Shown one piece after another: positions 1 to 64,000 of a stretch of 64,000 bases of DNA; within the stretch, counting starts at the first letter, position 1; the number at the start of each line of letters is the position of its first letter. This DNA is from Henricia sp. BOLD:AAB3569 (lineage: Eukaryota > Echinodermata > Asteroidea > Spinulosida > Echinasteridae). The stretch spans positions 83,444 to 147,443 of the forward strand of contig JBBELK010001360.1 of the NCBI GenBank assembly GCA_037783545.1. Direction: 5' to 3'. Under the pieces are notes generated by a model. It saw nothing but the letters and a program-made list of their open reading frames with translations, made no database searches and had not been told where the DNA came from. The position numbers were made by a program, and so were the translations under genes.

Positions 1-3000
1 TATATTCCGCACTTGTCATGCAAAATTGACAGATTTTCGCTGGGAAATGACGGAGAAATTTCAGAGTTTAGGGAAAACGGAGCTCGGCTGCGTGGTTATT
101 CCCCTAACCGTGGCTGTTGGGACACCCTGCGCCGCGCTGGTGTACATTTGTACGGCCGTTGACTCACCCCAGATTGTGACGGGAATTAGGTCAAAGTGTG
201 TCCCAAATGCCGGCAAATTTGGAAATCAAGGAATTTTCCAACCAACTTCAAATTTTGCATGCTCCAAACTGTATATATTCCGCACTTGTCATGCAAAATT
301 GACAGATTTTCGCTGGGAAATGACGGAGAAATTTCAGAGTTTAGGGAAAACGGAGCTCGGCTGCGTTGTTATTCCCCTAACCGTGGCTGTTGGGACACCC
401 TGCGCATGCGCCGCGCTGGTGTACATTTGTACGGCCGTTGACTCACCCAAGATTGTGACGGGAATTAGGTCAAAGTGTGTCCCAAATGCCGGCAAATTTC
501 GAAAATCAAGGAATTTTCCAACCAACTTCAAATTTTGCATGCTCCAAACTGTATATATTCCGCACTTGTCATGCAAAATTGACAGATTTTCGCTGGGAAA
601 TGACGGAGAAATTTCAGAGTTTAGGGAAAACGGAGCTCGGCTGCGTGGTTATTCCCCTAACCGTGGCTGTTGGGACACCCTGCGCATGCGCCGCGCTGGT
701 GTACATTTGTACGACCGTTGACTCACCCCAGATTGTGACGGGAATTAGGTCAAAGTGTGTCCCAAATGCCGGCAAATTTCGAAATCAAGGAATTTTCCAA
801 CCAACTTCAAATGTTGCATGCTCCAAACTGTATATATTCCGCACTTGTCATGCAAAATTGACAGATTTTCGCTGGGAAATGACAGGGAAATTTCAGAGTT
901 TAGGGAAAACGGAGCTCGGCTGCGTGGTTATTCCCCTAACCGTGGCTGTTGGGACACCCTGCGCCGCGCTGGTGTACATTTGTACGGCCGTTGACTCACC
1001 CCAGATTGTGACGGGAATTAGGTCAAAGTGTGTCCCAAATGCCGGCAAATTTCGAAAATCAAGGAATTTTCCAACCAACTTCAAATTTTGCATGCTCCAA
1101 ACTGTATATATTCCGCACTTGTCATGCAAAATTGACAGATTTTCGCTGGGAAATGACGGAGAAATTTCAGAGTTTAGGGAAAACGGAGCTCGGCTGCGTG
1201 GTTATTCCCCTAACGTGGCTGTTGAGACACCCTGCGCCGCGCTGGTGTACATTTGTACGGCCGTTGACTCACCCCAGATTGTGACGGGAATTAGGTCAAA
1301 GTGTGTCCCAAATGCCGGCAAATTTGGAAATCAAGGAATTTTCCAACCACCTTCAAATTTTGCATGCTCCAAACTGTATATATTCCGCACTTGTCATGCA
1401 AAATTGACAGATTTTCGCTGGGAAATGACGGAGACATTTCAGAGTTTAGGGAAAACGGAGCTCGGCTGCGTGGTTATTCCCCTAACCGTGGCTGTTGGGA
1501 CACCCTGCGCATGCGCCGCGCTGGTGTACATTTGTACGGCCGTTGACTCACCCCAGATTGTGACGGGAATTAGGTCAAAGTGTGTCCCAAATGCCGGCAA
1601 ATTTCGAAAATCAAGGAATTTTCCAACCAACTTCAAATTTTGCATGCTCCAAACTGTATATATTCCGCACTTGTCATGCAAAATTGACAGATTTTCGCTG
1701 GGAAATGACGGAGAAATTTCAGAGTTTAGGGAAAACGGAGCTCGGCTGCGTGGTTATTCCCCTAACCGTGGCTGTTGGGACACCCTGCGCATGCGCCGCG
1801 CTGGTGTACATTTGTACGGCCGTTGACTCACCCCAGATTGTGACGGGAATTAGGTCAAAGTGTGTCCCAAATGCCGGCAATTTTGGAAATCAAGGAATTT
1901 TCCAACCAACTTCAAATGTTGCATGCTCCAAACTGTATATATTCCGCACTTGTCATGCAAAATTGACAGATTTTCGCTGGGAAATGACGGAGAAATTTCA
2001 GAGTTTAGGGAAAACGGAGCTCGGCTGCGTGGTTATTCCCCTAACCGTGGCTGTTGGGACACCCTGCGCCGCGCTGGTGTACATTTGTACGGCCGTTGAC
2101 TCACCCCAGATTGTGACGGGAATTAGGTCAAAGTGTGTCCCAAATGCCGGCAAATTTGGAAATCAAGGAATTTTCCAACCAACTTCAAATTTTGCATGCT
2201 CCAAACTGTATATATTCCGCACTTGTCATGCAAAATTGACAGATTTTCGCTGGGAATTGACGGAGAAATTTCAGAGTTTAGGGAAAACGGAGCTCGGCTG
2301 CGTGGTTATGCCCCTAACCGTGGCTGTTGGGACACCCTGCGGATGCGCCGCGCTGGTGTACATTTGTACGGCCGTTGACTCACCCCAGATTGTGACGGGA
2401 ATTAGGTCAAAGTGTGTCCCAAATGCCGGCAAATTTCGAAAATCAAGGAATTTTCCAACCAACTTCAATTTTGCATGCTCCAAACTGTATATATTCCGCA
2501 CTTGTCATGCAAAATTGACAGATTTTCGCTGGGAAATGACGGAGAAATTTCAGAGTTTAGGGAAAACGGAGCTCGGCTGCGTGGTTATTCCCCTAACCGT
2601 GGCTGTTGGGACACCCTGCGCCGCGCTGGTGTACATTTGTACGGCCGTTGACTCACCCCAGATTGTGACGGGAATTAGGTCAAAGTGTGTCCCAAATGCC
2701 GGCAAATTTGGAAATCAAGGAATTTTCCAACCAACTTCAAATTTTGCATGCTCCAAACTGTATATATTCCGCACTTGTCATGCAAAATTGACAGATTTTC
2801 GCTGGGAAATGACGGAGAAATTTCAGAGTTTAGGGAAAACGGAGCTCGGCTGCGTTGTTATTCCCCTAACCGTGGCTGTTGGGACACCCTGCGCATGCGC
2901 CGCGCTGGTGTACATTTGTACGGCCGTTGACTCACCCAAGATTGTGACGGGAATTAGGTCAAAGTGTGTCCCAAATGCCGGCAAATTTCGAAAATCAAGG

Positions 3001-4070
3001 AATTTTCCAACCAACTTCAAATGTTGCATGCTCCAAACTGTATATATTCCGCACTTGTCATGCAAAATTGACAGATTTTCGCTGGGAAATGACAGGGAAA
3101 TTTCAGAGTTTAGGGAAAACGGAGCTCGGCTGCGTGGTTATTCCCCTAACCGTGGCTGTTGGGACACCCTGCGCCGCGCTGGTGTACATTTGTACGGCCG
3201 TTGACTCACCCCAGATTGTGACGGGAATTAGGTCAAAGTGTGTCCCAAATGCCGGCAAATTTCGAAAATCAAGGATTTTTCCAACCAACTTCAAATTTTG
3301 CATGCTCCAAACTGTATATATTCCGCACTTGTCATGCAAAATTGACAGATTTTCGCTGGGAAATGACGGAGAAATTTCAGAGTTTAGGGAAAACGGAGCT
3401 CGGCTGCGTGGTTATTCCCCTAACCGTGGCTGTTGGGACACCCTGCGCATGCGCCGCGCTGGTGTACATTTGTACGGCCGTTGACTCACCCAAGATTGTG
3501 ACGGGAATTAGGTCAAAGTGTGTCCCAAATGCCGGCAAATTTCGAAAATCAAGGAATTTTCCAACCAACTTCAAATTTTGCATGCTCCAAACTGTATATA
3601 TTCCGCACTTGTCATGCAAAATTGACAGATTTTCGCTGGGAAATGACGGAGAAATTTCAGAGTTTAGGGAAAACGGAGCTCGGCTGCGTGGTTATTCCCC
3701 TAACCGTGGCTGTTGGGACACCCTGCGCATGCGCCGCGCTGGTGTACATTTGTACGGCCGTTGACTCACCCCAGATTGTGACTGGAATTAGGTCAAAGTG
3801 TGTCCCAAATGCCGGCAAATTTCGAAATCAAGGAATTTTCCAACCAACTTCAAATGTTGCATGCTCCAAACTGTATATATTCCGCACTTGTCATGCAAAA
3901 TTGACAGATTTTCGCTGGGAAATGACAGGAAAATTTCAGAGTTTAGGGAAAACGGAGCTCGGCTGCGTGGTTATTCCCCTAACCGTGGCTGTTGGGACAC
4001 CCTGCGCCGCGCTGGTGTACATTTGTACGGCCGTTGACTCACCCCAGATTGTGACGGGAATTAGGTCAAA
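1..4070. repeat. Irregular satellite segment with many +1 and +6 units
   Basis: Units begin at 196, 475, 755, 1028, 1301, 1580, 1860, 2133, 2412, 2685, 2964, 3238, 3518 and 3798. Many carry TTTCGAAAATC instead of TTTGGAAATC (the +1 form), and about half carry the 6-bp insertion. Recurring private variants show older duplications: the CTGCGTTGTT change and the ACCCAAGATT ending occur at 196 and again at 2685; GACAGG replaces GACGG in units 755, 2964 and 3798. Unit 1028 has the +1 insertion and a -1 deletion (CTAACGTGG), giving 273 bp with a shifted interior. No simple period is kept. This looks like HOR material scrambled by several unequal exchanges. Confidence 0.85.
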
Positions 4071-5162
4071 GTGTGTCCCAAATGCCGGCAAATTTGGAAA
4101 TCAAGGAATTTTCCAACCAACTTCAAATTTTGCATGCTCCAAACTGTATATATTCCGCACTTGTCATGCAAAATTGACAGATTTTCGCTAGAAAATGACG
4201 GAGAAATTTCAGAGTTTAGGGAAAACGGAGCTCGGCTGCGTGGTTATTCCCCTAACCGTGGCTGTTGGGACACCCTGCACCGCGCTGGTGTACATTTGTA
4301 CGGCCGTTGACTCACCCCAGATTGTGACGGGAATTAGGTCAAAGTGTGTCCCAAATGCCGGCAAATTTGGAAATCAAGGAATTTTCCAACCAACTTCAAA
4401 TTTTGCATGCTCCAAACTGTATATATTCCGCACTTGTCATGCAAAATTGACAGATTTTCGCTGGGAAATGGCGGAGAAATTTCAGAGTTTAGGGAAAACG
4501 GAGCTCGGCTGCGTGGTTATTCCCCAAACCGTGGCTGTTGGGACACCCTGCGCCGCGCTGGTGTACATTTGTACGGCCGTTGACTCACCCCAGATTGTGA
4601 CGGGAATTAGGTCAAAGTGTGTCCCAAATGCCGGCAAATTTGGAAATCAAGGAATTTTCCAACCAACTTCAAATTTTGCATGCTCCAAACTGTATATATT
4701 CCGCACTTGTCATGCAAAATTGACAGATTTTCGCTAGAAAATGACGGAGAAATTTCAGAGTTTAGGGAAAACGGAGCTCGGCTGCGTGGTTATTCCCCTA
4801 ACCGTGGCTGTTGGGACACCCTGCACCGCGCTGGTGTACATTTGTACGGCCGTTGACTCACCCCAGATTGTGACGGGAATTAGGTCAAAGTGTGTCCCAA
4901 ATGCCGGCAAATTTGGAAATCAAGGAATTTTCCAACCAACTTCAAATTTTGCATGCTCCAAACTGTATATATTCCGCACTTGTCATGCAAAATTGACAGA
5001 TTTTCGCTGGGAAATGGCGGAGAAATTTCAGAGTTTAGGGAAAACGGAGCTCGGCTGCGTGGTTATTCCCCAAACCGTGGCTGTTGGGACACCCTGCGCC
5101 GCGCTGGTGTACATTTGTACGGCCGTTGACTCACCCCAGATTGTGACGGGAATTAGGTCAAA
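4071..5162. repeat. Tandem duplication of a 546-bp dimer
   Basis: The dimer 4071-4616 is repeated at 4617-5162. The first monomer of each pair has CGCTAGAAAATG, which puts a TAG in the open frame, and CTGCACCGCG. The second has GAAATGGCGG and CCCCAAACC. I see no difference between the two dimers by eye. The same monomer types are units 9 and 10 of the 13-mer HOR that follows, for example at 7908 and 8181. The duplicated dimer is therefore a local slip inside a partial HOR copy. Confidence 0.9.
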
Positions 5163-5716
5163 GTGTGTCCAAAATGCCGGCAAATTTGGAAATCAAGGAA
5201 TTTTCCAACCAACTTCAAATTGTGCCTGCTCCAAACTGTATATATTCCGCACTTGTCATGCAAAATTGACAGATTTTCGCTGGGAAATGACGGAGAAATT
5301 TCAGAGTTTAGGGAAAACGGAGCTCGGCTGCGTGGTTATTCCCCTAACCGTGGCTGTTGGGACACCCTGCGCCGCGCTGGTGTACATTTGTACGGCCGTT
5401 GACTCACCCCAGATTGTGACGGGAATTAGGTCAAAGTGTGTCCCAAATGCCGGCAAATTTCGAAAATCAAGGAATTTTCCAACCAACTTCAAATTTTGCA
5501 TGCTCCAAACTGTATATATTCCGCACTTGTCATGCAAAATTGACAGATTTTCGCTGGGAAATGACGGAAAAAAATTCAGAGTTTAGGGAAAACGGAGCTC
5601 GGCTGCGTGGTTATTCCCCTAACCGTGGCTGTTGGGACACCCTGCGCATGCGCCGCGCTGGTGTACATTTGTACGGCCGTTGACTCATCCCAGATTGTGA
5701 CGGGAATTAGGTCAAA
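5163..5716. repeat. End of a partial 13-mer copy (units 11 and 13)
   Basis: Unit 5163 has GTGTCCAAAATGCC and CAAATTGTGCCTGC, the marks of HOR unit 11. Unit 5436 is 281 bp: it has TTTCGAAAATC (+1), GGAAAAAAATTC in place of GGAGAAATTTC (+1) and the 6-bp insertion, the marks of unit 13. Together with 4071-5162 these form the last part of a 13-mer copy that lacks unit 12. The seven-A run in unit 13 is seen again at 9001, which makes it a true inherited variant rather than a read error. Confidence 0.85.
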
Positions 5717-8700
5717 GTGTGTCCCAAATGCCGGCAAATTTGGAAATCAAGGAATTTTCCAACCAACTTCAAATGTTGCATGCTCCAAACTGTATATATT
5801 CCGCACTTGTCATGCAAAATTGACAGATTTTCGCTGGGAAATGACGGAGAAATTTCAGAGTTTAGGGAAAACGGAGCTCGGCTGCGTGGTTATTCCCCTA
5901 ACCGTGGCTGTTGGGACACCCTGCGCCGCGCTGGTGTACATTTGTACGGCCGTTGACTCACCCCAGATTGTGACGGGAATTAGGTCAAAGTGTGTCCCAA
6001 ATGCCGGCAAATTTGGAAATCAAGGAATCTTCCAACCAACTTCAAAATTTGCATGCTCCAAACTGTATATATTCCGCACTTGTCATGCAAAATTTACAGA
6101 TTTTCGCTGGGAAATGACGGATAAATTTCAGAGTTTAGGAAAAACGGAGCTCGGCTGCGTGGTTATTCCCCTAACCGTGGCTGTTGGAACACCCTGCGCC
6201 GCGCTGGTGTACATTTGTACGGCCGTTGACTCACCCCAGATTGTGACGGGAATTAGGTCAAAGTGTGTCCCAAATGCCGGCAAATTTGGAAATCAAGGAA
6301 TTTTCCAACCAACTTCAAATATCGCATGCTCCAAACTGTATATATTCCGCACTTGTCATGCAAAATTGACAGATTTTCGCTGGGAAATGACGGAGAAATT
6401 TCAGAGTTTAGGGAAAACGGAGCTCGGCTGCGTGGTTATTCCCCTAACCGTGGCTGTTGGGACACCCTGCGCCGCGCTGGTGTACATTTGTACGGCCGTT
6501 GACTCACCCCAGATTGTGACGGGAATTAGGTCAAAGTGTGTCCCAAATGCCGGCAAATTTCGAAAATCAAGGAATTTTCCAACCAACTTCAAATTTTGCA
6601 TGCTCCAAACTGTATATATTCCGCACTTGTCATGCAAAATTGACAGATTTTCGCTGGGAAATGACGGATACATTTCAGAGTTTAGGGAAAACGGAGCTCG
6701 GCTGCGTGGTTATTCCCCTAACCGTGGCTGTTGGGACACCCTGCGCCGCGCTGGTGTACATTTGTACGGCCGTTGACTCACTCCAGATTGTGACGGGAAT
6801 TAGGTCAAAGTGTGTCCCAAATGCCGGCAAATTTGGAAATCAAGGAATTTTCCAACCAACTTCAAATATCGCATGCTCCAAACTGTATATATTCCGCACT
6901 TGTCATGCAAAATTGACAGATTTTCGCTGGGAAATGACGGAGAAATTTCAGAGATTAGGGAAAACGGAGCTCGGCTGCGTGGTTATTCCCCTAACCGTGG
7001 CTGTTGGGACACCCTGCGCATGCGCCGCGCTGGTGTACATTTGTACGGCCGTTGACTCACCCCAGATTGTGACGGGAATTAGGTCAAAGTGTGTCCCAAA
7101 TGCCGGCAAATTTGGAAATCAAGGAATTTTCCAACCAACTTCAAATGTTGCATGCTCCAAACTGTATATATTCCGCACTTGTCATGCAAAATTGACAGAT
7201 TTTCGCTGGGAAATGACGGAGAAATTTCAGAGTTTAGGGAAAACGGAGCTCGGCTGCGTGGTTATTCCCCTAACCGTGGCTGTTGGGACACCCTGCGCCG
7301 CGCTGGTGTACATTTGTACGGCCGTTGACTCACCCCAGATTGTGACGGGAATTAGGTCAAAGTGTGTCCCAAATGCCGGCAAATTTGGAAATCAAGGAAT
7401 TTTCCAACCAACTTCAAATTTTGCATGCTCCAAACTGTATATATTCCGCACTTCTCATGCAAAATTGACAGATTTTCGCTAGAAAATGACGGAGAAATTT
7501 CAGAGTTTAGGGAAAACGTAGCTCGGCTGCGTGGTTATTCCCCTAACCGTGGCTGTTGGGACACCCTGCGCCGCGCTGGTGTACATTTGTACGGCCGTTG
7601 ACTCACCCCAGATTGTGACGGGAATTAGGTCAAAGTGTGTCCCAAATGCCGGCAAATTTGGAAATCAAGGAATTTTCCAACCAACTTCAAATTTTGCATG
7701 CTCCAAACTGTATATATTCCGCACTTGTCATGCAAAATTGACAGATTTTCGCTGGGAAATGACGGAGAAATTTCAGAGTTTAGGGAAAACGGAGCTCGGC
7801 TGCGTGGTTATTCCCCTAACCGTGGCTGTTGGGACACCCTGCGCCGCGCTGGTGTACATTTGTACGGCCGTTGACTCATCCCAGATTGTGACGGGAATTA
7901 GGTCAAAGTGTGTCCCAAATGCCGGCAAATTTGGAAATCAAGGAATTTTCCAACCAACTTCAAATTTTGCATGCTCCAAACTGTATATATTCCGCACTTG
8001 TCATGCAAAATTGACAGATTTTCGCTAGAAAATGACGGAGACATTTCAGAGTTTAGGGAAAACGGAGCTCGGCTGCGTGGTTATTCCCCTAACCGTGGCT
8101 GTTGGGACACCCTGCACCGCGCTGGTGTACATTTGTACGGCCGTTGACTCACCCCAGATTGTGACGGGAATTAGGTCAAAGTGTGTCCCAAATGCCGGCA
8201 AATTTGGAAATCAAGGAATTTTCCAACCAACTTCAAATTTTGCATGCTCCAAACTGTATATATTCCGCACTTGTCATGCAAAATTGACAGATTTTCGCTG
8301 GGAAATGGCGGAGAAATTTCAGAGTTTAGGGAAAACGGAGCTCGGCTGCGTGGTTATTCCCCTAACCGTGGCTGTTGGGACACCCTGCGCCGCGCTGGTG
8401 TACATTTGTACGGCCGTTGACTCACCCCATATTGTGACGGGAATTAGGTCAAAGTGTGTCCAAAATGCCGGCAAATTTGGAAATCAAGGAATTTTCCAAC
8501 CAACTTCAAATTGTGCCTGCTCCAAACTGTATATATTCCGCACTTGTCATGCAAAATTGACAGATTTTCGCTGGGAAATGACGGAGAAATTTCAGAGTTT
8601 AGGGAAAACGGAGCTCGGCTGCGTGGTTATTCCCCTAACCGTGGCTGTTGGGACACCCTGCGCCGCGCTGGTGTACATTTGTACGGCCGTTGACTCACCC

Positions 8701-9281
8701 CAGATTGTGACGGGAATTAGGTCAAAGTGTGTCCCAAATGCCGGCAAATTTCGAAAATCAAGGAATTTTCCAACCAACTTCAAATTTTGCATGCTCCAAA
8801 CTGTATATATTCCGCACTTGTCATGCAAAATTGACAGATTTTCGCTGGGAAATGACGGATACATTTCAGAGTTTAGGGAAAACGGAGCTCGGCTGCGTGG
8901 TTATTCCCCTAACCGTGGCTGTTGGGACACCCTGCGCCGCGCTGGTGTACATTTGTACGGCCGTTGACTCACCCCAGATTGTGACGGGAATTAGGTCAAA
9001 GTGTGTCCCAAATGCCGGCAAATTTCGAAAATCAAGGAATTTTCCAACCAACTTCAAATTTTGCATGCTCCAAACTGTATATATTCCGCACTTGTCATGC
9101 AAAATTGACAGATTTTCGCTGGGAAATGACGGAAAAAAATTCAGAGTTTAGGGAAAACGGAGCTCGGCTGCGTGGTTATTCCCCTAACCGTGGCTGTTGG
9201 GACACCCTGCGCATGCGCCGCGCTGGTGTACATTTGTACGGCCGTTGACTCACCCCAGATTGTGACGGGAATTAGGTCAAA
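5717..9281. repeat. 13-monomer higher-order repeat, complete copy 1 (3565 bp)
   Basis: The thirteen units begin at 5717, 5990, 6263, 6536, 6810, 7089, 7362, 7635, 7908, 8181, 8454, 8727 and 9001. Diagnostic marks in order: unit 1 AAATGTTGC; unit 2 GAATCTTCC, AAAATTTGC and ATTTACAG; unit 3 AAATATCGC; unit 4 TTTCGAAAATC with GGATACATTT; unit 5 AAATATCGC, CAGAGATTA and +6; unit 6 AAATGTTGC; unit 7 CACTTCTCATGC, CGCTAGAAAATG and AAACGTAGC; unit 8 ends ACTCATCCC; unit 9 CGCTAG and CTGCACC; unit 10 AATGGCGG; unit 11 CAAATTGTGCC; unit 12 resembles unit 4; unit 13 is 281 bp. Neighbouring monomers differ at several sites, but the next copy matches almost perfectly. That is the definition of an HOR. 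Confidence 0.93.
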
Positions 9282-12200
9282 GTGTGTCCCAAATGCCGGC
9301 AAATTTGGAAATCAAGGAATTTTCCAACCAACTTCAAATGTTGCATGCTCCAAACTGTATATATTCCGCACTTGTCATGCAAAATTGACAGATTTTCGCT
9401 GGGAAATGACGGAGAAATTTCAGAGTTTAGGGAAAACGGAGCTCGGCTGCGTGGTTATTCCCCTAACCGTGGCTGTTGGGACACCCTGCGCCGCGCTGGT
9501 GTACATTTGTACGGCCGTTGACTCACCCCAGATTGTGACGGGAATTAGGTCAAAGTGTGTCCCAAATGCCGGCAAATTTGGAAATCAAGGAATCTTCCAA
9601 CCAACTTCAAAATTTGCATGCTCCAAACTGTATATATTCCGCACTTGTCATGCAAAATTTACAGATTTTCGCTGGGAAATGACGGATAAATTTCAGAGTT
9701 TAGGAAAAACGGAGCTCGGCTGCGTGGTTATTCCCCTAACCGTGGCTGTTGGAACACCCTGCGCCGCGCTGGTGTACATTTGTACGGCCGTTGACTCACC
9801 CCAGATTGTGACGGGAATTAGGTCAAAGTGTGTCCCAAATGCCGGCAAATTTGGAAATCAAGGAATTTTCCAACCAACTTCAAATATCGCATGCTCCAAA
9901 CTGTATATATTCCGCACTTGTCATGCAAAATTGACAGATTTTCGCTGGGAAATGACGGAGAAATTTCAGAGTTTAGGGAAAACGGAGCTCGGCTGCGTGG
10001 TTATTCCCCTAACCGTGGCTGTTGGGACACCCTGCGCCGCGCTGGTGTACATTTGTACGGCCGTTGACTCACCCCAGATTGTGACGGGAATTAGGTCAAA
10101 GTGTGTCCCAAATGCCGGCAAATTTCGAAAATCAAGGAATTTTCCAACCAACTTCAAATTTTGCATGCTCCAAACTGTATATATTCCGCACTTGTCATGC
10201 AAAATTGACAGATTTTCGCTGGGAAATGACGGATACATTTCAGAGTTTAGGGAAAACGGAGCTCGGCTGCGTGGTTATTCCCCTAACCGTGGCTGTTGGG
10301 ACACCCTGCGCCGCGCTGGTGTACATTTGCACGGCCGTTGACTCACTCCAGATTGTGACGGGAATTAGGTCAAAGTGTGTCCCAAATGCCGGCAAATTTG
10401 GAAATCAAGGAATTTTCCAACCAACTTCAAATATCGCATGCTCCAAACTGTATATATTCCGCACTTGTCATGCAAAATTGACAGATTTTCGCTGGGAAAT
10501 GACGGAGAAATTTCAGAGATTAGGGAAAACGGAGCTCGGCTGCGTGGTTATTCCCCTAACCGTGGCTGTTGGGACACCCTGCGCATGCGCCGCGCTGGTG
10601 TACATTTGTACGGCCGTTGACTCACCCCAGATTGTGACGGGAATTAGGTCAAAGTGTGTCCCAAATGCCGGCAAATTTGGAAATCAAGGAATTTTCCAAC
10701 CAACTTCAAATGTTGCATGCTCCAAACTGTATATATTCCGCACTTGTCATGCAAAATTGACAGATTTTCGCTGGGAAATGACGGAGAAATTTCAGAGTTT
10801 AGGGAAAACGGAGCTCGGCTGCGTGGTTATTCCCCTAACCGTGGCTGTTGGGACACCCTGCGCCGCGCTGGTGTACATTTGTACGGCCGTTGACTCACCC
10901 CAGATTGTGACGGGAATTAGGTCAAAGTGTGTCCCAAATGCCGGCAAATTTGGAAATCAAGGAATTTTCCAACCAACTTCAAATTTTGCATGCTCCAAAC
11001 TGTATATATTCCGCACTTCTCATGCAAAATTGACAGATTTTCGCTAGAAAATGACGGAGAAATTTCAGAGTTTAGGGAAAACGTAGCTCGGCTGCGTGGT
11101 TATTCCCCTAACCGTGGCTGTTGGGACACCCTGCGCCGCGCTGGTGTACATTTGTACGGCCGTTGACTCACCCCAGATTGTGACGGGAATTAGGTCAAAG
11201 TGTGTCCCAAATGCCGGCAAATTTGGAAATCAAGGAATTTTCCAACCAACTTCAAATTTTGCATGCTCCAAACTGTATATATTCCGCACTTGTCATGCAA
11301 AATTGACAGATTTTCGCTGGGAAATGACGGAGAAATTTCAGAGTTTAGGGAAAACGGAGCTCGGCTGCGTGGTTATTCCCCTAACCGTGGCTGTTGGGAC
11401 ACCCTGCGCCGCGCTGGTGTACATTTGTACGGCCGTTGACTCATCCCAGATTGTGACGGGAATTAGGTCAAAGTGTGTCCCAAATGCCGGCAAATTTGGA
11501 AATCAAGGAATTTTCCAACCAACTTCAAATTTTGCATGCTCCAAACTGTATATATTCCGCACTTGTCATGCAAAATTGACAGATTTTCGCTAGAAAATGA
11601 CGGAGACATTTCAGAGTTTAGGGAAAACGGAGCTCGGCTGCGTGGTTATTCCCCTAACCGTGGCTGTTGGGACACCCTGCACCGCGCTGGTGTACATTTG
11701 TACGGCCGTTGACTCACCCCAGATTGTGACGGGAATTAGGTCAAAGTGTGTCCCAAATGCCGGCAAATTTGGAAATCAAGGAATTTTCCAACCAACTTCA
11801 AATTTTGCATGCTCCAAACTGTATATATTCCGCACTTGTCATGCAAAATTGACAGATTTTCGCTGGGAAATGGCGGAGAAATTTCAGAGTTTAGGGAAAA
11901 CGGAGCTCGGCTGCGTGGTTATTCCCCTAACCGTGGCTGTTGGGACACCCTGCGCCGCGCTGGTGTACATTTGTACGGCCGTTGACTCACCCCATATTGT
12001 GACGGGAATTAGGTCAAAGTGTGTCCAAAATGCCGGCAAATTTGGAAATCAAGGAATTTTCCAACCAACTTCAAATTGTGCCTGCTCCAAACTGTATATA
12101 TTCCGCACTTGTCATGCAAAATTGACAGATTTTCGCTGGGAAATGACGGAGAAATTTCAGAGTTTAGGGAAAACGGAGCTCGGCTGCGTGGTTATTCCCC

Positions 12201-12291
12201 TAACCGTGGCTGTTGGGACACCCTGCGCCGCGCTGGTGTACATTTGTACGGCCGTTGACTCACCCCAGATTGTGACGGGAATTAGGTCAAA
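9282..12291. repeat. 13-monomer HOR, copy 2, truncated to 11 units
   Basis: Units at 9282, 9555, 9828, 10101, 10375, 10654, 10927, 11200, 11473, 11746 and 12019 reproduce units 1-11 of the preceding copy at a constant offset of 3565 bp. All odd marks are kept, including CACTTCTCATGC, CGCTAGAAAATG and AAACGTAGC in unit 7. The only clear difference I found by eye inside this stretch is TTTGCACGG instead of TTTGTACGG near 10329. The copy does not finish with units 12 and 13. At 12292 the array jumps back to the unit-4 stage. Confidence 0.92.
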
Positions 12292-14482
12292 GTGTGTCCC
12301 AAATGCCGGCAAATTTCGAAAATCAAGGAATTTTCCAACCAACTTCAAATTTTGCATGCTCCAAACTGTATATATTCCGCACTTGTCATGCAAAATTGAC
12401 AGATTTTCGCTGGGAAATGACGGATACATTTCAGAGTTTAGGGAAAACGGAGCTCGGCTGCGTGGTTATTCCCCTAACCGTGGCTGTTGGGACACCCTGC
12501 GCCGCGCTGGTGTACATTTGTACGGCCGTTGACTCACTCCAGATTGTGACGGGAATTAGGTCAAAGTGTGTCCCAAATGCCGGCAAATTTGGAAATCAAG
12601 GAATTTTCCAACCAACTTCAAATATCGCATGCTCCAAACTGTATATATTCCGCACTTGTCATGCAAAATTGACAGATTTTCGCTGGGAAATGACGGAGAA
12701 ATTTCAGAGATTAGGGAAAACGGAGCTCGGCTGCGTGGTTATTCCCCTAACCGTGGCTGTTGGGACACCCTGCGCATGCGCCGCGCTGGTGTACATTTGT
12801 ACGGCCGTTGACTCACCCCAGATTGTGACGGGAATTAGGTCAAAGTGTGTCCCAAATGCCGGCAAATTTGGAAATCAAGGAATTTTCCAACCAACTTCAA
12901 ATGTTGCATGCTCCAAACTGTATATATTCCGCACTTGAAATGCAAAATTGACAGATTTTCGCTGGGAAATGACGGAGAAATTTCAGAGTTTAGGGAAAAC
13001 GGAGCTCGGCTGCGTGGTTATTCCCCTAACCGTGGCTGTTGGGACACCCTGCGCCGCGCTGGTGTACATTTGTACGGCCGTTGACTCACCCCAGATTGTG
13101 ACGGGAATTAGGTCAAAGTGTGTCCCAAATGCCGGCAAATTTGGAAATCAAGGAATTTTCCAACCAACTTCAAATTTTGCATGCTCCAAACTGTATATAT
13201 TCCGCACTTCTCATGCAAAATTGACAGATTTTCGCTAGAAAATGACGGAGAAATTTCAGAGTTTAGGGAAAACGGAGCTCGGCTGCGTGGTTATTCCTCT
13301 AACCGTGGCTGTTGGGACACCCTGCGCCGCGCTGGTGTACATTTGTACGGCCGTTGACTCACCCCAGATTGTGACGGGAATTAGGTCAAAGTGTGTCCCC
13401 AATGCCGGCAAATTTGGAAATCAAGGAATTTTCCAACCAACTTCAAATTTTGCATGCTCCAAACTGTATATATTCCGCACTTGTCATGCAAAATTGACAG
13501 ATTTTCGCTGGGAAATGACGGAGAAATTTCAGAGTTTAGGGAAAACGGAGCTCGGCTGCGTGGTTATTCCCCTAACCGTGGCTGTTGGGACACCCTGCGC
13601 CGCGCTGGTGTACATTTGTACGGCCGTTGACTCATCCCAGATTGTGACGGGAATTAGGTCAAAGTGTGTCCCAAATGCCGGCAAATTTGGAAATCAAGGA
13701 ATTTTCCAACCAACTTCAAATTTTGCATGCTCCAAACTGTATATATTCCGCACTTGTCATGCAAAATTGACAGATTTTCGCTAGAAAATGACGGAGAAAT
13801 TTCAGAGTTTAGGGAAAACGGAGCTCGGCTGCGTGGTTATTCCCCTAACCGTGGCTGTTGGGACACCCTGCACCGCGCTGGTGTACATTTGTACGGCCGT
13901 TGACTCACCCCAGATTGTGACGGGAATTAGGTCAAAGTGTGTCCCAAATGCCGGCAAATTTGGAAATCAAGGAATTTTCCAACCAACTTCAAATTTTGCA
14001 TGCTCCAAACTGTATATATTCCGCACTTGTCATGCAAAATTGACAGATTTTCGCTGGGAAATGGCGGAGAAATTTCAGAGTTTAGGGAAAACGGAGCTCG
14101 GCTGCGTGGTTATTCCCCTAACCGTGGCTGTTGGGACACCCTGCGCCGCGCTGGTGTACATTTGTACGGCCGTTGACTCACCCCATATTGTGACGGGAAT
14201 TAGGTCAAAGTGTGTCCAAAATGCCGGCAAATTTGGAAATCAAGGAATTTTCCAACCAACTTCAAATTGTGCCTGCTCCAAACTGTATATATTCCGCACT
14301 TGTCATGCAAAATTGACAGATTTTCGCTGGGAAATGACGGAGAAATTTCAGAGTTTAGGGAAAACGGAGCTCGGCTGCGTGGTTATTCCCCTAACCGTGG
14401 CTGTTGGGACACCCTGCGCCGCGCTGGTGTACATTTGTACGGCCGTTGACTCACCCCAGATTGTGACGGGAATTAGGTCAAA
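12292..14482. repeat. 8-monomer recombinant HOR copy (2191 bp)
   Basis: Units at 12292, 12566, 12845, 13118, 13391, 13664, 13937 and 14210 repeat units 4-11 of the preceding copy (10101-12291) at an offset of 2191 bp. Unit 12292 has the ACTCACTCC ending of unit 4 and follows a unit 11, so it sits where unit 12 should be. Units 4 and 12 are nearly identical (TTTCGAAAATC and GGATACATTT in both), and a misaligned exchange between them would give exactly this structure. This copy has private changes: CACTTGAAATGC near 12936, ATTCCTCTAACC near 13294, and CCCCAATGCC at 13397. It also lacks the AAACGTAGC change of unit 7. It is more diverged from copy 2 than copies 1 and 2 are from each other. Confidence 0.9.
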
Positions 14483-15867
14483 GTGTGTCCCAAATGCCGG
14501 CAAATTTCGAAAATCAAGGAATTTTCCAACCAACTTCAAATTTTGCATGCTCCAAACTGTATATATTCCGCACTTGTCATGCAAAATTGACAGATTTTCG
14601 CTGGGAAATGACGGAGAAATTTCAGAGTTTAGGGAAAACGGAGCTCGGCTGCGTGGTTATTCCCCTAACCGTGGCTGTTGGGACACCCTGCGCATGCGCC
14701 GCGCTGGTGTACATTTGTACGGCCGTTGACTCACCCCAGATTGTGACGGGAATTAGGTCAAAGTGTGTCCCAAATGCCGGCAAATTTGGAAATCAAGGAA
14801 TTTTCCAACCAACTTCAAATGTTGCATGCTCCAAACTGTATATATTCCGCACTTGTCATGCAAAATTGACAGATTTTCGCTGGGAAATGACGGAGAAATT
14901 TCAGAGTTTAGGGAAAACGGAGCTCGGCTGCGTGGTTATTCCCCTAACCGTGGCTGTTGGGACACCCTGCGCCGCGCTGGTGTACATTTGTACGGCCGTT
15001 GACTCACCCCAGATTGTGACGGGAATTAGGTCAAAGTGTGTCCCAAATGCCGGCAAATTTGGAAATCAAGGAATCTTCCAACCAACTTCAAAATTTGCAT
15101 GCTCCAAACTGTATATATTCCGCACTTGTCATGCAAAATTTACAGATTTTCGCTGGGAAATGACGGATAAATTTCAGAGTTTAGGAAAAACGGAGCTCGG
15201 CTGCGTGGTTATTCCCCTAACCGTGGCTGTTGGGACACCCTGCGCCGCGCTGGTGTACATTTGTACGGCCGTTGACTCACCCCAGATTGTGACGGGAATT
15301 AGGTCAAAGTGTGTCCCAAATGCCGGCAAATTTGGAAATCAAGGAATTTTCCAACCAACTTCAAATATCGCATGCTCCAAACTGTATATATTCCGCACTT
15401 GTCATGCAAAATTGACAGATTTTCGCTGGGAAATGACGGAGAAATTTCAGAGTTTAGGGAAAACGGAGCTCGGCTGCGTGGTTATTTCCCTAACCGTGGC
15501 TGTTGGGACACCCTGCGCATGCGCCGCGCTGGTGTACATTTGTACGGCCGTTGACTCACCCCAGATTGTGACGGGAATTAGGTCAAAGTGTGTCCCAAAT
15601 GCCGGCAAATTTCGAAAATCAAGGAATTTTCCAACCAACTTCAAATTTTGCATGCTCCAAACTGTATATATTCCGCACTTGTCATGCAAAATTGACAGAT
15701 TTTCGCTGGGAAATGACGGAGAAATTTCAGAGTTTAGGGAAAACGGAGCTCGGCTGCGTGGTTATTCCCCTAACCGTGGCTGTTGGGACACCCTGCGCAT
15801 GCGCCGCGCTGGTGTACATTTGTACGGCCGTTGACTCACCCCAGATTGTGACGGGAATTAGGTCAAA
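14483..15867. repeat. Start of a further 13-mer copy, then divergence
   Basis: Unit 14483 is a 280-bp form (TTTCGAAAATC plus 6 bp) standing in place of unit 13, without the seven-A run. Units at 14763 (AAATGTTGC), 15036 (GAATCTTCC, AAAATTTGC, ATTTACAG) and 15309 (AAATATCGC) match HOR units 1-3. Unit 15309 departs by carrying the 6-bp insertion and GTTATTTCCC. Unit 15588 is again 280 bp with a plain GGAGAAATTT. The 13-mer pattern is not resumed afterwards. Confidence 0.85.
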
Positions 15868-18800
15868 GTGTGTCCCAAATGCCGGCAAATTTGGAAATCA
15901 AGGAATTTTCCAACCAACTTCAAATGTTGCATGCTCCAAACTGTATATATTCCGCACTTGTCATGCAAAATTGACAGATTTTCGCTGGGAAATGACGGAG
16001 AAATTTCAGAGTTTAGGGAAAACGGAGCTCGGCTGCGTGGTTATTCCCCTAACCGTGGCTGTTGGGTCACCCTGCGCCGCGCTGGTGTACATTTGTACGG
16101 CCGTTGACTCACCCCAGATTGTGACGGGAATTAGGTCAAAGTGTGTCCCAAATGCCGGCAAATTTGGAAATCAAGGAATCTTCCAACCAACTTCAAATTT
16201 TGCATGCTCCAAACTGTATATATTCCGCACTTGTCATGCAAAATTGACAGATTTTCGCTGGGAAATGACGGATACATTTCAGAGTTTAGGGAAAACGGAG
16301 CTCGGCTGCGTGGTTATTCCCCTAACCGTGGCTGTTGGGACACCCTGCGCCGCGCTGGTGTACATTTGTACGGCCGTTGACTCACCCCAGATTGTGACGG
16401 GAATTAGGTCAAAGTGTGTCCCAAATGCCGGCAAATTTGGAAATCAAGGAATTTTCCAACCAACTTCAAATTTTGCATGCTCCGAACTGTATATATTCCG
16501 CACTTGTCATGCAAAATTGACAGATTTTCGCTGGGAAATGACGGAGAAATTTCAGAGATTAGGGAAAACGGAGCTCGGCTGCGTGGTTATTCCCCTAACC
16601 GTGGCTGTTGGGACACCCTGCGCCGCGCTGATGTACATTTGTACGGCCGTTGACTCACCCCAGATTGTGACGGGAATTAGGTCAAAGTGTGTCCCAAATG
16701 CCGGCAAATTTGGAAATCAAGGAATTTTCCAACCAACTTCAAATTTTGCATGCTCCAAACTGTATATATTCCGCACTTGTCATGCAAAATTGACAGATTT
16801 TCGCTGGGAAATGACGGAGAAATTTCAGAGTTTAGGGAAAACGGAGCTCGGCTGCGTGGTTATTCCCCTAACCGTGGCTGTTGGGACACCCTGCGCCGCG
16901 CTGGTGTACATTTGTACGGCCGTTGACTCACCCCAGATTGTGACGGGAATTAGGTCAAAGTGTGTCCCAAATGCCGGCAAATTTGGAAATCAAGGAATTT
17001 TCCAACCAACTTCAAATATCGCATGCTCCAAACTGTATATATTCCGCACTTGTCATGCAAAATTGACAGATTTTCGCTGGGAAATGACGGAGAAATTTCA
17101 GAGTTTAGGGAAAACGGAGCTCGGCTGCGTGGTTATTCCCCTAACCGTGGCTGTTGGGACACCCTGCGCCGCGCTGGTGTACATTTGTACGGCCGTTGAC
17201 TCACCCCAGATTGTGACGGGAATTAGGTCAAAGTGTGTCCCAAATGCCGGCAAATTTGGAAATAAAGGAATCTTCCAACCAACTTCAAATTTTGCATGCT
17301 CCAAACTGTATATATTCCGCACTTGTCATGCAAAATTGACAGATTTTCGCTGGGAAATGACGGAGAAATTTCAGAGTTTAGGGAAAACGGAGCTCGGCTG
17401 CGTGGTTATTCCCCTAACCGTGGCTGTTGGGACACCCTGCGCCGCGCTGGTGTACATTTGTACGGCCGTTGACTCACCCCAGATTGTGACGGGAATTAGG
17501 TCAAAGTGTGTCCCAAATGCCGGCAAATTTGGAAATCAAGGAATCTTCCAACCAACTTCAAATTTTGCATGCTCCAAACTGTATATATTCCGCACTTGTC
17601 ATGCAAAATTGACAGATTTTCGCTGGGAAATGACGGATACATTTCAGAGTTTAGGGAAAACGGAGCTCGGCTGCGTGGTTATTCCCCTAACCGTGGCTGT
17701 TGGGACACCCTGCGCCGCGCTGGTGTACATTTGTACGGCCGTTGACTCACCCCAGATTGTGACGGGAATTAGGTCAAAGTGTGTCTCAAATGTCGGCAAA
17801 TTTGGAAATCAAGGAATTTTCCAACCAACTTCAAATTTTGCATGCTCCAAACTGTATATATTCCGCACTTGTCATGCAAAATTGACAGATTTTCGCTGGG
17901 AAATGACCGAGAAATTTCAGAGATTAGGGAAAACGGAGCTCGGCTGCGTGGTTATTCCCCTAACCGTGGCTGTTGGGACACCCTGCGCCGCGCTGATGTA
18001 CATTTGTACGGCCGTTGACTCACCCCAGATTGTGACGGGAATTAGGTCAAAGTGTGTCCCAAATGCCGGAAAATTTGGAAATCAAGGAATTTTCCAACCA
18101 ACTTCAAATTTTGCATGCTCCGAACTGTATATATTCCGCACTTGTCATGCAAAATTGACAGATTTTCGCTGGGAAATGACGGAGAAATTTCAGAGATTAG
18201 GTAAAACGGAGCTCGGCTGCGTGGTTATTCCCCTAACCGTGGCTGTTGGGACACCCTGCGCCGCGCTGATGTACATTTGTACGGCCGTTGACTCACCCCA
18301 GATTGTGACGGGAATTAGGTCAAAGTGTGTCCCAAATGCCGGCAAATTTGGAAATCAAGGAATTTTCCAACCAACTTCAAATTTTGCATGCTCCAAACTG
18401 TATATATTCCGCACTTGTCATGCAAAATTGACAGATTTTCGCTGGGAAATGACGGAGAAATTTCAGAGTTTAGGGAAAACGGAGCTCGGCTGCGTGGTTA
18501 TTCCCCTAACCGTGGCTGTTGGGACACCCTGCGCATGCGCCGCGCTGGTGTACATTTGTACGGCCGTTGACTCACCCCAGATTGTGACGGGAATTAGGTC
18601 AAAGTGTGTCCCAAATGCCGGCAAATTTCGAAAATCAAGGAATTTGCCAACCAACTTCAAATTTTGCATGCTCCAAACTGTATATATTCCGCACTTGTCA
18701 TGCAAAATTGACAGATTTTCGCTGGGAAATGACGGAGAAATTTCAGAGTTTAAGGAAAACGGAGCTCGGCTGCGTGGTTATTCCCCTAACCGTGGCTGTT

Positions 18801-19714
18801 GGGACACCCTGCGCATGCGCCGCGCTGGTGTACATTTGTACGGCCGTTGACTCACCCCAGATTGTGACGGGAATTAGGGCAAAGTGTGTCCCAAATGCCG
18901 GCAAATTTGGAAATCAAGGAATTTTCCAACCAACTTCAAATGTTGCATGCTCCAAACTGTATATATTCCGCACTTGTCATGCAAAATTGACAGATTTTCG
19001 CTGGGAAATGACGGAGAAATTTCAGAGTTTAGGGAAAACGGAGCTCGGCTGCGTGGTTATTCCCCTAACCGTGGCTGTTGGGACACCCTGCGCATGCGCC
19101 GCGCTGGTGTACATTTGTACGGCCGTTGACTCACCCCAGATTGTGACGGGAATTAGGTCAAAGTGTGTCCCAAATGCCGGCAAATTTGGAAATCAAGGAA
19201 TTTTCCAACCAACTTCAAATGTTGCATGCTCCAAACTGTATATATTCCGCACTTGTCATGCAAAATTGACAGATTTTCGCTGGGAAATGACGGATAAATT
19301 TCAGAGTTTAGGGAAAACGGAGCTCGGCTGCGTGGTTATTCCCCTAACCGTGGCTGTTGGGACACACTGCGCCGCGCTGGTGTACATTTGTACGGCCGTT
19401 GACTCACCCCAGATTGTGACGGGAATTAGGGCAAAGTGTGTCCCAAATGCCGGCAAATTTGGAAATCAAGGAATTTTCCAACCAACTTCAAATGTTGCAT
19501 GCTCCAAACTGTATATATTCCGCACTTGTCATGCAAAATTGACAGATTTTCGCTGGGAAATGACGGAGAAATTTCAGAGTTTAGGGAAAACGGAGCTCGG
19601 CTGCGTGGTTATTCCCCTAACCGTGGCTGTTGGGACACCCTGCGCATGCGCCGCGCTGGTGTACATTTGTACGGCCGTTGACTCACCCCAGATTGTGACG
19701 GGAATTAGGTCAAA
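15868..19714. repeat. Mixed satellite segment before the 4-mer block
   Basis: Units begin at 15868, 16141, 16414, 16687, 16960, 17233, 17506, 17779, 18052, 18325, 18604, 18884, 19163 and 19436. The types that will form the later 4-mer appear here: GAATCTTCC with GGATACATTT (16141, 17506); CTCCGAACTG with CAGAGATTA and GCTGATGTAC (16414, 18052); plain 279 bp (18325); and a 280-bp type with AATTTGCCAACC and GTTTAAGG (18604). Unit 17779 has GTGTCTCAAATGTC and GACCGAGAAA. Unit 17233 has GAAATAAAGG. Units 18884 and 19436 follow ATTAGGGCAAAG. This segment holds the founder types of the neighbouring amplifications. Confidence 0.85.
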
Positions 19715-22700
19715 GTGTGTCCCAAATGCCGGCAAATTTGGAAATCAAGGAATTTTCCAACCAACTTCAAATGTTGCATGCTCCAAACTGTATATATTCC
19801 GCACTTGTCATGCAAAATTGACAGATTTTCGCTGGGAAATGACGGAGAAATTTCAGAGTTTAGGGAAAACGGAGCTCGGCTGCGTGGTTATTCCCCTAAC
19901 CGTGGCTGTTGGGACACCCTGCGCCGCGCTGGTGTACATTTGTACGGCCGTTGACTCACCCCAGATTGTGACGGGAATTAGGTCAAAGTGTGTCCCAAAT
20001 GCCGGCAAATTTGGAAATCAAGGAATCTTCCAACCAACTTCAAATTTTGCATGCTCCAAACTGTATATATTCCGCACTTGTCATGCAAAATTGACAGATT
20101 TTCGCTGGGAAATGACGGATACATTTCAGAGTTTAGGGAAAACGGAGCTCGGCTGCGTGGTTATTCCCCTAACCGTGGCTGTTGGGACACCCTGCGCCGC
20201 GCTGGTGTACATTTGTACGGCCGTTGACTCACCCCAGATTGTGACGGGAATTAGGTCAAAGTGTGTCCCAAATGCCGGCAAATTTGGAAATCAAGGAATT
20301 TTCCAACCAACTTCAAATTTTGCATGCTCCGAACTGTATATATTCCGCACTTGTCATGCAAAATTGACAGATTTTCGCTGGGAAATGACGGAGAAATTTC
20401 AGAGATTAGGGAAAACGGAGTTCGGCTGCGTGGTTATTCCCCTAACCGTGGCTGTTGGGACACCCTGCGCCGCGCTGATGTACATTTGTACGGCCGTTGA
20501 CTCACCCCAGATTGTGACGGGAATTAGGTCAAAGTGTGTCCCAAATGCCGGCAAATTTGGAAATCAAGGAATTTTCCAACCAACTTCAAATTTTGCATGC
20601 TCCAAACTGTATATATTCCGCACTTGTCATGCAAAATTGACAGATTTTCGCTGGGAAATGACGGAGAAATTTCAGAGTTTAGGGAAAACGGAGCTCGGCT
20701 GCGTGGTTATTCCCCTAACCGTGGCTGTTGGGACACCCTGCGCATGCGCCGCGCTGGTGTACATTTGTACGGCCGTTGACTCACCCCAGATTGTGACGGG
20801 AATTAGGTCAAAGTGTGTCCCAAATGCCGGCAAATTTGGAAATCAAGGAATTTTCCAACCAACTTCAAATGTTGCATGCTCCAAACTGTATATATTCCGC
20901 ACTTGTCATGCAAAATTGACAGATTTTCGCTGGGAAATGACGGAGAAATTTCAGAGTTTAGGGAAAACGGAGCTCGGCTGCGTGGTTATTCCCCTAACCG
21001 TGGCTGTTGGGACACCCTGCGCCGCGCTGGTGTACATTTGTACGGCCGTTGACTCACCCCAGATTGTGACGGGAATTAGGTCAAAGTGTGTCCCAAATGC
21101 CGGCAAATTTGGAAATCAAGGAATCTTCCAACCAACTTCAAATTTTGCATGCTCCAAACTGTATATATTCCGCACTTGTCATGCAAAATTGACAGATTTT
21201 CGCTGGGAAATGACGGATACATTTCAGAGTTTAGGGAAAACGGAGCTCGGCTGCGTGGTTATTCCCCTAACCGTGGCTGTTGGGACACCCTGCGCCGCGC
21301 TGGTGTACATTTGTACGGCCGTTGACTCACCCCAGATTGTGACGGGAATTAGGTCAAAGTGTGTCCCAAATGCCGGCAAATTTGGAAATCAAGGAATTTT
21401 CCAACCAACTTCAAATTTTGCATGCTCCGAACTGTATATATTCCGCACTTGTCATGCAAAATTGACAGATTTTCGCTGGGAAATGACGGAGAAATTTCAG
21501 AGATTAGGGAAAACGGAGCTCTGCTGCGTGGTTATTCCCCTAACCGTGGCTGTTGGGACACCCTGCGCCGCGCTGATGTACATTTGTACGGCCGTTGACT
21601 CACCCCAGATTGTGACGGGAATTAGGTCAAAGTGTGTCCCAAATGCCGGCAAATTTGGAAATCAAGGAATTTTCCAACCAACTTCAAATTTTGCATGCTC
21701 CAAACTGTATATATTCCGCACTTGTCATGCAAAATTGACAGATTTTCGCTGGGAAATGACGGAGAAATTTCAGAGTTTAGGGAAAACGGAGCTCGGCTGC
21801 GTGGTTATTCCCCTAACCGTGGCTGTTGGGACACCCTGCGCATGCGCCGCGCTGGTGTACATTTGTACGGCCGTTGACTCACCCCAGATTGTGACGGGAA
21901 TTAGGTCAAAGTGTGTCCCAAATGCCGGCAAATTTGGAAATCAAGGAATTTTCCAACCAACTTCAAATGTTGCATGCTCCAAACTGTATATATTCCGCAC
22001 TTGTCATGCAAAATTGACAGATTTTCGCTGGGAAATGACGGAGAAATTTCAGAGTTTAGGGAAAACGGAGCTCGGCTGCGTGGTTATTCCCCTAACCGTG
22101 GCTGTTGGGACACCCTGCGCCGCGCTGGTGTACATTTGTACGGCCGTTGACTCACCCCAGATTGTGACGGGAATTAGGTCAAAGTGTGTCCCAAATGCCG
22201 GCAAATTTGGAAATCAAGGAATCTTCCAACCAACTTCAAATTTTGCATGCTCCAAACTGTATATATTCCGCACTTGTCATGCAAAATTGACAGATTTTCG
22301 CTGGGAAATGACGGATACATTTCAGAGTTTAGGGAAAACGGAGCTCGGCTGCGTGGTTATTCCCCTAACCGTGGCTGTTGGGACACCCTGCGCCGCGCTG
22401 GTGTACATTTGTACGGCCGTTGACTCACCCCAGATTGTGACGGGAATTAGGTCAAAGTGTGTCCCAAATGCCGGCAAATTTGGAAATCAAGGAATTTTCC
22501 AACCAACTTCAAATTTTGCATGCTCCGAACTGTATATATTCCGCACTTGTCATGCAAAATTGACAGATTTTCGCTGGGAAATGACGGAGAAATTTCAGAG
22601 ATTAGGGAAAACGGAGCTCTGCTGCGTGGTTATTCCCCTAACCGTGGCTGTTGGGACACCCTGCGCCGCGCTGATGTACATTTGTACGGCCGTTGACTCA

Positions 22701-23255
22701 CCCCAGATTGTGACGGGAATTAGGTCAAAGTGTGTCCCAAATGCCGGCAAATTTGGAAATCAAGGAATTTTCCAACCAACTTCAAATTTTGCATGCTCCA
22801 AACTGTATATATTCCGCACTTGTCATGCAAAATTGACAGATTTTCGCTGGGAAATGACGGAGAAATTTCAGAGTTTAGGGAAAACGGAGCTCGGCTGCGT
22901 GGTTATTCCCCTAACCGTGGCTGTTGGGACACCCTGCGCATGCGCCGCGCTGGTGTACATTTGTACGGCCGTTGACTCACCCCAGATTGTGACGGGAATT
23001 AGGTCAAAGTGTGTCCCAAATGCCGGCAAATTTCGAAAATCAAGGAATTTGCCAACCAACTTCAAATTTGGCATGCTCCAAACTGTATATATTCCGCACT
23101 TGTCATGCAAAATTGATAGATTTTCGCTGGGAAATGACGGAGAAATTTCAGAGTTTAAGGAAAACGGAGCTCGGCTGCGTGGTTATTCCCCTAACCGTGG
23201 CTGTTGGGACACCCTGCGCATGCGCCGCGCTGGTGTACATTTGTACGGCCGTTGA
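18606..23255 (+). other. Second long stop-free frame (1549 codons); not considered a gene
   Basis: This is the same satellite frame, open over 17 monomers, covering the three 4-mer HOR copies and ending where the 280-bp unit at 23009 shifts the phase. Its repeats differ from each other exactly as the DNA HOR marks predict, which adds no independent sign of coding. Similar frames of about 800-1000 codons lie at 15590-18850, 23011-26004 and 25760-28207. All are delimited by the +1 units. Confidence 0.8.
19715..23008. repeat. Three tandem copies of a 4-monomer HOR (1098 bp each)
   Basis: The copies are 19715-20812, 20813-21910 and 21911-23008. Each has four units in fixed order: AAATGTTGC (273); GAATCTTCC with GGATACATTT (273); CTCCGAACTG, CAGAGATTA and GCTGATGTAC (273); and a plain 279-bp unit. 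Copies 2 and 3 carry GAGCTCTGCTGC in the third unit, and I see no difference between them by eye. Copy 1 has GAGTTCGGCTGC at the same place. This shows the direction of homogenisation: the CTCTGC form then spreads through all later cassettes up to 27681. Confidence 0.93.
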
Positions 23256-25757
23256 CTCACCCCAGATTGTGACGGGAATTAGGTCAAAGTGTGTCCCAAA
23301 TGCCGGCAAATTTGGAAATCAAGGAATCTTCCAACCAACTTCAAATTTTGCATGCTCCAAACTGTATATATTCCGCACTTGTCATGCAAAATTGACAGAT
23401 TTTCGCTGGGAAATGACGGATACATTTCAGAGTTTAGGGAAAACGGAGCTCGGCTGCGTGGTTATTCCCCTAACCGTGGCTGTTGGGACACCCTGCGCCG
23501 CGCTGGTGTACATTTGTACGGCCGTTGACTCACCCCAGATTGTGACGGGAATTAGGTCAAAGTGTGTCCCAAATGCCGGCAAATTTGGAAATCAAGGAAT
23601 TTTCCAACCAACTTCAAATTTTGCATGCTCCGAACTGTATATATTCCGCACTTGTCATGCAAAATTGACAGATTTTCGCTGGGAAATGACGGAGAAATTT
23701 CAGAGATTAGGGAAAACGGAGCTCTGCTGCGTGGTTATTCCCCTAACCGTGGCTGTTGGGACACCCTGCGCCGCGCTGATGTACATTTGTACGGCCGTTG
23801 ACTCACCCCAGATTGTGACGGGAATTAGGTCAAAGTGTGTCCCAAATGCCGGCAAATTTGGAAATCAAGGAATTTTCCAACCAACTTCAAATTTTGCATG
23901 CTCCAAACTGTATATATTCCGCACTTGTCATGCAAAATTGACAGATTTTCGCTGGGAAATGACGGATACATTTCAGAGTTTAGGGAAAACGGAGCTCGGC
24001 TGCGTGGTTATTCCCCTAACCGTGGCTGTTGGGACACCCTGCGCCGCGCTGGTGTACATTTGTACGGCCGTTGACTCACCCCAGATTGTGACGGGAATTA
24101 GGTCAAAGTGTGTCCCAAATGCCGGCAAATTTGGAAATCAAGGAATTTTCCAACCAACTTCAAATTTTGCATGCTCCGAACTGTATATATTCCGCACTTG
24201 TCATGCAAAATTGACAGATTTTCGCTGGGAAATGACGGAGAAATTTCAGAGATTAGGGAAAACGGAGCTCTGCTGCGTGGTTATTCCCCTAACCGTGGCT
24301 GTTGGGACACCCTGCGCCGCGCTGATGTACATTTGTACGGCCGTTGACTCACCCCAGATTGTGACGGGAATTAGGTCAAAGTGTGTCCCAAATGCCGGCA
24401 AATTTGGAAATCAAGGAATTTTCCAACCAACTTCAAATTTTGCATGCTCCAAACTGTATATATTCCGCACTTGTCATGCAAAATTGACAGATTTTCGCTG
24501 GGAAATGACGGAGAAATTTCAGAGTTTAGGGAAAACGGAGCTCGGCTGCGTGGTTATTCCCCTAACCGTGGCTGTTGGGACACCCTGCGCATGCGCCGCG
24601 CTGGTGTACATTTGTACGGCCGTTGACTCACCCCAGATTGTGACGGGAATTAGGTCAAAGTGTGTCCCAAATGCCGGCAAATTTGGAAATCAAGGAATTT
24701 TCCAACCAACTTCAAATGTTGCATGCTCCAAACTGTATATATTCCGCACTTGTCATGCAAAATTGACAGATTTTCGCTGGGAAATGACGGAGAAATTTCA
24801 GAGTTTAGGGAAAACGGAGCTCGGCTGCGTGGTTATTCCCCTAACCGTGGCTGTTGGGACACCCTGCGCCGCGCTGGTGTACATTTGTACGGCCGTTGAC
24901 TCACCCCAGATTGTGACGGGAATTAGGTCAAAGTGTGTCCCAAATGCCGGCAAATTTGGAAATCAAGGAATCTTCCAACCAACTTCAAATTTTGCATGCT
25001 CCAAACTGTATATATTCCGCACTTGTCATGCAAAATTGACAGATTTTCGCTGGGAAATGACGGATACATTTCAGAGTTTAGGGAAAACGGAGCTCGGCTG
25101 CGTGGTTATTCCCCTAACCGTGGCTGTTGGGACACCCTGCGCCGCGCTGGTGTACATTTGTACGGCCGTTGACTCACCCCAGATTGTGACGGGAATTAGG
25201 TCAAAGTGTGTCCCAAATGCCGGCAAATTTGGAAATCAAGGAATTTTCCAACCAACTTCAAATTTTGCATGCTCCGAACTGTATATATTCCGCACTTGTC
25301 ATGCAAAATTGACAGATTTTCGCTGGGAAATGACGGAGAAATTTCAGAGATTAGGGAAAACGGAGCTCTGCTGCGTGGTTATTCCCCTAACCGTGGCTGT
25401 TGGGACACCCTGCGCCGCGCTGATGTACATTTGTACGGCCGTTGACTCACCCCAGATTGTGACGGGAATTAGGTCAAAGTGTGTCCCAAATGCCGGCAAA
25501 TTTGGAAATCAAGGAATTTTCCAACCAACTTCAAATTTTGCATGCTCCAAACTGTATATATTCCGCACTTGTCATGCAAAATTGACAGATTTTCGCTGGG
25601 AAATGACGGAGAAATTTCAGAGTTTAGGGAAAACGGAGCTCGGCTGCGTGGTTATTCCCCTAACCGTGGCTGTTGGGACACCCTGCGCATGCGCCGCGCT
25701 GGTGTACATTTGTACGGCCGTTGACTCACCCCAGATTGTGACGGGAATTAGGTCAAA
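23009..25757. repeat. 8-monomer cassette, copy 1, enlarged by an extra dimer (2749 bp)
   Basis: Units begin at 23009 (280 bp; AATTTGCCAACC, AAATTTGGCATGC, ATTGATAG, GTTTAAGG), 23289, 23562, 23835, 24108, 24381, 24660, 24933, 25206 and 25479. Compared with the next cassette there are two extra units (23835-24380, 546 bp), which repeat the pair GGATACATTT / CTCCGAACTG. The extra GGATACATTT unit at 23835 has GAATTTTCC instead of GAATCTTCC. It may therefore be a hybrid of the flanking unit types rather than a plain copy. Confidence 0.9.
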
Positions 25758-27960
25758 GTGTGTCCCAAATGCCGGCAAATTTCGAAAATCAAGGAATTTG
25801 CCAACCAACTTCAAATTTGGCATGCTCCAAACTGTATATATTCCGCACTTGTCATGCAAAATTGATAGATTTTCGCTGGGAAATGACGGAGAAATTTCAG
25901 AGTTTAAGGAAAACGGAGCTCGGCTGCGTGGTTATTCCCCTAACCGTGGCTGTTGGGACACCCTGCGCATGCGCCGCGCTGGTGTACATTTGTACGGCCG
26001 TTGACTCACCCCAGATTGTGACGGGAATTAGGTCAAAGTGTGTCCCAAATGCCGGCAAATTTGGAAATCAAGGAATCTTCCAACCAACTTCAAATTTTGC
26101 ATGCTCCAAACTGTATATATTCCGCACTTGTCATGCAAAATTGACAGATTTTCGCTGGGAAATGACGGATACATTTCAGAGTTTAGGGAAAACGGAGCTC
26201 GGCTGCGTGGTTATTCCCCTAACCGTGGCTGTTGGGACACCCTGCGCCGCGCTGGTGTACATTTGTACGGCCGTTGACTCACCCCAGATTGTGACGGGAA
26301 TTAGGTCAAAGTGTGTCCCAAATGCCGGCAAATTTGGAAATCAAGGAATTTTCCAACCAACTTCAAATTTTGCATGCTCCGAACTGTATATATTCCGCAC
26401 TTGTCATGCAAAATTGACAGATTTTCGCTGGGAAATGACGGAGAAATTTCAGAGATTAGGGAAAACGGAGCTCTGCTGCGTGGTTATTCCCCTAACCGTG
26501 GCTGTTGGGACACCCTGCGCCGCGCTGATGTACATTTGTACGGCCGTTGACTCACCCCAGATTGTGACGGGAATTAGGTCAAAGTGTGTCCCAAATGCCG
26601 GCAAATTTGGAAATCAAGGAATTTTCCAACCAACTTCAAATTTTGCATGCTCCAAACTGTATATATTCCGCACTTGTCATGCAAAATTGACAGATTTTCG
26701 CTGGGAAATGACGGAGAAATTTCAGAGTTTAGGGAAAACGGAGCTCGGCTGCGTGGTTATTCCCCTAACCGTGGCTGTTGGGACACCCTGCGCATGCGCC
26801 GCGCTGGTGTACATTTGTACGGCCGTTGACTCACCCCAGATTGTGACGGGAATTAGGTCAAAGTGTGTCCCAAATGCCGGCAAATTTGGAAATCAAGGAA
26901 TTTTCCAACCAACTTCAAATGTTGCATGCTCCAAACTGTATATATTCCGCACTTGTCATGCAAAATTGACAGATTTTCGCTGGGAAATGACGGAGAAATT
27001 TCAGAGTTTAGGGAAAACGGAGCTCGGCTGCGTGGTTATTCCCCTAACCGTGGCTGTTGGGACACCCTGCGCCGCGCTGGTGTACATTTGTACGGCCGTT
27101 GACTCACCCCAGATTGTGACGGGAATTAGGTCAAAGTGTGTCCCAAATGCCGGCAAATTTGGAAATCAAGGAATCTTCCAACCAACTTCAAATTTTGCAT
27201 GCTCCAAACTGTATATATTCCGCACTTGTCATGCAAAATTGACAGATTTTCGCTGGGAAATGACGGATACATTTCAGAGTTTAGGGAAAACGGAGCTCGG
27301 CTGCGTGGTTATTCCCCTAACCGTGGCTGTTGGGACACCCTGCGCCGCGCTGGTGTACATTTGTACGGCCGTTGACTCACCCCAGATTGTGACGGGAATT
27401 AGGTCAAAGTGTGTCCCAAATGCCGGCAAATTTGGAAATCAAGGAATTTTCCAACCAACTTCAAATTTTGCATGCTCCGAACTGTATATATTCCGCACTT
27501 GTCATGCAAAATTGACAGATTTTCGCTGGGAAATGACGGAGAAATTTCAGAGATTAGGGAAAACGGAGCTCTGCTGCGTGGTTATTCCCCTAACCGTGGC
27601 TGTTGGGACACCCTGCGCCGCGCTGATGTACATTTGTACGGCCGTTGACTCACCCCAGATTGTGACGGGAATTAGGTCAAAGTGTGTCCCAAATGCCGGC
27701 AAATTTGGAAATCAAGGAATTTTCCAACCAACTTCAAATTTTGCATGCTCCAAACTGTATATATTCCGCACTTGTCATGCAAAATTGACAGATTTTCGCT
27801 GGGAAATGACGGAGAAATTTCAGAGTTTAGGGAAAACGGAGCTCGGCTGCGTGGTTATTCCCCTAACCGTGGCTGTTGGGACACCCTGCGCATGCGCCGC
27901 GCTGGTGTACATTTGTACGGCCGTTGACTCACCCCAGATTGTGACGGGAATTAGGTCAAA
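25758..27960. repeat. 8-monomer cassette, copy 2 (2203 bp)
   Basis: Units begin at 25758 (the special 280-bp type), 26038, 26311, 26584, 26863, 27136, 27409 and 27682. The order is the special unit, three units of the 4-mer, then a full 4-mer. It matches the preceding cassette except for that copy's extra 546-bp dimer. A third copy of the special 280-bp unit starts at 27961, but the array then changes type at 28241. The cassette is itself a composite of the 1098-bp 4-mer, which makes it a second-level HOR. Confidence 0.92.
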
Positions 27961-30900
27961 GTGTGTCCCAAATGCCGGCAAATTTCGAAAATCAAGGAAT
28001 TTGCCAACCAACTTCAAATTTGGCATGCTCCAAACTGTATATATTCCGCACTTGTCATGCAAAATTGATAGATTTTCGCTGGGAAATGACGGAGAAATTT
28101 CAGAGTTTAAGGAAAACGGAGCTCGGCTGCGTGGTTATTCCCCTAACCGTGGCTGTTGGGACACCCTGCGCATGCGCCGCGCTGGTGTACATTTGTACGG
28201 CCGTTGACTCACCCCAGATTGTGACGGGAATTAGGGCAAAGTGTGTCCCAAATGCCGGCAAATTTGGAAATCAAGGAATTTTCCAACCAACTTCAAATTT
28301 TGCATGCTCCAAACTGTATATATTCCGCACTTGTCATGCAAAATTGACAGATTTTCGCTGGGAAATGACGGAGAAATTATAGAGTTTAGGGAAAACGGAG
28401 CTCGGCTGCGTGGTTATTCCCCTAACCGTGGCTGTTGGGACACCCTGCGCATGCGCCGCGCTGGTGTACATTTGTACGGCCGTTGACTCACCCCAGATTG
28501 TGACGGGAATTAGGTCAAAGTGTGTCCCAAATGCCGGCAAATTTGGAAATCAAGGAATTTTCCAACCAACTTCAAATGTTGCATGCTCCAAACTGTATAT
28601 ATTCCGCACTTGTCATGCAAAATTGACAGATTTTCGCTGGGAAATGACGGAGAAATTTCAGAGTTTAGGGAAAACGGAGCTCGGCTGCGTGGTTATTCCC
28701 CTAACCGTGGCTGTTGGGACACCCTGCGCCGCGCTGGTGTACATTTGTACGGCCGTTGACTCACCCCAGATTGTGACGGGAATTAGGTCAAAGTGTGTCC
28801 CAAATGCCGGCAAATTTGGAAATCAAGGAATCTTCCAACCAACTTCAAATTTTGCATGCTCCAAACTGTATATATTCCGCACTTGTCATGCAAAATTGAC
28901 AGATTTTCGCTGGGAAATGACGGATACATTTCAGAGTTTAGGGAGAACGGAGCTCGGCTGCGTGGTTATTCCCCTAACCGTGGCTGTTGGGACACCCTGC
29001 GCCGCGCTGGTGTACATTTGTACGGCCGTTGACTCACCCCAGATTGTGACGGGAATTAGGTCAAAGTGTGTCTCAAATGCCGGCAAATTTGGAAATCAAG
29101 GAATTTTCCAACCAACTTCAAATTTTGCATGCTCCAAACTGTATATATTCCGCACTTGTCATGCAAAATTGACAGATTTTCGCTGGGAAATGACCGAGAA
29201 ATTTCAGAGATTAGGGAAAACGGAGCTCGGCTGCGTGGTTATTCCCCTAACCGTGGCTGTTGGGACACCCTGCGCCGCGCTGATGTACATTTGTACGGCC
29301 GTTGACTCACCCCAGATTGTGACGGGAATTAGGTCAAAGTGTGTCCCAAATGCCGGCAAATTTGGAAATCAAGGAATTTTCCAACCAACTTCAAATTTTG
29401 CATGCTCCGAACTGTATATATTCCGCACTTGTCATGCAAAATTGACAGATTTTCGCTGGGAAATGACGGAGAAATTTCAGAGATTAGGGAAAACGGAGCT
29501 CGGCTGCGTGGTTATTCCCCTAACCGTGGCTGTTGGGACACCCTGCGCCGCGCTGATGTACATTTGTACGGCCGTTGACTCACCCCAGATTGTGACGGGA
29601 ATTAGGTCAAAGTGTGTCCCAAATGCCGGCAAATTTGGAAATCAAGGAATTTTCCAACCAACTTCAAATTTTGCATGCTCCAAACTGTATATATTCCGCA
29701 CTTGTCATGCAAAATTGACAGATTTTCGCTGGGAAATGACGGAGAAATTTCAGAGTTTAGGGAAAACGGAGCTCGGCTGCGTGGTTATTCCCCTAACCGT
29801 GGCTGTTGGGACACCCTGCGCATGCGCCGCGCTGGTGTACATTTGTACGGCCGTTGACTCACCCCAGATTGTGACGGGAATTAGGTCAAAGTGTGTCCCA
29901 AATGCCGGCAAATTTCGAAAATCAAGGAATTTGCCAACCAACTTCAAATTTTGCATGCTCCAAACTGTATATATTCCGCACTTGTCATGCAAAATTGACA
30001 GATTTTCGCTGGGAAATGACGGAGAAATTTCAGAGTTTAAGGAAAACGGAGCTCGGCTGCGTGGTTATTCCCCTAACCGTGGCTGTTGGGACACCCTGCG
30101 CATGCGCCGCGCTGGTGTACATTTGTACGGCCGTTGACTCACCCCAGATTGTGACGGGAATTAGGGCAAAGTGTGTCCCAAATGCCGGCAAATTTGGAAA
30201 TCAAGGAATTTTCCAACCAACTTCAAATGTTGCATGCTCCAAACTGTATATATTCCGCACTTGTCATGCAAAATTGACAGATTTTCGCTGGGAAATGACG
30301 GAGAAATTTCAGAGTTTAGGGAAAACGGAGCTCGGCTGCGTGGTTATTCCCCTAACCGTGGCTGTTGGGACACCCTGCGCATGCGCCGCGCTGGTGTACA
30401 TTTGTACGGCCGTTGACTCACCCCAGATTGTGACGGGAATTAGGTCAAAGTGTGTCCCAAATGCCGGCAAATTTGGAAATCAAGGAATTTTCCAACCAAC
30501 TTCAAATGTTGCATGCTCCAAACTGTATATATTCCGCACTTGTCATGCAAAATTGACAGATTTTCGCTGGGAAATGACGGAGAAATTTCAGAGTTTAGGG
30601 AAAACGGAGCTCGGCTGCGTGGTTATTCCCCTAACCGTGGCTGTTGGGACACCCTGCGCCGCGCTGGTGTACATTTGTACGGCCGTTGACTCACCCCAGA
30701 TTGTGACGGGAATTAGGTCAAAGTGTGTCCCAAATGCCGGCAAATTTGGAAATCAAGGAATCTTCCAACCAACTTCAAATTTTGCATGCTCCAAACTGTA
30801 TATATTCCGCACTTGTCATGCAAAATTGACAGATTTTCGCTGGGAAATGACGGATACATTTCAGAGTTTAGGGAAAACGGAGCTCGGCTGCGTGGTTATT

Positions 30901-33752
30901 CCCCTAACCGTGGATGTTGGGACACCCTGCGCATGCGCCGCGCTGGTGTACATTTGTACGGCCGTTGACTCACCCCAGATTGTGACGGGAATTAGGTCAA
31001 AGTGTGTCCCAAATGCCGGCAAATTTGGAAATCAAGGAATTTTCCAACCAACTTCAAATTTTGCATGCTCCAAACTGTATATATTCCGCACTTGTCATGC
31101 AAAATTGACAGATTTTCGCTGGGAAATGACCGAGAAATTTCAGAGATTAGGGAAAACGGAGCTCGGCTGCGTGGTTATTCCCCTAACCGTGGCTGTTGGG
31201 ACACCCTGCGCCGCGCTGATGTACATTTGTACGGCCGTTGACTCACCCCAGATTGTGACGGGAATTAGGTCAAAGTGTGTCCCAAATGCCGGCAAATTTC
31301 GAAAATCAAGGAATTTTCCAACCAACTTCAAATTTTGCATGCTCCAAACTGTATATATTCCGCACTTGTCATGCAAAATTGACAGATTTTCGCTGGGAAA
31401 TGACGGAGAAATTTCAGAGTTTAAGGAAAACGGAGCTCGGCTGCGTGGTTATTCCCCTAACCGTGGCTGTTGGGACACCCTGCGCATGCGCCGCGCTGGT
31501 GTACATTTGTACGGCCGTTGACTCACCCCAGATTGTGACGGGAATTAGGTCAAAGTGTGTCCCAAATGCCGGCAAATTTGGAAATCAAGGAATTTTCCAA
31601 CCAACTTCAAATTTTGCATGCTCCAAACTGTATATATTCCGCACTTGTCATGCAAAATTGACAGATTTTCGCTGGGAAATGACGGAGAAATTTCAGAGAT
31701 TAGGGAAAACGGAGCTTGGCTGCGTGGTTATTCCCCTAACCGTGGCTGTTGGGACACCCTGCGCCGCGCTGATGTACATTTGTACGGCCGTTGACTCACC
31801 CCAGATTGTGACGGGAATTAGGTCAAAGTGTGTCCCAAATGCCGGCAAATTTGGAAATCAAGGAATTTTTGAACCAACTTCAAATTTTGCATGCTCCAAA
31901 CTGTATATATTCCGCACTTGTCATGCAAAATTGACAGATTTTCGCTGGGAAATGACGGATACATTTCAGAGTTTAGGGAAAACGGAGCTCGGCTGCGTGG
32001 TTATTCCCCTAACCGTGGCTGTTGGGACACCCTGCGCCGCGCTGGTGTACATTTGTACGGCCGTTGACTCACCCCAGATTGTGACGGGAATTAGGTCAAA
32101 GTGTGTCCCAAATGCCGGCAAATTTCGAAAATCAAGGAATTTTCCAACCAACTTCAAATTTGGCATGCTCCAAACTGTATATATTCCGCACTTGTCATGC
32201 AAAATTTACAGATTTTCGCTGGGAAATGACGGAGAAATTTCAGAGTTTAAGGAAAACGGAGCTCGGCTGCGTGGTTATTCCCCTAACCGTGGCTGTTGGG
32301 ACACACTGCGCATGCGCCGCGCTGGTGTACATTTGTACGGCCGTTGACTCACCCCAGATTGTGACGGGAATTAGGTCAAAGTGTGTCCCAAATGCCGGCA
32401 AATTTGGAAATCAAGGAATTTTCCAACCAACTTCAAATGTTGCATGCTCCAAACTGTATATATTCCGCACTTGTCATGCAAAATTGACAGATTTTCGCTG
32501 GGAAATGACGGATAAATTTCAGAGTTTAGGGAAAACGGAGCTCGGCTGCGTGGTTATTCCCCTAACCGTGGCTGTTGGGACACCCCGCGCCGCGCTGGTC
32601 TACATTTGTACGGCCGTTGACTCACCCCAGATTGTGACGGGAATTAGGTCAAAGTGTGTCCCAAATGCCGGCAAATTTGGAAATCAAGGAATCTTCCAAC
32701 CAACTTCAAATTTTGCATGCTCCAAACTGTATATATTCCGCACTTGTCATGCAAAATTGACAGATTTTCGCTGGGAAATGACGGATAAATTTCAGAGTTT
32801 AGGGAAAACGGAGCTCGGCTGCGTGGTTATTCCCCTAACCGTGGCTGTTGGGACACACTGCGCCGCGCTGGTGTACATTTGTACGGCCGTTGACTCACCC
32901 CAGATTGTGACGGGAATTAGGTCAAAGTGTGTCCCAAATGCCGGCAAATTTGGAAATCAAGGAATTTTCCAACCAACTTCAAATTTTGCATGCTCCAAAC
33001 TGTATATATTCCGCACTTGTCATGCAAAATTGACAGATTTTCGCTGGGAAATGACGGAGAAATTTCAGAGATTAGGGAAAACGGAGCTCGGCTGCGTGGT
33101 TATTCCCCTAACCGTGGCTGTTGGGACACCCTGCGCCGCGCTGATGTACATTTGTACGGCCGTTGACTCACCCCAGATTGTGACGGGAATTAGGTCAAAG
33201 TGTGTCCCAAATGCCGGCAAATTTGGAAATCAAGGAATTTTCCAACCAACTTCAAATTTTGCATGCTCTAAACTGTATATATTCCGCACTTGTCATGCAA
33301 AATTGACAGATTTTCGCTGGGAAATGACGGAGAAATTTCAGAGTTTAGGGAAAACGGAGCTCGGCTGCGTGGTTATTCCCCTAACCGTGGCTGTTGGGAC
33401 ACCCTGCGCATGCGCCGCGCTGTTGTACATTTGTACGGCCGTTGACTCACCCCTGATTGTGACGGGAATTAGGTCAAAGTGTGTCCCAAATGCCGGCAAA
33501 TTTCGAAAATCAAGGAATTTTCCAACCAACTTCAAATTTTGCATGCTCCAAACTGTATATATTCCGCACTTGTCATGCAAAATTGACAGATTTTCGCTGG
33601 GAAATGACGGAGAAATTTCAGAGTTTAGGGAAAACGGAGCTCGGCTGCGTGGTTATTCCCCTAACCGTGGCTGTTGGGACACCCTGCGCCGCGCTGGTGT
33701 ACATTTGTACGGCCGTTGACTCACCCCGGATTGTGACGGGAATTAGGTCAAA
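27961..33752. repeat. Mixed segment containing a long-range copy of 17506-19162
   Basis: Units begin at 27961, 28241, 28520, 28793, 29066, 29339, 29612, 29891, 30171, 30450, 30723, 31002, 31275, 31555, 31828, 32101, 32381, 32654, 32927, 33200 and 33479. From 28793 to about 30449 the type order and rare marks (GTGTCTCAAATG, GACCGAGAAA, CTCCGAACTG, AATTTGCCAACC, ATTAGGGCAAAG) repeat 17506-19162 at a constant offset of 11,287 bp. Unit 28241 has GAGAAATTATAG, which gives a stop in the open frame. Later units introduce GGATAAATTT with ACACACTGCG, TTTTTGAACC (31828) and GCTGTTGTAC (33200), the types used in the 33-39 kb blocks. Confidence 0.85.
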
Positions 33753-35663
33753 GTGTGTCCCAAATGCCGGCAAATTTGGAAATCAAGGAATTTTCCAACC
33801 AACTTCAAATTTTGCATGCTCCAAACTGTATATATTCCGCACTTGTCATGCAAAATTGACAGATTTTCGCTGGGAAATGACGGATAAATTTCAGAGTTTA
33901 GGGAAAACGGAGCTCGGCTGCGTGGTTATTCCCCTAACCGTGGCTGTTGGGACACACTGCGCCGCGCTGGTGTACATTTGTACGGCCGTTGACTCAGCCC
34001 AGATTGTGACGGGAATTAGGTCAAAGTGTGTCCCAAATGCCGGCAAATTTGGAAATCAAGGAATTTTCCAACCAACTTCAAATTTTGCATGCTCCAAACT
34101 GTATATATTCCGCACTTGTCATGCAAAATTGACAGATTTTCGCTGGGAAATGACGGAGAAATTTCAGAGATTAGGGAAAACGGAGCTCGGCTGCGTGGTT
34201 ATTCCCCTAACCGTGGCTGTTGGGACACCCTGCGCCGCGCTGATGTACATTTGTACGGCCGTTGACTCACCCCAGATTGTGACGGGAATTAGGTCAAAGT
34301 GTGTCCCAAATGCCGGCAAATTTGGAAATCAAGGAATTTTCCAACCAACTTCAAATTTTGCATGCTCCAAACTGTATATATTCTGCACTTGTCATGTAAA
34401 ATTGACAGATTTTCGCTGGGAAATGACGGAGAAATTTCAGAGTTTAGGGAAAACGGAGCTCGGCTGCATGGTTATTCCCCTAACCGTGGCTGTTGGGACA
34501 CCCTGCGCCGCGCTGGTGTACATTTGTACGGCCGTTGACTCACCCCAGATTGTGACGGGAATTAGGTCAAAGTGTGTCCCAAATGCCGGCAAATTTGGAA
34601 ATCAAGGAATTTTCCAACCAACTTCAAATTTTGCATGCTCCAAACTGTATATATTCCGCACTTGTCATGCAAAATTGACAGATTTTCGCTGGGAAATGAC
34701 GGAGAAATTTCAGAGTTTAGGGAAAACGGAGCTCGGCTGCGTGGTTATTCCCCTAACCGTGGCTGTTGGGACACCCTGCGCCGCGCTGGTGTACATTTGT
34801 ACGGCCGTTGACTCACCCCGGATTGTGACGGGAATTAGGTCAAAGTGTGTCCCAAATGCCGGCAAATTTGGAAATCAAGGAATTTTCCAACCAACTTCAA
34901 ATTTTGCATGCTCCAAACTGTATATATTCCGCACTTGTCATGCAAAATTGACAGATTTTCGCTGGGAAATGACGGATAAATTTCAGAGTTTAGGGAAAAC
35001 GGAGCTCGGCTGCGTGGTTATTCCCCTAACCGTGGCTGTTGGGACACACTGCGCCGCGCTGGTGTACATTTGTACGGCCGTTGACTCAGCCCAGATTGTG
35101 ACGGGAATTAGGTCAAAGTGTGTCCCAAATGCCGGCAAATTTGGAAATCAAGGAATTTTCCAACCAACTTCAAATTTTGCATGCTCCAAACTGTATATAT
35201 TCCGCACTTGTCATGCAAAATTGACAGATTTTCGCTGGGAAATGACGGAGAAATTTCAGAGATTAGGGAAAACGGAGCTCGGCTGCGTGGTTATTCCCCT
35301 AACCGTGGCTGTTGGGACACCCTGCGCCGCGCTGATGTACATTTGTACGGCCGTTGACTCACCCCAGATTGTGACGGGAATTAGGTCAAAGTGTGTCCCA
35401 AATGCCGGCAAATTTGGAAATCAAGGAATTTTCCAACCAACTTCAAATTTTGCATGCTCCAAACTGTATATATTCTGCACTTGTCATGTAAAATTGACAG
35501 ATTTTCGCTGGGAAATGACGGAGAAATTTCAGAGTTTAGGGAAAACGGAGCTCGGCTGCATGGTTATTCCCCTAACCGTGGCTGTTGGGACACCCTGCGC
35601 CGCGCTGGTGTACATTTGTACGGCCGTTGACTCACCCCAGATTGTGACGGGAATTAGGTCAAA

Positions 35664-35936
35664 GTGTGTCCCAAATGCCGGCAAATTTGGAAATCAAGGA
35701 ATTTTCCAACCAACTTCAAATTTTGCATGCTCCAAACTGTATATATTCCGCACTTGTCATGCAAAATTGACAGATTTTCGCTGGGAAATGACGGAGAAAT
35801 TTCAGAGTTTAGGGAAAACGGAGCTCGGCTGCGTGGTTATTCCCCTAACCGTGGCTGTTGGGACACCCTGCGCCGCGCTGGTGTACATTTGTACGGCCGT
35901 TGACTCACCCCAGATTGTGACGGGAATTAGGTCAAA
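35664..35936 (+). repeat. Reference 273-bp monomer (majority form)
   Basis: This unit carries the majority base at every variant site I tracked, so it serves as a reference. By monomer position: 20-25 is AAATTT; 37-42 AATTTT; 62-67 GCATGC; 76-83 is a GTATATAT stretch; 114-131 runs from TTCG to CGG; 134-139 AAATTT; 160-165 is near GAGCTC; 202-216 is the GC-rich segment where the 6-bp insertion occurs; 220-231 is GTACATTTGTAC; 230-237 is the palindrome ACGGCCGT; 238-244 is TGACTCA. Composition is 67 G and 62 C of 273. CpG count is 14 against about 15.2 expected. The start point of the unit is arbitrary, because a tandem array has no natural phase. Confidence 0.95.
35883..35907. other. Dyad-rich cluster with a TGACTCA site, present in nearly every monomer
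   Basis: In the reference monomer, GTACATTTGTAC (35883-35894) is a pair of self-complementary GTAC blocks. It overlaps the 8-bp palindrome ACGGCCGT (35893-35900), and TGACTCA (35901-35907) follows directly. TGACTCA is the classic AP-1/GCN4-type bZIP binding sequence. The cluster is well conserved across the array; I noticed only isolated hits to it, such as GTACAATTGT near 45769 and GTACAGCCG near 50463. Conservation may only reflect homogenisation. A protein-binding role is possible but not shown by the sequence. Confidence 0.4.
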
Positions 35937-38126
35937 GTGTGTCCCAAATGCCGGCAAATTTGGAAATCAAGGAATTTTCCAACCAACTTCAAATTTTGCA
36001 TGCTCCAAACTGTATATATTCCGCACTTGTCATGCAAAATTGACAGATTTTCGCTTGGAAATGACGGAGAAATTTCAGAGTTTAGGGAAAACGGAGCTCG
36101 GCTGCGTGGTTATTCCCCTAACCGTGGCTGTTGGGACACACTGCGCCGCGCTGGTGTACATTTGTACGGCCGTTGACTCACCCCAGATTGTGACGGGAAT
36201 TAGGTCAAAGTGTGTCCCAAATGCCGGCAAATTTGGAAATCAAGGAATTTTCCAACCAACTTCAAATTGTGCATGCTCCAAACTGTATATATTCCGCACT
36301 TGTCACGCAAAATTGACAGATTTTCGCTGGGAAATGACGGAGAAATTTCAGAGATTAGGGAAAACGGAGCTCGGCTGCGTGGTTATTCCCCTAACCGTGG
36401 CTGTTGGGACACCCTGCGCCGCGCTGATGTACATTTGTACGGCCGTTGACTCACCCCAGATTGTGACGGGAATTAGGTCAAAGTGTGTCCCAAATGCCGG
36501 CAAATTTGGAAATCAAGGAATTTTCCAACCAACTTCAAATTTTGCATGCTCCAAACTGTATATATTCCGCACTTGTCATGCAAAATTGACAGATTTTCGC
36601 TTGGAAATGAAGGAGAAATTTCAGAGTTTAGGGAAAACGGAGCTCGGCTGCGTGGTTATTCCCCTAACCGTGGCTGTTGGGACACCCTGCGCCGCGCTGG
36701 TGTATATTTGTACGGCCGTTGACTCACCCCAGATTGTGACGGGAATTAGGTCAAAGTGTGTCCCAAATGCCGGCAAATTTGGAAATCAAGGAATTTTCCA
36801 ACCAACTTCAAATTTGGCATGCTCCAAACTGTATATATTCCGCACTTGTCATGCAAAATTTACAGATTTTCGCTGGGAAATGACGGAGAAATTTCAGAGT
36901 TTAAGGAAAACGGAGCTCGGCTGCGTGGTTATTCCCCTAACCGTGGCTGTTGGGACACCCTGCGCATGCGCCGCGCTGGTGTACATTTGTACGGCCGTTG
37001 ACTCACCCCAGATTGTGACGGGAATTAGGTCAAAGTGTGTCCCAAATGCCGGCAAATTTGGAAATCAAGGAATTTTCCAACCAACTTCAAATGTTGCATG
37101 CTCCAAACTGTATATATTCCGCACTTGTCATGCAAAATTGACAGATTTTCGCTGGGAAATGACGGATAAATTTCAGAGTTTAGGGAAAACGGAGCTCGGC
37201 TGCGTGGTTATTCCCCTAACCGTGGCTGTTGGGACACCCTGCGCCGCGCTGGTGTACATTTGTACGGCCGTTGACTCACCCCAGATTGTGACGGGAATTA
37301 GGTCAAAGTGTGTCCCAAATGCCGGCAAATTTGGAAATCAAGGAATCTTCCAACCAACTTCAAATTTTGCATGCTCCAAACTGTATATATTCCGCACTTG
37401 TCATGCAAAATTGACAGATTTTCGCTGGGAAATGACGGATAAATTTCAGAGTTTAGGGAAAACGGAGCTCGGCTGCGTGGTTATTCCCCTAACCGTGGCT
37501 GTTGGGACACCCTGCGCCGCGCTGGTGTACATTTGTACGGCCGTTGACTCACCCCGGATTGTGACGGGAATTAGGTCAAAGTGTGTCCCAAATGCCGGCA
37601 AATTTGGAAATCAAGGAATTTTCCAACCAACTTCAAATTTTGCATGCTCCAAACTGTATATATTCCGCACTTGTCATGCAAAATTGACAGATTTTCGCTG
37701 GGAAATGACGGATATATTTCAGAGTTTAGGGAAAACGGAGCTCGGCTGCGTGGTTATTCCCCTAACCGTGGCTGTTGGGACACACTGCGCCGCGCTGGTG
37801 TACATTTGTACGGCCGTTGACTCAGCCCAGATTGTGACGGGAATTAGGTCAAAGTGTGTCCCAAATGCCGGCAAATTTGGAAATCAAGGAATTTTCCAAC
37901 CAACTTCAAATTTTGCATGCTCCAAACTGTATATATTCCGCACTTGTCATGCAAAATTGACAGATTTTCGCTGGGAAATGACGGAGAGATTTCCGAGATT
38001 AGGGAAAACGGAGCTCGGCTGCGTGGTTATTCCCCTAACCGTGGCTGTTGGGACACCCTGCGCCGCGCTGATGTACATTTGTACGGCCGTTGACTCACCC
38101 CAGATTGTGACGGGAATTAGGTCAAA
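35937..38126. repeat. Mixed 273-bp satellite segment
   Basis: Units begin at 35937 (CGCTTGGAAATG, ACACACTGCG), 36210 (CAAATTGTGCATGC, GTCACGCAAAA, CAGAGATTA), 36483 (CGCTTGGAAATGAAGG, GTGTATATTT), 36756 (279 bp; AAATTTGGC, ATTTACAG, GTTTAAGG), 37035 (AAATGTTGC, GGATAAATTT), 37308 (GAATCTTCC, GGATAAATTT), 37581 (GGATATATTT, ACACACTGCG, ACTCAGCCC) and 37854 (GAGAGATTTCCGAGATTA). The run 36756-37580 resembles 32101-32926 in type order. The pair 37581 and 37854 reappears at 39231 and 39504, an offset of 1650 bp. Confidence 0.82.
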
Positions 38127-39230
38127 GTGTGTCCCAAATGCCGGCAAATTTGGAAATCAAGGAATTTTCCAACCAACTTCAAATTTTGCATGCTCCAAAC
38201 TGTATATATTCCGCACTTGTCATGCAAAATTGACAGATTTTCGCTTGGAAATGACGGAGAAATTTCAGAGTTTAGGGAAAACGGAGCTCGGCTGCGTGGT
38301 TATTCCCCTAACCGTGGCTGTTGGGACACCCTGCGCATGCGCCGCGCTGTTGTACATTTGTACGGCCGTTGACTCACCCCAGATTGTGACGGGAATTAGG
38401 TCAAAGTGTGTCCCAAATGCCGCAAATTTCGAAAATCAAGGAATTTTCCAACCAACTTCAAATTTTGCATGCTCCAAACTGTATATATTCCGCACTTGTC
38501 ATGCAAAATTGACAGATTTTCGCTGGGAAATGACGGAGAAATTTCAGAGTTTAGGGAAAACGGAGCTCGGCTGCGTGGTTATTCCCCTAACCGTGGCTGT
38601 TGGGACACCCTGCGCCGCGCTGGTGTACATTTGTACGGCCGTTGACTCACCCCGGATTGTGACGGGAATTAGGTCAAAGTGTGTCCCAAATGCCGGCAAA
38701 TTTGGAAATCAAGGAATTTTCCAACCAACTTCAAATTTTGCATGCTCCAAACTGTATATATTCCGCACTTGTCATGCAAAATTGACAGATTTTCGCTGGG
38801 AAATGACGGAGAAATTTCAGAGTTTAGGGAAAACGGAGCTCGGCTGCGTGGTTATTCCCCTAACCGTGGCTGTTGGGACACCCTGCGCATGCGCCGCGCT
38901 GTTGTACATTTGTACGGCCGTTGACTCACCCCAGATTGTGACGGGAATTAGGTCAAAGTGTGTCCCAAATGCCGCAAATTTCGAAAATCAAGGAATTTTC
39001 CAACCAACTTCAAATTTTGCATGCTCCAAACTGTATATATTCCGCACTTGTCATGCAAAATTGACAGATTTTCGCTGGGAAATGACGGAGAAATTTCAGA
39101 GTTTAGGGAAAACGGAGCTCGGCTGCGTGGTTATTCCCCTAACCGTTGCTGTTGGGACACCCTGCGCCGCGCTGGTGTACATTTGTACGGCCGTTGACTC
39201 ACCCCGGATTGTGACGGGAATTAGGTCAAA
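38127..39230. repeat. Tandem duplication of a 552-bp dimer with a compensated frameshift
   Basis: The copies are 38127-38678 and 38679-39230, each a 279-bp unit with GCTGTTGTAC followed by a 273-bp unit with AATGCCGCAAATTTCG. In that second unit a missing G (GCCGCA instead of GCCGGCA) lies within about 15 bp of the +1 form TTTCGAAAATC, so the unit keeps 273 bp and the open frame continues. The first copy has CGCTTGGAAATG and the second CGCTGGGAAATG. The second copy has ACCGTTGCTG near 39143. The two compensated units descend from one event, because they lie in a duplication. Confidence 0.88.
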
Positions 39231-42200
39231 GTGTGTCCCAAATGCCGGCAAATTTGGAAATCAAGGAATTTTCCAACCAACTTCAAATTTTGCATGCTCC
39301 AAACTGTATATATTCCGCACTTGTCATGCAAAATTGACAGATTTTCGCTGGGAAATGACGGATAAATTTCAGAGTTTAGGGAAAACGGAGCTCGGCTGCG
39401 TGGTTATTCCCCTAACCGTGGCTGTTGGGACACACTGCGCCGCGCTGGTGTACATTTGTACGGCCGTTGACTCAGCCCAGATTGTGACGGGAATTAGGTC
39501 AAAGTGTGTCCCAAATGCCGGCAAATTTGGAAATCAAGGAATTTTCCAACCAACTTCAAATTTTGCATGCTCCAAACTGTATATATTCCGCACTTGTCAT
39601 GCAAAATTGACAGATTTTCGCTGGGAAATGACGGAGAGATTTCCGAGATTAGGGAAAACGGAGCTCGGCTGCGTGGTTATTCCCCTAACCGTGGCTGTTG
39701 GGACACCCTGCGCCGCGCTGATGTACATTTGTACGGCCGTTGACTCACCCCAGATTGTGACGGGAATTAGGTCAAAGTGTGTCCCAAATGCCGGCAAATT
39801 TGGAAATCAAGGAATTTTCCAACCAACTTCAAATTTTGCATGCTCCAAACTGTATATATTCCGCACTTGTCATGCAAAATTGACAGATTTTCGCTGGGAA
39901 ATGACGGAGAAATTTCCGAGATTAGGGAAAACGGAGCTCGGCTGCGTGGTTATTCCCCTAACCGTGGCTGTTGGGACACCCTGCGCCGCGCTGATGTACA
40001 TTTGTACGGCCGTTGACTCACCCCAGATTGTGACGGGAATTAGGTCAAAGTGTGTCCCAAATGCCGGCAAATTTGGAAATCAAGGAATTTTCCAACCAAC
40101 TTCAAATTTTGCATGCTCCAAACTGTATATATTCCGCACTTGTCATGCAAAATTGACAGATTTTCGCTGGGAAATGACGGAGAAATTTCAGAGTTTAGGG
40201 AAAACGGAGCTCGGCTGCGTGGTTATTCCCCTAACAGTGGCTGTTGGGACACCCTGCGCATGCGCCGCGCTGGTGTACATTTGTACGGCCGTTGACTCAC
40301 CCCAGATTGTGACGGGAATTAGGTCAAAGTGTGTCCCAAATGCCGGCAAATTTGGAAATCAAGGAATTTTCCAACCAACTTCAAATTTTGCATGCTCCAA
40401 ACTGTATATATTCCGCACTTGTCATGCAAAATTGACAGATTTTCGCTGGGAAATGACGGAGAAATTTCAGAGTTTAGGGAAAACGGAGCTCGGCTGCATG
40501 GTTATTCCCCTAACCGTGGCTGTTGGGACACCCTGCGCCGCGCTGGTGTACATTTGTACGGCCGTTGACTCACCCCAGATTGTGACGGGAATTAGGTCAA
40601 AGTGTGTCCCAAATGCCGGCAAATTTGGAAATCAAGGAATTTTCCAACCAACTTCAAATTTTGCATGCTCCAAACTGTATATATTCCGCACTTGTCATGC
40701 AAAATTGACAGATTTTCGCTGGGAAATGACGGAGAAATTTCAGAGTTTAGGGAAAACGGAGCTCGGCTGCGTGGTTATTCCCCTAACCGTGTCTGTTGGG
40801 ACACCCTGCGCCGCGCTGGTGTACATTTGTACGGCCGTTGACTCACCCCAGATTGTGACGGGAATTAGGTCAAAGTGTGTCGCAAATGCCGGCAAATTTG
40901 GAAATCAAGGAATTTTCCAACCAACTTCAAATTTTGCATGCTCCAAACTGTATATATTCCGCACTTGTCATGCAAAATTGACAGATTTTCGCTGGGAAAT
41001 GACGGAGAAATTTCAGAGTTTAGGGAAAACGGAGCTCGGCTGCGTGGTTACTCCCCTAACCGTGGCTGTTGGGACACCCTGCGCCGCGCTGGTGTACATT
41101 TGTACGGCCGTTGACTCACCCCAGATTGTGACGGGAATTAGGTCAAAGTGTGTCCCAAATGCCGGCAAATTTGGAAATCAAGGAATTTTCCAACCAACTT
41201 CAAATTTTGCATGCTCCAAACTGTATATATTCCGCACTTGTCATGCAAAATTGACAGATTTTCGCTGGGAAATGACGGAGAAATTTCAGAGTTTAGGGAA
41301 AACGGAGCTCGGCTGCGTGGTTATTCCCCTAACCGTGGCTGTTGGGACACCCTGCGCCGCGCTGGTGTACATTTGTACGGCCGTTGACTCACCCCAGATT
41401 GTGACGGGAATTAGGTCAAAGTGTGTCCCAAATGCCGGCAAATTTGGAAATCAAGGAATTTTCCAACCAACTTCAAATTTTGCATGCTCCAAACTGTATA
41501 TATTCCGCACTTGTCATGCAAAATTGACAGATTTTCGCTTGGAAATGACGGAGAAATTTCAGAGTTTAGGGAAAACGGAGCTCGGCTGCGTGGTTATTCC
41601 CCTAACCGTGGCTGTTGGGACACCCTGCGCATGCGCCGCGCTGGTGTACATTTGTACGGCCGTTGACTCACCCCAGATTGTGACGGGAATTAGATCAAAG
41701 TGTGTCCCAAATGCCGGCAAATTTCGAAAATCAAGGAATTTTCCAACCAACTTCAAATTTTGCATGCTCCAAACTGTATATATTCCGCACTTGTCATGCA
41801 AAATTGACAGATTTTCGCTGGGAAATGACGGATAAATTTCAGAGTTTAGGGAAAACGGAGCTCGGCTGCGTGGTTATTCCCCTAACCGTGGCTGTTGGGA
41901 CACCCTGCGCCGCGCTGGTGTACATTTGTACGGCCGTTGACTCACCCCAGATTGTGACGGGAATTAGGTCAAAGTGTGTCCCAAATGCCGGCAAATTTGG
42001 AAATCAAGGAATTTTCCAACCAACTTCAAATTTTGCATGCTCCAAACTGTATATATTCCGCACTTGTCATGCAAAATTGACAGATTTTCGCTGGGAAATG
42101 ACGGAGAAATTTCAGAGTTTAGGGAAAACGGAGCTCGGCTGCGTGGTTATTCCCCTAACCGTGGCTGTTGGGACACCCTGCGCATGCGCCGCGCTGCTGT

Positions 42201-44177
42201 ACATTTGTACGGCCGTTGACTCACCCCAGATTGTGACGGGAATTAGATCAAAGTGTGTCCCAAATGCCGGCAAATTTCGAAAATCAAGGAATTTTCCAAC
42301 CAACTTCAAATTTTGCATGCTCCAAACTGTATATATTCCGCACTTGTCATGCAAAATTGACAGATTTTCGCTGGGAAATGACGGATAAATTTCAGAGTTT
42401 AGGGAAAACGGAGCTCGGCTGCGTGGTTATTCCCCTAACCGTGGCTGTTGGGACACACTGCGCCGCGCTGGTGTACATTTGTACGGCCGTTGACTCACCC
42501 CAGATTGTGACGGGAATTAGGTCAAAGTGTGTCCCAAATGCCGGCAAATTTGGAAATCAAGGAATTTTCCAACCAACTTCAAATTTTGCATGCTCCAAAC
42601 TGTATATATTCCGCACTTGTCATGCAAAATTGACAGATTTTCGCTTGGAAATGAAGGAGAAATTTCAGAGTTTATGGAAAACGGAGCTCGGCTGCGTGGT
42701 TATTCCCCTAACCGTGGCTGTTGGGACACCCTGCGCCGCGCTGGTGTACATTTGTACGGCCGTTGACTCACCCCGGATTGTGAAGGGAATTAGGTCAAAG
42801 TGTGTCCCAAATGCCGGCAAATTTGGAAATCAAGGAATTTTCCAACCAACTTCAAATTTTGCATGCTCCAAACTGTATATATTCCGCACTTGTCATGCAA
42901 AATTGACAGATTTTCGCTGGGAAATAACGGAGAAATTTCAGAGTTTAGGGAAAACGGAGCTCGGCTGCGTGGTTATTCCCCTAACCGTGGCTGTTGGGAC
43001 ACCCTGCACCGCGCTGGTGTACATTTGTACGGCCGTTGACTCACCCCAGATTGTGACGGGAATTAGGTCAAAGTGTGTCCCAAATGCCGGCAAATTTGGA
43101 AATCAAGGAATTTTCCAACCAACTTCAAATTTTGCATGCTCCAAACTGTATATATTCCGCACTTGTCATGCAAAATTGACAGATTTTCGCTGGGAAATGA
43201 CGGAGAAATTTCAGAGTTTAGGGAAAACGGAGCTCGGCTGCGTGGTTATTCCCCTAACCGTTGCTGTTGGGACACCCTGCGCCGCGCTGGTGTACATTTG
43301 TACGGCCGTTGACTCACCCCAGATTGTGACGGGAATTAGGTCAAAGTGTGTCCCAAATGCCGGCAAATTTGGAAATCAAGGAATTTTCCAACCAACTTCA
43401 AATTTTGCATGCTCCAAACTGTATATATTCCGCACTTGTCATGCAAAATTGACAGATTTTCGCTGGGAAATGACGGAGAAATTTCAGAGTTTAGGGAAAA
43501 CGGAGCTCGGCTGCGTGGTTATTCCCCTAACCGTGGCTTTTGGGACACCCTGCGCATGCGCCGCGCTGGTGTACATTTGTACGGCCGTTGACTCACCCCA
43601 GATTGTGACGGGAATTAGATCAAAGTGTGTCCCAAATGCCGGCAAATTTCGAAAATCAAGGAAGTTTCCAACCAACTTCAAATTTTGCATGCTCCAAACC
43701 GTATATATTCCGCACTTGTCATGCAAAATTTACAGATTTTCGCTGGGAAATGACGGAGAAATTTCAGAGTTTAGGGAAAACGGAGCTCGGCTGCGTGGTT
43801 ATTCCCCTAACCGTGGCTGTTGGGACACCCTGCGCCGCGCTGGTGTACATTTGTACGGCCGTTGACTCACCCCAGATTGTGACGGGAATTAGGTCAAAGT
43901 GTGTCCCAAATGCCGGCAAATTTGGAAATCAAGGAATTTTCCAACCAACTTCAAATTTTGCATGCTCCAAACTGTATATATTCCGCACTTGTCATGCAAA
44001 ATTGACAGATTTTCGCTGGGAAATGACGGAGAAATTTCAGAGTTTAGGGAAAACGGAGCTCGGCTGCGTGGTTATTCCCCTAACCGTGGCTGTTGGGACA
44101 CCCTGCGCATGCGCCGCGCTGGTGTACATTTGTACGGCCGTTGACTCACCCCAGATTGTGACGGGAATTAGATCAAA
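39231..44177. repeat. Mixed satellite segment with ATTAGATC-marked units
   Basis: Units begin at 39231, 39504, 39777, 40050, 40329, 40602, 40875, 41148, 41421, 41700, 41974, 42253, 42527, 42800, 43073, 43346, 43625 and 43899. Units 39504 and 39777 share TTTCCGAGATTA. Unit 40602 has GTGTCTGTTG and unit 40875 has GTGTCGCAAATG; this pair returns at 46091-46636. ATTAGATCAAAG instead of ATTAGGTCAAAG marks the junctions before 41700, 42253, 43625 and 44178. Each of these is followed by a +1 unit, so the two changes travel together. Unit 42527 has TTTATGGAAA and unit 43625 has AAGGAAGTTTCC with AAACCGTATA. Confidence 0.83.
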
Positions 44178-45817
44178 GTGTGTCCCAAATGCCGGCAAAT
44201 TTTGAAAATCAAGGAATTTTCCAACCAACTTCAAATTTTGCATGCTCCAAACTGTATATATTCCGCACTTGTCATGCAAAATTGACAGATTTTCGCTGGG
44301 AAATGACGGATAAATTTCAGAGTTTAGGGAAAACGGAGCTCGGCTGCGTGGTTATTCCCCTAACCGTGGCTGTTGGGACACACTGCGCCGCGCTGGTGTA
44401 CATTTGTACGGCCGTTGACTCACCCCAGATTGTGACGGGAATTAGGTCAAAGTGTGTCCCAAATGCCGGCAAATTTGGAAATCAAGGAATTTTCCAACCA
44501 ACTTCAAATTGTGCATGCTCCAAACTGTATATATTCCGCACTTGTCATGCAAAATTGACAGATTTTCGCTGGGAAATGACGGAGAAATTTCAGAGATTAG
44601 GGAAAACGGAGCTCGGCTGCGTGGTTATTCCCCTAACCGTGGCTGTTGGGACACCCTGCGCCGCGCTGGTCTACATTTGTACGGCCGTTGACTCACCCCG
44701 GATTGTGACGGGAATTAGGTCAAAGTGTGTCCCAAATGCCGGCAAATTTGGAAATCAAGGAATTTTCCAACCAACTTCAAATTTTGCATGCTCCAAACTG
44801 TATATATTCCGCACTTGTCATGCAAAATTGACAGATTTTCGCTGGGAAATGACGGAGAAATTTCAGAGTTTAGGGAAAGCGGAGCTCGGCTACGTGGTTA
44901 TTCCCCTAACCATGGCTGTTGGGACACCCTGCGCCGCGCTGGTGTACATTTGTACGGCCGTTGACTCACCCCGGATTGTGACGGGAATCAGGTCAAAGTG
45001 TGTCCCAAATGCCGGCAAATTTTGAAAATCAAGGAATTTTCCAACCAACTTCAAATTTTGCATGCTCCAAACTGTATATATTCCGCACTTGTCATGCAAA
45101 ATTGACAGATTTTCGCTGGGAAATGACGGATAAATTTCAGAGTTTAGGGAAAACGGAGCTCGGCTGCGTGGTTATTCCCCTAACCGTGGCTGTTGGGACA
45201 CACTGCGCCGCGCTGGTGTACATTTGTACGGCCGTTGACTCACCCCAGATTGTGACGGGAATTAGGTCAAAGTGTGTCCCAAATGCCGGCAAATTTGGAA
45301 ATCAAGGAATTTTCCAACCAACTTCAAATTGTGCATGCTCCAAACTGTATATATTCCGCACTTGTCATGCAAAATTGACAGATTTTCGCTGGGAAATGAC
45401 GGAGAAATTTCAGAGATTAGGGAAAACGGAGCTCGGCTGCGTGGTTATTCCCCTAACCGTGGCTGTTGGGACACCCTGCGCCGCGCTGGTCTACATTTGT
45501 ACGGCCGTTGACTCACCCCGGATTGTGACGGGAATTAGGTCAAAGTGTGTCCCAAATGCCGGCAAATTTGGAAATCAAGGAATTTTCCAACCAACTTCAA
45601 ATTTTGCATGCTCCAAACTGTATATATTCCGCACTTGTCATGCAAAATTGACAGATTTTCGCTGGGAAATGACGGAGAAATTTCAGAGTTTAGGGAAAGC
45701 GGAGCTCGGCTACGTGGTTATTCCCCTAACCATGGCTGTTGGGACACCCTGCGCCGCGCTGGTGTACAATTGTACGGCCGTTGACTCACCCCGGATTGTG
45801 ACGGGAATCAGGTCAAA
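44178..45817. repeat. Tandem duplication of a 3-monomer block (820 bp each)
   Basis: The copies are 44178-44997 and 44998-45817, with units of 274, 273 and 273 bp. The first unit has TTTTGAAAATC, which looks like the +1 form TTTCGAAAATC after a C-to-T change at its CpG. The second has CAAATTGTGCATGC, CAGAGATTA and GCTGGTCTAC. The third has GGGAAAGCGG, GGCTACGTGG, AACCATGGCTG and GGAATCAGG. Differences seen: GTACAATTGT near 45769 in copy 2 against GTACATTTGT in copy 1, and the base before AAAG at the left junction. The in-frame TGA in TTTTGA interrupts the open frame at the start of both copies. Confidence 0.92.
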
Positions 45818-47468
45818 GTGTGTCCCAAATGCCGGCAAATTTGGAAATCAAGGAATTTTCCAACCAACTTCAAATTTTGCATGCTCCAAACTGTATATAT
45901 TCCGCACTTGTCATGCAAAATTGACAGATTTTCGCTGGGAAATAACGGAGAAATTTCAGAGTTTAGGGAAAACGGAGCTCGGCTGCGTGGTTATTCCCCT
46001 AACCGTGGCTGTTGGGACACCCTGCACCGCGCTGGTGTACATTTGTACGGCCGTTGACTCACCCCAGATTGTGACGGGAATTAGGTCAAAGTGTGTCCCA
46101 AATGCCGGCAAATTTGGAAATCAAGGAATTTTCCAACCAACTTCAAATTTTGCATGCTCCAAACTGTATATATTCCGCACTTGTCATGCAAAATTGACAG
46201 ATTTTCGCTGGGAAATGACGGAGAAATTTCAGAGTTTAGGGAAAACGTAGCTCGGCTGCGTGGTTATTCCCCTAACCGTGTCTGTTGGGACACCCTGCGC
46301 CGCGCTGGTGTACATTTGTACGGCCGTTGACTCACCCCAGATTGTGACGGGAATTAGGTCAAAGTGTGTCGCAAATGCCGGCAAATTTGGAAATCAAGGA
46401 ATTTTCCAACCAACTTCAAATTTTGCATGCTCCAAACTGTATATATTCCGCACTTGTCATGCAAAATTGACAGATTTTCGCTGGGAAATGACGGAGAAAT
46501 TTCAGAGTTTATTGAAAACGGAGCTCGGCTGCGTGGTTATTCCCCTAACCGTGGCTGTTGGGACACCCTGTGCCGCGCTGGTGTACATTTGTACGGCCGT
46601 TGACTCACCCCAGATTGTGACGGGAATTAGGTCAAAGTGTGTCCCAAATGCCGGCAAATTTGGAAATCAAGGAATTTTCCAACCAACTTCAAATTTTGCA
46701 TGCTCCAAACTGTATATATTCCGCACTTGTCATGCAAAATTGACAGATTTTCGCTGGGAAATGACGGAGAAATTTCAGAGTTTAGGGAAAACGGAGCTCG
46801 GCTGCGTGGTTATTCCCCTAACCGTGGCTGTTGGGACACCCTGCGCATGCGCCGCGCTGATGTACATTTGTACGGCCGTTGACTCACCCCAGATTGTGAC
46901 GGGAATTAGATCAAAGTGTGTCCCAAATGCCGGCAAATTTCGAAAATCAAGGAATTTTCCAACCAACTTCAAATGTTGCATGCTCCAAACTGTATATATT
47001 CCGCACTTGTCATGCAAAATTGACAGATTTTCGCTGGGAAATGACGGAGAAATTTCAGAGTTTAGGGAAAACGGAGCTCGGCTGCGTGGTTATTCCCCTA
47101 ACCGTGGCTGTTGGGACACCCTGCGCATGCGCCGCGCTGGTGTACATTTGTACGGCCGTTGACTCACCCCAGATTGTGACGGGAATTAGGTCAAAGTGTG
47201 TCCCAAATGCCGGCAAATTTGGAAATCAAGGAATTTTCCAACCAACTTCAAATTTTGCATGCTCCAAACTGTATATATTCCGCACTTGTCATGCAAAATT
47301 GACAGATTTTCGCTGGGAAATGACGGAGAAATTTTAGAGTTTAGGGAAAACGGAGCTCGGCTGCGTGGTTATTCCCCTAACCGTGGCTGTTGGGACACCC
47401 TGCGCCGCGCTGGTGTACATTTGTACGGCCGTTGACTCACCCCAGATTGTGACGGGAATTAGGTCAAA
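45818..47468. repeat. Mixed satellite segment
   Basis: Units begin at 45818 (GAAATAACGG, CTGCACCGCG; like 42800), 46091 (AAACGTAGCTC, GTGTCTGTTG), 46364 (GTGTCGCAAATG, GTTTATTGAAAA, CTGTGCCGCG), 46637 (279 bp, GCTGATGTAC, then ATTAGATC), 46916 (280 bp, AAATGTTGC) and 47196 (GAGAAATTTTAGAG, a stop in the open frame). Units 46091 and 46364 match 40602 and 40875 by two rare marks, which indicates shared ancestry across about 5.5 kb. Confidence 0.82.
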
Positions 47469-48584
47469 GTGTGTCCCAAATGCCGGCAAATTTGGAAATC
47501 AAGGAATTTTCCAACCAACTTCAAATTTTGCATGCTCCAAACTGTATATATTCCGCACTTGTCATGCAAAATTGACAGATTTTCGCTTGGAAATGACGGA
47601 GAAATTTCAGAGTTTAGGGAAAACGGAGCTCGGCTGCGTGGTTATTCCCCTAACCGTGGCTGTTGGGACACCCTGCGCATGCGCCGCGCTGGTGTACATT
47701 TGTACGGCCGTTGACTCACCCCAGATTGTGACGGGAATTAGGTCAAAGTGTGTCCCAAATGCCGGCAAATTTGGAAATCAAGAAATTTTCCAACCAACTT
47801 CAAATTTTGCATGCTCCAAACTGTATATATTCCGCACTTGTCATGCAAAATTGACAGATTTTCGCTGGGAAATGACGGATAAATTTCAGAGTTTAGGGAA
47901 AACGGAGCTCGGCTGCGTGGTTATTCCCCTAACCGTGGCTGTTGGGACACCCTGCGCATGCGCCGCGCTGGTGTACATTTGTACGGCCGTTGACTCACCC
48001 CAGATTGTGACGGGAATTAGGTCAAAGTGTGTCCCAAATGCCGGCAAATTTGGAAATCAAGGAATTTTCCAACCAACTTCAAATTTTGCATGCTCCAAAC
48101 TGTATATATTCCGCACTTGTCATGCAAAATTGACAGATTTTCGCTTGGAAATGACGGAGAAATTTCAGAGTTTAGGGAAAACGGAGCTCGGCTGCGTGGT
48201 TATTCCCCTAACCGTGGCTGTTGGGACACCCTGCGCATGCGCCGCGCTGGTGTACATTTGTACGGCCGTTGACTCACCCCAGATTGTGACGGGAATTAGG
48301 TCAAAGTGTGTCCCAAATGCCGGCAAATTTGGAAATCAAGAAATTTTCCAACCAACTTCAAATTTTGCATGCTCCAAACTGTATATATTCCGCACTTGTC
48401 ATGCAAAATTGACAGATTTTCGCTGGGAAATGACGGATAAATTTCAGAGTTTAGGGAAAACGGAGCTCGGCTGCGTGGTTATTCCCCTAACCGTGGCTGT
48501 TGGGACACCCTGCGCATGCGCCGCGCTGGTGTACATTTGTACGGCCGTTGACTCACCCCAGATTGTGACGGGAATTAGGTCAAA
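47469..48584. repeat. Tandem duplication of a 558-bp dimer of 279-bp units
   Basis: The copies are 47469-48026 and 48027-48584. Each has a unit with CGCTTGGAAATG followed by a unit with CAAGAAATTTTCC and GGATAAATTT, and both units carry the 6-bp insertion. I see no differences between the two copies by eye. This is the only duplicated block here in which every unit is of the 279-bp type. Confidence 0.9.
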
Positions 48585-51053
48585 GTGTGTCCCAAATGCC
48601 GGCAAATTTGGAAATCAAGGAATTTTCCAACCAACTTCAAATTTTGCATGCTCCAAACTGTATATATTCCGCACTTGTCATGCAAAATTGACAGATTTTC
48701 GCTGGGAAATGACGGAGAAATTTCAGAGTTTAGGGAAAACGGAGCTCGGCTGCGTGGTTATTCCCCTAACCGTGGCTGTTGGGACACCCTGCGCCGCGCT
48801 GGTGTACATTTGTACGGCCGTTGACTCACCCCAGATTGTGACGGGAATTAGGTCAAAGTGTGTCCCAAATGCCGGCAAATTTGGAAATCAAGGAATTTTC
48901 CAACCAACTTCAAATTTTGCATGCTCCAAACTGTATATATTCCGCACTTGTCATGCAAAATTGACAGATTTTCGCTGGGAAATGACGGAGTAATTTCAGA
49001 GTTTAGGGAAAACGGAGCTCGGCTGCGTGGTTATTCCCCTAACCGTGGCTGTTGGGACACCCTGCGCCGCGCTGGTGTACATTTGTACGGCCGTTGACTC
49101 ACCCCAGATTGTGACGGGAATTAGGTCAAAGTGTGTCCCAAATGCCGGCAAATTTGGAAATCAAGGAATTTTCCAACCAACTTCAAATTTTGCATGCTCC
49201 AAACTGTATATATTCCGCACTTGTCATGCAAAATTGACAGATTTTCGCTAGGAAATTACGGATAAATTTCAGAGTTTAGGGAAAACGGAGCTCGGCTGCG
49301 TGGTTATTCCCCTAACCGTGGCTGTTGGGACACCCTGCGCATGCGCCGCACTGGTGTACATTTGTACGGCCGTTGACTCACCCCAGATTGTGACGGGAAT
49401 TAGGTCAAAGTGTGTCCCAAATGCCGGCAAATTTGGAAATCAAGCAATTTTCCAACCAACTTCAAATTTTGCATGCTCCAAACTGTATATATTCCGCACT
49501 TGTCATGCAAAATTGACAGATTTTCGCTGGGAAATGACGGAGAAATTTCAGAGTTTAGGGAAAATGGAGCTCGGCTGCGTGGTTATTCCCCTAACCGTGG
49601 CTGTTGGGACACCCTGCGCCGCGCTGGTGTACATTTGTACGGCCGTTGACTCACCCCAGATTGTGACGGGAATTAGGTCAAAGTGTGTCCCAAATGCCGG
49701 CAAATTTGGAAATCAAGGAATTTTCCAACCAACTTCAAATTTTGCATGCTCCAAACTGTATATATTCCGCACTTGTCATGCAAAATTGACAGATTTTCGC
49801 TAGGAAATGACGGATAAATTTCAGAGTTTAGGGAAAACGGAGCTCGGCTGCGTGGTTATTCCCCTAACCGTGGCTGTTGGGACACCCTGCGCATGCGCCG
49901 CGCTGGTGTACATTTGTACGGCCGTTGACTCACCCCAGATTGTGACGGGAATTAGGTCAAAGTGTGTCCCAAATGCCGGCAAATTTGGAAATCAAGGAAT
50001 TTTCCAACCAACTTCAAATTTTGCATGCTCCAAACTGTATATATTCCGCACTTGTCATGCAAAATTGACAGATTTTCGCTGGGAAATGACGGAGAAATTT
50101 CAGAGTTTAGGGAAAACGGAGCTCGGCTGCGTGGTTATTCCCCTAACCGTGGCTGTTGGGACACCCTGCGCCGCGCTGGTGTACATTTGTACGGCCGTTG
50201 ACTCACCCAAAATTGTGACGGGAATTAGGTCAAAGTGTGTCCCAAATGCCGGCAAATTTGGAAATCATGGAATTTTCCAACCAACTTCAAATTTTGCATG
50301 CTCCAAACTGTATATATTCCGCACTTGTCATGCAAAATTGACAGATTTTCGCTGGGAAATGACGGAGAAATTTCAGAGTTTAGGGAAAACGGAGCTCGGC
50401 TGCGTGGTTATTCCCCTAACCGTGGCTGTTGGGACACCCTGCGCCGCGCTGGTGTACATTTGTACAGCCGTTGACTCACCCCAGATTGTGACGGGAATTA
50501 GGTCAAAGTGTGTCCCAAATGCCGGCAAATTTGGAAATCAAGGAATTTTCCAACCAACTTCAAATTTTGCATGCTCCAAACTGTATATATTCCGCACTTG
50601 TCATGCAAAATTGACAGATTTTCGCTGGGAAATGACGGAGAAATTTCAGAGTTTAGGGAAAACGGAGCTCGGCTGCGTGGTTATTCCCCTTACCGTGGCT
50701 GTTGGGACACCCTGCGCCGCGCTGGTGTACATTTGTACGGCCGTTGACTCACCCCAGCATGTGACGGGAATTAGGTCAAAGTGTGTCCCAAATGCCGGCA
50801 AATTTGGAAATCAAGGAATTTTCCAACCAACTTCAAATTTTACATGCTCCAAACTGTATATATTCCGCACTTGTCATGCAAAATTGACAGATTTTCGCTG
50901 GGAAATGACGGAGAAATTTCAGAGTTTAGGAAAAACGGAGCTCGGCTGCGTGGTTATTCCCCTAACCGTGGCTGTTGGGACACCCTGCGCCGCGCTGGTG
51001 TACATTTGTACGGCCGTTGACTCACCCCAGATTGTGACGGGAATTAGGTCAAA

Positions 51054-51332
51054 GTGTGTCCCAAATGCCGGCAAATTTGGAAATCAAGGAATTTTCCAAC
51101 CAACTTCAAATTTTGCATGCTCCAAACTGTATATATTCCGCACTTGTCATGCAAAATTGACAGATTTTCGCTGGGAAATGACGGAGAAATTTCAGAGTTT
51201 AGGGAAAACGGAGCTCGGCTGCGTGGTTATTCCCCTAACCGTGGCTGTTGGGACACCCTGCGCATGCGCCGCGCTGGTGTACATTTGTACGGCCGTTGAC
51301 TCACCCCAGATTGTGACGGGAATTAGGTCAAA
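51054..51332 (+). repeat. Reference 279-bp monomer (+6 bp form)
   Basis: This unit is like the 273-bp form but has six extra bases (ATGCGC) in the GC-rich segment, so CTGCGCCGCG becomes CTGCGCATGCGCCGCG. The insertion creates the perfect 10-bp palindrome GCGCATGCGC at 51260-51269 and a second GCATGC site in the unit. It looks like a short local duplication of TGCGC. The 273 and 279 forms are interspersed across the window. The 279 form is occasional and regularly placed in the HORs of 5-30 kb and becomes frequent after about 46.6 kb. Both lengths are multiples of three, so this variant does not shift the open reading frame. Confidence 0.95.
51260..51269. other. 10-bp palindrome created by the 6-bp insertion
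   Basis: GCGCATGCGC is a perfect palindrome found only in the 279-, 280- and 281-bp units. With its flanking T it forms an 11-base run of alternating pyrimidine and purine, a composition that can favour Z-DNA. It is the most frequent length polymorphism of the family and is reused as a fixed position mark in several HORs: unit 5 of the 13-mer, unit 4 of the 1098-bp 4-mer and the special 280-bp unit. Confidence 0.6.
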
Positions 51333-54108
51333 GTGTGTCCCAAATGCCGGCAAATTTGGAAATCAAGGAATTTTCCAACCAACTTCAAATTTTGCATGCT
51401 CCAAACTGTATATATTCCGCACTTGTCATGCAAAATTGACAGATTTTCGCCGGGAAATGACGGAGAAATGTCAGAGTTTAGGGAAAACGGAGCTCGGCTG
51501 CGTGGTTATTCCCCTAACCGTGGCTGTTGGGACACCCTGCGCATGCGCCGCGCTGGTGTACATTTGTACGGCCGTTGACTCACCCCAGATTGTGACGGGA
51601 ATTAGGTCAAAGTGTGTCCCAAATGCTGCAAATTTGGAAATCAAGGAATTTTCCAACCAACTTCAAATTTTGCATGCTCCAAACTGTATATATTCCGCAC
51701 TTGTCATGCAAAATTGACAGATTTTCGCTGGGAAATGACGGAGAAATTTCAGAGTTTAGGGAAAACGGAGCTCGGCTGCGTGGTTATTCCCCTAACCGTG
51801 GCTGTTGGGACACCCTGCGCATGCGCCGCGCTGGTGTACATTTGTACGGCCGTTGACTCACCCCAGATTGTGACGGGAATTAGGTCAAAGTGTGTCCCAA
51901 ATGCCGGCAAATTTGGAAATCAAGGAATTTTCCAACCAACTTCAAATTTTGCATGCTCCAAACTGTATATATTCCGCACTTGTCATGCAAAATTGACAGA
52001 TTTTCGCTGGGAAATGACGGAGAAATTTCAGAGTTTAGGGAAAACGGAGCTCGGCTGCGTGGTTATTCCCCTAACCGTGGCTGTTGGGACACCCTGCGCA
52101 TGCGCCGCGCTGGTGTACATTTGTACGGCCGTTGACTCACCCCAGATTGTGACGGGAATTAGGTCAAAGTGTGTCCCAAATGCCGGCAAATTTGGAAATC
52201 AAGGAATTTTCCAACCAACTTCAAATTTTGCATGCTCCAAACTGTATATATTCCGCACTTGTCATGCAAAATTGACAGATTTTCGCTGGGAAATGACGGA
52301 GAAATTTCAGAGTTTAGGGAAAACGTAGCTCGGCTGCGTGGTTATTCCCCTAACCGTGGCTGTTGGGACACCCTGCGCATGCGCCGCGCTGGTGTACATT
52401 TGTACGGCCGTTGACTCACCCCAGATTGTGACGGGAATTAGGTCAAAGTGTGTCCCAAATGCCGGCAAATTTGGAAATCAAGGAATTTTCCAACCAACTT
52501 CAAATTTTGCATGCTCCAAACTGTATATATTCCGCACTTGTCATGCAAAATTGACAGATTTTCGCTAGGAAATGACGGATAAATTTCAGAGTTTAGGGAA
52601 AACGGAGCTCGGCTGCGTGGTTATTCCCCTAACCGTGGCTGTTGGGACACCCTGCGCATGCGCCGCGCTGGTGTACATTTGTACGGCCGTTGACTCACCC
52701 CAGATTGTGACGGGAATTAGGTCAAAGTGTGTCCCAAATGCCGGCAAATTTGGAAATCAAGGAATTTTCCAACCAACTTCAAATTTTGCATGCTCCAAAC
52801 TGTATATATTCCGCACTTGTCATGCAAAATTGACAGATTTTCGCTGGGAAATGACGGAGAAATTTCAGAGTTTAAGGAAAACGGAGCTCGGCTGCGTGGT
52901 TATTCCCCTAACCGTGGCTGTTGGGACACCCTGCGCATGCGCCGCGCTGGTGTACATTTGTACGGCCGTTGACTCACCCCAGATTGTGACGGGAATTAGG
53001 TCAAAGTGTGTTCCAAATGCCGGCAAATTTGGAAATCAAGGAATTTTCCAACCAACTTCAAATTTTGCATGCTCCAAACTGTATATATTCCGCACTTTTC
53101 ATGCAAAATTGACAGATTTTCGCTGGGAAATGACGGAGAAATTTCAGAGTTTAGGGAAAACGGAGCTCGGCTGCGTGGTTATTCCCCTAACCGTGGCTGT
53201 TGGGACACCCTGCGCCGCGCTGGTGTACATTTGTACGGCCGTTGACTCACCCCAGATTGTGACGGGAATTAGGTCAAAGTGTGTCCCAAATGCCGGCAAA
53301 TTTGGAAATCAAGGAATTTTCCAACCAACTTCAAATTTTGCATGCTCCAAACTGTATATATTCCGCACTTGTCATGCAAAATTGACAGATTTTCGCTGGG
53401 AAATGACGGAGAAATTTCAGAGTTTAGGGAAAACGGAGCTCGGCTGCGTGGTTATTCCCCTAACCGTGGCTGTTGGGACACCCTGCGCATGCGCCGCGCT
53501 GGTGTACATTTGTACGGCCGTTGACTCACCCCAGATTGTGACGGGAATTAGGTCAAAGTGTGTCCCAAATGCCGGCAAATTTGGAAATCAAGGAATTTTC
53601 CAACCAACTTCAAATTTTGCATGCTCCAAACTGTATATATTCCGCACTTGTCATGCAAAATTGACAGATTTTCGCTGGGAAATGACGGAGAAATTTCAGA
53701 GTTTAGGGAAAACGGAGCTCGGCTGCGTGGTTATTCCCCTAACCGTGGCTGTTGGGACACCCTGCGCATGCGCCGCGCTGGTGTACATTTGTACGGCCGT
53801 TGACTCACCCCAGATTGTGACGGGAATTAGGTCAAAGTGTGTCCCAAATGCCGGCAAATTTGGAAATCAAGGAATTTTCCAACCAACTTCAAATGTTGCA
53901 TGCTCCAAACTGTATATATTCCGCACTTGTCATGCAAAATTGACAGATTTTCGCTGGGAAATGACGGAGAAATTTCAGAGTTTAGGGAAAACGGAGCTCG
54001 GCTGCGTGGTTATTCCCCTAACCGTGGCTGTTGGACACACTGCGCCGCGCTGGTGTACATTTGTACGGCCGTTGACTCACCCCAGATTGTGACGGGAATT
54101 AGGTCAAA

Positions 54109-57100
54109 GTGTGTCCCAAATGCCGGCAAATTTGGAAATCAAGGAATTTCCAACCAACTTCAAATTTTGCATGCTCCAAACTGTATATATTCCGCACTTG
54201 TCATGCAAAATTGACAGATTTTCGCTGGAAATGACGGAGAAATTTCAGAGTTTAAGGAAAACGGAGCTCGGCTGCGTGGTTATTCCCCTAACCGTGGCTG
54301 TTGGGACACCCTGCGCATGCGCGCGCTGGTGTACATTTGTACGGCCGTTGACTCACCCCAGATTGTGACGGGAATTAGGTCAAAGTGTGTCCAAATGCCG
54401 GCAAATTTGGAAATCAAGGAATTTTCCAACAACTTCAAATTTTGCATGCTTCAAACTGTATATATTCCGCACTTGTCATGCAAAATTGACAGATTTTCGC
54501 TGGGAAATGACGGAGAAATTTCAGAGTTTAGGGGAAACGGAGCTCGGATGCGTAGTTATTCCCCTAACCGTGGCTGTTGGGACACCCTGCGCCGCGCTGG
54601 TGTACATTTGTACGGCCGTTGACTCACCCCAGATTGTGACGGGAATTAGGTCAAAGTGTGTCCCAAATGCCGGCAAATTTGGAAATCAAGGAATTTTCCA
54701 ACCAACTTCAAATTTTGCATGCTCCAAACTGTATATATTCCGCACTTGTCATGCAAAATTGACAGATTTTCGCTGGGAAATGACGAGAAATTTCAGAGTT
54801 TAGGGAAAACGGAGCTCGCTGCGTGGTTATTCCCCTAACCGTGGCTGTTGGGACACCCCTGCGCCGCGCTGGTGTACATTTGTACGGCCGTTGACTCACC
54901 CCAGATTGTGACGGGAATTAGGTCAAAGTGTGTCCCAAATGCCGCAAATTTGGAAATCAAGGAATTTTCCAACCAACTTCAAATTTTGCATGCTCCAAAC
55001 TGTATATATTCCGCACTTGTCATGCAAAATTGACAGATTTTCGCTGGGAAATGACGGAGAAATTTCAGAGTTTAGGGAAAACGGAGCTCGGCTGCGTGGT
55101 TATTCCCTAACCGTGGCTGTTGGGACACCCTGCGCATGCGCCGCGCTGGTGTACATTTGTACGGCCGTTGACTCACCCCAGATTGTGACGGGAATTAGGT
55201 CAAAGTGTGTCCCAAATGCCGGCAAATTTCGAAAATCAAGGAATTTTCCAACCAACTTCAAATTTTGCATGCTCCAAACTGTATATATTCCGCACTTGTC
55301 AATGCAAAATTGACAGATTTTCGCTGGGAAATGACGGAGAAATTTCAGAGTTTAGGGAAAACGGAGCTCGGCTGCGTGGTTATTCCCCTAACCGTGGCTG
55401 TTGGGACACCCTGCGCATGCGCGCGCTGGTGTACATTTGTACGGCCGTTGACTCACCCCAGATTGTGACGGGAATTAGGTCAAAGTGTGTCCCAAATGCC
55501 GGCAAATTTGGAAATCAAGGAATTGTCCAACCAACTTCAAATGTTGCATGCTCCAAACTGTATATATTCCGCACTTGTCATGCAAAATTGACAGATTTTC
55601 GCTGGGAAATGACGGAGAAATTTCAGAGTTTAGGGAAAACGGAGCTCGGCTGCGTGGTTATTCCCCTAACCGTGGCTGTTGGGACACCCTGCGCCGCGCT
55701 GGTGTACATTTGTACGGCCGTTGACTCACCCCAGATTGTGACGGGAATTAGGTCAAAGTGTGTCCCAAATGCCGGCAAATTTGGAAATCAAGGAATTTCC
55801 AACCAACTTCAAATTTTGCATGCTCCAAACTGTATATATTCCGCACTTGTCATGCAAAATTGACAGATTTTCGCTGGGAAATGACGGAGAAATTTCAGAG
55901 TTTAGGGAAAACGGAGCTCGGCTGCGTGGTTATTCCCCTAACCGTGGCTGTTGGGACACCCTGCGCTGCGCCGCGCTGGTGTACATTTGTACGGCCCGTT
56001 GACTCACCCCAGATTGTGACGGGAATTAGGTCAAAGTGTGTCCCAAATGCCGGCAAATTTGGAAATCAAGGAATTTTCCAACCAACTTCAAATTTTGCAT
56101 GCTCCAAACTGTATATATTCCGCACTTGTCATGCAAAATTGACAGATTTTCGCTGGGAAATGACGGAGAAATTTCAGAGTTTAGGGAAACGGAGCTCGGA
56201 TGCGTAGTTATTCCCCTAACCGTGGCTGTTGGGACACCCCTGCGCCGCGCTGGTGTACATTTGTACGGCCGTTGACTCACCCCAGATTGTGACGGGGAAT
56301 TAGGTCAAAGTGTGTCCCAAATGCCGGCAAATTTGGAAATCAAGGAATTTTCCAACCAACTTCAAATTTGCATGCTCCAAACTGTATATATTCCGCACTT
56401 GTCATGCAAAATTGACAGATTTTCGCTGGGAAATGACGGAGAAATTTCAGAGTTTAGGGAAAACGGAGCTCGGCTGCGTGGTTATTCCCCTAACCGTGGC
56501 TGTTGGGACACCCTGCGCCCGCGCTGGTGTACATTTGTACGGCCGTTGACTCACCCCAGATTGTGACGGAATTAGGTCAAAGTGTGTCCCAAATGCCGGC
56601 AAATTTGGAAATCAAGGAATTGTCCAACCAACTTCAAATTTTGCATGCTCCAAACTGTATATATTCCGCACTTGTCATGCAAAATTGACAGATTTTCGCT
56701 GGGAAATGACGGAGAAATTTCAGAGTTTAGGGAAAACGGAGCTCGGCTGCGTGGTTATTCCCCTAACCGTGGCTGTTGGGACACCTGCGCCGCGCTGGTG
56801 TACATTTGTACGGCCGTTGACTCACCCCAGATTGTGACGGGAATTAGGTCAAAGTGTGTCCAAATGCCGGCAAATTTGGAAATCAAGGAATTTTCCAACC
56901 ACAACTCAAATTTTGCATGCTCCAAACTGTATATATTCCGCACTTGTCATGCAAATTGACAGATTTTCGCTGGGAAATGACGGAGAAATTTCAGAGTTTA
57001 AGGAAAACGGAGCTCGGCTGCGTGGTTATTCCCCTAACGTGGCTGTTGGGACACCCTGCGCATGCGCCGCGCTGTGTACATTTGTACGGCCGTTGACTCA

Positions 57101-60100
57101 CCCCAGATTGTGACGGGAATTAGGTCAAAGTGTGTCCCAAATGCCGGCAAATTTGGAAATCAAGGAATTTTCCAACCAACTTCAAATTTTGCATGCTCCA
57201 AACTGTATATATTCCGCACTTGTCATGCAAAATTGACAGATTTTCGCTGGGAAATGACGGAGAAATTTCAGAGTTTAGGGAAAACGGAGCTCGGCTGCGT
57301 GGTTATTCCCCTAACCGTGGCTGTTGGGACACCCCTGCGCATGCGCCGCGCTGGTGTACATTTGTACGGCCGTTGACTCACCCCAGATTGTGACGGGAAT
57401 TAGGTCAAAGTGTGTCCCAAATGCCGGCAAATTTCGAAAATCAAGGAATTTCCAACCAACTTCAAATTTTGCATGCTCCAAACTGTATATATTCCGCACA
57501 TGTCATGCAAAATTGACAGATTTTCGCTGGGAAATGACGGAGAAATTCAGAGTTTAGGGGAAAACGGAGCTCGGCTGCGTGGTTATTCCCCTAACCGTGG
57601 CTGTTGGGACACCCTGCGCCGCGCTGGTGTACATTTTGTACGGCCGTTGACTCACCCCAGATTGTGACGGGAATTAGGTCAAAGTGTGTCCCAAATGCCG
57701 GCAAATTTGGAAATCAAGGAATTTTCCAACCAACTTCAAATTTTGCATGCTCCAAACTGTATATATTCCGCACTTGTCATGCAAAATTGACAGATTTTCG
57801 CTGGGAAATGACGGAGAAATTTCAGAGTTTAAGGAAAACGGAGCTCGGCTGCGTGGTTATTCCCCTAACCGTGGCTGTTGGGACACCCTGCGCCGCGCTG
57901 GTGTACATTTGTACGGCCGTTGACTCACCCCAGATTGTGACGGGAATTAGGTCAAAGTGTGTCCCAAATGCCGGCAAATTTGGAAATCAAGGATTTTCCA
58001 ACCAACTTCAAATTTTGCATGCTCCAAACTGTATATATTCCGCACTTGTCATGCAAAATTGACAGATTTTCGCTGGGAAATGACGGAGAAATTTCAGAGT
58101 TTAGGGAAAACGGAGCTCGGCTGCGTGGTTATTCCCTAACCGTGGCTGTTGGGACACCCTGCGCCGCGCTGGTGTACATTTGTACGGCCGTTGACTCACC
58201 CCCAGATTGTGACGGGAATTAGGTCAAAGTGTGTCCCAAATGCCGGCAAATTTGGAAATCAAGGAATTTTCCAACCAACTTCAAATTTTGCATGCTCCAA
58301 ACTGTATATATTCCGCACTTGTCATGCAAAATTGACAGATTTTCGCTGGGAAAATGACGGAGAAATTTCAGAGTTTAGGGGAAACGGAGCTCGGATGCGT
58401 AGTTATTCCCCTAACCGTGGCTGTTGGGACACCCTGCGCCGCGCTGGTGTACATTTGTACGGCCGTTGACTCACCCCAGATTGTGACGGGAATTAGGTCA
58501 AAGTGTGTCCCAAATGCCGGCAAATTTGGAAATCAAGGAATTTTCAAACCAACTTCAAATTTTGCATGCTCCAAACTGTATATATTCCGCACTTGTCATG
58601 CAAATTTGACAGATTTTCGCTGGGAAATGACGGAGAAATTTCAGAGTTTAGGGAAAACGGAGCTCGGCTGCCTGGTTATTCCCTAACCGTGGCTGTTGGG
58701 ACACCCTGCTCCGCGCTGGTGTACATTTGTACGGCCGTTGACTCACCCCAGATTGTGACGGGAATTAGGTCAAAGTGTGTCCCAAATGCCGGCAAATTTG
58801 GAAATCAAGGAATTTCCAACCAACTTCAAATTTTGCATGCTCCAAACTGTATATATTCCGCACTTGTCATGCAAAATTGACAGATTTTCGCTGGGAAATG
58901 ACGGAGAAATTTCAGAGTTTAGGGAAAACGGAGCTCGGCTGCGTGGTTATTCCCCTAACCGTGGCTGTTGGGACAACCCTTGCGCCGCGCTGGTGTACAT
59001 TTGTACGGCCGTTGACTCACCCAGATTGTGACGGGAATTAGGTCAAAGTGTGTCCAAATGCCGGCAAATTTGGAAATCAAGGAATTTTCCAACCAACTTC
59101 AAATTTTGCATGCTCCAAACTGTATATTTTCCGCACTTGTCATGCAAAATTGACAGATTTTCGCTGGGAAATGACGGAGAAATTTCAGAGTATAGGGAAA
59201 ACGGAGCTCGGCTGCGTGGTTATTCCCCTAACCGTGGCTGTTGGGACACCCTGCGCCGCGCTGGTGTACATTTGTACGGCCGTTGACTCACCCCAGATTG
59301 TGACGGGAATTAGGTCAAAGTGTGTCCCAAATGCCGTCAAATTTGGAAATCAAGGAATTTTCCAACCAACTTCAAATTTGCATGCTCCAAACTGTATATA
59401 TTCCGCACTTGTCATGCAAAATTGACAGATTTTCGCTGGGAAATGACGGAGAAATTTCAGAGTTTAGGGGAAAACGGAGCTCGGCTGCGTGGTTATTCCC
59501 CTAACCGTGGCTGTTGGGACACCCCTGCGCCGCGCTGGTGTACATTTGTACGGCCGTTGACTCACCCCAGATTGTGACGGGAATTAGGTCAAAGTGTGTC
59601 CCAAATGCCGGCAAATTTGGAAATCAAGGAATTTTCCAACCAACTTCAAATTTTGCATGCTCCAAACTGTATATATTCGCACTTTGTCATGCAAAATTGA
59701 CAGATTTTCGCTGGGAAATGACGGAGAAATTTCAGAGTTTAGGGAAACGGAGCTCGGCTGCGTGGTTATTCCCCTAACCGTGGCTGTTGGGACACCCTGC
59801 GCCGCGCTGGTGTACATTTGTACGGCCGTTGACTCACCCCAGATTGTGACGGGAATTAGGTTCAAAGTGTGTCCCAAATGCCGGCAAATTTGGGAAATCA
59901 AGGAATTTTGCAACCAACTTCAAATTTTGCATGCTCCAAACTGTATATATTCCGCACTTGTCATGCAAAATTGACAGATTTTCGCTGGGAAATGACGGAG
60001 AAATTTCAGAGTTTAGGGAAAACGGAGCTCGGCTGCGTGGTTATTCCCCTAACCGTGGCTGTTGAGACACCCTGCGCATGCGCCGCGCTGGTGTACATTT

Positions 60101-63100
60101 GTACGGCCGTTGACTCACCCCAGATTGTGACGGGAATTAGGTCAAAGTGTGTCCCAAATGCCGGCAAATTTGGAAATCAAGGAATTTTCCAACCAACTTC
60201 AAATTTTGCATGCTCCAAACTGTATATATTCCGCACTTGTCATGCAAAATTGACAGATTTTCGCTGGGAAATGACGGAGAAATTTTCAGAGTTTAGGGAA
60301 AAACGGAGCTCGGCTGCGTGGTTATTCCCCTAACCGTGGCTGTTGGGACACCCTGCGCCGCGCTGGTGTACATTTGTAAGGCCGGTTGACTCACCCAGAT
60401 TGTGACGGGAATTAGTCAAAGTGTGTCCCAAATGCCGGCAAATTTGGAAATCAAGGAATTTTCCAACCAACTTCAAATTTTTGCATGCTCCAAACTGTAT
60501 ATTTTCCGCACTTGTCATGCAAAATTGACAGATTTTCGCTGGAAATGACGGAGAAATTCAGAGTATAGGGAAAACGGAGCTAGGCTGCGTGGTTATTCCC
60601 CTAACGTGGCTGTTGGGACACCTGCGCCGCGCTGGTGTACATTTGTACGGCCGTTGACTCACCCCAGATTGTGACGGGAATTAGTCAAAGTGTGTCCCAA
60701 ATGCCGTCAAATTTGGAAATCAAGGAATTTTCCAACCAACTTCAAATTTTGCATGCTCCAAACTGTATATATTCCGCACCTTGTCATGCAAAATTGACAG
60801 ATTTTCGCTGGGAAATGACGGAGAAAATTCAGAGTTTAGGGAAACGGAGCTCGGCTGCGTGGTTATTCCCCTAACCGTGGCTGTTGGGACACCCTGCGCC
60901 GCGCTGGTGTACATTTGTACGGCCGTTGACTCACCCCAGATTGTGACGGGAATTAGGTCAAAGTGTGTCCCAAATGCCGGCAAATTTGGAAATCAAGGAA
61001 TTTTCCAACCAACTTCAAATTTTGCATGCTCCAAACTGTATATATTCCGCACTTGTCATGCAAAATTGACAGATTTTCGCTTGGAATGACGGAGAAATTT
61101 CAGAGTTTAGGGAAAACGGAGCTCGGCTGCGTGGTTATTCCCCTAACCGTGGCTGTTGGGTACACTATGCGCCGCGCTGGTGTACATTTGTACGGCCGTT
61201 GACTCACCCAGATTGTGACGGAATTAGGTCAAAGTGTGTCCCAAATGCCGGCAAATTTGGAAATCAAGGAATTTTCCACCAACTTCAATTTTGCATGCTC
61301 CAAAATGTATATATTCCGCACTTGTCATGCAAAATTGACAGATTTTCGCTGGGAAATGTCGGAAAAATTTCAGAGTTTAGGAAAACCGGAGCTCGGCTGC
61401 GTGGTTATTCCCCTAACCGTGGCTGTTGAGACACCTGCGCATGCGCCGCGCTGGTGTACATTTGTACGGCCGTTGACTCACCCAGATTGTGACGGGAATT
61501 AGGTCAAAGTGTGTCCAAATGCCGGCAAATTTGGAAATCAAGGAATTTTCCAACCAAACTTTAAATTTTGCATGCTCCGAACTGTATATATTCCGCACTT
61601 GTCAAGCAAATTGACAGATTTTCGCTGGAAATGACGGAGAAATTTCAGAGTTTAGGAAAAACGGAGCTCGGCTGCGTGGTTATTCCCCTAACCGTGGCTG
61701 TTGGGACACCCTGCGCATGCGCCCGCGATGGTGTACATTTGTACGGCCGTTGACTCACCCCAGATTGTGACCGGGAATTAGGTCAAAGTGTGTCCAAATG
61801 CCGGCAAATTTGGAAATCAAGAATTTTCCAACCTACTTCAAATTTTGCAAGCTCCAAACTGTAATATTCCGCACTTGTCATGCAAAATTGACAGATTTTC
61901 GCTGGGAAATGACGGAGAAATTTCAGAGTTTAGGGAAAACGGAGCTCGCTGCGTGGTTATTCCCCTAACCGTGGCTGTTGGGACACCCTGCGCATGCGCC
62001 GCGCTGGTGTACATTTGTACGGCCGTTGACTCACCCCAGATTGTGACGGGAATTAGGTCAAGTGTGTCCCAATGCCGGCAAATTTGGAAATCAAGGAATT
62101 TTCCAACCAACTTCAAATTTTGCATGCTCCAAACTGTATATATTCCGCACTTGTCATGCAAAATTGACAGATTTCGCTGGAAATGACGGAGAAATTTCAG
62201 AGTTTAGGGAAAACGGAGCTCGGCTGCGTGGTTATTCCCCTAACCGTGGCTGTTGGGACACCCTGCGCCGCGCTGGTGTACATTTGTACGGCCGTTGACT
62301 CACCCAGATTGTGACGGGAATTAGGTCAAAGTGGGTGGTCCAAATGCCGGCAAATTTGGAATCAAGGAATTTTCAACCAACCTTCAAATTTTGCATGCTC
62401 CAAACTGTATATATTCCGCACTTGTCATGCAAAATGACAGATTTTCGCCTGGGAAATGTCGGAGAAATTTTCAGAGTTTAGGAAAAACGGAGCTCGGCTG
62501 CGTGGTTATTCCCCTAACCGTGCTGTTGAGACACCCTGCGCATGCGCCGCGCTGCGTGTACATTTGTACGGCCGTTGACTCACCCAGATTGTGACGGGAA
62601 TTAGGTCAAAGTTGTGTCCCAAATGCCGGCCAATTTGGAAATCAAGGAATTTTCCAACCAACTTCAAATGTTGCATGCTCCAAACTGTATATATTTCGCA
62701 CTTGTCATGCAAAATTGACAGATTTTCGCTGGGAAATGACGGAGAAAATTTCAGAGTTTAGGGAAAACGGAGCTCGGCTGCGTGGTTATTCCCCTAACGT
62801 GCCTGTTGGGACACCCTGCGCCGCGCTGGTGTACATTTGCACGGGCCGTTGACTCACCCCCAGATTGTGACGGGAATTAGGTCAAAGTGTGTCCCAAATG
62901 CCGGCAAATTTGGAAATCAAGGAATTTTCCAACCTACTTCAAATTTTGCATGCTCCAAACAGTTTATATTCCGCACTTGTCATGCAAAATTGACAGATTT
63001 TCGCTGGGAAATGACGGAGAAATTTCAGAGTTTAGGGAAAACGGAGCTCGGCTGCGTGGTTATTCCCCTAACCGTGGCTGTTGGGACACCCTGCGCATGC

Positions 63101-64000
63101 GCCGCGCTGGTGTAACATTTGTACGGCCGTTGACTCACCCCAGATTGTGACGGGATTAGGTCAAAGTGTGTCCCAAATGCCGGCAAATTGGAAAATTCAA
63201 GGAATTTTCCCAACCAACTTCAAAATTTTGCATGCTCCAACTGTATATATTCCGCACTTGTCATGCAAAATTGACAGATTTTCGCTGGGAAATGACGGAG
63301 AAATTTCAGAGTTTAGGGAAACGGAGCTCGCTGCGTGGTTTATTCCCCTAACCGTGGCTGTTGAGGACACCCTCATGCGCCGCGCTGGTGTACATTTGTA
63401 CGGCCGTTGATCACCCAGATTGTGACGGAATTAGGTCAAAGTGTGTCCCAAATGCGGCAAATTTGGAAATCAAGGAAATTTTCCAACCAACTTCAATTTT
63501 GGCATGCTCCAAACTGTATATATTCCGCACTTGTCATGCAAAATTGACAGATTTTCGCTGGGAAATGACGGAGAAATTTCAGAGTTTAGGGAAAACGGAG
63601 CTCGGCTGCGTGGTTATTCCCCCTAACCGTGGCTGTGGGACACCCTGCGCATGCGCCGCGCTGGTGTACATTTGTACGGCGTTGACTCACCCCCAGATTG
63701 TGACGGAATTAGGTCAAAGTGTGTCCAAATGCCGGCAAATTTGGGAAATCAAGGAATTTTCCAACAACTTCAAATTTTGCATGCTCCAAACTGTATATAT
63801 TCCGCACTTGTCATGCAAATTGACAGATTTTCGCTGGGAAATGACACGGAGAAATTTCAGAGTTTAGGGAAAAACGGAGCTCGGCTGCGTGGTTATTCCC
63901 CTAACCGTGGCTGTTGGGACACCCTGCGCCGCGCTGGTGTACATTTGTACGGCCGTTGACTCACCCCAGATTGTGACCGGGAATTAGGTCCAAAGTGTGT
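54109..64000. repeat. Same satellite with dense single-base indels (probably low-quality sequence)
   Basis: About 36 further units are present, starting near 54109, 54385, 54656, 54928, 55205, 55485, 55758, 56036, 56310, 56582, 56854, 57130, 57410, 57684, 57957 and so on to 63719. Unit lengths jitter (276, 271, 272, 277, 280, 273, 278 and so on). The changes are mostly one-base gains or losses in short homopolymers: GGAATTTCC for GGAATTTTCC, CACCCCTG for CACCCTG, GACGGAATT for GACGGGAATT, GTCCAAATG for GTCCCAAATG. Three such indels lie in 54109-54384, but about a dozen in 63166-63440. Substitutions stay rare. The underlying units are ordinary members of the family, so I read this as uncorrected read error at a thinly covered end. 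All reading frames here are shattered. Confidence 0.85.

Follow-up and report, generated by a model that had tools for sequence, protein, structure and literature searches.

In beetles and other animals, satellites can make up a large fraction of the genome, and primate centromeres are built of satellites in layers of different age. The alpha satellite of primates, which has a monomer of 171 bp, offers a useful comparison with the sea star satellite array described here, designated subfamily A, the comparison being one of organisation. Both are composed of head-to-tail, non-coding monomers, have related subfamilies in adjoining arrays, and display local block amplification with higher-order repeats beginning to form. 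Unlike alpha satellite, A has no CENP-B box, and its only larger periodicities are a local four-monomer period and block copies; there is no array-wide higher-order repeat. The superfamily to which A belongs resembles the satellites of beetles in that much of the genome consists of related satellites, which are probably heterochromatic. The sea star, however, belongs to another phylum, and several subfamilies of differing length are found in it in place of one dominant monomer.

Among the papers listed in searches of an open-access library aimed at satellites, there was none on a sea star satellite or centromere. This fits the suggestion of the initial annotation that the family may be undescribed. 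The spiny starfish Marthasterias glacialis is among the data sets of a tool paper (PMC10153287), and no occurrence of 273 was found in passages of its main text. The best reading is that the satellite family is new and of a known kind, ordinary as a sequence type.

The window, i.e. the whole 64,000-bp stretch that was analysed, comprises positions 83444-147443 of contig C1360 (147,443 bp) in an assembly of 740.7 Mb, which most probably comes from a sea star (Asteroidea), to judge by mitochondrial code and gene order. The window contains 0 N and lies at the right end of the contig. Tandem Repeats Finder (TRF) describes it (1..64000, + strand) as a single array with a period of 273, 232.7 copies, 96% matches and 1% indels. 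The reference monomer (35664..35936, + strand; 273 bp) is identical to the short-class consensus of the window and gives 233 BLAST matches, all of them on the + strand, that cover 63,982 of the 64,000 bases at a mean identity of 98.2%. The window is thus a long head-to-tail array of similar units. The 233 units are mostly 273 bp (126) or 279 bp (48) in length, followed by 274 bp (18), 280 bp (17) and other lengths (24). The two main classes are a single 6-bp insertion apart, which is present in 74-75 of the 229 complete monomers. The initial annotation had proposed about 233 head-to-tail monomers of 273-281 bp; the number and the common strand agree with these results, whereas the length range is too narrow, as 13 of the 233 units fall outside it (seven of 272 bp, three of 271 bp, two of 269 bp and one cut unit of 195 bp). 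No gene or insertion was found across the 64 kb, in agreement with the earlier description of the window as free of genes, transposons and inversions, and the window has no match among plasmid records.

The other parts of C1360 that were read, 40 kb in all (1-20000, 40000-49999 and 73444-83443), are subfamily A on the same strand, and hence the array extends past the window. The number of indels per monomer is 0.0-0.6 before 52 kb and 1.1-5.2 beyond it, as far as 64 kb, where the contig ends. Another A contig, C18, begins with similarly poor sequence (93.1% in the first 10 kb compared to 97.7% in the next 10 kb), so the stretch at 52448..64000 (+ strand) probably represents consensus error and not the edge of the array. 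These last 11 kb could also be taken to mean that the long array is itself a collapsed or invented repeat, and the assembler may produce concatemers, to judge from another contig that consists of three tandem copies of the mitogenome. Such an origin is very improbable, because 152 of the 229 monomers have distinct sequences, with shared variants arranged in blocks, and because the satellite family is present on many contigs.

The array contains 72 open frames of at least 90 aa (with ATG, GTG or TTG starts), the longest of which (33481..41835, + strand) runs for 2,784 aa. Since both main monomer lengths are divisible by three, the array might be regarded as the gene of a very long repetitive protein, and four Pfam families match the longest frame, with a best E value of 1.4e-32. 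Nevertheless, taken singly, no stretch of the four Pfam matches passes, and 22% of random monomers of equal composition are open in at least one of the six frames. Synonymous changes are below expectation (101 compared to 136.5), one-base indels occur (the 274- and 280-bp units), and the core of A has 176,317 matches in the assembly. A coding array was rejected on the chance openness, the substitution pattern and the failure of the Pfam stretches taken singly, and this reading is almost certainly wrong. The array is non-coding: no purifying selection is seen on the open frame, and the window contains neither a tRNA nor an Rfam family that reaches the gathering score.

A block of 13 monomers is duplicated in tandem at 5436..12565 (+ strand), the two copies (5436-9000 and 9001-12565) having three differences in total. 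The region 19436..28240 (+ strand) is a nest of young duplications with a local period of four monomers (~1,098 bp), where block copies occur at lags of 8, 10, 14, 18 and 22 monomers, mostly with 0 differences. Blocks of 4 to 13 monomers have been duplicated near-perfectly within the window. There are 10 runs of at least four monomers with at most one difference each; shuffling the order 100 times gave 0.03 such runs on average and 1 at most. No lag is preferred array-wide up to 79 monomers, and no multi-monomer unit is repeated throughout the array. Two 103-bp monomer variants, chosen because they are multiplied in the window, have their sole exact copies in the entire 740.7-Mb assembly here: variant X has 11 copies within 16176..30860 and variant Y has seven within 21425..27577 (both + strand). 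The recent copying is therefore local; X and Y have multiplied only near their present positions, and the duplicated blocks, from a few to a dozen monomers long, are nearly unchanged. Recent expansion of the satellite, which had been proposed earlier, is well supported by the near-identical block duplications, the array-private variants and the abundance of A.

Subfamily A (273/279 bp) has four relatives, B1 (297 bp), B2 (295 bp), C (295 bp) and D (194-205 bp). Local alignment scores between A, B1, B2, C, D1 and D2 (11/15 pairs tested) range from 66 to 464, whereas 200 random sequences per pair score 42 at most. Besides the matches to the A core, the assembly contains 151,651 matches to B1, 92,444 to B2 and 50,193 to D, and 477,047 to an 18-mer common to the superfamily; reversed patterns gave three matches for the 18-mer and 0 for each of A, B1, B2 and D. 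Both A and the superfamily motif are thus present in high copy number. The superfamily totals ~147 Mb, or ~20% of the assembly, and A alone ~48 Mb, as estimated from pattern counts with a sensitivity in the window of 91-95% (212 and 222 of ~233) and for an assembly that may retain some haplotype copies. A reading of the window alone could not reveal that the array is a single branch of a superfamily that amounts to about one fifth of the assembly.

Arrays of A differ little between contigs. Divergence, calculated for at most the first 60 monomers per piece, is 1.15-1.44% between C14 and five pieces of C1360, 0.64% within C14 and 1.40-2.02% within the C1360 pieces. The net divergence between contigs is small, but not zero: it exceeds the within-contig means by ~0.05-0.4 percentage points. 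The initial 10 kb of C18, where the sequence is poor (10.5% within, 5.9-6.7% against other pieces), was set aside; the second 10 kb gives 2.3% within and 1.6-2.4% against other pieces. Two further contigs, C610 (225 kb) and C17 (310 kb), are A at all three and all five places read, respectively. In C110, the B1 sequence at two places is 98.9-100% identical to a B1 monomer taken from a different contig; at the contig start the identity is 91-93%. The short B/C arrays inside C3, which has 4.4 Mb of sequence and non-satellite at both ends, show that the superfamily also occurs outside big blocks.

At the two junctions that were read, arrays of two different branches adjoin on one strand. In C1310, B2 switches to A at corresponding monomer positions by way of a hybrid monomer, and in C16, D1 switches to B2. 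Junctions of B2 with other sequence are found in C7 and C2.

The placement of the superfamily was surveyed in contig ends, sampled at 200-600 bp (313 bp for the right end of C2) and scored against A, B1, B2, C, D1 and D2 (C2 against A, B1 and B2). Matches shorter than 41 bp were excluded, so a short match at the start of C23 is uncounted. Many contigs were chosen at intervals or in number order, while C2, C3 and C30 were chosen by pattern matches, C70 because it has a telomere and C329 because it carries rRNA genes. Among short contigs (<300 kb), 26 of 27 were readable (C810 starts in N and was excluded), and 21 of these 26 start in the superfamily; C1360 and three contigs known from pattern matches (C14, C18 and C25) are excluded from this tally. 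The superfamily thus goes with the fragmentation of the assembly. Of the longer contigs, 33 were sampled at both ends, C2 only at the right, and C70 at the right and at positions 4.7-25 kb in from the left; the superfamily is present at a sampled end in 7 of these 35, or in 5 of 32 if C2, C3 and C30 are left aside.

Five long contigs of arm size (C2, C7, C30, C37 and C38) pass from other sequence into satellite. All five enter it by B1 or B2, none by A or D, and in all five the arm is on the 3' side of the satellite strand, a single polarity that has a two-sided chance probability of 0.06 for cases that may not all be independent loci, as some could be allelic. C2 and C30 were noticed through pattern matches, and C37 and C38 were read at their two ends only. 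The polarity would be explained if the blocks were at or near one chromosome end, as telocentric, acrocentric or subtelomeric heterochromatin, with a direction fixed relative to the arm. This arrangement is rather unlikely, given the small number and selection of the cases and given that the sole telomere examined, that of C70, is without superfamily satellite at three 401-bp points, 7-20 kb from the first telomere repeats. A different tandem repeat occurs at one of these points.

A centromere role of A is possible, and A is a candidate only. It might form the centromere core, with CENP-A nucleosomes on A arrays and the older B, C and D arrays flanking it as pericentromere. The arm-facing position of B1 and B2, the uniformity of A with its young block duplications, the junction of A with B2 in one contig and the presence of A wherever C610 and C17 were read are all consistent with such a layout. 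On the other hand, B1 is very uniform too, ~48 Mb of A may in our judgement exceed the need of centromere cores, and arm junctions of the same polarity are not expected from mid-chromosome arrays of one orientation, so that a core composed of A has some plausibility but is not the expected outcome. The CENP-B box (NTTCGNNNNANNCGGGN) that marks CENP-B-dependent satellites is also absent, although many centromeres do not have one: a scan of the two strands of the window gives 0 strict boxes, and there is none in the six monomers tested, whose best scores are 6-7 of 9 positions, as in shuffles (6/9 in A, reached by 99.7% of shuffles). A look-alike spotted by eye, TTCGCTGGGAAATGACGG, was rejected, as the formal test gives no box.

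We consider it reasonably probable that the window is part of a large non-coding, heterochromatic satellite block, and that A is one branch of the superfamily, shaped by local unequal exchange. Judging from the pattern of copies, misaligned monomers may be copied through unequal exchange or some comparable local process linked to replication, while a slower exchange would keep copies on separate contigs alike. The array is probably heterochromatic; the blocks may be constitutive heterochromatin, with centromere surroundings or chromosome ends as their probable location, and would help compaction and segregation without a product. A more speculative extension, which we regard as doubtful, is that one ancestral repeat gave rise to subfamilies that build centromeric or chromosome-end heterochromatin, in which A is the youngest core, B is always on the arm side and every boundary has the same polarity. 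If true, this constant polarity would suggest that the arrays are telocentric-like or have grown directionally, and not symmetrically on both sides of a mid-chromosome centromere. It is of significance that one family accounts for about one fifth of the assembly, that its branches adjoin in single contigs and that array-private variants show the mode of growth. A, B1, B2 and D are ready probes for locating sea star centromeres.

The window has no sign of germline CpG methylation decay: the observed/expected ratio of CpG is 0.95, and C-to-T or G-to-A changes occur at 0.0036 per site and monomer at CpG positions compared to 0.0067 elsewhere. The secondary structure is nothing unusual, since the DNA fold has a z-score of -1.14 and 22 of 200 shuffles are equally good; the longest inverted repeats reach 11 bp. 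A 10-bp A/T periodicity, evaluated in six tests, gives P values of 0.5 for B1, 0.225 for B2, 0.075 for C, 0.02 for A and 0.005 for both D1 and D2.

The satellite fills the window as one array. TRF returned a single array at 1-64000 with a period of 273 and 232.7 copies, and the reference monomer (35664-35936, 273 bp) has 233 matches, all on the + strand, which cover 63,982 of the 64,000 bases and average 98.2% identity. The initial annotation's claim of an uninterrupted, same-strand satellite over 64 kb is thus confirmed, as is its count of about 233 monomers; its length range of 273-281 bp needs a small correction, because 13 of the 233 units lie outside it. Most units are 273 bp (126), 279 bp (48), 274 bp (18) or 280 bp (17) long and 24 have other lengths. 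The 273- and 279-bp classes differ by one 6-bp insertion, present in 74-75 of the 229 complete monomers. Base composition is flat along the window, which takes up bases 83,444-147,443 of contig C1360 (147,443 bp), at its right end. In a further 40 kb of this contig (1-20000, 40000-49999 and 73444-83443) the sequence is again this satellite, in unchanged orientation.

The monomer is open in one frame, and since 273 and 279 are each divisible by three, open frames extend for up to 2,784 codons in the window. The reading of the array as a protein gene was nevertheless rejected. A random monomer of equal make-up has an open frame by chance in 22% of cases, and the substitution pattern in the open frame gives no sign of selection at the protein level: 101 synonymous changes were observed against 136.5 expected, 446 non-synonymous against 402.7, and 19 changes to stop against 26.9. 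Pfam reported four families for the longest frame (best E = 1.4e-32) with no single stretch passing, and we read these scores as weak matches summed over about 30 copies. A tRNA scan of the window found none and no Rfam family reached its gathering score there, which, together with the lack of protein-level selection, bears out the earlier view that the window contains no gene.

The 229 complete monomers comprise 152 distinct sequences. Their mean difference is nearly independent of lag, and therefore the window has no array-wide higher-order repeat. Runs of at least four monomers with no more than one difference each number 10, compared to a mean of 0.03 in 100 shuffled orders. They include duplicated blocks of 13 monomers (5436 and 9001, + strand) and 10 monomers (21086 and 23835, + strand), as well as blocks of 8; a local 4-monomer period is found around 19.4-27.7 kb. 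Two 103-bp variants, X and Y, selected for being amplified within the window, have 11 and 7 exact copies in the whole assembly, within 14.7 kb and 6.2 kb, respectively. All of these copies lie in the window, so the recent copying of X and Y is strictly local. Unequal exchange or break-induced copying would both fit the pattern. Divergence between contigs barely exceeds that within them, and older copies of the window's subfamily, A, have thus largely been dispersed or homogenised across contigs. Monomers of contig C14 differ from those of five C1360 pieces by 1.15-1.44%, compared to 0.64% within C14 and 1.40-2.02% within the C1360 pieces, an excess of 0.05-0.23 points over the mean of the within-piece differences. 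For the better part of contig C18 the between-contig excess reaches about 0.4 points at most.

A belongs to a real and very abundant satellite superfamily, in all likelihood that of a sea star. Its 39-bp core (up to 3 mismatches), which detects 222 of the about 233 monomers in the window, has 85,245 + 91,072 = 176,317 matches in the assembly (740,731,340 bp, 2,104 contigs; control 0), corresponding at about 275 bp per unit to 48 Mb, or 6.5%. A set of 20 contig pieces, all but one taken at a contig start, yielded A together with repeats about 78-80% like it. With further sampling, the related subfamilies came to B1 (297 bp, 151,651 matches in the assembly), B2 (295 bp, 92,444), C (295 bp, within and next to short arrays on contig C3) and D (D1, 205 bp, and D2, 194 bp; 50,193 matches). 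An 18-bp motif common to A, B and C has 477,047 matches in the assembly (up to 1 mismatch; control 3) and detects 212 of the about 233 window monomers. Estimated from the counts and unit lengths, A, B and C together occupy about 137 Mb and D occupies 10 Mb, a total of about 147 Mb (20% of the assembly). The short B/C-type arrays of the 4.4-Mb C3 (G000:C3:2191067-2195762 and 2820257 onwards) consist of older, more divergent monomers.

Local alignment scores range from 66 to 464 in the 11 pairs tested, out of 15 possible among A, B1, B2, C, D1 and D2, against a maximum of 42 for random sequences. About the first 105 columns are alignable in all six. In the last third, A lacks segments present in B and C, and in D the final part of the monomer is almost entirely missing. 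C may be nearest the ancestor, because it outscores B1 and B2 with A (300 versus 258 and 272) and A and B1 with D1 (89 versus 77 and 66).

At two junctions, subfamilies adjoin each other on a single strand. In contig C1310 (82,760 bp) B2 switches to A: the junction monomer matches B2 as far as about position 265 and resembles A beyond it. The monomer that follows is A and begins with some B-like bases; the switch therefore falls at a homologous place. In C16 (346,210 bp) D1, seen in seven pieces between the contig start and 294.8 kb, is followed by B2. Thirty-five contigs of at least 300 kb were sampled, 33 at both ends and two (C2 and C70) at one; C2 and C30 were among those chosen through pattern hits. 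Seven (C2, C7, C16, C17, C30, C37 and C38) have the superfamily at a sampled end, C16 and C17 at all sampled places. In the other five, satellite adjoins the non-satellite arm, for example at about 2,852 in C7, where B2 gives way to other sequence, and at about 1,114,139 in C2, where the reverse occurs. The subfamily entered from the arm is B2 in four and B1 in C30, never A or D, and on the satellite strand the arm always lies 3' of the array (two-sided chance 0.06, taking the five as independent loci). Of the contigs shorter than 300 kb, 27 were sampled, picked at regular steps or by consecutive number; 26 of them were readable, and 21 of the 26 start in the superfamily.

A occupies long contigs that are A at every place sampled, with B on the arm side, an arrangement consistent with a core-and-flank model. 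That all five boundaries share one polarity is consistent with blocks at chromosome ends or with one-sided assembly. In C70, the one telomere contig read, the superfamily is absent at three sampled points that lie 7-20 kb away from the first telomere repeats. The monomer has no CENP-B box, no excess decay at CpG sites and unremarkable DNA folding. We therefore class the array as satellite DNA that is probably heterochromatin and may have a role at the centromere. About 20 kb from its first telomere repeats, C70 also contains a different tandem repeat with units like GTTTCGAAAGAACGATCGAAAC (L074, C70:25000-25400). N stretches occur near the starts of C70 (L048, C70:4700-5400), just outside the TTAGGG telomere repeats, and C810 (L057, C810:1-600).

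Among the papers listed by full-text searches of an open-access library, none was found to describe this or any other sea star satellite.

Other repeats and genes were noted in the assembly. One element of 134 bp, whose inverted ends are GGGCTGCTTTCGAGCGC, lies within a C-type monomer of contig C3 and close to the B2 array of C2 (L069:363-496 and L070:828-961 of the extracted pieces); it resembles a short non-autonomous DNA transposon (MITE). Contig C2104 (16,221 bp) is a mitochondrial genome, with COX1, ND4 and the small rRNA on the + strand and the large rRNA, ND2, ND1 and ND6 on the - strand. When its COX1 is translated with table 9 (AAA = Asn), Asn falls at the positions that carry it in the conserved protein, and the echinoderm code combined with the inverted 16S-ND2-ND1 segment is the arrangement known from sea stars (Asteroidea). 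G000:C955 (48,576 bp) is probably an assembly concatemer of three mitochondrial genomes in tandem, because COX1 recurs at 7592, 23813 and 40034, a spacing of 16,221 bp. Contig C329 (5.7 Mb) carries at least 16 5.8S rRNA genes between 515634 and 857032, counted from 40 of 12,516 candidates scored, all on one strand and spaced about 12-39 kb apart.
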